DNA from: Bacteroidales bacterium
Lineage (GTDB): Bacteria > Bacteroidota > Bacteroidia > Bacteroidales > UBA932
Reading direction: 5' to 3'
DNA: 41,885 nt
Assembly: GCA_015060445.1 (NCBI GenBank)
Contig: SUYL01000054.1
Coordinates: forward strand, 1-41,885
A model generated the notes under the pieces. That model was not told where the DNA came from and searched no databases. It saw only the letters and a program-made list of their open reading frames with translations. The position numbers and the translations under genes were made by a program. Shown here one piece after another: positions 1 through 41,885 of the stretch (the first letter of the stretch is position 1; every line of letters begins with the position of its first letter).

Positions 1-54
1 AACTTCCCATCTAATACTTCTGTCCGGTGTCCCCGTCCTTCCGTTTTGGGACCG

Positions 55-84
55 CAAAGATACGCACTTTTTCTTTCCATCCAA
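55..84 (-). promoter_or_regulatory. Bacteroidota-type promoter for a gene lying left of the window
   Basis: On the minus strand TATCTTTG (62-55) fits the Bacteroidota -7 box TAnnTTTG, and a TTGG (84-81) lies 18 nt upstream, close to the usual -33 spacing. It would drive transcription leftward out of the window through at least 50 nt of untranslated leader. The gene served is not visible. The stretch between here and position 243 is otherwise AT-rich and holds no gene. Confidence 0.55.
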
Positions 85-196
85 ATTTTTTTTCAATTAT
101 TTTTTAAAGTTTTTTTACAGCAAAATCTCAACCACCTTATCATCAATAATTTCCATTTGAAAAAAATTTAGAATATGAAATTTCAGAAAAAAGAAT

Positions 197-204
197 TATC
201 TTTG
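197..204 (+). promoter_or_regulatory. Putative -7 box for the 244-3251 gene group
   Basis: TATCTTTG matches the TAnnTTTG -7 consensus about 40 nt before the first ATG at 244. No clear -33 TTG is found at the normal distance. It probably serves the three tightly spaced genes that follow. Confidence 0.5.
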
Positions 205-243
205 AAAGTTACTTTGCATTAAACAGAAGAGAGAAATAAAAAG

Positions 244-972
244 ATGGACAAGAAGGTTATTATAATCCCCACTTACAATGAAAAGGAGAATATTGAGAAG
301 ATTATAAGGAAAGTTTTCTCATTGCCTGAGGATTTTCACATCCTGGTAATTGATGACGGTTCTCCAGACGGCACTGCAAATATAGTGAAGGGATTACAGA
401 AGGAGTTTACCACAAATCTGCACATTCTGGAGAGGAAGGGAAAACTTGGACTTGGAACTGCATATATAAAAGGTTTCAACTGGGCCCTTGAGAACGGATA
501 TGACTACATTTTTGAGATGGATGCAGATTTTTCACATAATCCCGACGATCTTCCGAAACTTTACAATGCCTGCGCCAAGGAGGGTGCGGGACTGGCAATA
601 GGTTCGAGATACTGCAAGGGTATAAGTGTTGTAAACTGGCCTATCGGGAGGGTGATAATGTCATATTATGCCTCCACTTATGTGAGGACAGTCCTTGGAA
701 TGAAAGTTTATGACTGCACTGCAGGGTTCAAATGCTATACAAAGGAACTTTTGGGGAATATAGACCTTGACAAAATACAGATGAAGGGGTATGGTTTCCA
801 GATTGAGATGAAATATAATGCCTATAAACTGGGATATAAGATTCAGGAGGTTCCAATCATATTCATAGACAGGACCGAGGGTACTTCAAAAATGAGTTCG
901 GGAATTTTTGGCGAGGCATTCTGGGGAGTGCTCAAAATGAAATTCCGCAAAATAACCCCCAAAAAGAGATAA
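244..972 (+). CDS. Polyprenol-phosphate mannose synthase-like GT2 glycosyltransferase
   Basis: This is a 242-residue family 2 glycosyltransferase of the dolichol/polyprenol-phosphate mannose synthase (DPM1) type. It is expected to move a sugar from a nucleotide donor to a polyprenyl phosphate carrier at the inner membrane face. Visible motifs are IPTYNEKENI near the N-terminus, DDGSPDGT at about 37-44, the metal-binding MDADFSHNP at about 92-100, GSRY, and the family signature RTEGTSKMS near the C-terminus. There is no C-terminal membrane segment, so it is the soluble DPM1-like form. The ATG at 244 follows an A-rich leader and is the first in-frame start. It is six bases upstream of pyrC, an adjacency I recall as common in Bacteroidota. 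The exact sugar is inferred from family resemblance only. Confidence 0.88.
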   Translation: MDKKVIIIPTYNEKENIEKIIRKVFSLPEDFHILVIDDGSPDGTANIVKGLQKEFTTNLHILERKGKLGLGTAYIKGFNWALENGYDYIFEMDADFSHNPDDLPKLYNACAKEGAGLAIGSRYCKGISVVNWPIGRVIMSYYASTYVRTVLGMKVYDCTAGFKCYTKELLGNIDLDKIQMKGYGFQIEMKYNAYKLGYKIQEVPIIFIDRTEGTSKMSSGIFGEAFWGVLKMKFRKITPKKR

Positions 973-978
973 CGCAAT

Positions 979-2343
979 ATGGTTACACTTATTAAGAACG
1001 GTACAATAGTAAACGAAGGGCTATCTTTTGCAGGTAGCCTTTTGATTGAAGGGAACAGGATATCAAAAATCATAAGGGAATCTGATTTTGATACTCCCGA
1101 CAAATACAGGGAGGCTGTTGAATCAATTGAGGCAGAAAAGAGTGTTGATGCAACAGGAATGCATGTTATGCCGGGGGTAATTGATGACCAGGTGCATTTC
1201 AGGGAGCCGGGCAACACCCAGAAGGCTACCATTGCTTCTGAGAGTGCTGCCGCAGTGCTTGGAGGTGTAACCAGTTTTATGGATATGCCCAACAACAACC
1301 CTCCTACAACCACAAATGAAGCTCTTGAGGGGAAGTTTGCCATTGCTGCCAAAGAAAGCATGGCCAATTACTCGTTTTACCTTGGTGCCACAAATGAAAA
1401 CCTGGAGGAGATAAAGGGGGTTGACACCAAAAAAGTGTGTGGAATTAAGGTGTTCATGGGCTCCTCTACAGGAAATATGCTTGTAAACAACCCCGAAACA
1501 CTTGAGAAGATTTTCCGTGAATCCCCTACCCTCATTGCCACCCACTGTGAGGAGGAGGATATAATAAAGGCCAATATGGCTGCCTGCACAGAGCAGTACG
1601 GGGAGGAGATCCCTTTTGAAATGCACTACAGGATAAGGAGCAGGGAGGCATGCATTGAGTGTACCCGCAGGGCTCTTGACCTGGCAGTCCGCAACCGCAG
1701 CAGGCTTCACATACTGCACATAAGCACTGCAGATGAAATAGAGATGATACGGGAAGCCAGAAAACTGAACCCTATGATTGAGGGAGAGGTATGTGTACAT
1801 TACATGTGGTTCAACTGCAACGATTACGCCACCTACGGCAGCCGGGTAAAGTGCAATCCTGCCATAAAGACTCCTGAAGACATGGAGGCAATAAGAAGGG
1901 CCGTAAAGGAGGGTATAATAAGGGTTGTTGCAACAGACCATGCCCCACACCTGAAGCAGGAGAAGCAGAACAATTATACAAAGGCGCCAAGCGGACTGCC
2001 CCTGATACAGCACAGCCTACAACTGATGCTGGAATTGAGCCGCAAAGGGATATTTACCGTTGAAGATGTGGTGGCAAGGATGTCACACGGCCCGGCAGAT
2101 TGTTTCGGCATAAAAGAGAGGGGATACATAAGGGAAGGGTACTATGCAGACATTACAATTGCAGACCTCAATCTTCCCGACAGCAATACAACATCCCACC
2201 CCGCATATAAATGCGGCTGGAGCCCGTTTGAGGGGATGACATTCTCCAGTACAATTGTACATACATTTACAAACGGTGTACATGTTGTTGAAAACAGCGC
2301 CCTCACCGGAGAGAGGTGTGCCATGGCATTGGAATTTGAATAA
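979..2343 (+). CDS. pyrC: Dihydroorotase
   Basis: This is a 454-residue class I dihydroorotase of the amidohydrolase superfamily, which cyclises carbamoyl-aspartate to dihydroorotate in pyrimidine synthesis. Motifs in order are VHFREPG (72-78), SFMDMPNNNPPTT, GIKVFMGSS with Lys157, ATHCEEE with His189, LHILHIST (His244/His247) and VVATDHAPH with the catalytic-type Asp320. The DMPN segment argues for dihydroorotase rather than hydantoinase or allantoinase. An oddity is that the first residue of the usual HxH metal pair is Gln71 (DDQVHFREPG). I recall the same Gln in other Bacteroidales dihydroorotases, so it is probably a lineage feature rather than inactivation. It lies 6 bases after the glycosyltransferase and 11 bases before the transporter gene, so co-transcription is likely. 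Confidence 0.92.
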   Translation: MVTLIKNGTIVNEGLSFAGSLLIEGNRISKIIRESDFDTPDKYREAVESIEAEKSVDATGMHVMPGVIDDQVHFREPGNTQKATIASESAAAVLGGVTSFMDMPNNNPPTTTNEALEGKFAIAAKESMANYSFYLGATNENLEEIKGVDTKKVCGIKVFMGSSTGNMLVNNPETLEKIFRESPTLIATHCEEEDIIKANMAACTEQYGEEIPFEMHYRIRSREACIECTRRALDLAVRNRSRLHILHISTADEIEMIREARKLNPMIEGEVCVHYMWFNCNDYATYGSRVKCNPAIKTPEDMEAIRRAVKEGIIRVVATDHAPHLKQEKQNNYTKAPSGLPLIQHSLQLMLELSRKGIFTVEDVVARMSHGPADCFGIKERGYIREGYYADITIADLNLPDSNTTSHPAYKCGWSPFEGMTFSSTIVHTFTNGVHVVENSALTGERCAMALEFE

Positions 2344-2354
2344 CGGCAACAATT

Positions 2355-3251
2355 ATGGACAGCAAAGGCAACTACCCACTCTTCTGGACATACACATTCA
2401 CCACATTGGCAATTGTCCTGTGGGGATTCTCTTTCGTATGGACAAATGACATTCTGCAAAGGGGGGTTGCTCCGTTTACATTCCTCTTTGTAAGGCTGTT
2501 CCTGGCAGGCATAATCCTTTATACAGGTTCCCGTCTGGCGGGCAAACTGCAGAAATTAGAGAAGAAGGACTACAAATGGGTTGCCCTTATGGCCTTTTTT
2601 GAGCCATTCATCTATTTTCTTGGTGAGACATACGGCATGAAGGCTACCAACTCTGCAGTTCTGTCTGCGGTAATCATAGCAACCATACCGGTGTTTACCC
2701 TCATGGCAGAGAGGGTTCTGTATAAGGTTCCCCTTACGGTATTCAAGATTTTCGGTACCGCAATAACCATCCCCGGAATCATTATGGTAATCATGAAGGA
2801 TGGTGAAACAGCCTCTGCAGAGCATTTTTATGGAATTGTCCTGCTGTTTATGGCAGTTGTAGGCTCAATAGGATACTCATCTGTGGTAAAGAAATTGTCG
2901 GGAAAATACAACTCCATAACAATAACTACCTACCAGTTTGTAATAGGCTCCATGTTTTTCCTGCCGCTGTTCCTTGCTTTCGGATTGGATGGGCTCAACA
3001 GTACATTCTTTTCCAAAGAGGTTATGGTGCCGCTTCTTGCCCTTACCCTGCTGTGCTCATGTCTCTCATTTGCCTGCTGGGTTGCATCAATCAAGAGGCT
3101 GGGAATGACAAAGACAAGCATTTTTTCTGCCCTTATTCCTGCTGTTTCTGCTGTAGGTGCGGCAATGCTCGGACAAGAAGAGGTTACTTTAATTACAGTA
3201 GCCGGAATTGCTATAGTAATTTCAGGCGTAATCATTGCCCAAAGGAACTAA
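2355..3251 (+). CDS. EamA/DMT-family transporter
   Basis: This 298-residue protein of about ten hydrophobic segments has two EamA repeats, typical of drug/metabolite transporters that export amino acids or other small metabolites. The first repeat starts with TLAIVLWGFSFVWTND, the usual opening of the family. The second repeat follows the mid-protein segment around FYGIVLLFMAVVGSIGYS. The substrate cannot be predicted. It starts 11 bases after pyrC and is probably the last gene of that transcript. Its stop codon overlaps the stop codon of the convergent gene at 3248 by 4 bases, so no terminator fits between the two. Confidence 0.88.
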   Translation: MDSKGNYPLFWTYTFTTLAIVLWGFSFVWTNDILQRGVAPFTFLFVRLFLAGIILYTGSRLAGKLQKLEKKDYKWVALMAFFEPFIYFLGETYGMKATNSAVLSAVIIATIPVFTLMAERVLYKVPLTVFKIFGTAITIPGIIMVIMKDGETASAEHFYGIVLLFMAVVGSIGYSSVVKKLSGKYNSITITTYQFVIGSMFFLPLFLAFGLDGLNSTFFSKEVMVPLLALTLLCSCLSFACWVASIKRLGMTKTSIFSALIPAVSAVGAAMLGQEEVTLITVAGIAIVISGVIIAQRN

Positions 3252-3811
3252 TTGTCTGCACTGCTGCAATACCCCTTTATAAAATCGGGGATCCGTTCAT
3301 CTTTTTCCATTGAAAGTTTCTTCCTTATTCTGGAACACCTTACATTGTATGCATTTTCTGTAAGGTTTTCGGCCGTACAGGTCTGCTGCCATTTGAAACC
3401 CAGATGTATATAGCAGCAGGTCCTCAGTTCAGCCTCTGAAAGCCTGTACTCCCTGGCCATGCTTGAGAGCCGTCCCCCCTCTCCCAAATCAGCAATGTAC
3501 ACTATATCATTGCTCAAATTTCTTATTCCACCGGTAGTAAACTCCTCTACAAGGTAATCTGCAAGCCTGTCCTTGTCTTTAGGATAACTGTTGCATGTAT
3601 GGTACAGGTGCCTGTAAATGTTGTTTATTAAACTGAACCTCTTCACTACCATCTCCTTTATTGCTGGCTGCAATTGTGGGGAAACTCTGAAAGTGATTCC
3701 CGGATGACACATTCTTCTCCTCACTTTGGCAAGCAGGTAAACAGAAACGCCTGCCGTTGCAAGCGAACACAGGGTTATTGCAACCATAACCCAACACAAT
3801 ACTGGATTCAT
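3248..3811 (-). CDS. Membrane-anchored HTH protein, possible short regulator
   Basis: This 187-residue protein has one N-terminal hydrophobic segment (about 5-28) and a C-terminal helix-turn-helix-like region (about 120-170). The C-terminal pattern (LSEAELRTCCYIHLGF followed by a SRIRKKL motif) resembles the LuxR-like C-terminus of Bacteroidota regulators that carry TPR repeats, a membrane segment and an HTH. Here the TPR sensor part is absent, so it looks like a short form with a membrane anchor and DNA-binding-like tail. The target is unknown. It follows tex by only 6 bases on the same strand and may be co-transcribed with clC and tex. Its end overlaps the convergent transporter gene by 4 bases. 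Confidence 0.6.
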   Translation of the reverse strand: MNPVLCWVMVAITLCSLATAGVSVYLLAKVRRRMCHPGITFRVSPQLQPAIKEMVVKRFSLINNIYRHLYHTCNSYPKDKDRLADYLVEEFTTGGIRNLSNDIVYIADLGEGGRLSSMAREYRLSEAELRTCCYIHLGFKWQQTCTAENLTENAYNVRCSRIRKKLSMEKDERIPDFIKGYCSSADN

Positions 3812-3817
3812 ATAAAG

Positions 3818-5950
3818 TTAAAGCAGTTTTAATTGTATCCTTCCCCTCTTCAAATCCACCTCAAGTACTCTCACCTTTACATGTTGATGCAGTTTTAGAA
3901 TTACGTTAGGATCACTTATAAATTTATCTGACATATTGGAGACATGTATAAGGCCATTCTGTTTTATGCCTATATCTACAAATGCTCCAAAATTTGTAAT
4001 GTTTGTAACTATTCCAGGAAGTTCCATCCCTTGCTTGAGATCCTCAATTGTGCGGATATCTGCAGAGAACTCCAGTACTTTCACATTGGAACGGGGATCC
4101 CTTCCAGGTTTGGCCAACTCCTGAATTATATCATTGAGCGTAGGGATACCCACCTCTTGCGAAACATATTTTTCCAAAACTATTGACCCGGCTTTCTCCT
4201 TATTCCCGACAAGTTCCTCCAATGTCATATTGTTGTCCAATGCCATCTGGGCAACAAGAGCATACCTCTCCGGATGTACAGCGGAGTTGTCGAGAGGATT
4301 ATCGGCACCGGGTATCCTCAGGAAACCGGCCGCCTGCTCAAAGGCCTTTGCTCCCAGTCTCTTTACCTGCAGCAGTTGCTGTCGGGAAGAGAAAGGTCCG
4401 TTCTCATTTCTGAAATCCACTATATTCTGTGCCAGTGCCGGTCCAATTCCGGATACATATGACAACAGATGCCTGCTGGCAGTGTTGAGATTAACTCCCA
4501 CACTGTTTACACAACTTATTACTATATCATCGAGTTTCTCTTTCAGGAGTGTCTGGTCAACATCGTGCTGGTATTGCCCTATACCAAGAGATTTGGGATC
4601 TATCTTCACAAGTTCTGCCAAAGGGTCCATAAGTCTGCGTCCTATTGAAACAGCACCCCTTACAGTAACATCATATTGCGGAAACTCTTCCCGGGCAACA
4701 GGAGACGCAGAATATATTGAAGCGCCATCTTCACTTACAGAATAGACTTTTACATTGGCCGGAAGTGCCAATCTCTTTATAAAGGCCTCTGTCTCCCTGG
4801 CAGCCGTTCCGTTTCCAATGGCAATAACCTCCACTTTATATGACTGAACCATATTGGAGATCTTTTTCATTGCCATAACCTTCTCGTTTGCAGGAGGATG
4901 AGGATATATTGTATCATTATGCAGCAGTTCTCCATTAGCCCCAAGACATACAACCTTGCACCCGGTCCTGAATCCCGGATCTATAGCAAGTGTCCTCTTT
5001 TCACCTACCGGTGCAGCCAAAAGCAACTGTCTCAGATTCTCTCCAAATACTTTAATGGAATCAAGATCTGCTTTCTCCTTGGCCAGCCTTATGGTTTCAT
5101 TCTCAATTGAGGGATGCAGAAGGCGTTTAATGGAATCATCAACTGCAAGATCCAACTGCTCAAACAATTTGAACGTATTGCATTTGGCTCCATTATAGAG
5201 AAATCTGTTCACTATTTTTTTCACAATCTGCTGGTCGGCTTCCAGTTTGACATTCAGAACCCCCTCCTGCTGGCCTCTCAGCAATGCAAGTAGTCTGTGG
5301 GAAGGTATTCTTGCCAATGGCTCCGAGAAATCATAGTAATTTGAGAACTTCTCCCCTTCATCCCCCTTTCCTCTGGCCATTTTTGACAATATCCTGGAAT
5401 TCCTGCAATAAAAATCCCTTACCTGTTGGCGGATATCAGCCCTTTCTGCTACAGTCTCTGCAATAATATCCCTTGCACCCTGCAATACAGACTCCCTATT
5501 GGGAAGGTCACCATTGATATAAGAAGAGACAACAGAATCAAAATTTGCCACATCAAATGTAAGCATCTGCAATGCAAGAGGCTCAAGCCCTTTCTCCTTT
5601 GCCATGGTTGCGCGGGTCCTCCTCTTTGGCTTGTAGGGCATATAGATATCCTCCAAATCCTGCATGGCAATGCACGACGCTATCTCCTTCTCCAGTTGCC
5701 CTGTGAGTTGTCCCTGCTCCTGTATGCTCTTTAGGACACCCTCCTTCCTTTTTTCCAGTTCTTCAAACTTGCCGCACCAATGCTTTATCTGGGCAACCTG
5801 AACCTCATCCAACTGCCCTGTACGCTCTTTCCTGTACCTGCTTATGAACGGTACAGTTGCCCCTTCTTCCAGAAGTTGTACACAATGCTCCACCTGCCAT
5901 TCATTTACAGCAAGTATTCCCGATATATGTTTTATATACAGTTTCTTCAT
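3818..5950 (-). CDS. tex: Tex-family RNA-binding transcription accessory protein
   Basis: This is a Tex/YqgF-type nucleic-acid-binding protein of 710 residues, close to the usual family length. The N-terminal helical Tex region includes a VPFISRYRKERTG motif. A YqgF/RNase H-like domain follows from about residue 320 (LAIDPGFRTGCKVV), then helix-hairpin-helix repeats (VSGIGPALAQNIVDFR, then VKRLGAKAFEQAAGFLRI), and a C-terminal S1 domain (GIVTNITNFGAFVDIG, GLIHVSNMSD). I chose the ATG at 5950. A longer frame reaches a TTG at 5962, but that adds only four residues, overlaps the clC stop, and the AGGAG just upstream of the ATG fits the shorter start. It begins 8 bases after clC, so translational coupling is likely. 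Confidence 0.93.
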   Translation of the reverse strand: MKKLYIKHISGILAVNEWQVEHCVQLLEEGATVPFISRYRKERTGQLDEVQVAQIKHWCGKFEELEKRKEGVLKSIQEQGQLTGQLEKEIASCIAMQDLEDIYMPYKPKRRTRATMAKEKGLEPLALQMLTFDVANFDSVVSSYINGDLPNRESVLQGARDIIAETVAERADIRQQVRDFYCRNSRILSKMARGKGDEGEKFSNYYDFSEPLARIPSHRLLALLRGQQEGVLNVKLEADQQIVKKIVNRFLYNGAKCNTFKLFEQLDLAVDDSIKRLLHPSIENETIRLAKEKADLDSIKVFGENLRQLLLAAPVGEKRTLAIDPGFRTGCKVVCLGANGELLHNDTIYPHPPANEKVMAMKKISNMVQSYKVEVIAIGNGTAARETEAFIKRLALPANVKVYSVSEDGASIYSASPVAREEFPQYDVTVRGAVSIGRRLMDPLAELVKIDPKSLGIGQYQHDVDQTLLKEKLDDIVISCVNSVGVNLNTASRHLLSYVSGIGPALAQNIVDFRNENGPFSSRQQLLQVKRLGAKAFEQAAGFLRIPGADNPLDNSAVHPERYALVAQMALDNNMTLEELVGNKEKAGSIVLEKYVSQEVGIPTLNDIIQELAKPGRDPRSNVKVLEFSADIRTIEDLKQGMELPGIVTNITNFGAFVDIGIKQNGLIHVSNMSDKFISDPNVILKLHQHVKVRVLEVDLKRGRIQLKLL

Positions 5951-5958
5951 CTCTCCTA

Positions 5959-7725
5959 TCAATCATGTGACACCTGCTGCAACTGCTCCCTGTACGCAGA
6001 GAAAATCTTGGATTTTGATACAAAACCCATATAATTCCCCGTTTCATCAACAACAGGAAGGTTCCATGCACCAGTAAACTCAAACTTGTTCATTACACTC
6101 TCCATTTTCTCCTTGCAATAGACAAATTCCGGCACCTGCTTCATAAAGGTATAAATATGCCTATCATATTTATCTTTGTCAAACATTATCTCCCTCACAT
6201 CATCAAGGAAAACAATACCCTGCATTTTACCGGCACCGTTAACTACCGGAAAAATGTTCCTGTGCGAATGTGCAATCACCTTAACCAGGTCTCCCAGAGT
6301 CTGGTTAACTCCTATCGTAGAAAAGTCATTCTCAATAAGTTCATCGGTTTTAAGGAGGGTAAGTACAGCCTGGTCCGAATCATGTGTAAGCAGATCTCCC
6401 TGTTTTGCTATACGTTTGGTATAGATTGAATATGGCTCATATATCCTTATTGTTGCAAATGAGACAGCCGATGTAATGATAAGGGGCATAAGGAGTGTAT
6501 ATCCACCTGTAATCTCCGCTATAAGGAAGATTGCCGTAAGGGGTGCCTGCATTACTCCAGCCATAAGCCCCGCCATTCCAACAAGGACGAAATTTGCCTC
6601 CGGCAGCATATGTATATCCATCAGGTTAACACTTCTGGCCACAATGAAACCAAGAATTCCTCCCATGAACAATGTAGGACCAAATGTACCTCCCACACCA
6701 CCTCCGGCATTGGTAAATGACATGGAGAAGACCTTAAGGAAAAATACACCAACAAAGAAGATTGGGACAACCCATTCCATTGTAAGGAGCCTTGTAAAGA
6801 ACGATGTTCCTACCGCTCCCTCTGAATTGTTCATAAGGAGATCTGTAAGTACTCCATAACCCTCACCGTACAGCGGAGGGAAAATGAATATGAGCAAGCC
6901 AAGACATCCGGCAGAAATAAGCCATCTTCTGCCAGTCCGTTTTATCCCTTTAATCTTATCTTCAAGCCACAGGGTAGTTCTGGTGAAATAGAGCGATGCA
7001 TAACCGCATATTACGCCAAAAAGGATATAGAAAGGGAGATTCCCTATAGAAAACGGGGTAAGATCATTCTCAAAGGCCACGGTACTGCCCAGAAAACAAT
7101 ATGAGACAGTGGTTGCGGTAATGGATGAAATTACAAACGGGAGCAATGATGTCATTGATATATTGAAAAGCAATATCTCCAGCGTAAACAGCACCCCCGC
7201 CATAGGGGCTTTGAATATGCCGGCCACTGCACCGGCAGCACCACATCCAAGGAGTATTGTCATGTTCTTGTATGACAATCCCAATGCACGTGCAACATTA
7301 GATCCTATTGCAGCACCTGTATATACAATTGGGGCCTCTGCTCCAACAGAGCCACCAAAACCTATGGTTACAGAACTGGCCGCAACAGATGTCCAAGTAT
7401 TGTGGGCCTTTATCTTGGATTCATTTTTTGAAACCGCCAAAAGCACTTTGGTTACACCATGGCCTATATTGTCCTTTACAATGAATTTTACAAACAGCAG
7501 TGCCAGAAGCATACCTATGCCCGGATACAGCAAATAGAGAAAACTGTCTACAGGAGTGTTGAACCATCCGGTAAGTATCCACTCCACAAAATGGACAAGT
7601 TGCTTGAGCACTACAGCGGCAATTCCACTTCCCAATCCAACCACCAGAGCCAGCACTATAAGCAATCTGCTTTCAGGAATACCTCCAGCGTATGACTTTA
7701 TCTTATATAACAAACTTTTGAACAT
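5959..7725 (-). CDS. ClC-family chloride channel/antiporter with CBS domains
   Basis: This 588-residue membrane protein has the ClC voltage-gated chloride channel fold (about residues 20-430) followed by two CBS domains (about 445-580) for cytoplasmic regulation. The selectivity and gating motif appears as GGSVGAEAP, with Glu130 at the place of the gating glutamate of exchangers. The second filter motif is GGTFGPTLFMGG. Retention of the glutamate is compatible with proton-coupled exchange, but a second proton glutamate was not located, so channel versus antiporter is open. The ATG at 7725 gives a short basic N-terminus before the first helix. It precedes tex by a few bases, and this pairing with an RNA-binding factor has no obvious functional logic. 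Confidence 0.92.
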   Translation of the reverse strand: MFKSLLYKIKSYAGGIPESRLLIVLALVVGLGSGIAAVVLKQLVHFVEWILTGWFNTPVDSFLYLLYPGIGMLLALLFVKFIVKDNIGHGVTKVLLAVSKNESKIKAHNTWTSVAASSVTIGFGGSVGAEAPIVYTGAAIGSNVARALGLSYKNMTILLGCGAAGAVAGIFKAPMAGVLFTLEILLFNISMTSLLPFVISSITATTVSYCFLGSTVAFENDLTPFSIGNLPFYILFGVICGYASLYFTRTTLWLEDKIKGIKRTGRRWLISAGCLGLLIFIFPPLYGEGYGVLTDLLMNNSEGAVGTSFFTRLLTMEWVVPIFFVGVFFLKVFSMSFTNAGGGVGGTFGPTLFMGGILGFIVARSVNLMDIHMLPEANFVLVGMAGLMAGVMQAPLTAIFLIAEITGGYTLLMPLIITSAVSFATIRIYEPYSIYTKRIAKQGDLLTHDSDQAVLTLLKTDELIENDFSTIGVNQTLGDLVKVIAHSHRNIFPVVNGAGKMQGIVFLDDVREIMFDKDKYDRHIYTFMKQVPEFVYCKEKMESVMNKFEFTGAWNLPVVDETGNYMGFVSKSKIFSAYREQLQQVSHD

Positions 7726-7757
7726 ACAGTTACATTAGGTTACAACATACAAATCTA

Positions 7758-7794
7758 ATAAAAAAAAATTGGGTACGCAATTGCGTACCCAACC
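7758..7794 (-). terminator. Rho-independent terminator with a 24-nt perfect palindrome
   Basis: Positions 7769-7792 form a perfect 24-nt palindrome with half-site TTGGGTACGCAA. On the minus strand it is followed directly by a run of nine U residues, which makes it a strong intrinsic terminator for the gene at 7812-8168. Confidence 0.85.
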
Positions 7795-7811
7795 CTATGT
7801 GAATATAAATG

Positions 7812-8168
7812 CTACTCGTCTGAATCATCATCTCCACCAAAAGAGTTGGACCCGTCATCAGGGAATGTCCCGTTCTCTCCTGCACCTTCATCGTCTCCGT
7901 CAACATCTCCAAACAACCCGTTCTCAACATCCTCATAATCGTCTATCTTAACTTCTATTTTTACAAGATAAATTGCATCTGGAATCTCAACGGACACTGC
8001 ATAGAAAAATGACCCGTCAGGTTTGTCTACCTTAAAAAGGTCTCCCATATAATCTGCGTATCCCTTAGGATACTTTTCCTTGAACGCTGCTGCCAATTCT
8101 GGTGACATATTCGCATAACTTACAACCGCTCTCTTCTTCTGGGGTCTTGATGAAGTTTTTGCACACAT
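7812..8168 (-). CDS. Conserved hypothetical protein with acidic tail
   Basis: This is a 118-residue soluble protein with a basic N-terminus (SSRPQKKRAV), a central folded-looking part (about 15-85, with KYPKGYADYMGDLFKVDKPDG and SVEIPDAIYLVKIEVKID) and a strongly acidic, glycine-rich tail of about 30 residues ending in DDDSDE. I recall similar small proteins in other Bacteroidales, but no function is known to me. The charged tail suggests competition for a nucleic-acid or basic-protein partner, which is speculation. It is a single-gene unit with its own terminator (7758-7794) and an upstream region with repeated GTGCAATT words. Confidence 0.75.
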   Translation of the reverse strand: MCAKTSSRPQKKRAVVSYANMSPELAAAFKEKYPKGYADYMGDLFKVDKPDGSFFYAVSVEIPDAIYLVKIEVKIDDYEDVENGLFGDVDGDDEGAGENGTFPDDGSNSFGGDDDSDE

Positions 8169-8211
8169 ATCGTTATCTCTTATTTGTTAGATTATGTTAT
8201 ATCGTTTCTTG

Positions 8212-8230
8212 GTGCAATTATAGTGCAATT
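8212..8230 (-). promoter_or_regulatory. Direct repeat and possible promoter of the 8168 gene
   Basis: GTGCAATT occurs at 8212-8219 and again at 8223-8230, spaced 11 bases start to start. The minus-strand word TATAATTG (8222-8215) is one base off the TAnnTTTG -7 box and lies about 50 nt before the start codon. It could be promoter, operator or both. Confidence 0.3.
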
Positions 8231-8254
8231 TTTCTTATAAAAAAACGATTTTTG

Positions 8255-9973
8255 CTATTTCTTGAAAAAATAAGATTTCTGCATCCTTTTCTTGTCCATA
8301 TTTTTCTCCACAAATATAGGTTTGAACCCTTTAGGATCCATCTGGGAGTAGTATGCAGCAGAAGATTTGGTCATAGGTGTAGGGGTAAAATCCTGCACCT
8401 GGTCCATATAGACTCCTTTAAGCGCCCTGTGGCTTGCCAGATTCTCCATATCCTTCTGGGTACATCCGGGATGGGAAGATATGAAATATGGGACAAGTTG
8501 GAACCGGAGCCCGTTATCCTTGTTTACCCTGTCAAACTCCCTTTTAAGCCTTTCAAAGAGTTTGAACGGAGGCTTGTTCATAAGGGCCAGAACATTATCT
8601 TCTGTATGCTCAGGGGCAACCTTTAGCCTTCCGCTGGTATGCTTTGTAACCAGTTCCTCAAAATATGGCTTTGAAGAACTGTCCAGAAACCCTTTCTCAT
8701 CAAGGAAAAGGTCATACCTTATACCGCTTCCTATATATGCATGCTTTATCCCCTTTATCTCAGATATGCTCTTATAGAGTTTCAGCAGTCTCCTGTGCGA
8801 ATTGTTGAGATTGGGGCACATTTTTGGGAAAAGGCAACTCTTCCTGAAACACTTTTCACATACACTGCGGTCATTGCCTGCCATTCCGTACATATTGGCT
8901 GTAGGGGCTCCTACATCGGAGATGTTTCCGGCAAAGCCCGGCAAATCTTTCAGTCTCTCAATTTCCGCCAGAATGGACTCCTCGCTTCTGCTCTGGATAT
9001 GTTTCCCCTGATGGGCTGCAATTGTACAGAAACTGCACCCTCCAAAACAACCTCTATGGGTATTTATGGAGAATTTTATCATCTCGTATGCAGGGATATG
9101 CTTCCCTTTGTACCTCGGATGGGGAAGTTTGGTGTATGGCAGGTCGTAGTATGAATCCAGTTCCTCTGTAGAAGGGAGAGGATAAGGGGAATTTACAACT
9201 ACATATCTGCTGCCAATCTGCTCAACCAGTTGTTTTCCAACCATTCTGTTGGCCTCAAGTTCAATTGCGTTGAAATTCTCAACAAAAGCCTTCTTATCCT
9301 TCAGGCATTTCTCATAAGAATGAAGAAAAACTCTGTCGGGAGACTCAGCAGGTTTTGCATCACTTATCCATGCAACCTGATTCAATGTATTCCTGTCTTC
9401 CCAACTTCCGTTTTCTATGTGTCTGGCTACATCCAGTATTGCCCTCTCTCCCATTCCATAAATGAGATAATCCGCCTTGCTCTCCACAAGAACAGATGGG
9501 AGCAGTTTGTCCTGCCAGTAGTCATAATGGGTAAAACGGCGCAATGATGCCTCAATTCCGCCAATTACCACCGGAGTGTCCGGATACAGTTCCTTAAGTA
9601 TATTGGAATATACCTTTACAGCATAATCTGGACGCATTGAAGGTGCTCCATTAGGGGTATAGGCATCATTGCTGCGCAACCTTTTGGCCGCAGTATAATG
9701 GTTTACCATAGAGTCCATCGCCCCAGAGTTTACACCAAAGAAAAGCCTGGGAGTACCAAGCTTCTTGAAATCGCGCAAATCATCCCTCCAGTTGGGCTGC
9801 GGAACTACAGCAACCCTGTAGCCGCAACTCTCAAGGACTCTTGCTATTACCGCTGTACCAAAGGAAGGGTGGTCTATATAGGCATCACCGGTAAAGATGA
9901 TTACATCTATATAGTCCCAACCTAAGGCATCAATCTCCTTTTTTGTTGTAGGAATGAATTTCGCTCTCTCCAT
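8255..9973 (-). CDS. YgiQ-family radical SAM protein
   Basis: This 572-residue protein belongs to the YgiQ (UPF0313) radical SAM family. The N-terminal region carries FIPTTKKEIDALGWD and FTGDAYIDHPSFGTA, typical of the family. The 4Fe-4S radical SAM cluster is ligated by Cys309, Cys313 and Cys316 in HRGCFGGCSFC. A later Cys-rich stretch (SVCEKCFRKSCLFPKMCPN) resembles an additional metal site. The biochemical reaction of the family is not established. The ATG at 9973 lies one base after the argS stop codon, so the two genes are very probably co-transcribed. No frameshift or missing motif is seen. Confidence 0.92.
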   Translation of the reverse strand: MERAKFIPTTKKEIDALGWDYIDVIIFTGDAYIDHPSFGTAVIARVLESCGYRVAVVPQPNWRDDLRDFKKLGTPRLFFGVNSGAMDSMVNHYTAAKRLRSNDAYTPNGAPSMRPDYAVKVYSNILKELYPDTPVVIGGIEASLRRFTHYDYWQDKLLPSVLVESKADYLIYGMGERAILDVARHIENGSWEDRNTLNQVAWISDAKPAESPDRVFLHSYEKCLKDKKAFVENFNAIELEANRMVGKQLVEQIGSRYVVVNSPYPLPSTEELDSYYDLPYTKLPHPRYKGKHIPAYEMIKFSINTHRGCFGGCSFCTIAAHQGKHIQSRSEESILAEIERLKDLPGFAGNISDVGAPTANMYGMAGNDRSVCEKCFRKSCLFPKMCPNLNNSHRRLLKLYKSISEIKGIKHAYIGSGIRYDLFLDEKGFLDSSSKPYFEELVTKHTSGRLKVAPEHTEDNVLALMNKPPFKLFERLKREFDRVNKDNGLRFQLVPYFISSHPGCTQKDMENLASHRALKGVYMDQVQDFTPTPMTKSSAAYYSQMDPKGFKPIFVEKNMDKKRMQKSYFFKK

Positions 9974-9974
9974 G

Positions 9975-11762
9975 TTACATTCTTTCAGGCAATCTTATTC
10001 CAAGAATATCCATTGCCCTGGTAAGTACCTTTGCAATTACATCTATGAGGGCCAACCTCTGGGACCTCAATGCCGCATCCTCCTCGTTCAGGATTGTAGT
10101 ATCGTGGTAATACTGGCTGAACTCCTTGGCAAGGTCGTATGCATAGTTGGCTATTACTGCCGGAGAATGTCCGTCACCTGCCTCCTTAACCCTCTGAGGG
10201 TAAATGTTCAACATCTTAATAATCTCAATCTCTTTAGGAAGGAGTGCTCCGCCTCCAATCTCCTCCTTATAGCCCCTCTCGGCAGCCTTTCTTAGGATAG
10301 ACTTGATTCTGGCATGTGTATATTGGATAAACGGACCTGTATTTCCGTTGAAATCAATTGACTCTTTAGGGTCAAACAGCATTGTCTTCCTAGGGTCAAC
10401 TTTAAGGATAAAGTACTTGAGGGCACCAAGTCCAATCATCTCAAACAGATCTTCCCTCTCCTGCTCAGGCATATCATCAAGCCTTCCAAGGGCAAGGGAT
10501 GTCTCTTTTGCTGTAGAATACATATCCTGAACCAGATCATCTGCATCCACCACTGTTCCCTCACGCGATTTCATCTTGCCCTCAGGCAATTCAACCATAC
10601 CATAAGACAAGTGATAGATATAATCGCTCCAGTCAAAACCAAGTTTCTTGAGGATAAGTTTCAATACCTGAAAATGGTAGTTCTGCTCATTTCCCACAAC
10701 ATATATGTGCTCATCAAGTTTGTGCTCTGCAAACCTCTGGTGTGCGGTACCCAAATCCTGGGTCATATATACAGATGTGCCATCTCCACGGAGAAGAAGT
10801 TTCTTGTCCAATCCGTCGGGAGTAAGGTCACACCATACAGAACCGTCCTCGTGGGTCTCAAAGATACCCTTTGCAAGCCCTTCCTGTACCAATGCCTTAC
10901 CAAGAAGGTATGTCTGTGACTCATAATATGTCTTGTGGAACGAAATGCCAAGGCGGTTGTAGGTCTTGTCAAATCCGTCATAAACCCAACCGTTCATCTT
11001 TTTCCACAACTCCACTACCTCAGGATCTCCCTGCTCCCATTTTACAAGCATTGCCTGAGCCTCCTTAAGGATAGGAGTCTGCCTCTCTGCCTCATCCTCA
11101 GGCACACCTTGTGCTATCAGTTCCTTAGTCTGTCTTTTCAACTCATTGCTGAATGCAACATAGTATTTTCCAACAAGGTGGTCACCTTTTATTCCCGACG
11201 ACTCAGGTGTTTCTCCATTGCCCATCTTGAGCCATGCAAGCATGGATTTGCAGATATGGATACCCCTGTCATTTACAAGGTTTACCCTTATGACATTGTG
11301 TCCGTTCTCCTCAAGAAGCCTTGAAACAGACCATCCAAGGAGGTTGTTCCTTATATGGCCAAGATGAAGAGGCTTGTTGGTATTTGGAGACGAGAACTCA
11401 ATCATCACACTCTTTCCGGTTGCAGGAAGTTTTCCAAATTCCCCAGCCTTGTATATCTCCTCAAAAGTGTTCTTCCAGAAGTTTTCAGACAATTTTATAT
11501 TCAGGAAACCTTTTACAACATTATAACTCTCCACAAGAGGCTCATTGTTCTTTATATACTCACCAATCTCAGCACCGGTTGCCTCAGGCGATTTGCGGCT
11601 CATTTTCAATAGAGGAAAAGCAACAAGGGTAATGTCACCCTCAAACTCTTTTCTGGTTGCCTGGGTTTGCACCATTTTATCCTCAGCCTCTACTCCATAA
11701 AGGGCTTTAATGGCCTCTTTGGCTTTTTTGCTTATAAATAGTTCAGGATTCATCCTATTCAA
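9975..11762 (-). CDS. argS: Arginyl-tRNA synthetase
   Basis: This is a 595-residue class I aminoacyl-tRNA synthetase that charges tRNA-Arg. It has an N-terminal Arg-tRNA synthetase recognition domain (about 1-95), the catalytic Rossmann core with HLGH at residues 133-136 in PLHLGHIRNN, a KMSKS equivalent that reads GKMKSREGT, and a C-terminal DALR anticodon-binding domain (the last 120 or so residues). Length is normal for the family. The ATG at 11762 is used, and a second Met at codon 4 is a possible alternative start. It sits 12 bases after the symporter gene and 1 base before the YgiQ gene. Confidence 0.96.
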   Translation of the reverse strand: MNRMNPELFISKKAKEAIKALYGVEAEDKMVQTQATRKEFEGDITLVAFPLLKMSRKSPEATGAEIGEYIKNNEPLVESYNVVKGFLNIKLSENFWKNTFEEIYKAGEFGKLPATGKSVMIEFSSPNTNKPLHLGHIRNNLLGWSVSRLLEENGHNVIRVNLVNDRGIHICKSMLAWLKMGNGETPESSGIKGDHLVGKYYVAFSNELKRQTKELIAQGVPEDEAERQTPILKEAQAMLVKWEQGDPEVVELWKKMNGWVYDGFDKTYNRLGISFHKTYYESQTYLLGKALVQEGLAKGIFETHEDGSVWCDLTPDGLDKKLLLRGDGTSVYMTQDLGTAHQRFAEHKLDEHIYVVGNEQNYHFQVLKLILKKLGFDWSDYIYHLSYGMVELPEGKMKSREGTVVDADDLVQDMYSTAKETSLALGRLDDMPEQEREDLFEMIGLGALKYFILKVDPRKTMLFDPKESIDFNGNTGPFIQYTHARIKSILRKAAERGYKEEIGGGALLPKEIEIIKMLNIYPQRVKEAGDGHSPAVIANYAYDLAKEFSQYYHDTTILNEEDAALRSQRLALIDVIAKVLTRAMDILGIRLPERM

Positions 11763-11774
11763 ATTAAATGTTTG

Positions 11775-13148
11775 TTATTTTTTAAAATACTCTTTCATTG
11801 CAGCCTTTACCTTAGGTGAAAGTTTTATTAAGGTAAACATTGTAGGGAATGCCATAAGGGCATAAGCAAGGTCTATAAGACCAACTGCAGCCTTCAATGG
11901 AATAACCGCCGCTACTATAAGCATCAGCAAGAAGAATATGTTATAATATTTTGAGTACCTTGCTCCAAAGAGGAATCCGGTACATTTTTGCCCATAATAC
12001 GAATATGAGAACATTGTTGAGAATGCAAAGAAGAATAGCATAAGCAACAACAGATACTTGCCCAAACCTGGTATTGAAGCATCAAAAGCCTGAAGGGCAA
12101 CACTCAAACCTGCCATTGAACCGCTGATACCGTCTCCCAAAGGAAGCACATCCCTCTGGATAAGAATGGCAATTGCAGTTAGGGTACATACAAGTCCAGA
12201 GTCAATTGAAGGACCAATCATTGCAACAAGACCCTCCTTTACAGGCTGGTTGTTCTTTGACGCACCATGCATCATTGAAGCAGTTCCCACTCCCGCCTCA
12301 TTAACAAGAGCAGCACGTCTGATACCTATAAGGGCAATTGAAACCAATGCCCCGATTCCTCCACCCACACCGGCCTTAACAGTAAGGGCATCTGTAAAGA
12401 TAGCACCAAACACACCGGGAACAGCACTAAGGTTGGTAAGAATAATGTACATCACAAGAAGGAAATACATCACAACCATTGCAGGAACCACTTTAGTAGC
12501 AACTTTTGAAATTCTCTTTATACCTCCAAGGATAACACAAGCAACAACAACAGTAATGATTACACCAATGATGAACCTCAAAGTGGCAGTATTCTGCTCA
12601 GGGGTAAAGAACACTGTAGTAATGGCCTCTGTAAACTGGTTGCTCTGCATGATACATAGAGTACCAATAAGACCGGAAATTGAGAAGAATACGGCAAGAG
12701 GTTTCCATTTTGCTCCCAATCCCGACAAAATCATGTACATAGGGCCACCCTGAACCTCACCTGCATCATCCTTACCCTTGTACATCACAGAAAGTGTACC
12801 CTCAAAGAATTTGGTAGCCATACCAAGTATAGAACTCACCCACATCCAAAAAATTGCTCCCGGGCCACCGATAGACAATGCTATTGCAACTCCGGCAATG
12901 TTACCCATACCAACGGTTGCGGCAATTGCACTGGCAAGTGCCTCAAAAGAACTGATCTGTCCTGCAGCCTGGCTATCATCTGATTTAAGGGCCTTGATAG
13001 CCCTGCCATAATACCTCAACGGCACAAAACCTGAATAAATGAGGAAATACAAACCTCCACCTACAAGGAGGATAAAAAGCGGATAACCGCAAACGAAATC
13101 ACTCACAGCAGTAATCCACTGTCCCAGTGATGCAAAAAAATCGCCCAT
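11775..13148 (-). CDS. Alanine/glycine:cation symporter (AGCS family)
   Basis: This is a 457-residue multi-pass sodium:alanine symporter. Family motifs seen are GGLYFLIYSGFVPLRYY near the N-terminus, SALAS-type GEGIASAIAA-like segment SFEALASAIAATVGMGNIAG (about 67-86), GGPGAIFWMWVSS, and GVGTASMMHGASK. These are typical of the AGCS family, which imports alanine or glycine with Na+ or H+. It is the first gene of the minus-strand group symporter-argS-ygiQ and has a good -7 box upstream (13190-13183). Coupling of an amino-acid importer with argS has no clear mechanistic basis and may be simple clustering. Confidence 0.93.
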   Translation of the reverse strand: MGDFFASLGQWITAVSDFVCGYPLFILLVGGGLYFLIYSGFVPLRYYGRAIKALKSDDSQAAGQISSFEALASAIAATVGMGNIAGVAIALSIGGPGAIFWMWVSSILGMATKFFEGTLSVMYKGKDDAGEVQGGPMYMILSGLGAKWKPLAVFFSISGLIGTLCIMQSNQFTEAITTVFFTPEQNTATLRFIIGVIITVVVACVILGGIKRISKVATKVVPAMVVMYFLLVMYIILTNLSAVPGVFGAIFTDALTVKAGVGGGIGALVSIALIGIRRAALVNEAGVGTASMMHGASKNNQPVKEGLVAMIGPSIDSGLVCTLTAIAILIQRDVLPLGDGISGSMAGLSVALQAFDASIPGLGKYLLLLMLFFFAFSTMFSYSYYGQKCTGFLFGARYSKYYNIFFLLMLIVAAVIPLKAAVGLIDLAYALMAFPTMFTLIKLSPKVKAAMKEYFKK

Positions 13149-13182
13149 ATATACTTAATTTTTATAATTTTCAATAAGCGAC

Positions 13183-13190
13183 CAAAGATA
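13183..13190 (-). promoter_or_regulatory. -7 box for the symporter-argS-ygiQ transcript
   Basis: The minus strand reads TATCTTTG, an exact match to TAnnTTTG, about 35 nt before the symporter ATG. No convincing -33 TTG lies at the right distance. Confidence 0.6.
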
Positions 13191-13245
13191 CACAAAAAAT
13201 TGGGTTTTCTCTAAAATAAACATCACTGGTCCAATAATACCATAA

Positions 13246-13283
13246 CAAAAGGGAGGTACCCCTGACAGGAGTCCTCCCTTTTG
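13246..13283 (-). terminator. Stem-loop terminator of the 13320-14423 gene
   Basis: CAAAAGGGAGG (13246-13256) pairs perfectly with CCTCCCTTTTG (13273-13283) around a 16-nt loop that can itself fold. It lies 37 nt downstream of the minus-strand stop codon at 13320. The U-run is inside the stem rather than after it, so termination strength is uncertain. Confidence 0.6.
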
Positions 13284-13319
13284 CATTATAGCCTCACCAT
13301 ATTTCATCTTAAATGCCGA

Positions 13320-14423
13320 TTATTTCAACTTGACATTCCTTATAGTCTGCTTTATCTTTTCAGGATTGTTTTTCTTGTAAAATATTATATCAAAATCAGT
13401 CAGATCCTCTCCTCCATCTGGAAAAGCCAAAGTCAAAAATCTCGAATATTGTACAGGAGGCATATCATAGTACATTTTTGAGCATTCAATCATCTTATTG
13501 CCAACCTTTATGGCAGCTGTATAGTTCTTGTTCTTCAAATCCATTGACAAAAGATTATTATCCTCAACAAGGCAAACTATCCCTTCATCAGATTTCTCAA
13601 CAAGGAACAAGTTCAAATTCTTGTCTGAAGATTCACTGAAAGGAATAAAATCAATATCTTTTGGAGTGCCGGTTTTTTCAAACGCAACAAAATATGGATC
13701 CTCTTCAGATATACCACACTTCCTTTCATCCATATCCTTGCCATATCCCCTCATCATCAGGTAAACCATAGCACAATCAGTTGGCAAATAGTTAATATAA
13801 CCCTCAGACCTGCTTTCCATGGCCTGAGTTGCCCATAAACTGTTTTTGCCTCCATCTACCCAATCATAAGCCTCTATGGTTACAACTTTAACTATAATAT
13901 TGTCTTTTCTGTAGGCCAATTCATTCTTTTTACCTTTATGACGGCGAAGATTATCACTATATTTTGAATACCCATATGCGGTAACATTATCTGCTCCTAC
14001 TTCAATTCTTTGTTCCTCCTCAATAATTTTATCTACACTTCTACGTCCATTATATTTGATAGAATTTGTACCAAATTCCTTACTCTCTTTAGAATAATTT
14101 GTAACATCATTAGAGACATTCCTATAATCAAGTGTAGCCGCAACATAAAAATCTGCTTCCAAACTGTCAATTACCGGCACTGCTCCCCTCATAGCCAAAG
14201 ACTCCACAAGATAACCGGCAAAAGCTTCCTTTTGAGAATTGTACTCAGCCGCTTCAGGTGTAGTATAGTTGAGAGCAGAAACAAAAAACTTCTTTCCTGC
14301 CAAATCATAACTTCCAGAAGAGGTAATATCAGAATACAGAAAAGGAGGCTTAGAGTATGGCTGTGCCATCAAGCATCCGGCTAAGAACAATAGGGCTGAT
14401 AAAAAATAAAATCTCTTTCTCAT
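13320..14423 (-). CDS. Exported hypothetical protein, possible lipoprotein
   Basis: This is a 367-residue secreted protein of unknown function. The N-terminus has basic residues, a hydrophobic core and a lipobox LAGC ending at Cys17. However, the following LMAQ could instead be an ordinary signal peptidase I site, so lipoprotein status is uncertain. The mature part has no membrane segment and no motif I recognise. It includes a segment resembling stress- or ABC-type outer-membrane-associated lipoproteins (KKFFVSALNYTTPEA), which is weak evidence. Its promoter and leader are about 78% identical over 76 nt to those of the gene at 16139-18763, so the two are probably co-regulated. It is a single-gene unit with a stem-loop at 13246-13283. 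Confidence 0.72.
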   Translation of the reverse strand: MRKRFYFLSALLFLAGCLMAQPYSKPPFLYSDITSSGSYDLAGKKFFVSALNYTTPEAAEYNSQKEAFAGYLVESLAMRGAVPVIDSLEADFYVAATLDYRNVSNDVTNYSKESKEFGTNSIKYNGRRSVDKIIEEEQRIEVGADNVTAYGYSKYSDNLRRHKGKKNELAYRKDNIIVKVVTIEAYDWVDGGKNSLWATQAMESRSEGYINYLPTDCAMVYLMMRGYGKDMDERKCGISEEDPYFVAFEKTGTPKDIDFIPFSESSDKNLNLFLVEKSDEGIVCLVEDNNLLSMDLKNKNYTAAIKVGNKMIECSKMYYDMPPVQYSRFLTLAFPDGGEDLTDFDIIFYKKNNPEKIKQTIRNVKLK

Positions 14424-14424
14424 A

Positions 14425-14500
14425 ATAGTGCTTTTAAGTTGTTTACTTAAGCAAAGTTATTGAACAAAAGTTTTACATGTACATTTTAGCATAAATTTAA
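14425..14500 (-). promoter_or_regulatory. Promoter and leader shared with the 18763 gene
   Basis: This stretch aligns without gaps to 18766-18841 with 59 of 76 positions identical. The 16 bases nearest the start codon (ATAGTGCTTTTAAGTT on the plus strand) are identical. It includes the -7 box TAACTTTG on the minus strand (14459-14452). The two genes therefore share both promoter and 5' untranslated leader. Confidence 0.7.
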
Positions 14501-14862
14501 AACACTGATATTCTAATACTTATAAAAAAATACAACAGGGGGTAGCAAGGATAGAGTTTAACACTGGCAACAACGGATGTATTGTGGACACCGGATGTGC
14601 CCAAACAGGTATCACAACCACCTCCCTGGCACATTCAGATACCTTTTCGTGCCCATAAAGAAACTGTCGGGAACAATTTCATGTAATTTTGTTCCCGACA
14701 GTACAATCTGGTCCCCTCTCCACACAAGCAAAATTTATTTCCTCCTTGAGGCCTGTTTGCTATCCATATTTGAGATTACAGGTAGTACAAAAAAACATAC
14801 TTCTCATATATATTATTTTCATTACACAAATATAGTACAAATACAAAGAGAATATTCATAAA
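14501..14862. other. Intergenic region without a supported gene
   Basis: This part of the divergent intergenic space holds no gene that I can support. A 94-codon frame at 14577-14861 has no recognisable similarity or compositional support. The only clear structure is the inverted repeat at 14663-14702. The bulk could be a decayed gene or an insertion remnant. Confidence 0.5.
14663..14702. repeat. 14-bp perfect inverted repeat built on GTCGGGA
   Basis: ACTGTCGGGAACAA (14663-14676) is followed after a 12-nt loop by its exact reverse complement (14689-14702). The core GTCGGGA is the word that recurs throughout the window. There is no following T-run, and the two flanking genes diverge, so an ordinary terminator role is not obvious. 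Confidence 0.85.
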
Positions 14863-14921
14863 TTCTCATTTTATAATTCTCATTTTATGAGAACCATTTT
14901 ATGGAAAAATTGTTATCTTTG
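14862..14921 (+). promoter_or_regulatory. ATPase-gene promoter with operator-like palindromes
   Basis: TATCTTTG (14914-14921) is an exact -7 box 25 nt before the ATPase ATG. Just upstream lie the palindrome TTCTCATTTTATGAGAA (14877-14893), a second palindrome CCATTTTATGG (14894-14904) and a direct half copy ATTCTCATTTTAT (14862-14874). The arrangement over the -33 region looks like a repressor or activator binding site. Confidence 0.5.
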
Positions 14922-14946
14922 TTCCAGTAATTGAAATATATGCTTT

Positions 14947-16077
14947 ATGATCAATCCTTTTGTTACCAACGGTTATGCCGGTCCTGAATATTTCTGTGAC
15001 AGGGTTCAGGAAACGGCAATTCTACGAGACCTTCTGTTGAATGAAAACAACGTGGCCCTAATTTCGCCACGCCGTTTGGGAAAGACAGGACTAATTTGGC
15101 ATGTATTCAACAACGAAGATATCAGAAACAGCCACTACTGTTTTGTTGTAGACATATATGCTACAAAGAACTTGAGCGACTTTGTAAACATGCTTGGCAA
15201 AGCTGTAATTGACGAGTTGAGGCCTAAAGGCAAAAAGGCATGGGAGAAGTTTATAAATATAGTTTCTTCTCTACGTTCGGAGATCTCCTTTGATGTGCAT
15301 GGTGTCCCTTCTTGGAATATGGGACTGGGTACTATAAACAACAATCCTGCTGTTACTCTTGATGAGATATTCTCATATCTCAATCAGGCAGACAAGCCAT
15401 GCCTGGTTGCTATTGATGAATTCCAGCAGATTACAAAATATGAAGATGACACCATAGAGGCTACAATAAGGACATATGTCCAGCGCTGTACCAATGCCCA
15501 CTTTATATTTTCAGGTTCACAGCGTCATATTATGAATGGTATGTTCACCTCACCGTCACGTCCTTTTTATCAGTCTGTTACAATAATGAACCTTCAGCCT
15601 CTTGATTTGGAGGTATACACAGATTTTTGTGTGGGGAAATTTGAGGAGGCGGACAAGCGCTTGGACCGTAATGTGGTAACATTGCTTTACAACCGTTTTG
15701 ATGCAGTAACAAGCTATATGCACCGCATTCTCAATGTCCTGTATTCAAAAACGGAGAAAGGACAGGAATGCAAACCTGAAATGGTTGATGAAGCAATAGA
15801 CTTCATCTTACGCCTCTCATCTGACACCTATGAATCACTTTATTACCAGATGCCGGAGAAACAGCGCATGCTTTTCCTTGCCATTGCCCGCGAAGGCAAG
15901 GCTTCTTCCATCACCGGAGGCACATTCATAAACAAGCACAAGCTCAATTCTGCAAGCAGCGTAAACTCCGCATTGAAAGGGTTGCTTGAAAAGGATTTTA
16001 TAACTGTAAATAAGAATATTTACAGCGTATATGACCAGTTCTTCCCTATTTGGCTAAAATTCAAGGGGATTATATAA
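14947..16077 (+). CDS. AAA/ATPase_2-type P-loop ATPase with C-terminal winged helix
   Basis: This is a 376-residue STAND-like or archaeal-type ATPase (Pfam ATPase_2 class). The N-terminus NPFVTNGYAGPEYFCDR is typical of the family. The Walker A loop reads SPRRLGKT (40-47) and Walker B is CLVAIDEFQQ (Asp157, Glu158). A C-terminal domain (about 300-375) looks like a winged helix (KHKLNSASSVNSALKGLLEKDFI). There is no nuclease signature. Such genes are present in many copies in Bacteroidota and their function is unclear. It is on the opposite strand to both neighbours, which share a promoter type, so it may have inserted between them. The promoter with palindromes (14862-14921) suggests specific regulation. 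Confidence 0.85.
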   Translation: MINPFVTNGYAGPEYFCDRVQETAILRDLLLNENNVALISPRRLGKTGLIWHVFNNEDIRNSHYCFVVDIYATKNLSDFVNMLGKAVIDELRPKGKKAWEKFINIVSSLRSEISFDVHGVPSWNMGLGTINNNPAVTLDEIFSYLNQADKPCLVAIDEFQQITKYEDDTIEATIRTYVQRCTNAHFIFSGSQRHIMNGMFTSPSRPFYQSVTIMNLQPLDLEVYTDFCVGKFEEADKRLDRNVVTLLYNRFDAVTSYMHRILNVLYSKTEKGQECKPEMVDEAIDFILRLSSDTYESLYYQMPEKQRMLFLAIAREGKASSITGGTFINKHKLNSASSVNSALKGLLEKDFITVNKNIYSVYDQFFPIWLKFKGII

Positions 16078-16110
16078 TCTCTAGACAGCTCCTAATTTTT
16101 TCAACTGATT

Positions 16111-16155
16111 GCGTAAAAAAGAAATAGCGGGGTGACCGCTACTTCTTTTTTACGC
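16111..16155. terminator. Bidirectional terminator between convergent genes
   Basis: Two 20-nt arms (16111-16130 and 16136-16155) pair with one mismatch around a 5-nt loop. The lower stem consists of an A-run facing a T-run, so U-rich tails form on both strands. It lies 33 bp after the ATPase stop, and its right arm covers the last codons of the minus-strand gene ending at 16139. Confidence 0.8.
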
Positions 16156-18763
16156 CTGTCGGTTCCACCTTCCTCTCAATTATCTTCTCCACATAGTGAT
16201 ACTGTCGGGAAGAAGACCTGCCCTCCACCTCAATGCGGTATTGTGAATCTGAATCAGAGGTGTAGAAACAGATTGTGGCTTCTCCATTCTCATCTAGTTT
16301 AACAGCTGGGTTCCAGTACAATGTGATACGGTTATCATCTTCCTTAGATTTTTTTCTCTCCGGTGTATCATATTTTGGAGAGTAGAACTTTGCCGGTTTT
16401 TGCCATCCTAGGGGATTGGCACTGGTAACATTGTATGGAATATCCTTTTCCCTGTATGGTTTTGTACGAATCATTAGAACAGGGGAAGGATACAAGGCTC
16501 CAATATTTTGTTGGAATGGTGCAGCGGAAAAACCCTGAACAAAAATCATTGATTCAATATCCGACAATTTCAAATTAAATAAGTAAAAATCTGAAAACTC
16601 CGCAGGGGAAATAGCTATCCCATTCATATATATTTGAACTACTGAAGTTGGAGGGCCCATTGTGGATTTTACAGTACGAGGTGTTATGGCCCTTGCTACC
16701 AACAAAGGTCTGATATCTTGGGTTTGAACTCTCAAACCATAAAAATTATCTCTCAAAAAAGTCTCAAGATCATAATGCTTGACATATGGTTTCATGTCAG
16801 ACGTATCTCTATACCATGACTTATTTATAGGGTAATTGGGAATAGGACTTGGTGAGTTTTTTGGAGTAATAAGCTGCGATGTCACTACTACGGGGTTCAA
16901 CTCAAATGCCATTGCATGATCACCGTCTTCACCGTTATAGTATATAGACTCTACTACCTTGCTGTATATTGGAGAATATTTTACTTTTTCAGGTTTTATA
17001 GGGTATATGTAGTCAGGTGCATAGTAATCATCACGCAATACTGGCATATGGCTGGTACTTCTGCCATTTTTACCCACTGCACTCACTATAAATCTTGTAT
17101 TCTCCGGGAAATCAACATCTTTAAGAACAAAATAACCTGAATCTATCTGGCCCATTGCCTTAAAGTTGATTGAAGGAGCCAAAAACGAAACAGTTGCCTT
17201 CTTTGTAAGTCCAACAGGATTTACAACCTTTCCAAATAGGGTTTGTCTGTACTCCCTGCCAAAATTTGGCACTTCGTTCTTACCTTGAAAAATCTTTTCA
17301 ATATCATAATATCTCCATCCTTGGGTCTGCATAAGCATATCAGCCTTATGCATTCTTACTGAAAGAGGTATTGAGTCATTAAAATACCAATCTATATTCT
17401 CTATATAGCCTTTAATTTCACTCTTAAGAAGCATATATGACTGCATAGTGGTTTTCTCACAATTCTCCACTATCCCCATATCGGTTACAGCAACAGAGAA
17501 ATTGGAACCTTCACCTATCATCTCCTTTGGAAGCTTGATTTTGACATCAACCAGTTCCCTTGTACTATACTCTTCCTTTTGAGTTTCCAGTTCAAGACTC
17601 TCTTTTGTTGCAGGAAGAACCATAAATGGTCTTTCAGCATACACATTGCCAACCGAATCCACAACTGATACTGAATGAATTCCTGCATTAAGCTGCTGCA
17701 ACCTCAATGCTATAGATTCATTTATTCCCTGCAAACGTTTGCTGTAGTAAATTTCCGAACCATTGTGTATATATACATTCAACCCTGTATACTGGAGATT
17801 ACCAAACACACTTACGGTGAAAATAATCTTATCACCTTCGCCATAAGTATTCTTGGCTCTTATATCAAAACTCCCATTGACAGTAACGCCTTTATCCATT
17901 ACTTTTGGCAATTTCACCTTCTTCCATTCGTAGCCAAGTGAATCTTTAACAGTAGCTGTAAGCTTGCCTTCAGGAATTGTCGCCAGCTTTACTTTTCCAA
18001 ATCCTAAAGAATCTGTTGAATAATGGCCTATTATATTGTCATTTTCATCCTTAATATCACCAAACACCTGCACTCCTGCTCCTTTCTTGCCTACAGCCTT
18101 CACATACAATACAGAGTGTTCTCCTTGTACATAATTACCGCTCTCGGGTAAAAACTGCACATCATATCTTATATCTTCATCCTTCTTATCTTTATCAAAC
18201 GGAGATTGTGCACCAACTCGTGCGTACTCCCTCCTATTCTTCACTTTCTTCTTCTCCATAGCTGTTACCAACTTATCCTTCATGGGATTAGTAAGTTCCA
18301 GTTCCTTATAGAACATATACTCTGCAGGTCTGTTAAGCATCCAATAAGTGTAAGCCCTCAATATTGCCCTGCCAGTAGAACTCATTTCCGGCACAGCGAT
18401 ATATCCTTGAAAACTGTTATTCACAATTTTCAACTTTTTCCTGCTCACAACAGTCTTTTCCAATACTGAATGGTTAGTCCAACTGGTAAAATCCCTGTTC
18501 AGCTCATCACTGATAAGCTCCACATAAATATAATTGGACTCATCAAACTCACTCGCATAAGAGGCATTCTCCACATAACCGCTGAACCAGATGGTGTCGG
18601 TGGCAAAGTAGACATCCTTGTCTGTGTGGAGGTATACCTTCTCTGGAGAAAGGAGTTTTGAGTAATTATGAAAAAGTTCCTTCTGTTTGCTTGAATCTGT
18701 TTGTGCGCTTGTGGTTGAAAGTGACAATGCAGCGCATATCAGCAGGGCCAGTTTTCTGTACAT
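16139..18763 (-). CDS. Exported MG2/plug-domain protein of Bacteroidota type
   Basis: This 874-residue protein has a signal peptide (about 1-20, ending in TTSAQ). Near the N-terminus YLHTDKDVYFATDTIWFSGY is typical of macroglobulin MG2-like domains of Bacteroidota surface proteins. Several beta-rich repeats follow. At about 690-790 lies a TonB-receptor plug-like region (DLETFLRDNFYGLRVQTQDIR and VVQIYMNGIAISPAEF), but no beta-barrel follows, so it is not a full receptor. The C-terminus (VKLDENGEATICFYTSDS) resembles the closing domain of this family. The role is unknown and envelope location is inferred. Its leader (18766-18841) matches that of the 13320-14423 gene. It ends in the bidirectional hairpin at 16111-16155. 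Confidence 0.8.
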   Translation of the reverse strand: MYRKLALLICAALSLSTTSAQTDSSKQKELFHNYSKLLSPEKVYLHTDKDVYFATDTIWFSGYVENASYASEFDESNYIYVELISDELNRDFTSWTNHSVLEKTVVSRKKLKIVNNSFQGYIAVPEMSSTGRAILRAYTYWMLNRPAEYMFYKELELTNPMKDKLVTAMEKKKVKNRREYARVGAQSPFDKDKKDEDIRYDVQFLPESGNYVQGEHSVLYVKAVGKKGAGVQVFGDIKDENDNIIGHYSTDSLGFGKVKLATIPEGKLTATVKDSLGYEWKKVKLPKVMDKGVTVNGSFDIRAKNTYGEGDKIIFTVSVFGNLQYTGLNVYIHNGSEIYYSKRLQGINESIALRLQQLNAGIHSVSVVDSVGNVYAERPFMVLPATKESLELETQKEEYSTRELVDVKIKLPKEMIGEGSNFSVAVTDMGIVENCEKTTMQSYMLLKSEIKGYIENIDWYFNDSIPLSVRMHKADMLMQTQGWRYYDIEKIFQGKNEVPNFGREYRQTLFGKVVNPVGLTKKATVSFLAPSINFKAMGQIDSGYFVLKDVDFPENTRFIVSAVGKNGRSTSHMPVLRDDYYAPDYIYPIKPEKVKYSPIYSKVVESIYYNGEDGDHAMAFELNPVVVTSQLITPKNSPSPIPNYPINKSWYRDTSDMKPYVKHYDLETFLRDNFYGLRVQTQDIRPLLVARAITPRTVKSTMGPPTSVVQIYMNGIAISPAEFSDFYLFNLKLSDIESMIFVQGFSAAPFQQNIGALYPSPVLMIRTKPYREKDIPYNVTSANPLGWQKPAKFYSPKYDTPERKKSKEDDNRITLYWNPAVKLDENGEATICFYTSDSDSQYRIEVEGRSSSRQYHYVEKIIERKVEPTGVKKK

Positions 18764-18765
18764 AT

Positions 18766-18841
18766 ATAGTGCTTTTAAGTTATTCTTTTAAGCAAAGATA
18801 CTAGATAAAAGTATTACAAGTGCATTTTCAAGAAAATTTAA
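18766..18841 (-). promoter_or_regulatory. Promoter and leader shared with the 14423 gene
   Basis: This is the partner copy of 14425-14500, with 59 of 76 identical positions and no gaps. The -7 box on the minus strand is TATCTTTG (18800-18793), an exact TAnnTTTG match. It is followed by the strongly conserved leader ending just before the ATG at 18763. Confidence 0.75.
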
Positions 18842-18946
18842 CCAATTGACTATCTGTGATTTAACAAATTTTACACAGTAGCAAATCAGGCAATGTTTAA
18901 CATTTAATCCAATCGGGCACGTTTCCCCAACGAAATGCCCTAGAAC

Positions 18947-18973
18947 AAAAAAAGGGCAGCCAACCGGCCGCCC
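18947..18973 (-). terminator. Rho-independent terminator of the M3 peptidase gene
   Basis: On the minus strand GGGCGGCC and GGCTGCCC pair with one mismatch around a 4-nt loop (18973-18954), followed by seven U residues (18953-18947). It starts 23 nt after the peptidase stop codon at 18997. Confidence 0.85.
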
Positions 18974-18996
18974 TCCCAATTCCTGCTTTAAGCAGT

Positions 18997-21099
18997 TTAT
19001 TTCAAACCTCTGTTTTTCAATAGAGGGTCAATTCCCGGCTGTTTGCCTCTGAAGTTGATGTAAAGGTCCATAGCATCTTTCTCTCCTGCAACCTCAAGCA
19101 CCTCAGTGCGGTATTTGTTTGCAACCTCCTGGTTGAAGATGTCGCCTGTCTCGCAGAATGCATCAAATGCATCAGCATCAAGTACCTCAGCCCAGATATA
19201 ACTGTAATAGCCTGCAGTATATCCGCCACTGAATGTATGGTTGAAATATGTGCTCCTGTAACGTGAAGGGATCTGTGAAAGGATACCTCTGTCACCCAAT
19301 ACTTTCTCCTCAAATTTGTTTACATCCAAATCTGCAGGAATCTCTTTAAGAACATGGAAATCCATATCAAGGTAAGATGCAGCAAGGTACTCAACAGTAG
19401 CAAAGCCCTGGCCGTATTTGCCAGCCTTTGTCATCTTGTCTACAAGTTCCTGAGGAATTACCTCACCTGTCTGGTAGTGTTTTGCATATACTTTAAGTAC
19501 CTCAGGCTCAAATGCCCAGTGCTCATTAAGCTGTGAAGGAAGTTCAACGAAATCTCTTGGATATCCGCCCATACCTTTGTATTTCACATCTTTAAGCAAA
19601 CTTGCCAAACCGTGTCCGAACTCGTGGAAGTAAGTGGTTACCTCATCAGTTGTAAGCAATGCAGGCTGGTCGCCTACAGGTCTTGTAAAGTTTCCGCAGA
19701 TGGTTACAAGAGGAAGCACCCTCTCACCGTTCTTGTATGACTGGCCTCTGAAACCGCCGCACCATGCACCTGCCCTCTTCTGGCCAGGACGTGCAAACAT
19801 ATCAAAGAATACGATACCGGTTACTGTACCGTCATTGTCATAAACCTCAAATGCCTCGGCCTCCTCGTGTGGAAGAGGAACGTTCTCCAATTTCTTGAAT
19901 GTAAGTCCGAACAGTTTGTTTGCAACATGGAATACACCTTCCCTTACATTGTCAATCTGGAAGTATGGAGCCATTTCTGCCTCGCTCAGGTTGAATTTCT
20001 CCTGTTTCGCCTTCTGCTCGTAGTATCTCCAGTCCCAAGCCTCAAGTTCAAAGTTCGAGCCCTCTTTTGCAATAATCTTGCGCATATCATTTGCCTCAGC
20101 CTTGGCAGCCTTCAATGCAGGTTTCCATATCTGGTCCAAAAGGGCATATACAGCCTCCGGAGTTTTTGCCATTCTGTCCTCAAGAATGAACTGTGCTGCG
20201 TTCTCAGCACCCATAATCTGGGCTCTCTTAAGTCTGAGTTCAACAAGTTTCTTTATAACCTCCTTGTTGTCGTTCTCATTGTTGTTGTTGCATCTGTTCA
20301 AGTATGCTGTAAGAATCTGTTTCCTCAGTTCCCTGTTCTGTGCATTTGCCAGGAACGGCATAACGCTAGGGTTGTCAAGGCCAAAGAACCATTTGCCCTC
20401 CTGTCCAGCCTTCTTGGCTCTGGCAGCAGCCTCGGCAATCTGACCCTCAGTAAGGCCAGCAAGGTCTGCCTCATTCTCAATTACAAGGGTGTATGCAGCG
20501 GTCTCAATCAATGCATTCTGCGAGAACTGCAACTGAAGAGCAGCAATCTCTGCATTAACTTTCTTAAGTTCTTCCTTCTTGTCTGCAGGAAGATTAGCAC
20601 CTGATCTCTCAAAACCCTTGTAAATCTCCTCAACTGCCCTGAGTTGCTGAGCATTGAGGTTCATCTCATTTCTTTTCTCATAAACGGCCTTTATTCTCTG
20701 GAACAGTTTCTCGTTAAGGCTAATAGCACTGTTGTGCGCACTCTGCAGTGGAGAAAGTTCCTTTGCAATAGCCTGAAGTTCAGGTGATGATTTAACTCCG
20801 TTTGCACTGCCAAATACTGCAGATACATTTGATAGAAGTTCACCAGTGTTTGTGTAAGCCTCAATTGTATTCTCAAATGTAGGCTCCTCGGTATTGTTAA
20901 CAATTGCATCAATCTCCTCAAGTTCAGCCGCCATAGCCGCCTTGTATGCAGGAATGTAATGCTCTGGCTGCACCTGCTCAAATGGAGGGATTCCATAAGG
21001 GGTATTCCACTCAGCCAATAGTGGATTCTCCTGCTGTGGCTGCGAACACGACGCAACCATTACCCCTGCAGAAAGTAGAGATAACATAGTTTTTCTCAT
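18997..21099 (-). CDS. M3-family metallopeptidase lipoprotein (Dcp-like)
   Basis: This is a zinc oligopeptidase or peptidyl-dipeptidase of family M3, about 700 residues. The zinc motif is HEFGH in TTYFHEFGHGLASLL. The upstream NTPYGIPPFEQVQPEHYIPA is typical of Dcp-type enzymes. I chose the ATG at 21099 because it opens a lipoprotein signal peptide with lipobox VASC at Cys18. The frame also extends 12 codons further upstream to 21135, which would spoil the signal. The enzyme is expected in the periplasm, where it would trim small peptides. It lies 51 bases after the sigma factor gene on the same strand and may be co-transcribed with it, ending at the terminator 18947-18973. Confidence 0.92.
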   Translation of the reverse strand: MRKTMLSLLSAGVMVASCSQPQQENPLLAEWNTPYGIPPFEQVQPEHYIPAYKAAMAAELEEIDAIVNNTEEPTFENTIEAYTNTGELLSNVSAVFGSANGVKSSPELQAIAKELSPLQSAHNSAISLNEKLFQRIKAVYEKRNEMNLNAQQLRAVEEIYKGFERSGANLPADKKEELKKVNAEIAALQLQFSQNALIETAAYTLVIENEADLAGLTEGQIAEAAARAKKAGQEGKWFFGLDNPSVMPFLANAQNRELRKQILTAYLNRCNNNNENDNKEVIKKLVELRLKRAQIMGAENAAQFILEDRMAKTPEAVYALLDQIWKPALKAAKAEANDMRKIIAKEGSNFELEAWDWRYYEQKAKQEKFNLSEAEMAPYFQIDNVREGVFHVANKLFGLTFKKLENVPLPHEEAEAFEVYDNDGTVTGIVFFDMFARPGQKRAGAWCGGFRGQSYKNGERVLPLVTICGNFTRPVGDQPALLTTDEVTTYFHEFGHGLASLLKDVKYKGMGGYPRDFVELPSQLNEHWAFEPEVLKVYAKHYQTGEVIPQELVDKMTKAGKYGQGFATVEYLAASYLDMDFHVLKEIPADLDVNKFEEKVLGDRGILSQIPSRYRSTYFNHTFSGGYTAGYYSYIWAEVLDADAFDAFCETGDIFNQEVANKYRTEVLEVAGEKDAMDLYINFRGKQPGIDPLLKNRGLK

Positions 21100-21150
21100 A
21101 AATGAAACAGTATTTAAAATGATTGTATTAAACAAAAGGTAAAAGGCAAA

Positions 21151-22011
21151 TTACCCAAGATAACTCTTGAGCAATTTGCTTCTTGCACTGTGTCTGAGTC
21201 TTCTGATTGCCTTCTCCTTAATCTGGCGTACCCTCTCCCTTGTAAGGCCAAAGTACTCGCCTATCTCCTCAAGAGTCATCTCCTGGGCACCAATGCCGAA
21301 GAAATATTTTACAATATCCCTCTCTCTCTCTGTAAGAGTTGAAAGGGCTCTCTCAATCTCCTTGTTCAGAGACTCGTTTACAAGTCCCCTATCCGCATTT
21401 GGAGAATCGGAGTTTACAAGCACATCCAAAAGGCTGTTGTCCTCACCGTCCACAAATGGAGCATCTACAGATACATGTCTGCCGGAAACCCTCAGGGTAT
21501 CTGCAATTTTCTCCCTTGGAATCTCAAGGATATCTGCAAGTTCCTCAGGTGAAGGCATACGCTCGTTCTCCTGCTCAAACTTCTGGAGCGCCTTGTTTAT
21601 CTTGTTCAATGAACCCACCTGGTTCAAAGGAAGGCGTACAATTCTCGACTGTTCAGCCAAAGCCTGAAGGATTGACTGTCTGATCCACCATACAGCATAA
21701 GAGATGAATTTGAAACCTCTGGTCTCATCAAACTTCTCTGCAGCCTTTATAAGGCCAAGGTTACCTTCGTTAATGAGGTCAGGCAGGCTCAAGCCCTGGT
21801 TCTGATATTGCTTTGCAACTGAAACCACAAATCTCAAATTTGCCCTTGTAAGTTTCTCCAAAGCCTCCTGGTCGCCCTTTTTGATTCTTTGGGCCAACTC
21901 AACCTCTTCCTCAACTGTAATCAGTTCCTCTCTACCTATCTCCTGTAGATATTTGTCCAGAGATGCACTCTCTCTGTTTGTAATTGATTTGGTAATCTTT
22001 AACTGTCTCAT
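21151..22011 (-). CDS. rpoD: Primary RNA polymerase sigma factor, Bacteroidota short form
   Basis: This is a 286-residue sigma-70 factor with regions 1.2 ([20 protein letters not shown]), 2 (about 55-125, including [15 protein letters not shown]), 3 (about 135-210) and 4 (about 220-280, ending with [19 protein letters not shown]). It lacks the acidic N-terminal extension (region 1.1) and the non-conserved insert of proteobacterial RpoD. This is the normal form in Bacteroidota, where the primary sigma recognises -33/-7 promoters of the type seen in this window. A -7 box (TATTTTTG, 22038-22031) lies just upstream, within the intergenic region after htrA. Confidence 0.95.
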
Positions 22012-22030
22012 GCGGATATTTTAAAACACG

Positions 22031-22038
22031 CAAAAATA
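22031..22038 (-). promoter_or_regulatory. Putative -7 box of rpoD
   Basis: The minus strand reads TATTTTTG, which fits TAnnTTTG, about 20 nt before the ATG. A TTGG on the minus strand at 22064-22061 lies 22 nt further upstream, near the 3' end of htrA, and could be the -33 element. Confidence 0.45.
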
Positions 22039-22053
22039 AACAATTTATTTCAA

Positions 22054-23481
22054 TTAAACACCAACTCCATAATAATAAACATCGCCATTGCTGTAAACGC
22101 CCTCTATAAGGAGCCCCCTTTTGGCATTTTTTATCACGTCAAGAGCCTCTTTCACACTGGTGACTGGTGTTTGGTTGATGTAAGTAATAATGAGTCCTTT
22201 CCCAATGCCGGCATCCTTAAACTTCCCTTTTTCCAGAGATTTCACCTCAACTCCACCCCTCAGGCCAAGTTTTCTGAGCAAATCCTTGTCGGGCTCGCCC
22301 AAAGTGGCCCCCATCACTTTTGCCGAATTGTCATCTGCCATTGCCACGGCGTTTGCCTCACCCTGCAATGTCACCTCCATCTTAATCTCCTTGCCGTCCC
22401 TGAATATCAGAATCTCCACAACATCCTCCGGCTTGTACCCGTTGATTGTAGCCTGCACATGAGACGGGTTCTTCATCTTCTTGCCGCTTATGGCAACAAG
22501 AATATCCCCTTCCCTTACTCCTGCCTTGTATGCAGCACCGCTCTTGTTTATCTCTGCAATATATACACCGCTGAAATCTCCCTTCATGCCGGCCAGAGAA
22601 GCCAGTTCCTGGGTAAGTTCCACCATAGATATACCAAGTACAGCCCTCTGCACACTTCCAAACTCCTTTATATCATCAACCACTTTCTTTACAATTGAAA
22701 CCGGCACTGCAAATGAGTATCCGGTATATGACCCTGTATTTGACGCAATGGCAGTATTGATTCCCACAAGTTCACCTTTTGTATTGACAAGGGCACCACC
22801 GCTGTTTCCGGGGTTTACCGCAGCATCTGTCTGAATGAACGACTCTATCTTGAACTCCCCTCTCATATCGGGAAGAGAACGTCCCTTGGCACTTACAATA
22901 CCGGCAGTAATGGTACTCCTCAAGTTGAACGGACTCCCGATAGCCAATACCCATTCTCCCAACCTCAAGGAATCGGAATCGCCGAATGGGATTACAGGAA
23001 GCCCCTGGGCCTCCACCTTCAAAAGAGCCACATCAGTAACAGGATCGGCCCCCACAAGTGTTGCAGGATATGTCTTGTTGTCATTCAGGGTAACCTCTAT
23101 CTGCTGCCCGTTGGCTACCACATGGTTGTTGGTTGCTATATAACCGTCGGGAGAAATGATTACCCCGGAACCTGAATTTACACTCTCCCTTGGCATTGAA
23201 TATGGATTCCCGTAGCCGAAGAAATGCTCCAGGATTGAAGCCTCCCTGTTCTTCTCCCTCTTGACAACCTTAACAAAAACTACTCCATCCACACAACTCT
23301 CCGCAGCATAGGTGAAATCCGGGAAATTCTGATGTTCCAGGACAACCTGTCTCAGGGATGAAGGTTCATCCGAACTATAGAAAAAGGTGCCCGGAGATTC
23401 ATTTATATAATTAGTAATTATCACTGCTGCCGTAACGCTCAGCACAACAGACAATAAAATGACAGTAAGATTTCTTTTCAT
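22054..23481 (-). CDS. htrA: HtrA/Deg-family periplasmic serine protease
   Basis: This is a 475-residue Do-type protease acting in envelope protein quality control. An N-terminal hydrophobic segment (about 6-24) serves as signal or anchor. The trypsin-like domain has the triad His120 (ATNNHVV), Asp150 (TDVALLKV) and Ser227 (NPGNSGGA). A first PDZ domain follows at about 295-375, and a shorter second PDZ-like region closes the protein. I chose the ATG at 23481 (MKRNLTVILL) because the 17 codons further upstream would put charged and polar residues before the signal. It is followed 42 bases later by rpoD. Stress regulation is likely from family knowledge but not shown here. Confidence 0.94.
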   Translation of the reverse strand: MKRNLTVILLSVVLSVTAAVIITNYINESPGTFFYSSDEPSSLRQVVLEHQNFPDFTYAAESCVDGVVFVKVVKREKNREASILEHFFGYGNPYSMPRESVNSGSGVIISPDGYIATNNHVVANGQQIEVTLNDNKTYPATLVGADPVTDVALLKVEAQGLPVIPFGDSDSLRLGEWVLAIGSPFNLRSTITAGIVSAKGRSLPDMRGEFKIESFIQTDAAVNPGNSGGALVNTKGELVGINTAIASNTGSYTGYSFAVPVSIVKKVVDDIKEFGSVQRAVLGISMVELTQELASLAGMKGDFSGVYIAEINKSGAAYKAGVREGDILVAISGKKMKNPSHVQATINGYKPEDVVEILIFRDGKEIKMEVTLQGEANAVAMADDNSAKVMGATLGEPDKDLLRKLGLRGGVEVKSLEKGKFKDAGIGKGLIITYINQTPVTSVKEALDVIKNAKRGLLIEGVYSNGDVYYYGVGV

Positions 23482-23553
23482 GATATTCCGTTTATAAATC
23501 ATCCGTATCATCCGAATCAAAATATATGCCAAAAGAATTTGTCCAAAACAAAA

Positions 23554-23561
23554 TATATTTG
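23554..23561 (+). promoter_or_regulatory. Possible -7 box of the DUF3857 gene pair
   Basis: TATATTTG matches TAnnTTTG about 65 nt before the ATG at 23628. A nearer but weaker word TATATTCG lies about 25 nt before the ATG. Which one is used cannot be decided from the sequence. htrA diverges from the same region. Confidence 0.35.
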
Positions 23562-23627
23562 TTTTAAATTATTTTAATTTTAGAAATTATTTCATTATAT
23601 TCGCAAAAACCATAATTCATTTGCCTT

Positions 23628-25592
23628 ATGAAAAACTTAGCACTACTCATGTTTGCTCTCTGCCTTTTTACAGGAGCATTTTCACAAGACAAAAATAACA
23701 GTTTCCAGTTCGGGAAACCGACTCAGGAAGAGTTTTCAATGAACTCATATTCCAAAGACACTACAGCACCAGCGGTAATACTGTACGAAGAGATGGTTGT
23801 TTATTACGAAATAAACCAGCAGGGGAATCTGTTCCAGAACCGCACCATCACCCGAAAAATAAAAGTACTTGAAAAGGAAGGAGCATCTTATGGAGATGTT
23901 GAGATATCTCTATACAGACCCGACAACTCCACTTGCGTTCTGGAGAAGGTGGAAGCATGCTCATTCAATATGGAGAACGGCAAAACTGTAAAGTCTCCTG
24001 TAAAGAAACAAATGATATTCAGGGAAAAGGTATCAGATAACATGACATTGGTCAAATTCTCCATTCCTGACATAAAGGCAGGCTCAATAATTGAATACAG
24101 GTACACCGTAAGAGATGATCTTATCTTCAACATCCCTTCCCACGAATTCCAGCATGATATCCCAACCATATACTCCAGAGTCAGTTACTCTATTCCGGAA
24201 TACTTCAAATTCAATATTATGGTTTCAGGATATCAGCATGTTGATGTTCAAAGGGGCTCACAATCCAAGACAGCATACATTGCAGGTTATCCCCTTACAT
24301 TTGAAGAGGACATTGTTACCGGCATTGCGGCCGATGTACCTGCCCTCAAGAATGAACCTTATGTATGGAACTACAAGGAATATATAAGCAAACTCTCCCT
24401 GGAACTTGATGAATACAGATTCCCTGGACAACTTGTACAGAAAATCTCATCCGACTGGAAGACTGTATGCGAAAACCTTAAAGAATCCAGATTTGGAACC
24501 CATATGAAGATGGACAACCCTCTGAGGAAGGAGATGGCAGGATTGTATGCGGCAGATGCATCTGATGAAGAGAAAATAAGGAAAATACTGCAACTTTTGA
24601 AGAGCAGAATAAAATGGAACAAGAAAATTTCCCTTTTGACAAATTCTCCAAAAAGCGCCTTGGACAAAGGAGAAGGCAATTCTGCAGATATAAACTTTAT
24701 CCTCAGGGCAATGCTTGAGGATGCAGGGTATGTGGCAACTCCAATGCTGCTGAATCCAAGATATCTGAACAGAATCAGATTCCAAGCCACTCTTGAGGGT
24801 ATCAATTGCTTCATACTCCAAGTAAAGATGTCTGACGGAAAAATCTGTTATCTCGACGGCACAAATGAATTTGCAGACATCAACCTCCTTCCTGAATACC
24901 TGTTGGTTGACAAGGCTCATCTGTATGGAGATTTTACAAATACTTTCCATGACCTCACTGCCCTTACACACAACAGTACCAGGAGGTCCATTGCAGGGAA
25001 TATTGATACTTCCGGGGCATTCAGGATCAATATGAGGATACAATACAACAACATGGATGCATTCAATGCCAACAACCGCCTGGCAAGATACAACTCTAAG
25101 GAGGAATATATAGAGTCACTTGAAAAGCAGATGCAGAAAACGGTATCGGACTACAAGATAGACAAAAGCAACACCAAAGTAGTTGAATCATACGGGTTTG
25201 ACCTGGAATCTGCAACGGCAGGGGATTTCATATACCTTAATGCAATTCTCCTTCCTGAATTTTCAAGCAACCCTTTCAAGGCTCCAGACAGGAAACTCCC
25301 TATTGAATTTGACCACCCAAGGACTTCAAGGACAGATTGCACATATACCATTCCCGACGGATATACAGTGGAGGAAATGCCTGGGAATACCGCCATTACC
25401 GCATGTGAGGGAGGGCTTCAGGCAAGGTTCATTACTGCACATAACAATAATACAGTACAGGTTTCATTCACATTCAATATTGGAAGAATAATCTTTGCAC
25501 CATCTGAATATGAAGAAATCAGTGCATTCTTTGCAAAACTTATGGAGTTGTCGGGACAACAGATAGTATTGAAAAAACAGGTACAGCAATGA
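23628..25592 (+). CDS. DUF3857/transglutaminase-like exported protein lacking catalytic residues
   Basis: This 654-residue protein has a signal peptide (about 1-19, ending in GAFSQ). A DUF3857 domain spans about 50-220, and a transglutaminase-like domain about 270-420. In the transglutaminase part the position of the catalytic Cys is Ser352 (GEGNSADINF), and that of the His is Cys394 (INCFILQV). Only the third residue Asp410 (CYLDGTN) remains. The comparison is with the paralogue that follows. It is therefore expected to be a binding or scaffold protein rather than an enzyme. A C-terminal beta-rich part resembles DUF2569/DUF3858-type tails. It overlaps the next gene by four bases (ATGA), so translation is coupled. 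The substrate and partner are unknown. Confidence 0.85.
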   Translation: MKNLALLMFALCLFTGAFSQDKNNSFQFGKPTQEEFSMNSYSKDTTAPAVILYEEMVVYYEINQQGNLFQNRTITRKIKVLEKEGASYGDVEISLYRPDNSTCVLEKVEACSFNMENGKTVKSPVKKQMIFREKVSDNMTLVKFSIPDIKAGSIIEYRYTVRDDLIFNIPSHEFQHDIPTIYSRVSYSIPEYFKFNIMVSGYQHVDVQRGSQSKTAYIAGYPLTFEEDIVTGIAADVPALKNEPYVWNYKEYISKLSLELDEYRFPGQLVQKISSDWKTVCENLKESRFGTHMKMDNPLRKEMAGLYAADASDEEKIRKILQLLKSRIKWNKKISLLTNSPKSALDKGEGNSADINFILRAMLEDAGYVATPMLLNPRYLNRIRFQATLEGINCFILQVKMSDGKICYLDGTNEFADINLLPEYLLVDKAHLYGDFTNTFHDLTALTHNSTRRSIAGNIDTSGAFRINMRIQYNNMDAFNANNRLARYNSKEEYIESLEKQMQKTVSDYKIDKSNTKVVESYGFDLESATAGDFIYLNAILLPEFSSNPFKAPDRKLPIEFDHPRTSRTDCTYTIPDGYTVEEMPGNTAITACEGGLQARFITAHNNNTVQVSFTFNIGRIIFAPSEYEEISAFFAKLMELSGQQIVLKKQVQQ

Positions 25593-27436
25593 TAAAAAAA
25601 ATATTAGTATATACTCTTGTCCTTGTGTTAAGTACATTGGAGTTGGAGTGCCACGCACAAAATGCCACAATACTGTTGGACAGCACTTATGTAAGGTGCA
25701 CCTCCATCTCTTCCATGACCAGTATAAACTACAAGAGGATATTGGTTCTCAACAGTGCCGGGAGCCGATATGCGAATTTCGTTTGCACTACCGACAACAA
25801 CCGATCCCTCAAAAGTTTCAAATGTACAATAACACCCATGAACGGGAAAAAGCGCACATTGGGGAAAAAGGATATCTCATCCACAGAGTTGTCGGAGAAT
25901 CTGGCGGACGATTACACAACCCATTATCTTGAAGTGACCAACTCCACCTACCCCTACATGGTGGAACTCGAGTACCAGACAGATTATTCAAACGGTTATA
26001 TCTCCATGCCATCATTTGCACCGGCATATATGCATGGCGCCAATGTACAGAAAGCAGTATATCACCTTGTCACCCCACAGGAAATGTCATGGTCATACAA
26101 ATGTGTAAATATGGAGACAAAACCCCATACAAGAGTGGAAAAAGGGGAAAAGCATACAATCTGGAGGCTTGAGAATCTGAATCCGTACAAACACGATGCA
26201 TTCATGCCTGCTATGGAGAGCATTCTCCCGCACATGTACGTTACTCCCGACAGGTTCCTTTTCTACAAAATTGAGGGAAACTCGAGTTCTTGGGAGGAAT
26301 ACGGCAAATGGCAGTGGGGCCTTATGGAAGGGAGAGACATTCTACCCGACAGACTGAAAGAAATTGTACATGAAATTACAGACACAATAAGTCTCAGACG
26401 TGAAAAGATAAGGGCATTATACAATTATCTTGGCCATACCACAAGGTACGTAAGCATACAGATGGGACTTGGCGGTCTGCAGCCTATGACTGCAACACAA
26501 GTATATGAAAACGGATTTGGAGACTGCAAAGCCCTTACAAACTACCTTAAAGCATTGCTCAAGGAGTGCGGCATAGAATCCAACTATGTGGAGATAAATA
26601 CCCAAAACCCCAAAATATTGAGGGACCATGCCTCAGTCTACCAGACAAACCATGCCATACTTAAGGTACCGGACCCCGAAGGGGACCTGTGGCTGGAATG
26701 CACAAACTCAGAAATTCCTTTCGGATTCCTGCATGACGGCATAGCAGGACACGATGCTGTTGTGTATTCCAATGGTACCGCATCAATAGAGACTCTTCCC
26801 AATTATCCCGACTCAACCAATATAATAAACTCGGAAGTACATATAAGGATATTGGAAAACGGCAATGCTGAAGTTGTTGTAAATGAAAAATACCATAACC
26901 AATGCTGCGAAAACATGCATGGGATAACAAAACTCGGCCCTACAAAGCAGACAGAAATAATAAAGGGGGAAATTGCAGCCCCTTCGTGTTCAATTTCCAA
27001 CATAAAAAGCATTGGTAAAGAGGAAAATCACCCACAACTGCATCTGACCTATACCCTGGAGAGCCAGGATTGGATTTCAAGGAGCGGTAACAGGATGTTC
27101 ATTCCAATCTCAATATTCAGGAGGTCATCTCCCCAATTCAATAAAGAACGGGAACTTGACATAGAAGTACGTAATGGACATACATGGGTACAGAAAATCC
27201 AACTGGAACTGCCACAGGGATATGTCATTGAAGGTATTCCAAAAGATGCTGCGGCCTCATGCTGCCTGGGCAGCATAAAATTCACCGCAAAAGCAAGCGG
27301 CAAATACGTTGACATTACCATTGAGAGGAAATATTCAAACGGCAAATACGATGCGGCAAAGATTGGGGAAGTAAAAGGGTTCTTCACTTCCATGGATAAA
27401 ATATGCGGCCAAAAAATAGTGGTAAGCAAACAATAA
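25589..27436 (+). CDS. DUF3857/transglutaminase-like exported protein with Cys-His retained
   Basis: This 615-residue protein is homologous in layout to the preceding one. It has a signal peptide (about 1-24, ending in CHAQ), a DUF3857 domain (about 30-210) and a transglutaminase-like core (about 240-400). The catalytic Cys is present as Cys313 (GFGDCKALTNYL) and the His as His355 (TNHAILKV). The third position is Glu370 (WLECTN) where Asp is usual, so activity is plausible but not certain. The start ATG overlaps the stop of the upstream gene by four bases. Periplasmic or surface location is inferred. Enzyme-type activity would be amide hydrolysis or transfer on unknown peptide or glycan-linked substrates. 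Confidence 0.86.
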   Translation: MIKKILVYTLVLVLSTLELECHAQNATILLDSTYVRCTSISSMTSINYKRILVLNSAGSRYANFVCTTDNNRSLKSFKCTITPMNGKKRTLGKKDISSTELSENLADDYTTHYLEVTNSTYPYMVELEYQTDYSNGYISMPSFAPAYMHGANVQKAVYHLVTPQEMSWSYKCVNMETKPHTRVEKGEKHTIWRLENLNPYKHDAFMPAMESILPHMYVTPDRFLFYKIEGNSSSWEEYGKWQWGLMEGRDILPDRLKEIVHEITDTISLRREKIRALYNYLGHTTRYVSIQMGLGGLQPMTATQVYENGFGDCKALTNYLKALLKECGIESNYVEINTQNPKILRDHASVYQTNHAILKVPDPEGDLWLECTNSEIPFGFLHDGIAGHDAVVYSNGTASIETLPNYPDSTNIINSEVHIRILENGNAEVVVNEKYHNQCCENMHGITKLGPTKQTEIIKGEIAAPSCSISNIKSIGKEENHPQLHLTYTLESQDWISRSGNRMFIPISIFRRSSPQFNKERELDIEVRNGHTWVQKIQLELPQGYVIEGIPKDAAASCCLGSIKFTAKASGKYVDITIERKYSNGKYDAAKIGEVKGFFTSMDKICGQKIVVSKQ

Positions 27437-27453
27437 CCTAACCACAATTTTGT

Positions 27454-27461
27454 TATATTTG
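27454..27461 (+). promoter_or_regulatory. Putative -7 box of dnaN
   Basis: TATATTTG fits TAnnTTTG 26 nt before the dnaN ATG. A clear -33 box is not seen. Confidence 0.45.
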
Positions 27462-27487
27462 TACTTTAAAAATTTAATTAGAGGATT

Positions 27488-28618
27488 ATGAGATTTATTG
27501 TTTCGAGTACAGATTTGCTGCAAGGTTTATTGTCGGTTCAGAAGGTTATTGCTTCCAAAAGTTCACTTCCAATCCTGGACAACTTCCTGTTCACTTTGGA
27601 TGGCAGTACTTTAACAGTTACCGGTTCTGATTCTGAGACAACATTAAAGACAATTTTAACCATAAATGAGGTAATGGAGGGGGGCGAGATTGCAGTACCT
27701 GCAAAACTCCTTACAGATTCTCTCAAGGAACTTCCAACACAACCTATAGAGTTTTCTTCAGATGATGAAAAGAACATTGTGAACATTATATGGGCAAGCG
27801 GAAGCGCACAGATTCCGTTTACAAGTGCAGAGGACTACCCTACCTTAAAGGAACTGGTGGAACCTACAGCAATAAGGATGAAGGGATCTGTTCTTGCAGA
27901 TGGAATAAACAGTACCCTTTACGCTACAGGTGACGAGGAGTTGAGGCCGGTTATGAACGGCATCTTCTTTGACATTGCGGAGGATTCAACAACACTTGTA
28001 GCATCAAATGCACATAAACTTGTATATTACAGGAGGCATGACATCAAGTCTGCTACCGCATCTTCATTCATCCTGCCAAAGAAACCAGCCAACATACTGA
28101 AGGCAAATCTTGCAAAATGCATGGATGAGGAGGTAGAAATAACTTTCGACCGCACAAACTGCGCCTATTTCAAGTTCAACTCCTTCCTTATCTTCTGCAA
28201 ACTTGTAGATGGCACATACCCTGCATACAAGAGCGTTATTCCCAAGAACAATACAAATGTGATTACAGTAAGCCGCGCAGAACTGCTGAATGCCACAAAA
28301 CGTGTTGCAGTATGCTCAAACCAGGCTACCGGACAGATTGTATTCAAATTGGCAGACAACAGCATATCAATTACAGCACAGGACCTTGATTTCTCTATGA
28401 GCGCCCATGAAACTGTTGGATGCGAGTATGACGGTTCTCCAATGGAAATAGGATTCAAATCCACTTTCCTTATTGAGATTCTTGGCAATCTGCAGTATGA
28501 CCAGATATGCATAAGGCTTTCTGACCCTAACAGGGCTGCCCTTATACAGCCTGCAGTGCAGACAGAACCTGATGAAGAGATATGCGCATTGCTTATGCCA
28601 ATGAGAATTAACAACTGA
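27488..28618 (+). CDS. dnaN: DNA polymerase III beta subunit (sliding clamp)
   Basis: This 376-residue protein is the processivity clamp of the replicative polymerase. The N-terminus MRFIVSSTDLLQGLLSVQKV and the following SSLPILDNFLF segment are typical, as is the C-terminal LLMPMR close to the end. The length equals the usual three-domain clamp. It is not next to dnaA here, as is common in Bacteroidota. It is followed after 5 bases by the exonuclease gene, so replication functions appear grouped. Confidence 0.96.
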   Translation: MRFIVSSTDLLQGLLSVQKVIASKSSLPILDNFLFTLDGSTLTVTGSDSETTLKTILTINEVMEGGEIAVPAKLLTDSLKELPTQPIEFSSDDEKNIVNIIWASGSAQIPFTSAEDYPTLKELVEPTAIRMKGSVLADGINSTLYATGDEELRPVMNGIFFDIAEDSTTLVASNAHKLVYYRRHDIKSATASSFILPKKPANILKANLAKCMDEEVEITFDRTNCAYFKFNSFLIFCKLVDGTYPAYKSVIPKNNTNVITVSRAELLNATKRVAVCSNQATGQIVFKLADNSISITAQDLDFSMSAHETVGCEYDGSPMEIGFKSTFLIEILGNLQYDQICIRLSDPNRAALIQPAVQTEPDEEICALLMPMRINN

Positions 28619-28623
28619 CCTTT

Positions 28624-29388
28624 ATGCAACTGAATCTTAAAAACCCCATAGTATTCTTTGACATTGAGAGCACAGGCCTCAATGTGGCATCTGACAGGAT
28701 TGTTGAAATATGCGCCGTAAAGGTTATGCCAAACGGTGATGAAGAGGTAAAGACAAGGAGGATAAACCCCACAATTCCAATATCTGCAGAAGCACAGGCT
28801 GTACACGGCATTTCAAATGAAGATGTAAAGGACTGCCCAACATTTAAGGAGATAGCCAAAAGCCTCGCCAAATGGATGGAGGGCTGCGATTTTGCCGGAT
28901 ACAACTCCATAAAGTTTGACATTCCTCTCCTTGCAGAGGAATTCCTTAGAGTTGGTATAGACTTCGATTTCCGCAAACGCCACCTTGTAGATGTGCAGAA
29001 CATCTTCCACAAGATGGAACAGAGGACCCTGTCTGCAGCATACAAGTTCTACTGCCAGAAAGATCTTGAAAATGCACACTCTGCTGAGGCTGACACCCTT
29101 GCCACTTATGAAATCCTTAAGGGGCAGTTGGACAGATATCCCGACACTCTTGAGAATGATGTGAAGATGCTTGCAGAGTTCTCCACAAAGACCAAACTTA
29201 TAGATTATGCCGGAAGGATTGCACTCAATGACAAGGATGTTCCGGTATTCAATTTCGGCAAGCACAAGGGGAAACCCGTTGAAGAGGTATTCAGGAGCGA
29301 ACCAAGTTATTATTCTTGGATGATGAACGGAGACTTTACCCTGGACACAAAGAAAGTCATTACCGAACTCAAACTTAAAATGAGGTAA
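28624..29388 (+). CDS. DEDDh 3'-5' exonuclease (DnaQ/ExoX-like)
   Basis: This is a 254-residue exonuclease of the DnaQ family. The metal-binding residues are Asp13 and Glu15 (FFDIESTGLN), Asp99 (NSIKFD), and His152 and Asp157 (HSAEAD), giving the DEDDh signature. After the nuclease domain (about 1-170) lies a C-terminal extension with FNFGKHKGKPVEEV and YYSWMM, as seen in ExoX-like and Bacteroidota exonucleases. It probably supplies proofreading or repair activity. Whether it is the true epsilon subunit is not certain, since other DnaQ copies usually exist. Its position 5 bases after dnaN supports a replication role. Confidence 0.93.
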   Translation: MQLNLKNPIVFFDIESTGLNVASDRIVEICAVKVMPNGDEEVKTRRINPTIPISAEAQAVHGISNEDVKDCPTFKEIAKSLAKWMEGCDFAGYNSIKFDIPLLAEEFLRVGIDFDFRKRHLVDVQNIFHKMEQRTLSAAYKFYCQKDLENAHSAEADTLATYEILKGQLDRYPDTLENDVKMLAEFSTKTKLIDYAGRIALNDKDVPVFNFGKHKGKPVEEVFRSEPSYYSWMMNGDFTLDTKKVITELKLKMR

Positions 29389-29416
29389 ACCAAAACCTCA
29401 CAACATTGTTTTTAAG

Positions 29417-29902
29417 ATGAATATAATTACAGTACCATACGGCAGCAAGGGCTTTTATGCCAGACCGGACACATCCCTCAACAGGGATAGCAATGACTAT
29501 TTCTGTCCGGAAGAGGCAACTGAACTTGCTGCTGCTGTATTTATATATGCCAAAGCCGCCAAAGCGGGCAAATGCGTTGCCTCAAAGTTTGCAGGAAGAT
29601 ACTACTGCGTTGTGGGAAAAGGGATACATCTTTCTGCACCATCTTTCAATGACGGCACTCCCGAGGGGTGGTGGACAGCAAATTCCCTGGACTCCTCAAC
29701 TTTCATAACTGAAGAAATGCCGGCAGAAAATGCATCTGCAGAAGAGATTGAGAAACTTGATTCAGCCTTTGAGTCAATTTCAAAATATGTCTCTTTCAGA
29801 ACGGGAGACTATATTGCAGTAGAGATTGGGCCGTCTGTTAAAATAAAAAAAGGTGAATCTTCATTCACCTGCAACAACACCACCATAAATATCATCTGGT
29901 AA
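29417..29902 (+). CDS. Degenerate, shortened FAH-family-like protein
   Basis: This 161-residue protein resembles the fumarylacetoacetate hydrolase family of Bacteroidota as I remember it. ARPDTSL matches the KPDTALL region, a following KFAGRYYCVVGKGI matches RFAHRYYDAVTVGI, and SISKYVSFRTGDYIAV matches ISYVSQFFTLKTGDLLFTG. The FAH metal ligands are not present: the YETELVV pattern reads TELAAAV and the D of FTARD is replaced. The N-terminal Rossmann-like entry and a middle segment are also missing, so length is 161 rather than about 200. It probably is not an active hydrolase. It follows the exonuclease gene by 28 bases and overlaps the convergent flavoprotein gene by 11 bases. Confidence 0.5.
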   Translation: MNIITVPYGSKGFYARPDTSLNRDSNDYFCPEEATELAAAVFIYAKAAKAGKCVASKFAGRYYCVVGKGIHLSAPSFNDGTPEGWWTANSLDSSTFITEEMPAENASAEEIEKLDSAFESISKYVSFRTGDYIAVEIGPSVKIKKGESSFTCNNTTINIIW

Positions 29903-31121
29903 TCTTTGCCGCAGCACTTGCTGCAGCCATTGCTCCTGTCGAGAATGCTATCTGGAGATTATACCCGCCTGTATCTCCATCAAGATCAAGCACTTCTCCG
30001 GCAAAATACAACCCTTCAACAAGTTTTGACTCCATGCTCTTCTGGGATACTTCCTGCAGGGAAACACCTCCGGCAGTTACCACACACCTTTCATATCCCA
30101 CATATCCGGCTATAGGGAAACTCCAACATTTGAGCCTCTGATGCAGATTGCTTACTGCAATTCCTCTGTTTTCTTCAATAAAAAGTTTCACCAGACTGCC
30201 AGGCAGAAGTTTATGCAACAGCCCCTTCAACTGGTCACCTTTAATCTGTGCCAACTCCCTATTAATCCTCTCCTGCAACTGTTTCTCAGTTACAGCAGGT
30301 TTCATGTCGAGCCTCAATTCCACCCTCTGTCCGTTTATGATGCTGTGTACCCCCTTTCTGCTCACTTTAAAACCTATAGGCCCCTCTATTCCACCATTGG
30401 TAAAATCCAGATCTCCAAACTCCTCCTGAACAACATCTCCATTAACAACCAGTTGTACAGATACATTCTTCAGAGAAATTCCATAAAACTCTTCCCGATA
30501 GTTTTTTGGGGTAAGGGCAGTCAATGACGGGAAACACGGTGTAATCTTATGTCCAAGCCCTTTTGCAAATGCATATCCGTCTCCCGACGATCCTGTAGTT
30601 GGATAGGACATTCCTCCCGTTGCAATTATGATTGCTCTGGAACGGATTTGCCCCTCCCGGGTGGAAATAACGAAGTTGTCGGGAAGATGGGATATCTCCA
30701 CAACCGGAGAATTTTTCCGTATCTCAATGCCTCCTGAAGATATATGCCTCTCAAGAGCCGCTACAACATCCAGTGCCTTCATGCTCTGAGGGAAAACCCT
30801 GTCTCCCCTCTCAACAACAAGTGGAAGCCCAATCCCCTCAAAAAACTCCATTACAGCCATATTGCTCATGGCATAGAAAGAATTCTTGAGGAAAATATTC
30901 TTTGGATGAATATGGGTAGAAAACTCATTCCATGGCTTTGTATTGGTTAAATTGCAACGCCCCTTGCCTGTTATACCAATTTTAAGTCCACACCGGTGCA
31001 TCTTCTCCAGCAGAAGAACATTGAGGGAATTGCCCTCTTTAATATAAGAAGAAAGGGTTGCAGCCGCAAAAAGTCCGGCTGCTCCCCCTCCTACTATTGT
31101 TATGTCGTAAATTTTACCCAA
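29892..31121 (-). CDS. HI0933-family FAD-dependent flavoprotein
   Basis: This 409-residue protein has the FAD-binding Rossmann motif VGGGAAGLFAA near the N-terminus and the family signature ITGKGRCNLTN (about 48-58), which marks the HI0933/YhiN family of NAD(P)/FAD-dependent oxidoreductases. A C-terminal GGYNLQIAFSTG segment is also typical. The physiological reaction is not known. It is one base after the butyrate kinase stop codon on the same strand, so it is likely the last gene of the ackA-ptb-buk transcript. Its tail overlaps the convergent FAH-like gene by 11 bases. Confidence 0.9.
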   Translation of the reverse strand: MGKIYDITIVGGGAAGLFAAATLSSYIKEGNSLNVLLLEKMHRCGLKIGITGKGRCNLTNTKPWNEFSTHIHPKNIFLKNSFYAMSNMAVMEFFEGIGLPLVVERGDRVFPQSMKALDVVAALERHISSGGIEIRKNSPVVEISHLPDNFVISTREGQIRSRAIIIATGGMSYPTTGSSGDGYAFAKGLGHKITPCFPSLTALTPKNYREEFYGISLKNVSVQLVVNGDVVQEEFGDLDFTNGGIEGPIGFKVSRKGVHSIINGQRVELRLDMKPAVTEKQLQERINRELAQIKGDQLKGLLHKLLPGSLVKLFIEENRGIAVSNLHQRLKCWSFPIAGYVGYERCVVTAGGVSLQEVSQKSMESKLVEGLYFAGEVLDLDGDTGGYNLQIAFSTGAMAAASAAAKITR

Positions 31122-31122
31122 A

Positions 31123-32193
31123 CTAGTAAACTTTTACTTCCTCTGTACCGTTAAGGACAGCAAGTCCATTGCCAGCCAAAGCACCCATCTCATCCTCACC
31201 AGGATATACAGATACCGGAGCAATAAACTCAACTTTACCTTTAACCAGTTCCATAAGACCTTTATTGTATGCAATACCGCCTGTAATGATAATTGCGTCA
31301 ACCTTACCGTTAACTACAGTTGCCATTGCGCCAATCTCTTTGGCCAACTGGTATGCAAAAGCCTCATTTACAAGGATAGCCTCAGGATCACCGGCATTTA
31401 CTCTGTTCTCAACATCCATGAAAGAGTTTGTGCCAAGCAAAGAAACAATACCGCCTTCTCCAGAAATCATTTTTCTTATCTGTTTCTCGGTATATTTTCC
31501 ACTGAAGCATGCATCTACAACTGCTGCTGCAGGAAGGCCTCCAGATCTCTCAGGAGAGAAAGGACCCTCTCCTCTCAATGCATCATTGACATCAATTACC
31601 CTACCTTTGCTGTGGATACCTACTGATACACCACCGCCCAAGTGGGCAACAATGATATTGAGGTCTGCATAGTTCTTGCCATTCTCTTTAGCATACAGTT
31701 TTGCAATTGCCTTCTGGTTAAGGGCATGGAAGATAGAAACCCTTGGGAATGCTGCATGGCCCGAAATCCTTGCAACAGGCTCAAGTTCGTCTACCACTAC
31801 AGGGTCTGCAATAAGAGCCTTTATGCCACCAATCTCCTTAACAAGTTCATTTGCAATGATTGCACCCAAGTTGCTGGCATGCTCTCCGTTTTTACCAGAT
31901 TTGATATCCTCTATCATGGCCTGGTTAACCTCGTACACACCACTTGGAATAGGTTTTACAAGACCACCCCTGCCAACAATTATTGCAAGGGATTTAAGGT
32001 CTATATTGTTCTCTGCAAGGGCAGCCTTGATTGTCTCTTTTCTGAACTCAAGCTGGTCAATCACATTCTTGTAAGGAGCCAACTCCTCATTTGAATGGCG
32101 CAAAGTTTTTGTAAAAACCTCTTTTGTATCTTCATAAACCGAGATCTTTGTAGAAGTAGAGCCCGGATTTATTGCCAATATAAGTTTACCCAT
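31123..32193 (-). CDS. buk: Butyrate kinase
   Basis: This is a 356-residue enzyme of the acetokinase family with the butyrate kinase opening (LILAINPGSTSTKISVYED). It converts butyryl-phosphate and ADP to butyrate and ATP. Other family motifs are VGRGGLVKPIPSGVY, VAHLGGGVSVG and IITGGIAYNKG. Length is normal. It follows ptb by 6 bases. Branched-chain acyl substrates such as isobutyryl phosphate are also possible and cannot be excluded from sequence. Confidence 0.93.
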   Translation of the reverse strand: MGKLILAINPGSTSTKISVYEDTKEVFTKTLRHSNEELAPYKNVIDQLEFRKETIKAALAENNIDLKSLAIIVGRGGLVKPIPSGVYEVNQAMIEDIKSGKNGEHASNLGAIIANELVKEIGGIKALIADPVVVDELEPVARISGHAAFPRVSIFHALNQKAIAKLYAKENGKNYADLNIIVAHLGGGVSVGIHSKGRVIDVNDALRGEGPFSPERSGGLPAAAVVDACFSGKYTEKQIRKMISGEGGIVSLLGTNSFMDVENRVNAGDPEAILVNEAFAYQLAKEIGAMATVVNGKVDAIIITGGIAYNKGLMELVKGKVEFIAPVSVYPGEDEMGALAGNGLAVLNGTEEVKVY

Positions 32194-32199
32194 AGTTTA

Positions 32200-33105
32200 T
32201 TATTTTGCAGTAAGAGCTGCCAAAGCAATTGAATTAAGTTTTGTCTCAGTGCTGTCTGCACGGCTTGAAAGTACACATGGAGCCTTAGCACCTGCAACCA
32301 TTGCAGCCATTTTGACACCTGGACAGAAGTGGCCTGCAAATTTGTAGAATACGTTTGCAGCCTCAATGCTAGGGAATACACAGCAATCTGCATCTCCTGC
32401 AACCTCACTCTTGAGTTTTTTAATCTCTGCAGCCTCTTTGCACAATGCAACATCCAATGCCAAAGGACCGTCAACTACACAACCTGCAATCTGGCCTCTT
32501 TCAGACATTTTTGCAAGCATGGCAGCCTCAACACAAGCAGGCATACCTGGAAGCATCTGCTCAGTTGCTGTAATCATTGCAACTTTTGGTTTCTCTACAC
32601 CAAGAGCCCTTGCTGTATTTGCAACATAACCTATCATTGCCTGTTTCTGTTTCAAATCTGGAGCAGGAATTACAGCAATGTCGGAGATAACAAGAAGTTT
32701 GTGGTAACCAGGATTCTGTACTACACAAACGTGGCTCAAAACAGCCTTTGGAGGAAGAAGACCTTTCTCTTTGTTAAGGATGCCTCTCATATATTTGTCG
32801 GTTGAGCAAAGACCTTTCATAAGAATGTCTGCCTCACCTGCATTAACCATATCAACTGCCTGAGAAATTGATTTGAGCTCATTGTTGTTGTTTACAACAG
32901 TAAGTTTTGACATATCATAGTTGTTCTCTGCGCATACCTTTTTGATCATCTCCTCATCTCCTACAAGGATACCCTCAACGATACCTGCCTCTACAGCCAT
33001 ATAAACTGCGCTGATTGTATGGTCATCAACACCCCATGCAGCAACTAGCCTTTTTTTTGGTTTTGAGCGCAACTGCTCAAACATCTGGTCAAAATTTGTA
33101 ATCAT
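32200..33105 (-). CDS. ptb: Phosphate butyryltransferase
   Basis: This is a 301-residue PTA/PTB-family acyltransferase, which converts butyryl-CoA and phosphate to butyryl-phosphate and CoA. Motifs include DILMKGLCSTDKYMRGIL, LLVISDIAVIPAP and SSRADSTETKLNSIALA at the C-terminus. The short length without a DRTGG or N-terminal extension and the neighbouring buk favour ptb over pta. It sits between ackA (12 bases) and buk (6 bases). No pta is seen in the window, so ptb could also serve acetyl-CoA. Confidence 0.9.
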   Translation of the reverse strand: MITNFDQMFEQLRSKPKKRLVAAWGVDDHTISAVYMAVEAGIVEGILVGDEEMIKKVCAENNYDMSKLTVVNNNNELKSISQAVDMVNAGEADILMKGLCSTDKYMRGILNKEKGLLPPKAVLSHVCVVQNPGYHKLLVISDIAVIPAPDLKQKQAMIGYVANTARALGVEKPKVAMITATEQMLPGMPACVEAAMLAKMSERGQIAGCVVDGPLALDVALCKEAAEIKKLKSEVAGDADCCVFPSIEAANVFYKFAGHFCPGVKMAAMVAGAKAPCVLSSRADSTETKLNSIALAALTAK

Positions 33106-33117
33106 AATATATAAGTT

Positions 33118-34323
33118 TTATTTTGTTGTTAGTCTCATTGTCTCCTGCGCAATCACAAGTTCCTCATTGGTTGTAACTGTAGTTACCACAACCCTTGAAC
33201 CAGGTTTGGTAATTATCCTGTCCTCACCGCGTACATTGTTGGCCTCGGTGTCAAAGTCAATGCCAAGGAAAGAGCATCCTGTACATACATCCTCCCTTAC
33301 ACTTATGTCATTCTCACCAATACCGCCTGTAAATACTATGAGGTCAACACCGTTCATTGCAGCCGCATAGGCTCCAATAAACTTGCGCACACCATATCTG
33401 AACATGTCCATTGCAAGTTGTGCCCTGTGGTTTCCCTCTTTGGCAGCAGCCTCAATGTCACGTGCATCTGAAGAGACACCGGAGACACCCAAAAAGCCGC
33501 TCTTCTTATTCAGTACGTCGCTGATACCCTTTGCATCAAGGTCATATTTTGTCTGGAGATATGTTACAAGACCTGCATCAATATTACCGCAGCGTGTACC
33601 CATTACTACACCCTCAACCGGTGTGAAACCCATAGAGGTATCAACAGATTTACCGTTGCAGATTGCAGTTACAGAACCGCCGTTGCCAAGGTGGCAGGTG
33701 ATAATCTTTGAGTTGTTGAAGTCAAGACCTGCAAGTTTTGCAGATTTCTCGGCTACAAACTTGTGGCTTGTTCCGTGGAATCCGTATCTTCTCACCTTAT
33801 CTCTTACATAATACTCGTATGGAATTGCATACATGTATGCATACTCAGGCATTGTCTGGTGGAATGATGTGTCAAATACAGCAACTTGAGGAATCTCAGG
33901 CATAAGTGAACGTACAGCCATAATTCCCAATAGGTTTGCAGGATTGTGGAGCGGTGCAAGTTCGCAACATTTCTGGATACCCTCAATAACCTCGCTGTGT
34001 ACAACTGCACTGGCGTTGAAAAGGTCACCGCCATGGGCTACCCTATGACCTACAGCATTAATCTCTGAAAGGGATTTCAACACGCCCTGCTCAGGATCAA
34101 CCAACAGGTCAAGAACACTCTTGATACCCTCAGTATGGTCTGGAATAGGTTTGCTTATTACATGTTTCTCCTTCTCCGGTACTCTGTGGGTAATTTCACC
34201 CACCTCAAGGCCAATTCTCTCTACAAGGCCTTTTGCCAATAGAGAATACTCGGTTTCATTCTTCATGTCAAGCACCTGATACTTCAATGAAGAACTTCCG
34301 CAATTCAATACAAGAATTATCAT
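33118..34323 (-). CDS. ackA: Acetate kinase
   Basis: This is a 401-residue acetate kinase, which makes ATP from acetyl-phosphate. The N-terminus MIILVLNCGSSSLKYQ with the phosphate-loop Asn7, HRVAHGGDLF, VFDTSFHQTMPEYAYMYAIP, RRYGFHGTSHKFV and the C-terminal FTGGIGEND are all typical of AckA. It is the first gene of the minus-strand cluster ackA-ptb-buk-flavoprotein, with a promoter at 34403-34372. This makes the cluster a unit of substrate-level phosphorylation for acetate and butyrate. Confidence 0.96.
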   Translation of the reverse strand: MIILVLNCGSSSLKYQVLDMKNETEYSLLAKGLVERIGLEVGEITHRVPEKEKHVISKPIPDHTEGIKSVLDLLVDPEQGVLKSLSEINAVGHRVAHGGDLFNASAVVHSEVIEGIQKCCELAPLHNPANLLGIMAVRSLMPEIPQVAVFDTSFHQTMPEYAYMYAIPYEYYVRDKVRRYGFHGTSHKFVAEKSAKLAGLDFNNSKIITCHLGNGGSVTAICNGKSVDTSMGFTPVEGVVMGTRCGNIDAGLVTYLQTKYDLDAKGISDVLNKKSGFLGVSGVSSDARDIEAAAKEGNHRAQLAMDMFRYGVRKFIGAYAAAMNGVDLIVFTGGIGENDISVREDVCTGCSFLGIDFDTEANNVRGEDRIITKPGSRVVVTTVTTNEELVIAQETMRLTTK

Positions 34324-34371
34324 AAAAATGTATTTTAAGTTATTTTATCAGTTTTCAGCAAAGAATGGAAA

Positions 34372-34403
34372 CAAATATAATGATTTTTGTCGTTAAAAGC
34401 CAA
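34372..34403 (-). promoter_or_regulatory. Promoter of the ackA-ptb-buk cluster
   Basis: On the minus strand TTGG (34403-34400) and TATATTTG (34379-34372) are separated by 20 nt, a good -33/-7 pair. The leader to the ackA ATG is about 45 nt. Confidence 0.65.
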
Positions 34404-34404
34404 T

Positions 34405-35391
34405 TTATTTGACCATATCCTTCAACCTGGGCACAAAATCTTTCAATTGCTGCTGGACAATCTCCATAACAGACTGGGGGAGAATATCCTTAATCAGAGG
34501 AAAAGGCTTCCATCCAATGGGGACAATCACCTCTACCGCCTTGTGCATTACAGATAGCCTCAACTCCTTCCCCATCATTACACTTTCTCCATCAAACTGC
34601 ACCAGGCCCTCCTTCTCACGCTCTATTACAACCTCCTTGCACCTGTAGGTATCCACAAACTCCGAATACTTCAAGGTCTTGAGGAAAAGTTCAGCAGTAA
34701 GAAGCGGCATTGTAACCTTTGGAGCCTCCCTCCACACAACCATGTCAACCATTCCGTCGGAAATATTTGCATCGGGGGCAATGAAAGCATTGTTCCCCCA
34801 TTGGGAACTGTTGGCAAAAGTTATAAGGAATGCCTTCTGGCTCATTTGGGAGCCGTTGATTGAAATCTTGTACTGTTCAGGCCTGTATTTTACATACTCC
34901 TTGGCACAGAACTCCACATATGTCATGAGCCCCCTTGTCCCGCTGTTGTTGAACTTCTCACCTACAACAGCATCAAAGCCCACTCCGGCAGTGCAGAAAA
35001 AGACCTTGCCGTTTATTACACCGGCATCAATGAACTGTGAGCGTCCGTTGAAAATGGAATCAACTGCCCTCTGGTAATTGAGAGGTATATTCATATGGCG
35101 GGCAAGGCCGTTGCCCGATCCTACAGGGATAACTGCAAGTTTTGCCGAACTGTTTATCAGCCCCTCCGCAACCTCATTCACCGTACCGTCCCCACCTATG
35201 GCAACAACTATGTCATATTCCCGTTTTACATACTCCTTTGCAGCATTGCACGCATCCCCAACACATTTTGTCCTGTAAAACTCGGCAGCATACTCCGGAT
35301 GATACCTGAGCACTTTGTCTATATACTCAAGAATTACCTTCTTCCTTCCTGTTCCCGATATGGGATTCAGTATAAATGCCACCTTTTTCAT
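34405..35391 (-). CDS. Diacylglycerol/lipid kinase family protein
   Basis: This is a 328-residue member of the DAGK/YegS/LCB5 lipid kinase family. Motifs are FILNPISGTGRKK at the N-terminus, VVAIGGDGTVNEVAEGLI (catalytic GGDGT) and VIPVGSGNGLARHM. The C-terminal beta-rich domain is present. It phosphorylates a lipid such as diacylglycerol or a long-chain base. Bacteroidota make sphingolipids, so a sphingoid-base substrate is possible but not shown. It is divergent from comEC. Confidence 0.9.
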   Translation of the reverse strand: MKKVAFILNPISGTGRKKVILEYIDKVLRYHPEYAAEFYRTKCVGDACNAAKEYVKREYDIVVAIGGDGTVNEVAEGLINSSAKLAVIPVGSGNGLARHMNIPLNYQRAVDSIFNGRSQFIDAGVINGKVFFCTAGVGFDAVVGEKFNNSGTRGLMTYVEFCAKEYVKYRPEQYKISINGSQMSQKAFLITFANSSQWGNNAFIAPDANISDGMVDMVVWREAPKVTMPLLTAELFLKTLKYSEFVDTYRCKEVVIEREKEGLVQFDGESVMMGKELRLSVMHKAVEVIVPIGWKPFPLIKDILPQSVMEIVQQQLKDFVPRLKDMVK

Positions 35392-35442
35392 ATTTGCAAA
35401 TATAATCCAAAAATACTACTTTTAAGAAAAATTTGAAAAGGG

Positions 35443-36534
35443 ATGGATAGAGGCGTCATTACATATACTGCAGCATACCTTGCAGGAATAACTGCATCTG
35501 TCCTTACCGACATCTCTCCCATTCCGGCAGTTTTTTCCTTAACACTCTTATTGCCTTTATCATACCTTTTAAGAAAAAATACAATAATCTTCCTCCTTTG
35601 TTCACATCTGGCACTCTTTGCCTGTGGCGTGGGCATTTGTTCAATATCCTGCATCAACCGCACACTCCCTCCTCACAAATTAATGGAATCCATTGATACC
35701 CGTTCAAGGCAAGTACAGGAAAAGATTGCAGAACATTTGGGTACACTTGTTCCAAACCCACAATCACATGCCGTGGTTTGTGCCTTAGCCATAGGAGAAA
35801 AGGGGCTGATGGGGAAAGAACTTAAAAAATCATTTTCAGCAGCAGGGGCAATGCATGTACTGGCGCTGTCGGGACTCCATATATGGATAGCGTTTGCAAT
35901 AATGTACTCTCTCCTTTTTCCGCTTACATTTTTGTCGGGAGGCAAAAGGGCAAGAAACGCCATTGCCCTGTTGTTTATTGCCGCATACTGCATAATGGCA
36001 GGATGCACCCCCTCTGTTATAAGGGCTGCCACAATGATATTCCTCTATAAAATTGCAGCAGGGAAATACCGTTCCATTTCAAATTGGGATGCAATTGCCA
36101 TCTCGGCACTCATAACATGCACAATCAATCCGATGCAGATTGAAAATATAGGATTCCAACTCTCTTACAGTGCAGTTATAGGGATTGCCCTGTTTTTCCC
36201 CACATGCAACAATGCCTTCTTGAAACTTGTACCAAAATGGGGTGGATGGAGAGGACACCTGTGGAAAGGGGTGCACTGGCTATGGGGCAGCATTGCAATT
36301 TCAGTATGCTGTCAAATTGCAACGATGCCGGCTTCGCTATTTTATTTCGGCTACAGCGCCCCCCACTTTCTCCTGGCAAACCTGGCCGCAGTACCGCTGG
36401 CAACAGGAATTATGTACTCACTCACAATAGCACTACCACTGCAGGGGATACCACTGATGGGTGAGGTTTCTGCCAAGATCCTGAATATCCTTATAGAATT
36501 GCTCATTTCCACTGTAACATACATTGGAGGCTGA
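35443..36534 (+). CDS. comEC: ComEC/Rec2-family competence membrane protein, core only
   Basis: This is a 363-residue polytopic protein containing the Competence domain. The central motif MHVLALSGLHIWIAFAI and the GCTPSVIRAATMIFLYKIAAG segment are the family hallmarks. In known systems ComEC forms the inner-membrane channel for single-stranded DNA uptake. Here the usual N-terminal OB-like DUF4131 region is reduced to about 60-90 residues, and the protein ends just after the competence core with no C-terminal domain, so it is about half the length I remember for Bacteroidota homologues. No frameshift with continuing coding sequence is visible after the stop. It may still be functional, or it may be a degraded form. 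Confidence 0.82.
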   Translation: MDRGVITYTAAYLAGITASVLTDISPIPAVFSLTLLLPLSYLLRKNTIIFLLCSHLALFACGVGICSISCINRTLPPHKLMESIDTRSRQVQEKIAEHLGTLVPNPQSHAVVCALAIGEKGLMGKELKKSFSAAGAMHVLALSGLHIWIAFAIMYSLLFPLTFLSGGKRARNAIALLFIAAYCIMAGCTPSVIRAATMIFLYKIAAGKYRSISNWDAIAISALITCTINPMQIENIGFQLSYSAVIGIALFFPTCNNAFLKLVPKWGGWRGHLWKGVHWLWGSIAISVCCQIATMPASLFYFGYSAPHFLLANLAAVPLATGIMYSLTIALPLQGIPLMGEVSAKILNILIELLISTVTYIGG

Positions 36535-36540
36535 TTTTAA

Positions 36541-36571
36541 TTGGAAAATTCCCCTTTTACCCATATATTTG
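36541..36571 (+). promoter_or_regulatory. Promoter of the RRM gene
   Basis: TTGG (36541-36544) and TATATTTG (36564-36571) are 19 nt apart, an exact -33/-7 arrangement. It lies just after the comEC stop codon and 30 nt before the RRM ATG. Confidence 0.65.
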
Positions 36572-36601
36572 TATAGACAATTAAACCAAAACACCTAAAT
36601 C

Positions 36602-36853
36602 ATGATTATTTTCGTTTCAAGCCTGAGTTTCAAGGCTAAAAAGGAAGACCTTGTCCAACTTTTCGCAACATACGGAGAAGTTACATCTGCCAGAATTATC
36701 CACGACAAGGCAACACGCAGATCCAAAGGATACGGATTTGTTGAGATGGAGAACCAGGAACAGGCAATGGCTGCCATTGCAGCCCTCAACGGCTCGGAGC
36801 ATATGGGCAGGACCATCAACGTGGCAGTTGCCAATATTAGCGCCCAACAATAG
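36602..36853 (+). CDS. RRM-type RNA-binding protein
   Basis: This 83-residue protein is a single RNA recognition motif. RNP2 reads IFVSSLSF (3-10) and RNP1 reads KGYGFVEM (42-49), with the typical GRTINVAVA ending. Such small RRM proteins are common in Bacteroidota and are thought to be RNA chaperones or global post-transcriptional regulators. It has its own promoter (36541-36571) and terminator (36893-36925), so it is a single-gene unit. Confidence 0.93.
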   Translation: MIIFVSSLSFKAKKEDLVQLFATYGEVTSARIIHDKATRRSKGYGFVEMENQEQAMAAIAALNGSEHMGRTINVAVANISAQQ

Positions 36854-36892
36854 CAGTTCCACAGATATGGGGTACATCCCCCTTTAAACGGC

Positions 36893-36925
36893 AAATCCCC
36901 GCTAGATTACTCTAACGGGGATTTT
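36893..36925. terminator. Stem-loop terminator after the RRM gene
   Basis: AAATCCCCG pairs with CGGGGATTT, with an additional TAGA/TCTA inner stem broken by one mismatch. A T-rich tail follows on the plus strand, and an A-rich flank precedes it, so it can also act on the minus-strand S46 peptidase transcript ending at 36951. Confidence 0.75.
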
Positions 36926-36950
36926 TATTCATGTATCACTCTTATGCGTT

Positions 36951-38969
36951 TTATCTTATTATCTCCATCTCCTCAAGCAGATGGTCAGCATCTGCAAGTT
37001 TGTCAATAATAAAGAGAGCAAACCTTATATCAAGGGATATGTTCCTGCAAATTTCAGGATCATACACAACATCGCTCATGGTTCCTTCCCAAACCCTGTC
37101 GAAGTTAACGCCAATAAGATTTCCTTCCGCATCCAGAACAGGGCTGCCTGAATTTCCCCCTGTAGTGTGGTTTGTGGCAATGAAAGCAACAGGTACAGAG
37201 CCGTTGACCTCCCACTCGCCATAATCCTTGGCTGCATGAAGATCCCTCAAGGCCTGCGGGATATTGTAATCGTAAATCTCAGGATTATCCTTCTCAATTA
37301 TACCGTCAAGGCTTGAAACTGGTGTATAATATACTGCATCAGATGGTGAGTATCCCTTAACCTGGCCATAAGCAACCCTAAGGGTTGAGTTGGCATCGGG
37401 ATAAAAGACCTTCATTCCTCTGGTTGCCTTGTTGTACTCCATCTGACCCATCATATAAGTACGGTACAGAAGGGTAATCTCCCTGTTTACAGAATCAAGC
37501 ACTGGGGCAAAGTTGTCATTGAAGAACTTGTTGGTATTGCGGTAAATCTCAGCCGCCATCTCAAGATTGGGCTCCTGAGTGAAAATTGCCTCAGCCCACG
37601 CCTCTACAGAACCGAATTTCTGCAGTTGTTCCTTAAAATATGGAGCCTTGTACTTGTCTGCTATATTTTTGTCGTATGCCTTGTACAAAGCAATGAAACA
37701 ATCCTTGTCAATAGGCATGTAGTAATCTTTGTAGAATCTCTCCGCTCCTCTCTGCCCCCTTCCGGCAAAAGCAACAAGTTCAACTGCATTGAGTGCCTCG
37801 CTCTGATAATCCCTTACAAGTGAAATCTCCTCAATGGCAGCATACAGTTCCCTGAACCTTGAAACAAGGTTCTCATACTCCGGCTTGCCCTCAGACCATT
37901 TTGTAAAATTGGCCTCAAATTCCTGCTTGTTCTCAATGGCACGCATCTTTATGATACCTTTTGCCTCACCCTGCCATTTCTTCCATGCATTGGAAACGTT
38001 TGCATTCTTGGAAGCATATTTGATTCTTACAGCAGGATCCTTTGCCATCTCGCGGTTCTGGATATCGAGTCTCAGTGTCCTCAAGGCAATCTTATGGGGA
38101 TTGGACTTATAGGCAGTGTATTTTACGGCATCTGAGAAAAGATACTCGTTTGTCCTGCCAGGGAAACCGTAAACCATTGTAAAGTCACCCTCCTGAATCC
38201 CTTTTGCATTTATCTTGAAGAACCTTTTTGGTTTGTAAGGGACATTATCCTTTGAATATGGAGCAGGCTCATTGTCGGGACCTGCATATACTCTGAAAAG
38301 GCTGAAGTCTCCTGTATGTCTTGGCCACATCCAGTTGTCGGTATCTCCACCAAACTTGCCTATTGATGAAGGTGGTGCCCCAACAAGTCTCACATCAGAA
38401 AATACCTTAAACACATAAAGGTAATACTGGTTTCCATAATAAAGGGGCTTTACAGATACACTCACACTGCTCCTCCCCTTTTTTGCCTTTTCAATTATCT
38501 TCTTTGTATTCTTTTCAATCAATTCGGTACGTTTCTCCTCGCTCATCCCCTTCTTGTAGCCTTTCATCACCTGCTCGGTAACATCCTCCATATAGTCGAG
38601 GAATGAAACTGTAAGACCCGGATTTGGAAGTTCCTGATCTCTTGTCATAGCCCAGAAACCGTTGGTAAGATAGTCGTGCTCAACAGAACTGTGCTGCTGT
38701 ATCTGTCCGTATCCGCAATGGTGGTTGGTAATGAGCAACCCCTCATTGGAGATGATTTCACCGGTACATCCACCGCCAAAATGTACAACCGCATCCTTGA
38801 GCGACGAGTTGTTGATACTGTAAATGTCTTCAGCAGTAAGTTTAAAACCCTTCTCCTGCATATCCTTTATCTTCAGGATAATCTCAGAGGGGAGCCACAT
38901 GCCTTCATCGGCCCTGAGCAATGATGTTCCCGACAAAAGGAAAATGACTGCAAACAATATTTTTCTCAT
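36951..38969 (-). CDS. S46-family dipeptidyl-peptidase, DPP11-like
   Basis: This 672-residue secreted serine peptidase of family S46 has a signal peptide (about 1-20). The catalytic regions are GLLITNHHCGYG (His), HTGDFSLFR (Asp221) and TTGGNSGSPVLD (Ser607). The residue 18 positions after the catalytic serine is Arg625 (NFDRVWEG). In Porphyromonas gingivalis the equivalent position is Arg673 in DPP11, which selects Asp/Glu at P1, while DPP7 has Gly. By that rule this is a DPP11-like, acidic-specific enzyme. It would supply acidic dipeptides from the periplasm for fermentation. It follows the DUF1846 gene by 43 bases on the same strand. Confidence 0.93.
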   Translation of the reverse strand: MRKILFAVIFLLSGTSLLRADEGMWLPSEIILKIKDMQEKGFKLTAEDIYSINNSSLKDAVVHFGGGCTGEIISNEGLLITNHHCGYGQIQQHSSVEHDYLTNGFWAMTRDQELPNPGLTVSFLDYMEDVTEQVMKGYKKGMSEEKRTELIEKNTKKIIEKAKKGRSSVSVSVKPLYYGNQYYLYVFKVFSDVRLVGAPPSSIGKFGGDTDNWMWPRHTGDFSLFRVYAGPDNEPAPYSKDNVPYKPKRFFKINAKGIQEGDFTMVYGFPGRTNEYLFSDAVKYTAYKSNPHKIALRTLRLDIQNREMAKDPAVRIKYASKNANVSNAWKKWQGEAKGIIKMRAIENKQEFEANFTKWSEGKPEYENLVSRFRELYAAIEEISLVRDYQSEALNAVELVAFAGRGQRGAERFYKDYYMPIDKDCFIALYKAYDKNIADKYKAPYFKEQLQKFGSVEAWAEAIFTQEPNLEMAAEIYRNTNKFFNDNFAPVLDSVNREITLLYRTYMMGQMEYNKATRGMKVFYPDANSTLRVAYGQVKGYSPSDAVYYTPVSSLDGIIEKDNPEIYDYNIPQALRDLHAAKDYGEWEVNGSVPVAFIATNHTTGGNSGSPVLDAEGNLIGVNFDRVWEGTMSDVVYDPEICRNISLDIRFALFIIDKLADADHLLEEMEIIR

Positions 38970-39012
38970 AAATATAAAAGGTTAAATCATTTCACATAAT
39001 GGTAACCGCAAC

Positions 39013-40479
39013 CTATTTCACCTTCTTTACAGGATCACAGGTAAGGCCAACCCCCAATTTCTTGAATATCTTCCTGTCAACCTCACTGAGCATAACAGTT
39101 GAATGCACCTGGCACCCGTCAAATTTAGGGAGTTGTTCCAAAGCCTTGCGGCAGTTCTCATCCTGGTTGCTCAACATTGAGATTGCAACCAGCACCTCAT
39201 CTGTATGCAGACGCGGATTGTTTCCATGGAGATACTCCAGTTTTGTCTTCTGAATAGGGGCTATCATCTCCTCCGGGATAAGTTTCACCTCATGTGGAAT
39301 CCCTGCAAGATGCTTGGCAGCATTAAGGATAAGTGCCGCACTCGGGCCGAGCAAAGGACTTGTACGGGATGTTATTATGGTACCGTCCTGCAGTTGTATT
39401 GCAGCAGCAGCTACCCCCTCCTTCTCCTTCCTCTCCTTGGCTGCAACAGTGGTCTTCCTGTCTTCAGTGGCAATCTTGGCCTGCTTCATCAGCAGTCCAA
39501 TCTTGTTCACCTCATTCTCATTGTCACCCTTCTCTGCAAGAGTACCGAGGGCATAATAATATCTCCTTATTATCTCCTCCCTTGCAGCATCACAGCAGAC
39601 ATCCTCATCCTCCATACAGAAACCTATCATATTCACACCCATATCTGTAGGTGACTTGTATGGGCTCTCTCCATAAATACCTTCAAAAAGGGCATTCAGT
39701 ACAGGGAATATCTCAATGTCCCTGTTATAGTTCACAACAATGTCGCCGTATGCCTCAAGATGGAACGGGTCAATCATATTAACATCATCAAGATCTGCAG
39801 TAGCAGCCTCGTATGCCAGGTTCACAGGATGTTTCAATGGGAGGTTCCATACTGGGAATGTCTCAAATTTCGCATACCCCGCCTTTATACCCCTCTTGTG
39901 CTCATGATACAACTGGCTCAGGCACACAGCCATCTTCCCACTCCCGGGTCCTGGAGCCGTAACTACAACCAGAGGACGTGATGTCTCTACATAATCATTC
40001 TTGCCAAACCCCTCATCTGAATCTATGAGGGCAACATTGTTCGGATACCCTTCAATGGTATAGTGGTAATAAACCTTTATCTTGAGCCTGCTCAACCTTC
40101 TGCGGTATGCCACAGCACTGGCCTGACCGTTGAAGTGGGTAATTACAACACCTCCCACATAAAGTCCAACCTTCTCAAACTCACTCCTCAAACGCAGCAC
40201 ATCCTCATCATAGGTGATGCCAAGGTCCCCTCTTGTCTTGTTCTTTTCTATGTCCAATGCACTTATGACCATAACAACCTCCGCATAATCCCTCAACTGC
40301 ATAAGCATGCTCAACTTACTGTCTGGTTTGAACCCGGGAAGCACGCGGCTCGCATGATGGTCGTCAAAAAGTTTTCCGCCAAACTCCAGATATAGTTTGT
40401 CGCCAAACTGAGCAATACGCTTTTTAATACGCTCAGATTGTATCTTAAGATACTTGTCGTTGTCAAATCCTTTTCTCAT
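39013..40479 (-). CDS. DUF1846 family protein
   Basis: This is a 488-residue protein of the DUF1846 family. I chose the ATG at 40479 (MRKGFDNDKYLKIQSERIK) because it fits the family start and follows a TATCTTTG box. The frame would otherwise extend 25 codons upstream through non-conserved sequence. A glycine-rich P-loop-like stretch PGPGSGK (176-182) suggests nucleotide binding. The middle of the protein (KTRGDLGITYDEDVLRL and APGPGSGKMAVCLSQLYHE) is the conserved core. No pathway role is established to my knowledge. Confidence 0.9.
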   Translation of the reverse strand: MRKGFDNDKYLKIQSERIKKRIAQFGDKLYLEFGGKLFDDHHASRVLPGFKPDSKLSMLMQLRDYAEVVMVISALDIEKNKTRGDLGITYDEDVLRLRSEFEKVGLYVGGVVITHFNGQASAVAYRRRLSRLKIKVYYHYTIEGYPNNVALIDSDEGFGKNDYVETSRPLVVVTAPGPGSGKMAVCLSQLYHEHKRGIKAGYAKFETFPVWNLPLKHPVNLAYEAATADLDDVNMIDPFHLEAYGDIVVNYNRDIEIFPVLNALFEGIYGESPYKSPTDMGVNMIGFCMEDEDVCCDAAREEIIRRYYYALGTLAEKGDNENEVNKIGLLMKQAKIATEDRKTTVAAKERKEKEGVAAAAIQLQDGTIITSRTSPLLGPSAALILNAAKHLAGIPHEVKLIPEEMIAPIQKTKLEYLHGNNPRLHTDEVLVAISMLSNQDENCRKALEQLPKFDGCQVHSTVMLSEVDRKIFKKLGVGLTCDPVKKVK

Positions 40480-40487
40480 ACGGGATA

Positions 40488-40495
40488 CAAAGATA
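40488..40495 (-). promoter_or_regulatory. -7 box of the DUF1846 gene
   Basis: The minus strand reads TATCTTTG (40495-40488), an exact -7 consensus match, 8 bases before the chosen ATG. The very short spacing would give a leader of only a few bases or a leaderless message. Confidence 0.45.
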
Positions 40496-40562
40496 ATTTT
40501 TTTAAGGACCTTTTCAATAAAGATAATGAAAAAAAATTGCCCCCTCTTACGCAACTTCTTCG

Positions 40563-40570
40563 TATATTTG
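40563..40570 (+). promoter_or_regulatory. -7 box of the AI-2E-family gene
   Basis: TATATTTG fits TAnnTTTG 20 nt before the ATG at 40591. A TTG at 40537-40539 is 23 nt further upstream, slightly long for a -33 box. Confidence 0.5.
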
Positions 40571-40590
40571 GGGTTAAATAGAGAAAAATT

Positions 40591-41697
40591 ATGAACAACC
40601 TCTCAAAATACATATTCATCTGCGCAATAACCGCAGCCATACTCTTTGTGGCATGGTATTTCAGCAATATACTTACATGCATTCTCATATCGGCTGTACT
40701 TGCACTTGTGGGACACCCTGTCATGGAATTCCTCACATCATTAAGGATAGGTAAAATCAAGATGCCCGTTTCAATTGCAGCCCTTATAACCCTGGTTGCA
40801 ATTGCCGGAATATTGTCGGGAGTAATACTCTTCATAATACCTCTTTTGGGTAAAATTGTAAGTGAAATGAGTGCCCTCAACCTTGAAGAGATAAACAGCA
40901 AACTGGCAATTCCACTCCAGGATATAAATATAAAGCTGCATGAACTCTTCCCTACAATGGACAAAGGGTTTACAATAGAGCAGATGCTAATGGAGAAGAT
41001 TAGGGCAATCTTCAGTTTCTCCCTGTTTACAGATGCATTCAATTCTGTAACCTCATTCATAATAAATACCTTTGTATCAATATTCACAATAGTATTCGTA
41101 ACATTCTTCTTCCTTAAGGACAACAGCACCTTCCCAAATATGATTCTCATCTTTGTTCCCGACAAATATGAAGAGAACACACGGAGGGCCATTTCCAGCA
41201 TAAATGCCCTGCTGATAAGATACTTTACAGGAATAAGCATTGAAGCCATTTTCATCACCATAATCAACACATTGGGTCTGCATCTGATTTGCGGAGTGTC
41301 ATTCCAGATGTCTGTGGTGCTGGCATTCCTGTCGGGAGTATTGAATGTTATACCTTATATAGGACCGCTCACTGCAGGGGCATTCGGTACAATAATGGGA
41401 ATAATCTCATTCTACAGCAGCGGCACCGACCCCAATCTTGCAGTTGAGACCCTGAAACTGATATGCGTATTTACAGCCACCCATCTTGTGGATGTCTTCA
41501 TATTCCAGCCGTACATATACTCAAATAGCGTAAAGGCACATCCGCTGGAGATTTTCCTTGTAATCCTCATTGCCGGAAATGTTGCAGGGATAACTGGAAT
41601 GCTGATTGCCATCCCAGCCTACACAGTTGTGAGAGTCATTGCAAAGGAGTTCTTCTCCAACTTCAAACTGGTAAAGAAACTCACCGACAAGATGTAG
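40591..41697 (+). CDS. AI-2E family transporter (PF01594-type)
   Basis: This is a 368-residue membrane protein with about eight hydrophobic segments. The N-terminus has two segments, followed by an amphipathic region (about 90-170) and a C-terminal membrane block with GVLNVIPYIGPLTAGAFGTIMG and FIFQPYIYSNSVKAHPL, both typical of the AI-2E/YdiK/PerM family. Despite the name, most members are not proven AI-2 exporters, and some act as sodium-proton antiporters. Its downstream terminator region appears to be interrupted by an IS element (41723-41885). Confidence 0.92.
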   Translation: MNNLSKYIFICAITAAILFVAWYFSNILTCILISAVLALVGHPVMEFLTSLRIGKIKMPVSIAALITLVAIAGILSGVILFIIPLLGKIVSEMSALNLEEINSKLAIPLQDINIKLHELFPTMDKGFTIEQMLMEKIRAIFSFSLFTDAFNSVTSFIINTFVSIFTIVFVTFFFLKDNSTFPNMILIFVPDKYEENTRRAISSINALLIRYFTGISIEAIFITIINTLGLHLICGVSFQMSVVLAFLSGVLNVIPYIGPLTAGAFGTIMGIISFYSSGTDPNLAVETLKLICVFTATHLVDVFIFQPYIYSNSVKAHPLEIFLVILIAGNVAGITGMLIAIPAYTVVRVIAKEFFSNFKLVKKLTDKM

Positions 41698-41710
41698 GAC
41701 TCCATAAAAA

Positions 41711-41734
41711 AAGAAAGAGGCTGACTAAAAAGTC
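41711..41734 (+). terminator. Interrupted terminator hairpin after the AI-2E gene
   Basis: The sequence AAGAAAGAGGCTGACT then AAAA then AGTC forms only the top of a stem (GACT/AGTC, 41723-41734). In similar Bacteroidota terminators the right arm would continue with AGCCTC. It stops after AGTC, a few bases before the insertion-sequence end, so the stem appears cut by the insertion. Confidence 0.4.
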
Positions 41735-41744
41735 TATATGACTG

Positions 41745-41769
41745 TGATGTGACCCCCAAAAGTTGGACG
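41745..41769. repeat. Putative right inverted repeat of an IS3-family (IS150-like) element
   Basis: The 25-nt end starts TGATGTGACCCCC and ends GTTGGACG, which resembles the ends of IS150-group elements (TG...GTTGGACG) as I recall them. It lies just 3' of the transposase stop codon. The left end of the element is outside the window. Confidence 0.6.
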
Positions 41770-41780
41770 GTTTAACATTA

Positions 41781-41885
41781 TTAAGAGGCGCTCTTAGATT
41801 GGAATAAAGCTCGGTATTGCACCGGGCTTTTTCCATTTAGCCTCAGTTTGATCCTATCATTGTTATAATAGTGTATATATCTAAT
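41781..41885 (-). CDS. IS3-family transposase, C-terminal fragment (cut by window edge)
   Basis: The minus strand codes for 34 residues before a TAA, beginning IRYIHYYNNDRIKLRLNGKS and continuing with PVQYRALF. The YIxYYNxxRIxxxLxGxSPVxYR pattern is the conserved C-terminus of IS3-family (IS150/IS3 OrfB) transposases with DDE integrase core. The rest of the gene lies to the right of the window, so integrity cannot be judged. Confidence 0.85.
   Translation of the reverse strand: MRYIHYYNNDRIKLRLNGKSPVQYRALFQSKSAS

What the first reader, a model, noticed from the sequence alone, without database searches (positions are those of the whole stretch)
540..41337. Over-represented octamer YGTCGGGA: possible DNA uptake-like sequence
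By eye I found GTCGGGA or TCCCGAC 28 times in 41.9 kb: 540, 1095, 2175, 2897, 4204, 4381, 9335, 10815, 11193, 12720, 14666, 14693, 16204, 23146, 25352, 25550, 26245, 26806, 29139, 30582, 30678, 35868, 35934, 38274, 38928, 40815, 41157 and 41331. Roughly 3-5 are expected for a 7-mer of this composition on both strands. The preceding base is T or C in all but one case, so the word is closer to YGTCGGGA. The plus-strand orientation is balanced (14 each), which argues against Chi- or KOPS-type strand-biased motifs. In genes it is read mostly as SG (TCG GGA) or PD (CCC GAC), in both orientations. The only intergenic copies form an inverted pair, as uptake sequences often do in Neisseria and Haemophilus. 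One-base variants seem rare (I noticed GACGGGA near 30526 and GTCGGGC near 22289). A ComEC-family gene is in the same window. Other explanations are dicodon bias, a protein-binding or methylation site.
Basis: partly seen in the sequence, partly recalled or inferred. Interest (0 to 1): 0.75.

Follow-up and report, generated by a model that had tools for sequence, protein, structure and literature searches.

The report
Uptake-like self-word with dialects, Bacteroidales
A short DNA word is repeated about 1,350 times across this gut bacterium's genome, is kept in place by evolution, and is replaced by a related word in sister species, as are the words by which a few other bacteria recognise their own DNA for uptake; that use is likely here but not yet shown.

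Summary
In detail: all 28 GTCGGGA copies are where stated (1.47 expected), 27 of 28 follow Y, 14 per strand. The genome has 1,357 (reversed word 334). Codon usage does not explain it: 209 in ORFs against 18.2 after synonymous shuffling. Strands are balanced.

In 12 of 39 genus genomes YGTCGGGA is at least threefold over its reversed control. A sister clade instead has ATCGCYGAG, in 11 of 39. The words share RTCG-N(1-2)-GA. The two sides of the genus tree carry different words, with losses. Sites persist among genomes with the same word (138 of 343, background 10%) and not in genomes with neither (0 of 160). A 21-kb conjugative transposon has one copy against 13 expected. Decline of enrichment with mismatches resembles that published for Haemophilus and Neisseria.

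Best reading: a DNA uptake sequence with dialects in Bacteroidota, maintained by biased uptake and recombination. Uptake is inferred. A barrel/DUF5689 gene row resembling Riemerella transformation genes tracks ATCGCYGAG within the genus but not in the family. A HIP-like or protein-binding role is not excluded.

The parts
540..546 (-). GTCGGGA copy, in glycosyltransferase-family ORF 244-972
   Evidence: conserved in L009
1095..1101 (-). GTCGGGA copy
   Evidence: not conserved in L009
2175..2181 (-). GTCGGGA copy
   Evidence: conserved in L009
2897..2903 (+). GTCGGGA copy
   Evidence: conserved in L009
4204..4210 (-). GTCGGGA copy, in Tex ORF
   Evidence: one change in L009
4381..4387 (+). GTCGGGA copy, in Tex ORF
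   Evidence: two changes in L009
9335..9341 (+). GTCGGGA copy
   Evidence: conserved in L009 and L010
10815..10821 (+). GTCGGGA copy, in argS
   Evidence: conserved in L009, not L010
11193..11199 (-). GTCGGGA copy, in argS
   Evidence: conserved in L009 and L010
12720..12726 (-). GTCGGGA copy
   Evidence: conserved in L009, not L010
14666..14672 (+). GTCGGGA copy, left arm of intergenic inverted pair
14693..14699 (-). GTCGGGA copy, right arm of intergenic inverted pair
16204..16210 (+). GTCGGGA copy
23146..23152 (+). GTCGGGA copy, in trypsin/PDZ (DegP-like) ORF
25352..25358 (-). GTCGGGA copy
25550..25556 (+). GTCGGGA copy
26245..26251 (-). GTCGGGA copy
26806..26812 (-). GTCGGGA copy (the only one preceded by A)
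29139..29145 (-). GTCGGGA copy
30582..30588 (-). GTCGGGA copy
30678..30684 (+). GTCGGGA copy
35868..35874 (+). GTCGGGA copy inside the comEC-family gene
35934..35940 (+). GTCGGGA copy inside the comEC-family gene
38274..38280 (+). GTCGGGA copy, in S46 peptidase ORF
38928..38934 (-). GTCGGGA copy, in S46 peptidase ORF
40815..40821 (+). GTCGGGA copy
41157..41163 (-). GTCGGGA copy
41331..41337 (+). GTCGGGA copy
35443..36534 (+). ComEC-family gene (short form, 363 aa), putative inner-membrane DNA channel
   Evidence: Pfam Competence 6.5e-49; NCBIfam ComEC_N-term over its cut-off, ComEC_Rec2 under its cut-off; family found in 38 of 39 genus genomes

Best explanation
YGTCGGGA (in this genome YYGTCGGGA-R-N-A) is most likely a DNA uptake sequence. 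Inferred steps: cells take up free DNA preferentially when it carries the word; homologous recombination of such fragments spreads and restores the word; it therefore accumulates on both strands, in whatever codon frames tolerate it, over the core genome. When receptor specificity drifts the word changes, giving dialects: GTCGGGA, relaxed to C-Y-R-TCG-N-GA in G003, and ATCGCYGAG on the other side of the genus, possibly with ATCGGGA and ATCGTGA forms between. Shown here: enrichment, strand symmetry, excess over codon use, site conservation only within a dialect, mismatch profile, near-absence from a conjugative transposon, two words on the two sides of the genus tree. Inferred: sequence-specific uptake, competence, the receptor.
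For: Genome-wide 1,357 copies in 2.18 Mb, 672/685 by strand. Synonymous shuffle 209 against 18.2, sd 4.46 (G000), and 93 against 1.95 for CTGTCGGGA (G003). G-rich against C-rich strand 96/105 and 77/79. Enrichment at mismatch load 0/1/2: 66x/2.7x/1.1x (G000), 147x/4.2x/1.0x (G003), 30x/3.4x/1.1x (ten ATCGCYGAG genomes); the published H. influenzae and N. gonorrhoeae uptake words fall off similarly (section read, PMC1939737). Site conservation: 138 of 343 against 10.2% background within the GTCGGGA group, 0 of 160 against 5.9% in genomes with neither word; 222 of 457 against 23.6% within the ATCGCYGAG group, 0 of 103 against 4.3% in the GTCGGGA group. Two words on two sides of the tree sharing RTCG-N(1-2)-GA. 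ComEC 38/39, DprA 38/39, and a ComEA-type HHH match in an open frame under 500 aa (so not Tex) listed for each of 39 genomes, all under the family cut-off (counted by eye). In P. gingivalis ComEA and ComEC are needed for competence (passages of PMC11532111); in R. anatipestifer ComEC, DprA, ComF and an HHH protein (abstract and passages of PMC8459023).
Against: No uptake assay. Competence genes are equally present in genus genomes without an enriched word, so they do not discriminate. No receptor was identified for the GTCGGGA side. The barrel that tracks ATCGCYGAG within the genus occurs at 53-61% identity in 15 genomes of other genera with only 14-146 copies of that word. TGTCGGGA reaches 8- to 9-fold over its reversed control in some genera of the family (for example G126 292/32, G147 124/15) at lower density, so the reversed control is lenient and specificity to the genus is not shown. 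No excess of inverted pairs. Type IV pili, the uptake apparatus of the known cases (recalled), were not searched for. Pairwise site counts are not independent, and for ATCGC[CT]GA retention allowed either letter at one position while background required identity.
Confidence: 0.62

Rival explanations
1. HIP-like word: created and kept by a DNA methyltransferase coupled to biased mismatch repair, as modelled for cyanobacterial HIP1.
For: HIP words are also highly over-represented and are replaced in a few exceptional strains (abstract and passages of PMC4390886).
Against: HIP words are palindromes tied to methyltransferases; GTCGGGA and ATCGCYGAG are not palindromic and differ in spacer length. 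No methyltransferase was searched for.
Confidence: 0.12
2. Binding site of a chromosome-structuring, recombination or self-recognition (defence) protein spread over the chromosome.
For: Site conservation and scarcity in mobile DNA fit any core-genome binding site; the word in G003 is about threefold denser between ORFs.
Against: In G000 density is equal in and between ORFs (0.61 and 0.59 per kb); no strand pattern and near-random spacing; several related genomes do without it.
Confidence: 0.18
3. Chi-like or KOPS-like oriented motif.
For: G-rich word.
Against: No bias: 75/76 by strand in 21 stretches of the closed G003 chromosome; 96/105 and 77/79 on the G-rich strand.
Confidence: 0.02
4. Composition or dicodon bias only.
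For: Most copies in the window read as SG or PD.
Against: Synonymous shuffle excess of about 11- and 48-fold; equal density between ORFs in G000; not enriched in close relatives.
Confidence: 0.01

Closest known systems
Neisseriaceae DNA uptake sequence (DUS) and its dialects
   Same: Highly over-represented word; dialects follow phylogeny and share a short core; one published dialect differs by an inserted base (abstract and passages of PMC3630211).
   Different: Different phylum and word; copy numbers in the passages seen are higher (2,245-5,918) than the 1,357 here; ComP/type IV pilus receptor not shown here; no excess of inverted pairs.
Pasteurellaceae uptake signal sequence (USS)
   Same: Similar fall of enrichment with mismatch load; an A-rich 3' flank in G003 recalls the AT-rich flanks of USS (recalled).
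   Different: Unrelated word; uptake untested here.
Cyanobacterial HIP1
   Same: Over-represented short word with replacements in exceptional strains.
   Different: HIP1 is a palindrome tied to methyltransferases; these words are not palindromes.
Chi sites
   Same: Over-represented short G-rich word.
   Different: No strand bias here; Chi orientation bias is recalled.

Membership tests
DNA uptake sequence (DUS/USS) | Strong genome-wide over-representation beyond codon usage | tested here: met
   (codon null on a 366-kb sample)
DNA uptake sequence (DUS/USS) | No strand preference | tested here: met
DNA uptake sequence (DUS/USS) | One-mismatch forms modestly enriched, two-mismatch forms near expectation | tested here: met
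   compared with the table in PMC1939737
DNA uptake sequence (DUS/USS) | Related species carry dialects congruent with phylogeny | tested here: met
   with losses: 5 label changes where 2 is the least possible
DNA uptake sequence (DUS/USS) | Frequent inverted pairs at gene ends (common, not definitional; recalled) | tested here: not met
DNA uptake sequence (DUS/USS) | Competence machinery encoded | tested here: inconclusive
   ComEC, DprA, ComEA-type matches present but also where no word is enriched; type IV pili and ComF not searched
DNA uptake sequence (DUS/USS) | The word raises DNA uptake or transformation | not testable with these tools
   needs a cultured member
HIP1 | Palindromic word | tested here: not met
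   GTCGGGA and ATCGCYGAG are not palindromes (sequence)
HIP1 | Orphan methyltransferase for the core | not tested
   methyltransferases not searched
Chi | Orientation bias along replichores | tested here: not met

The most novel reading that the evidence does not exclude
A third, independent origin of sequence-specific DNA uptake, in Bacteroidota, with a family of dialects built on RTCG-N(1-2)-GA that divides one gut genus into two DNA-sharing communities, read by an outer-membrane receptor unrelated to type IV pili (possibly of the barrel plus DUF5689/OB-fold lipoprotein kind needed for transformation in Riemerella).
Probability: 0.35. Interest if true: 0.9.

Novelty: new variant of a known kind. 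Interest (0 to 1): 0.78.

Why it matters
Uptake sequences are known to me only from Neisseriaceae and Pasteurellaceae (recalled; the abstract of PMC1939737 names the same two). A case in Bacteroidota, where the outer-membrane step of DNA uptake is unresolved (stated for P. gingivalis in PMC11532111), would show convergent evolution of DNA self-recognition, hand over a natural dialect series for testing how such words drift and split gene pools, and point to unrecognised transformation among gut bacteria. Library searches combining uptake sequences with Bacteroidetes or Bacteroidales listed no paper whose title reports one (five papers, not opened; none).

Tried and rejected
Rejected: composition, codon use, Chi/KOPS, terminator-type inverted pairs as a rule.

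Led nowhere or against: (1) The window's M3 peptidase neighbourhood as counterpart of the barrel/DUF5689 row: its neighbours are RpoD-like and DegP-like, without similarity; the 874-aa ORF 16139-18763 shows no meaningful similarity to the barrel's C-terminal part. (2) The 980-aa barrel as determinant of ATCGCYGAG: at 65% identity or more in all 11 genomes with that word and in G160, G162 and G165 (a 70% fragment in G173), weak or absent in the rest; but among 149 family genomes 15 outside the genus have it at 53-61% with only 14-146 copies of ATCGCYGAG. (3) Endonuclease_NS as a marker: found on both sides. (4) The barrel-like ORFs weakly matched in G000 and G003: no DNA-handling neighbours seen. 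(5) De novo words in genomes with neither word (8-78 kb each): no dispersed word of comparable strength, so other dialects could be missed; the strongest words in G061 (GCATCTGAA) and some in G074 and G027 are local repeats; ACTATCGC in G027 (10 in 78 kb) is dispersed and unexplained. ATCGGGA (G171, G172, G175) and ATCGTGA (G160, G162, G165) rest on 5-10 copies per genome, the latter largely at shared sites. (6) Of 80 named loci kept from 590 relatives, GTCGGGA was the top 7-mer only in L009 and L010. (7) G061: 17 against 3.3 in the sample but 214 against 205 genome-wide. G140 (313 against 227) and G168 (272 against 113) carried the GTCGGGA label although under threefold; G161 has no ComEC match and G174 was not sampled, so neither is in the tree. 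In one search the GTCGGGA group had 9 genomes, the ATCGCYGAG group 11, the group with neither 13; G003, G140, G161, G168, G169 and G174 were left out. (8) The ORF rule (longest ORFs of 80 aa or more) counts the window's intergenic pair as inside an ORF, so intergenic densities are approximate.

Full report
Observation. All 28 copies of GTCGGGA are at the stated places, 14 per strand, against 1.47 in shuffles. The preceding base is T in 21, C in 6 and A in 1; 26 of 28 lie in ORFs (13 as PD on the opposite strand, 10 as SG, 3 otherwise); two form the intergenic hairpin at 14666/14693. The window lies in a 2.18-Mb, 67-contig genome with 672 forward and 685 reverse copies; the word read backwards has 334. 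YGTCGGGA accounts for 1,299 of the 1,357. The window's genes that matched Pfam are mostly housekeeping, transport and peptidase genes.

More than codon use. In 365,639 bases of this genome 309 predicted ORFs hold 209 copies; 60 shuffles of synonymous codons within genes give mean 18.2, sd 4.46, largest 30. In the closed relative G003 (420 kb sampled) CTGTCGGGA occurs 93 times in ORFs against 1.95. Density in and between ORFs is 0.61 and 0.59 per kb (GTCGGGA, G000) and 0.24 and 0.75 (CTGTCGGGA, G003) (all). ORFs were called by a simple longest-ORF rule.

No strand preference, near-random spacing. On the closed G003 chromosome 21 stretches give 75 and 76 copies by strand; on the G-rich strand 77 against 79, and 96 against 105 in G000. 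Spacing has a coefficient of variation of 0.8-1.1. Pairs under 60 bp: 6 against 8.5 expected in G000; 12 against 14.9 for the relaxed word in G003.

Shape of the word. In G000 (221 copies) the consensus is Y-Y-GTCGGGA-R-N-A; in G003 (151 copies) C-Y-GTCGGGA with an A-rich 3' flank, strongest 12 bases after the first G. In G003 the one-mismatch forms CTATCGGGA, CCGTCGGGA and CTGTCG(A/C/T)GA are 36- to 150-fold enriched; the others have at most 6 copies and are 0- to 5.5-fold, so the word there is C-Y-R-TCG-N-GA. In G000 the only strongly enriched one-mismatch form of TGTCGGGA is CGTCGGGA (42-fold; the rest at most 4.8-fold). Enrichment by mismatch load 0/1/2/3 is 66/2.7/1.1/1.0 (G000) and 147/4.2/1.0/1.0 (G003); reversed and permuted control words lie between 0.75 and 1.5 except for two zero counts at load 0. 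The published series for H. influenzae and N. gonorrhoeae uptake words also drops steeply from 0 to 1 to 2 mismatches (section read).

Dialects. Among 39 genus genomes YGTCGGGA is at least three times its reversed control in 12 (G000, G003, G045, G086, G153, G154, G155, G157, G161, G163, G164, G169), 2.4 times in G168, 1.4 times in G140, and at most 1.2 times in the other 25. De novo counting in sisters found another word, ATCGCYGAG; genome-wide it has 274-817 copies against 5-20 for its control in 11 of 39 (G074, G097, G108, G119, G150, G156, G158, G159, G166, G167, G171), 83 against 2 in G175, a few-fold excess on 28-88 copies in several others (including G003, 34 against 7), and 2 against 6 in G000. 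Its tolerant positions give RTCG-N-N-GA(G). Varying the spacer: on the GTCGGGA side one-base spacers are enriched (in G003 ATCGCYGA is also 2.6-fold); in ATCGCYGAG genomes two-base spacers are, and one-base forms RTCGCGA and RTCGTGA more weakly; zero- and three-base spacers reach the flag threshold in no genome. I chose that skeleton after seeing the words, so it is descriptive.

Tree. A concatenated tree of up to six proteins from 37 genomes (unevenly filled, quick search) puts all GTCGGGA-labelled genomes (13, including G140 and G168) with 5 others on one side, and all 11 ATCGCYGAG genomes with 8 others on the other, separated by a starred branch; the three labels need 5 changes (least possible 2; shuffled mean 17.5). 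So the main split of the genus carries two words, with later losses or replacements. In 149 family genomes ATCGCYGAG outside the genus has at most 146 copies, up to about 9-fold over control. TGTCGGGA outside the genus has up to 380 copies and reaches 8- to 9-fold in genera g19 and g20 (G126 292/32, G147 124/15, G127 146/18), near the 950/89 of G000 by ratio though not by density; I could not pursue this.

Sites are maintained. Between the window and L009 (RGIG9426, yak cecum; 79% identical over 12.7 kb) 7 of 10 aligned copies are intact, against 15-20% of matched 7-mers; against L010 (RGIG7222, water buffalo cecum) 2 of 4, against 4-7%. In comEC-centred stretches 138 of 343 aligned copies persist within the GTCGGGA group against 10.2% of background words, 2 of 70 in ATCGCYGAG genomes (7.1%) and 0 of 160 in genomes with neither (5.9%); for ATCGC[CT]GA 222 of 457 (23.6%) within its group, 0 of 103 in the GTCGGGA group (4.3%), 15 of 366 elsewhere (5.9%). 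Copies thus seem gained and held after the split rather than inherited from before it. Pairs share branches, so the counts are not independent.

Foreign DNA nearly lacks it. Among the 100 listed places the longest word-free stretch is C1:56902-78794. It lies in a conjugative transposon with integrase, TraG, TraJ, TraM, TraN-like and TraO genes (TraG over NCBIfam's cut-off, TraJ, TraM and TraN under it, TraJ, TraM and TraO over Pfam's). From the integrase ORF to the end of the traG ORF (57751-78993) there is one copy, inside traG, against 13.2 expected (Poisson 2.6e-5). The stretch was picked after the fact.

Machinery. ComEC is in 38 of 39 genus genomes, in short open frames; DprA in 38 of 39; ComEA-type HHH matches in 39 of 39, none over the cut-off; in G000 the best is Tex in the window and the other a 436-aa protein that matches comEA at 1.8e-14, under its cut-off. 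P. gingivalis and R. anatipestifer, both Bacteroidota, are competent; Riemerella also needs a carboxypeptidase-regulatory-like barrel and a DUF5689 protein. In five ATCGCYGAG-side loci laid out (four from genomes with that word, one from G160) a gene row holds a 385-405-aa lipoprotein (non-specific endonuclease in G108), an Exo_endo_phos_3-type protein, a 980-aa CarboxypepD_reg barrel, a DUF5689 lipoprotein (weak OB-fold match in G108, below cut-off) and an M3-type peptidase (Pfam for G108 only). The barrel is in all 11 ATCGCYGAG genomes and four relatives on the same side and not at that similarity on the other; DUF5689 itself also occurs in six genomes of the other side in larger proteins. 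The barrel also occurs in other genera without the word, and such a row could serve nucleic-acid feeding. I treat it as a lead. Its likeness to the Riemerella genes is by domain content only; that paper reports homologues of its barrel only in Flavobacteriaceae (section read).

Judgement. Three classes of such words are listed in print: Chi, uptake words and HIP (passage of PMC4390886). Strand symmetry speaks against the first; lack of palindromes and the spacer change against the third; what could be tested fits the second except the inverted pairs, while competence genes do not discriminate. Uptake itself remains to be shown.

Noticed in passing
L227:1366-9699 (G108) and similar rows in L228, L229, L232, L239: Row: Endonuclease_NS lipoprotein, Exo_endo_phos_3, 980-aa CarboxypepD_reg barrel, DUF5689 lipoprotein, M3-type peptidase (Pfam for G108; others by eye); candidate DNA import or DNA scavenging locus.
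   Followed up: partly
L234:7279-14818 (G155); similar in L233 (G086) and L237 (G061): Another layout near a metK-like gene: BACON-DUF5689-Endonuclease_NS lipoprotein, OMP_b-brl_4 barrel, BACON/OB-fold lipoprotein (Pfam for G155; others by eye).
   Followed up: partly
G000 C1:57751-78993 (L127, L128): Conjugative transposon (integrase, TraG, TraJ, TraM, TraO, KilA-N and ORF6N proteins) with one GTCGGGA copy where 13 would be expected.
   Followed up: yes
window 1-41885: GATC- and AGCT-containing 5-mers are strongly under-represented (for example TGATC 22 against 73, GAGCT 9 against 49), as if avoided because of restriction.
   Followed up: no
G003 (L145:14151, L149:4853, L154:10974, L158:232): Palindrome CTGTCGCGACAG, two overlapping opposite copies of the relaxed word; GTCGCGAC 22 against 0.42 expected.
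   Followed up: no
L106:11296-12290 (G074): Sixteen copies of a repeat at a 65-67-bp period, CRISPR-like.
   Followed up: no
genera g19 and g20 of the family: TGTCGGGA up to 8- to 9-fold over its reversed control; weak dialect or composition.
   Followed up: no
G027 (L089-L091, L203): ACTATCGC dispersed, 10 copies in 78 kb against 0.5 expected; possible further dialect or relic.
   Followed up: partly
window 16139-18763: 874-aa ORF with no Pfam match above cut-off, beside an M3 peptidase.
   Followed up: partly
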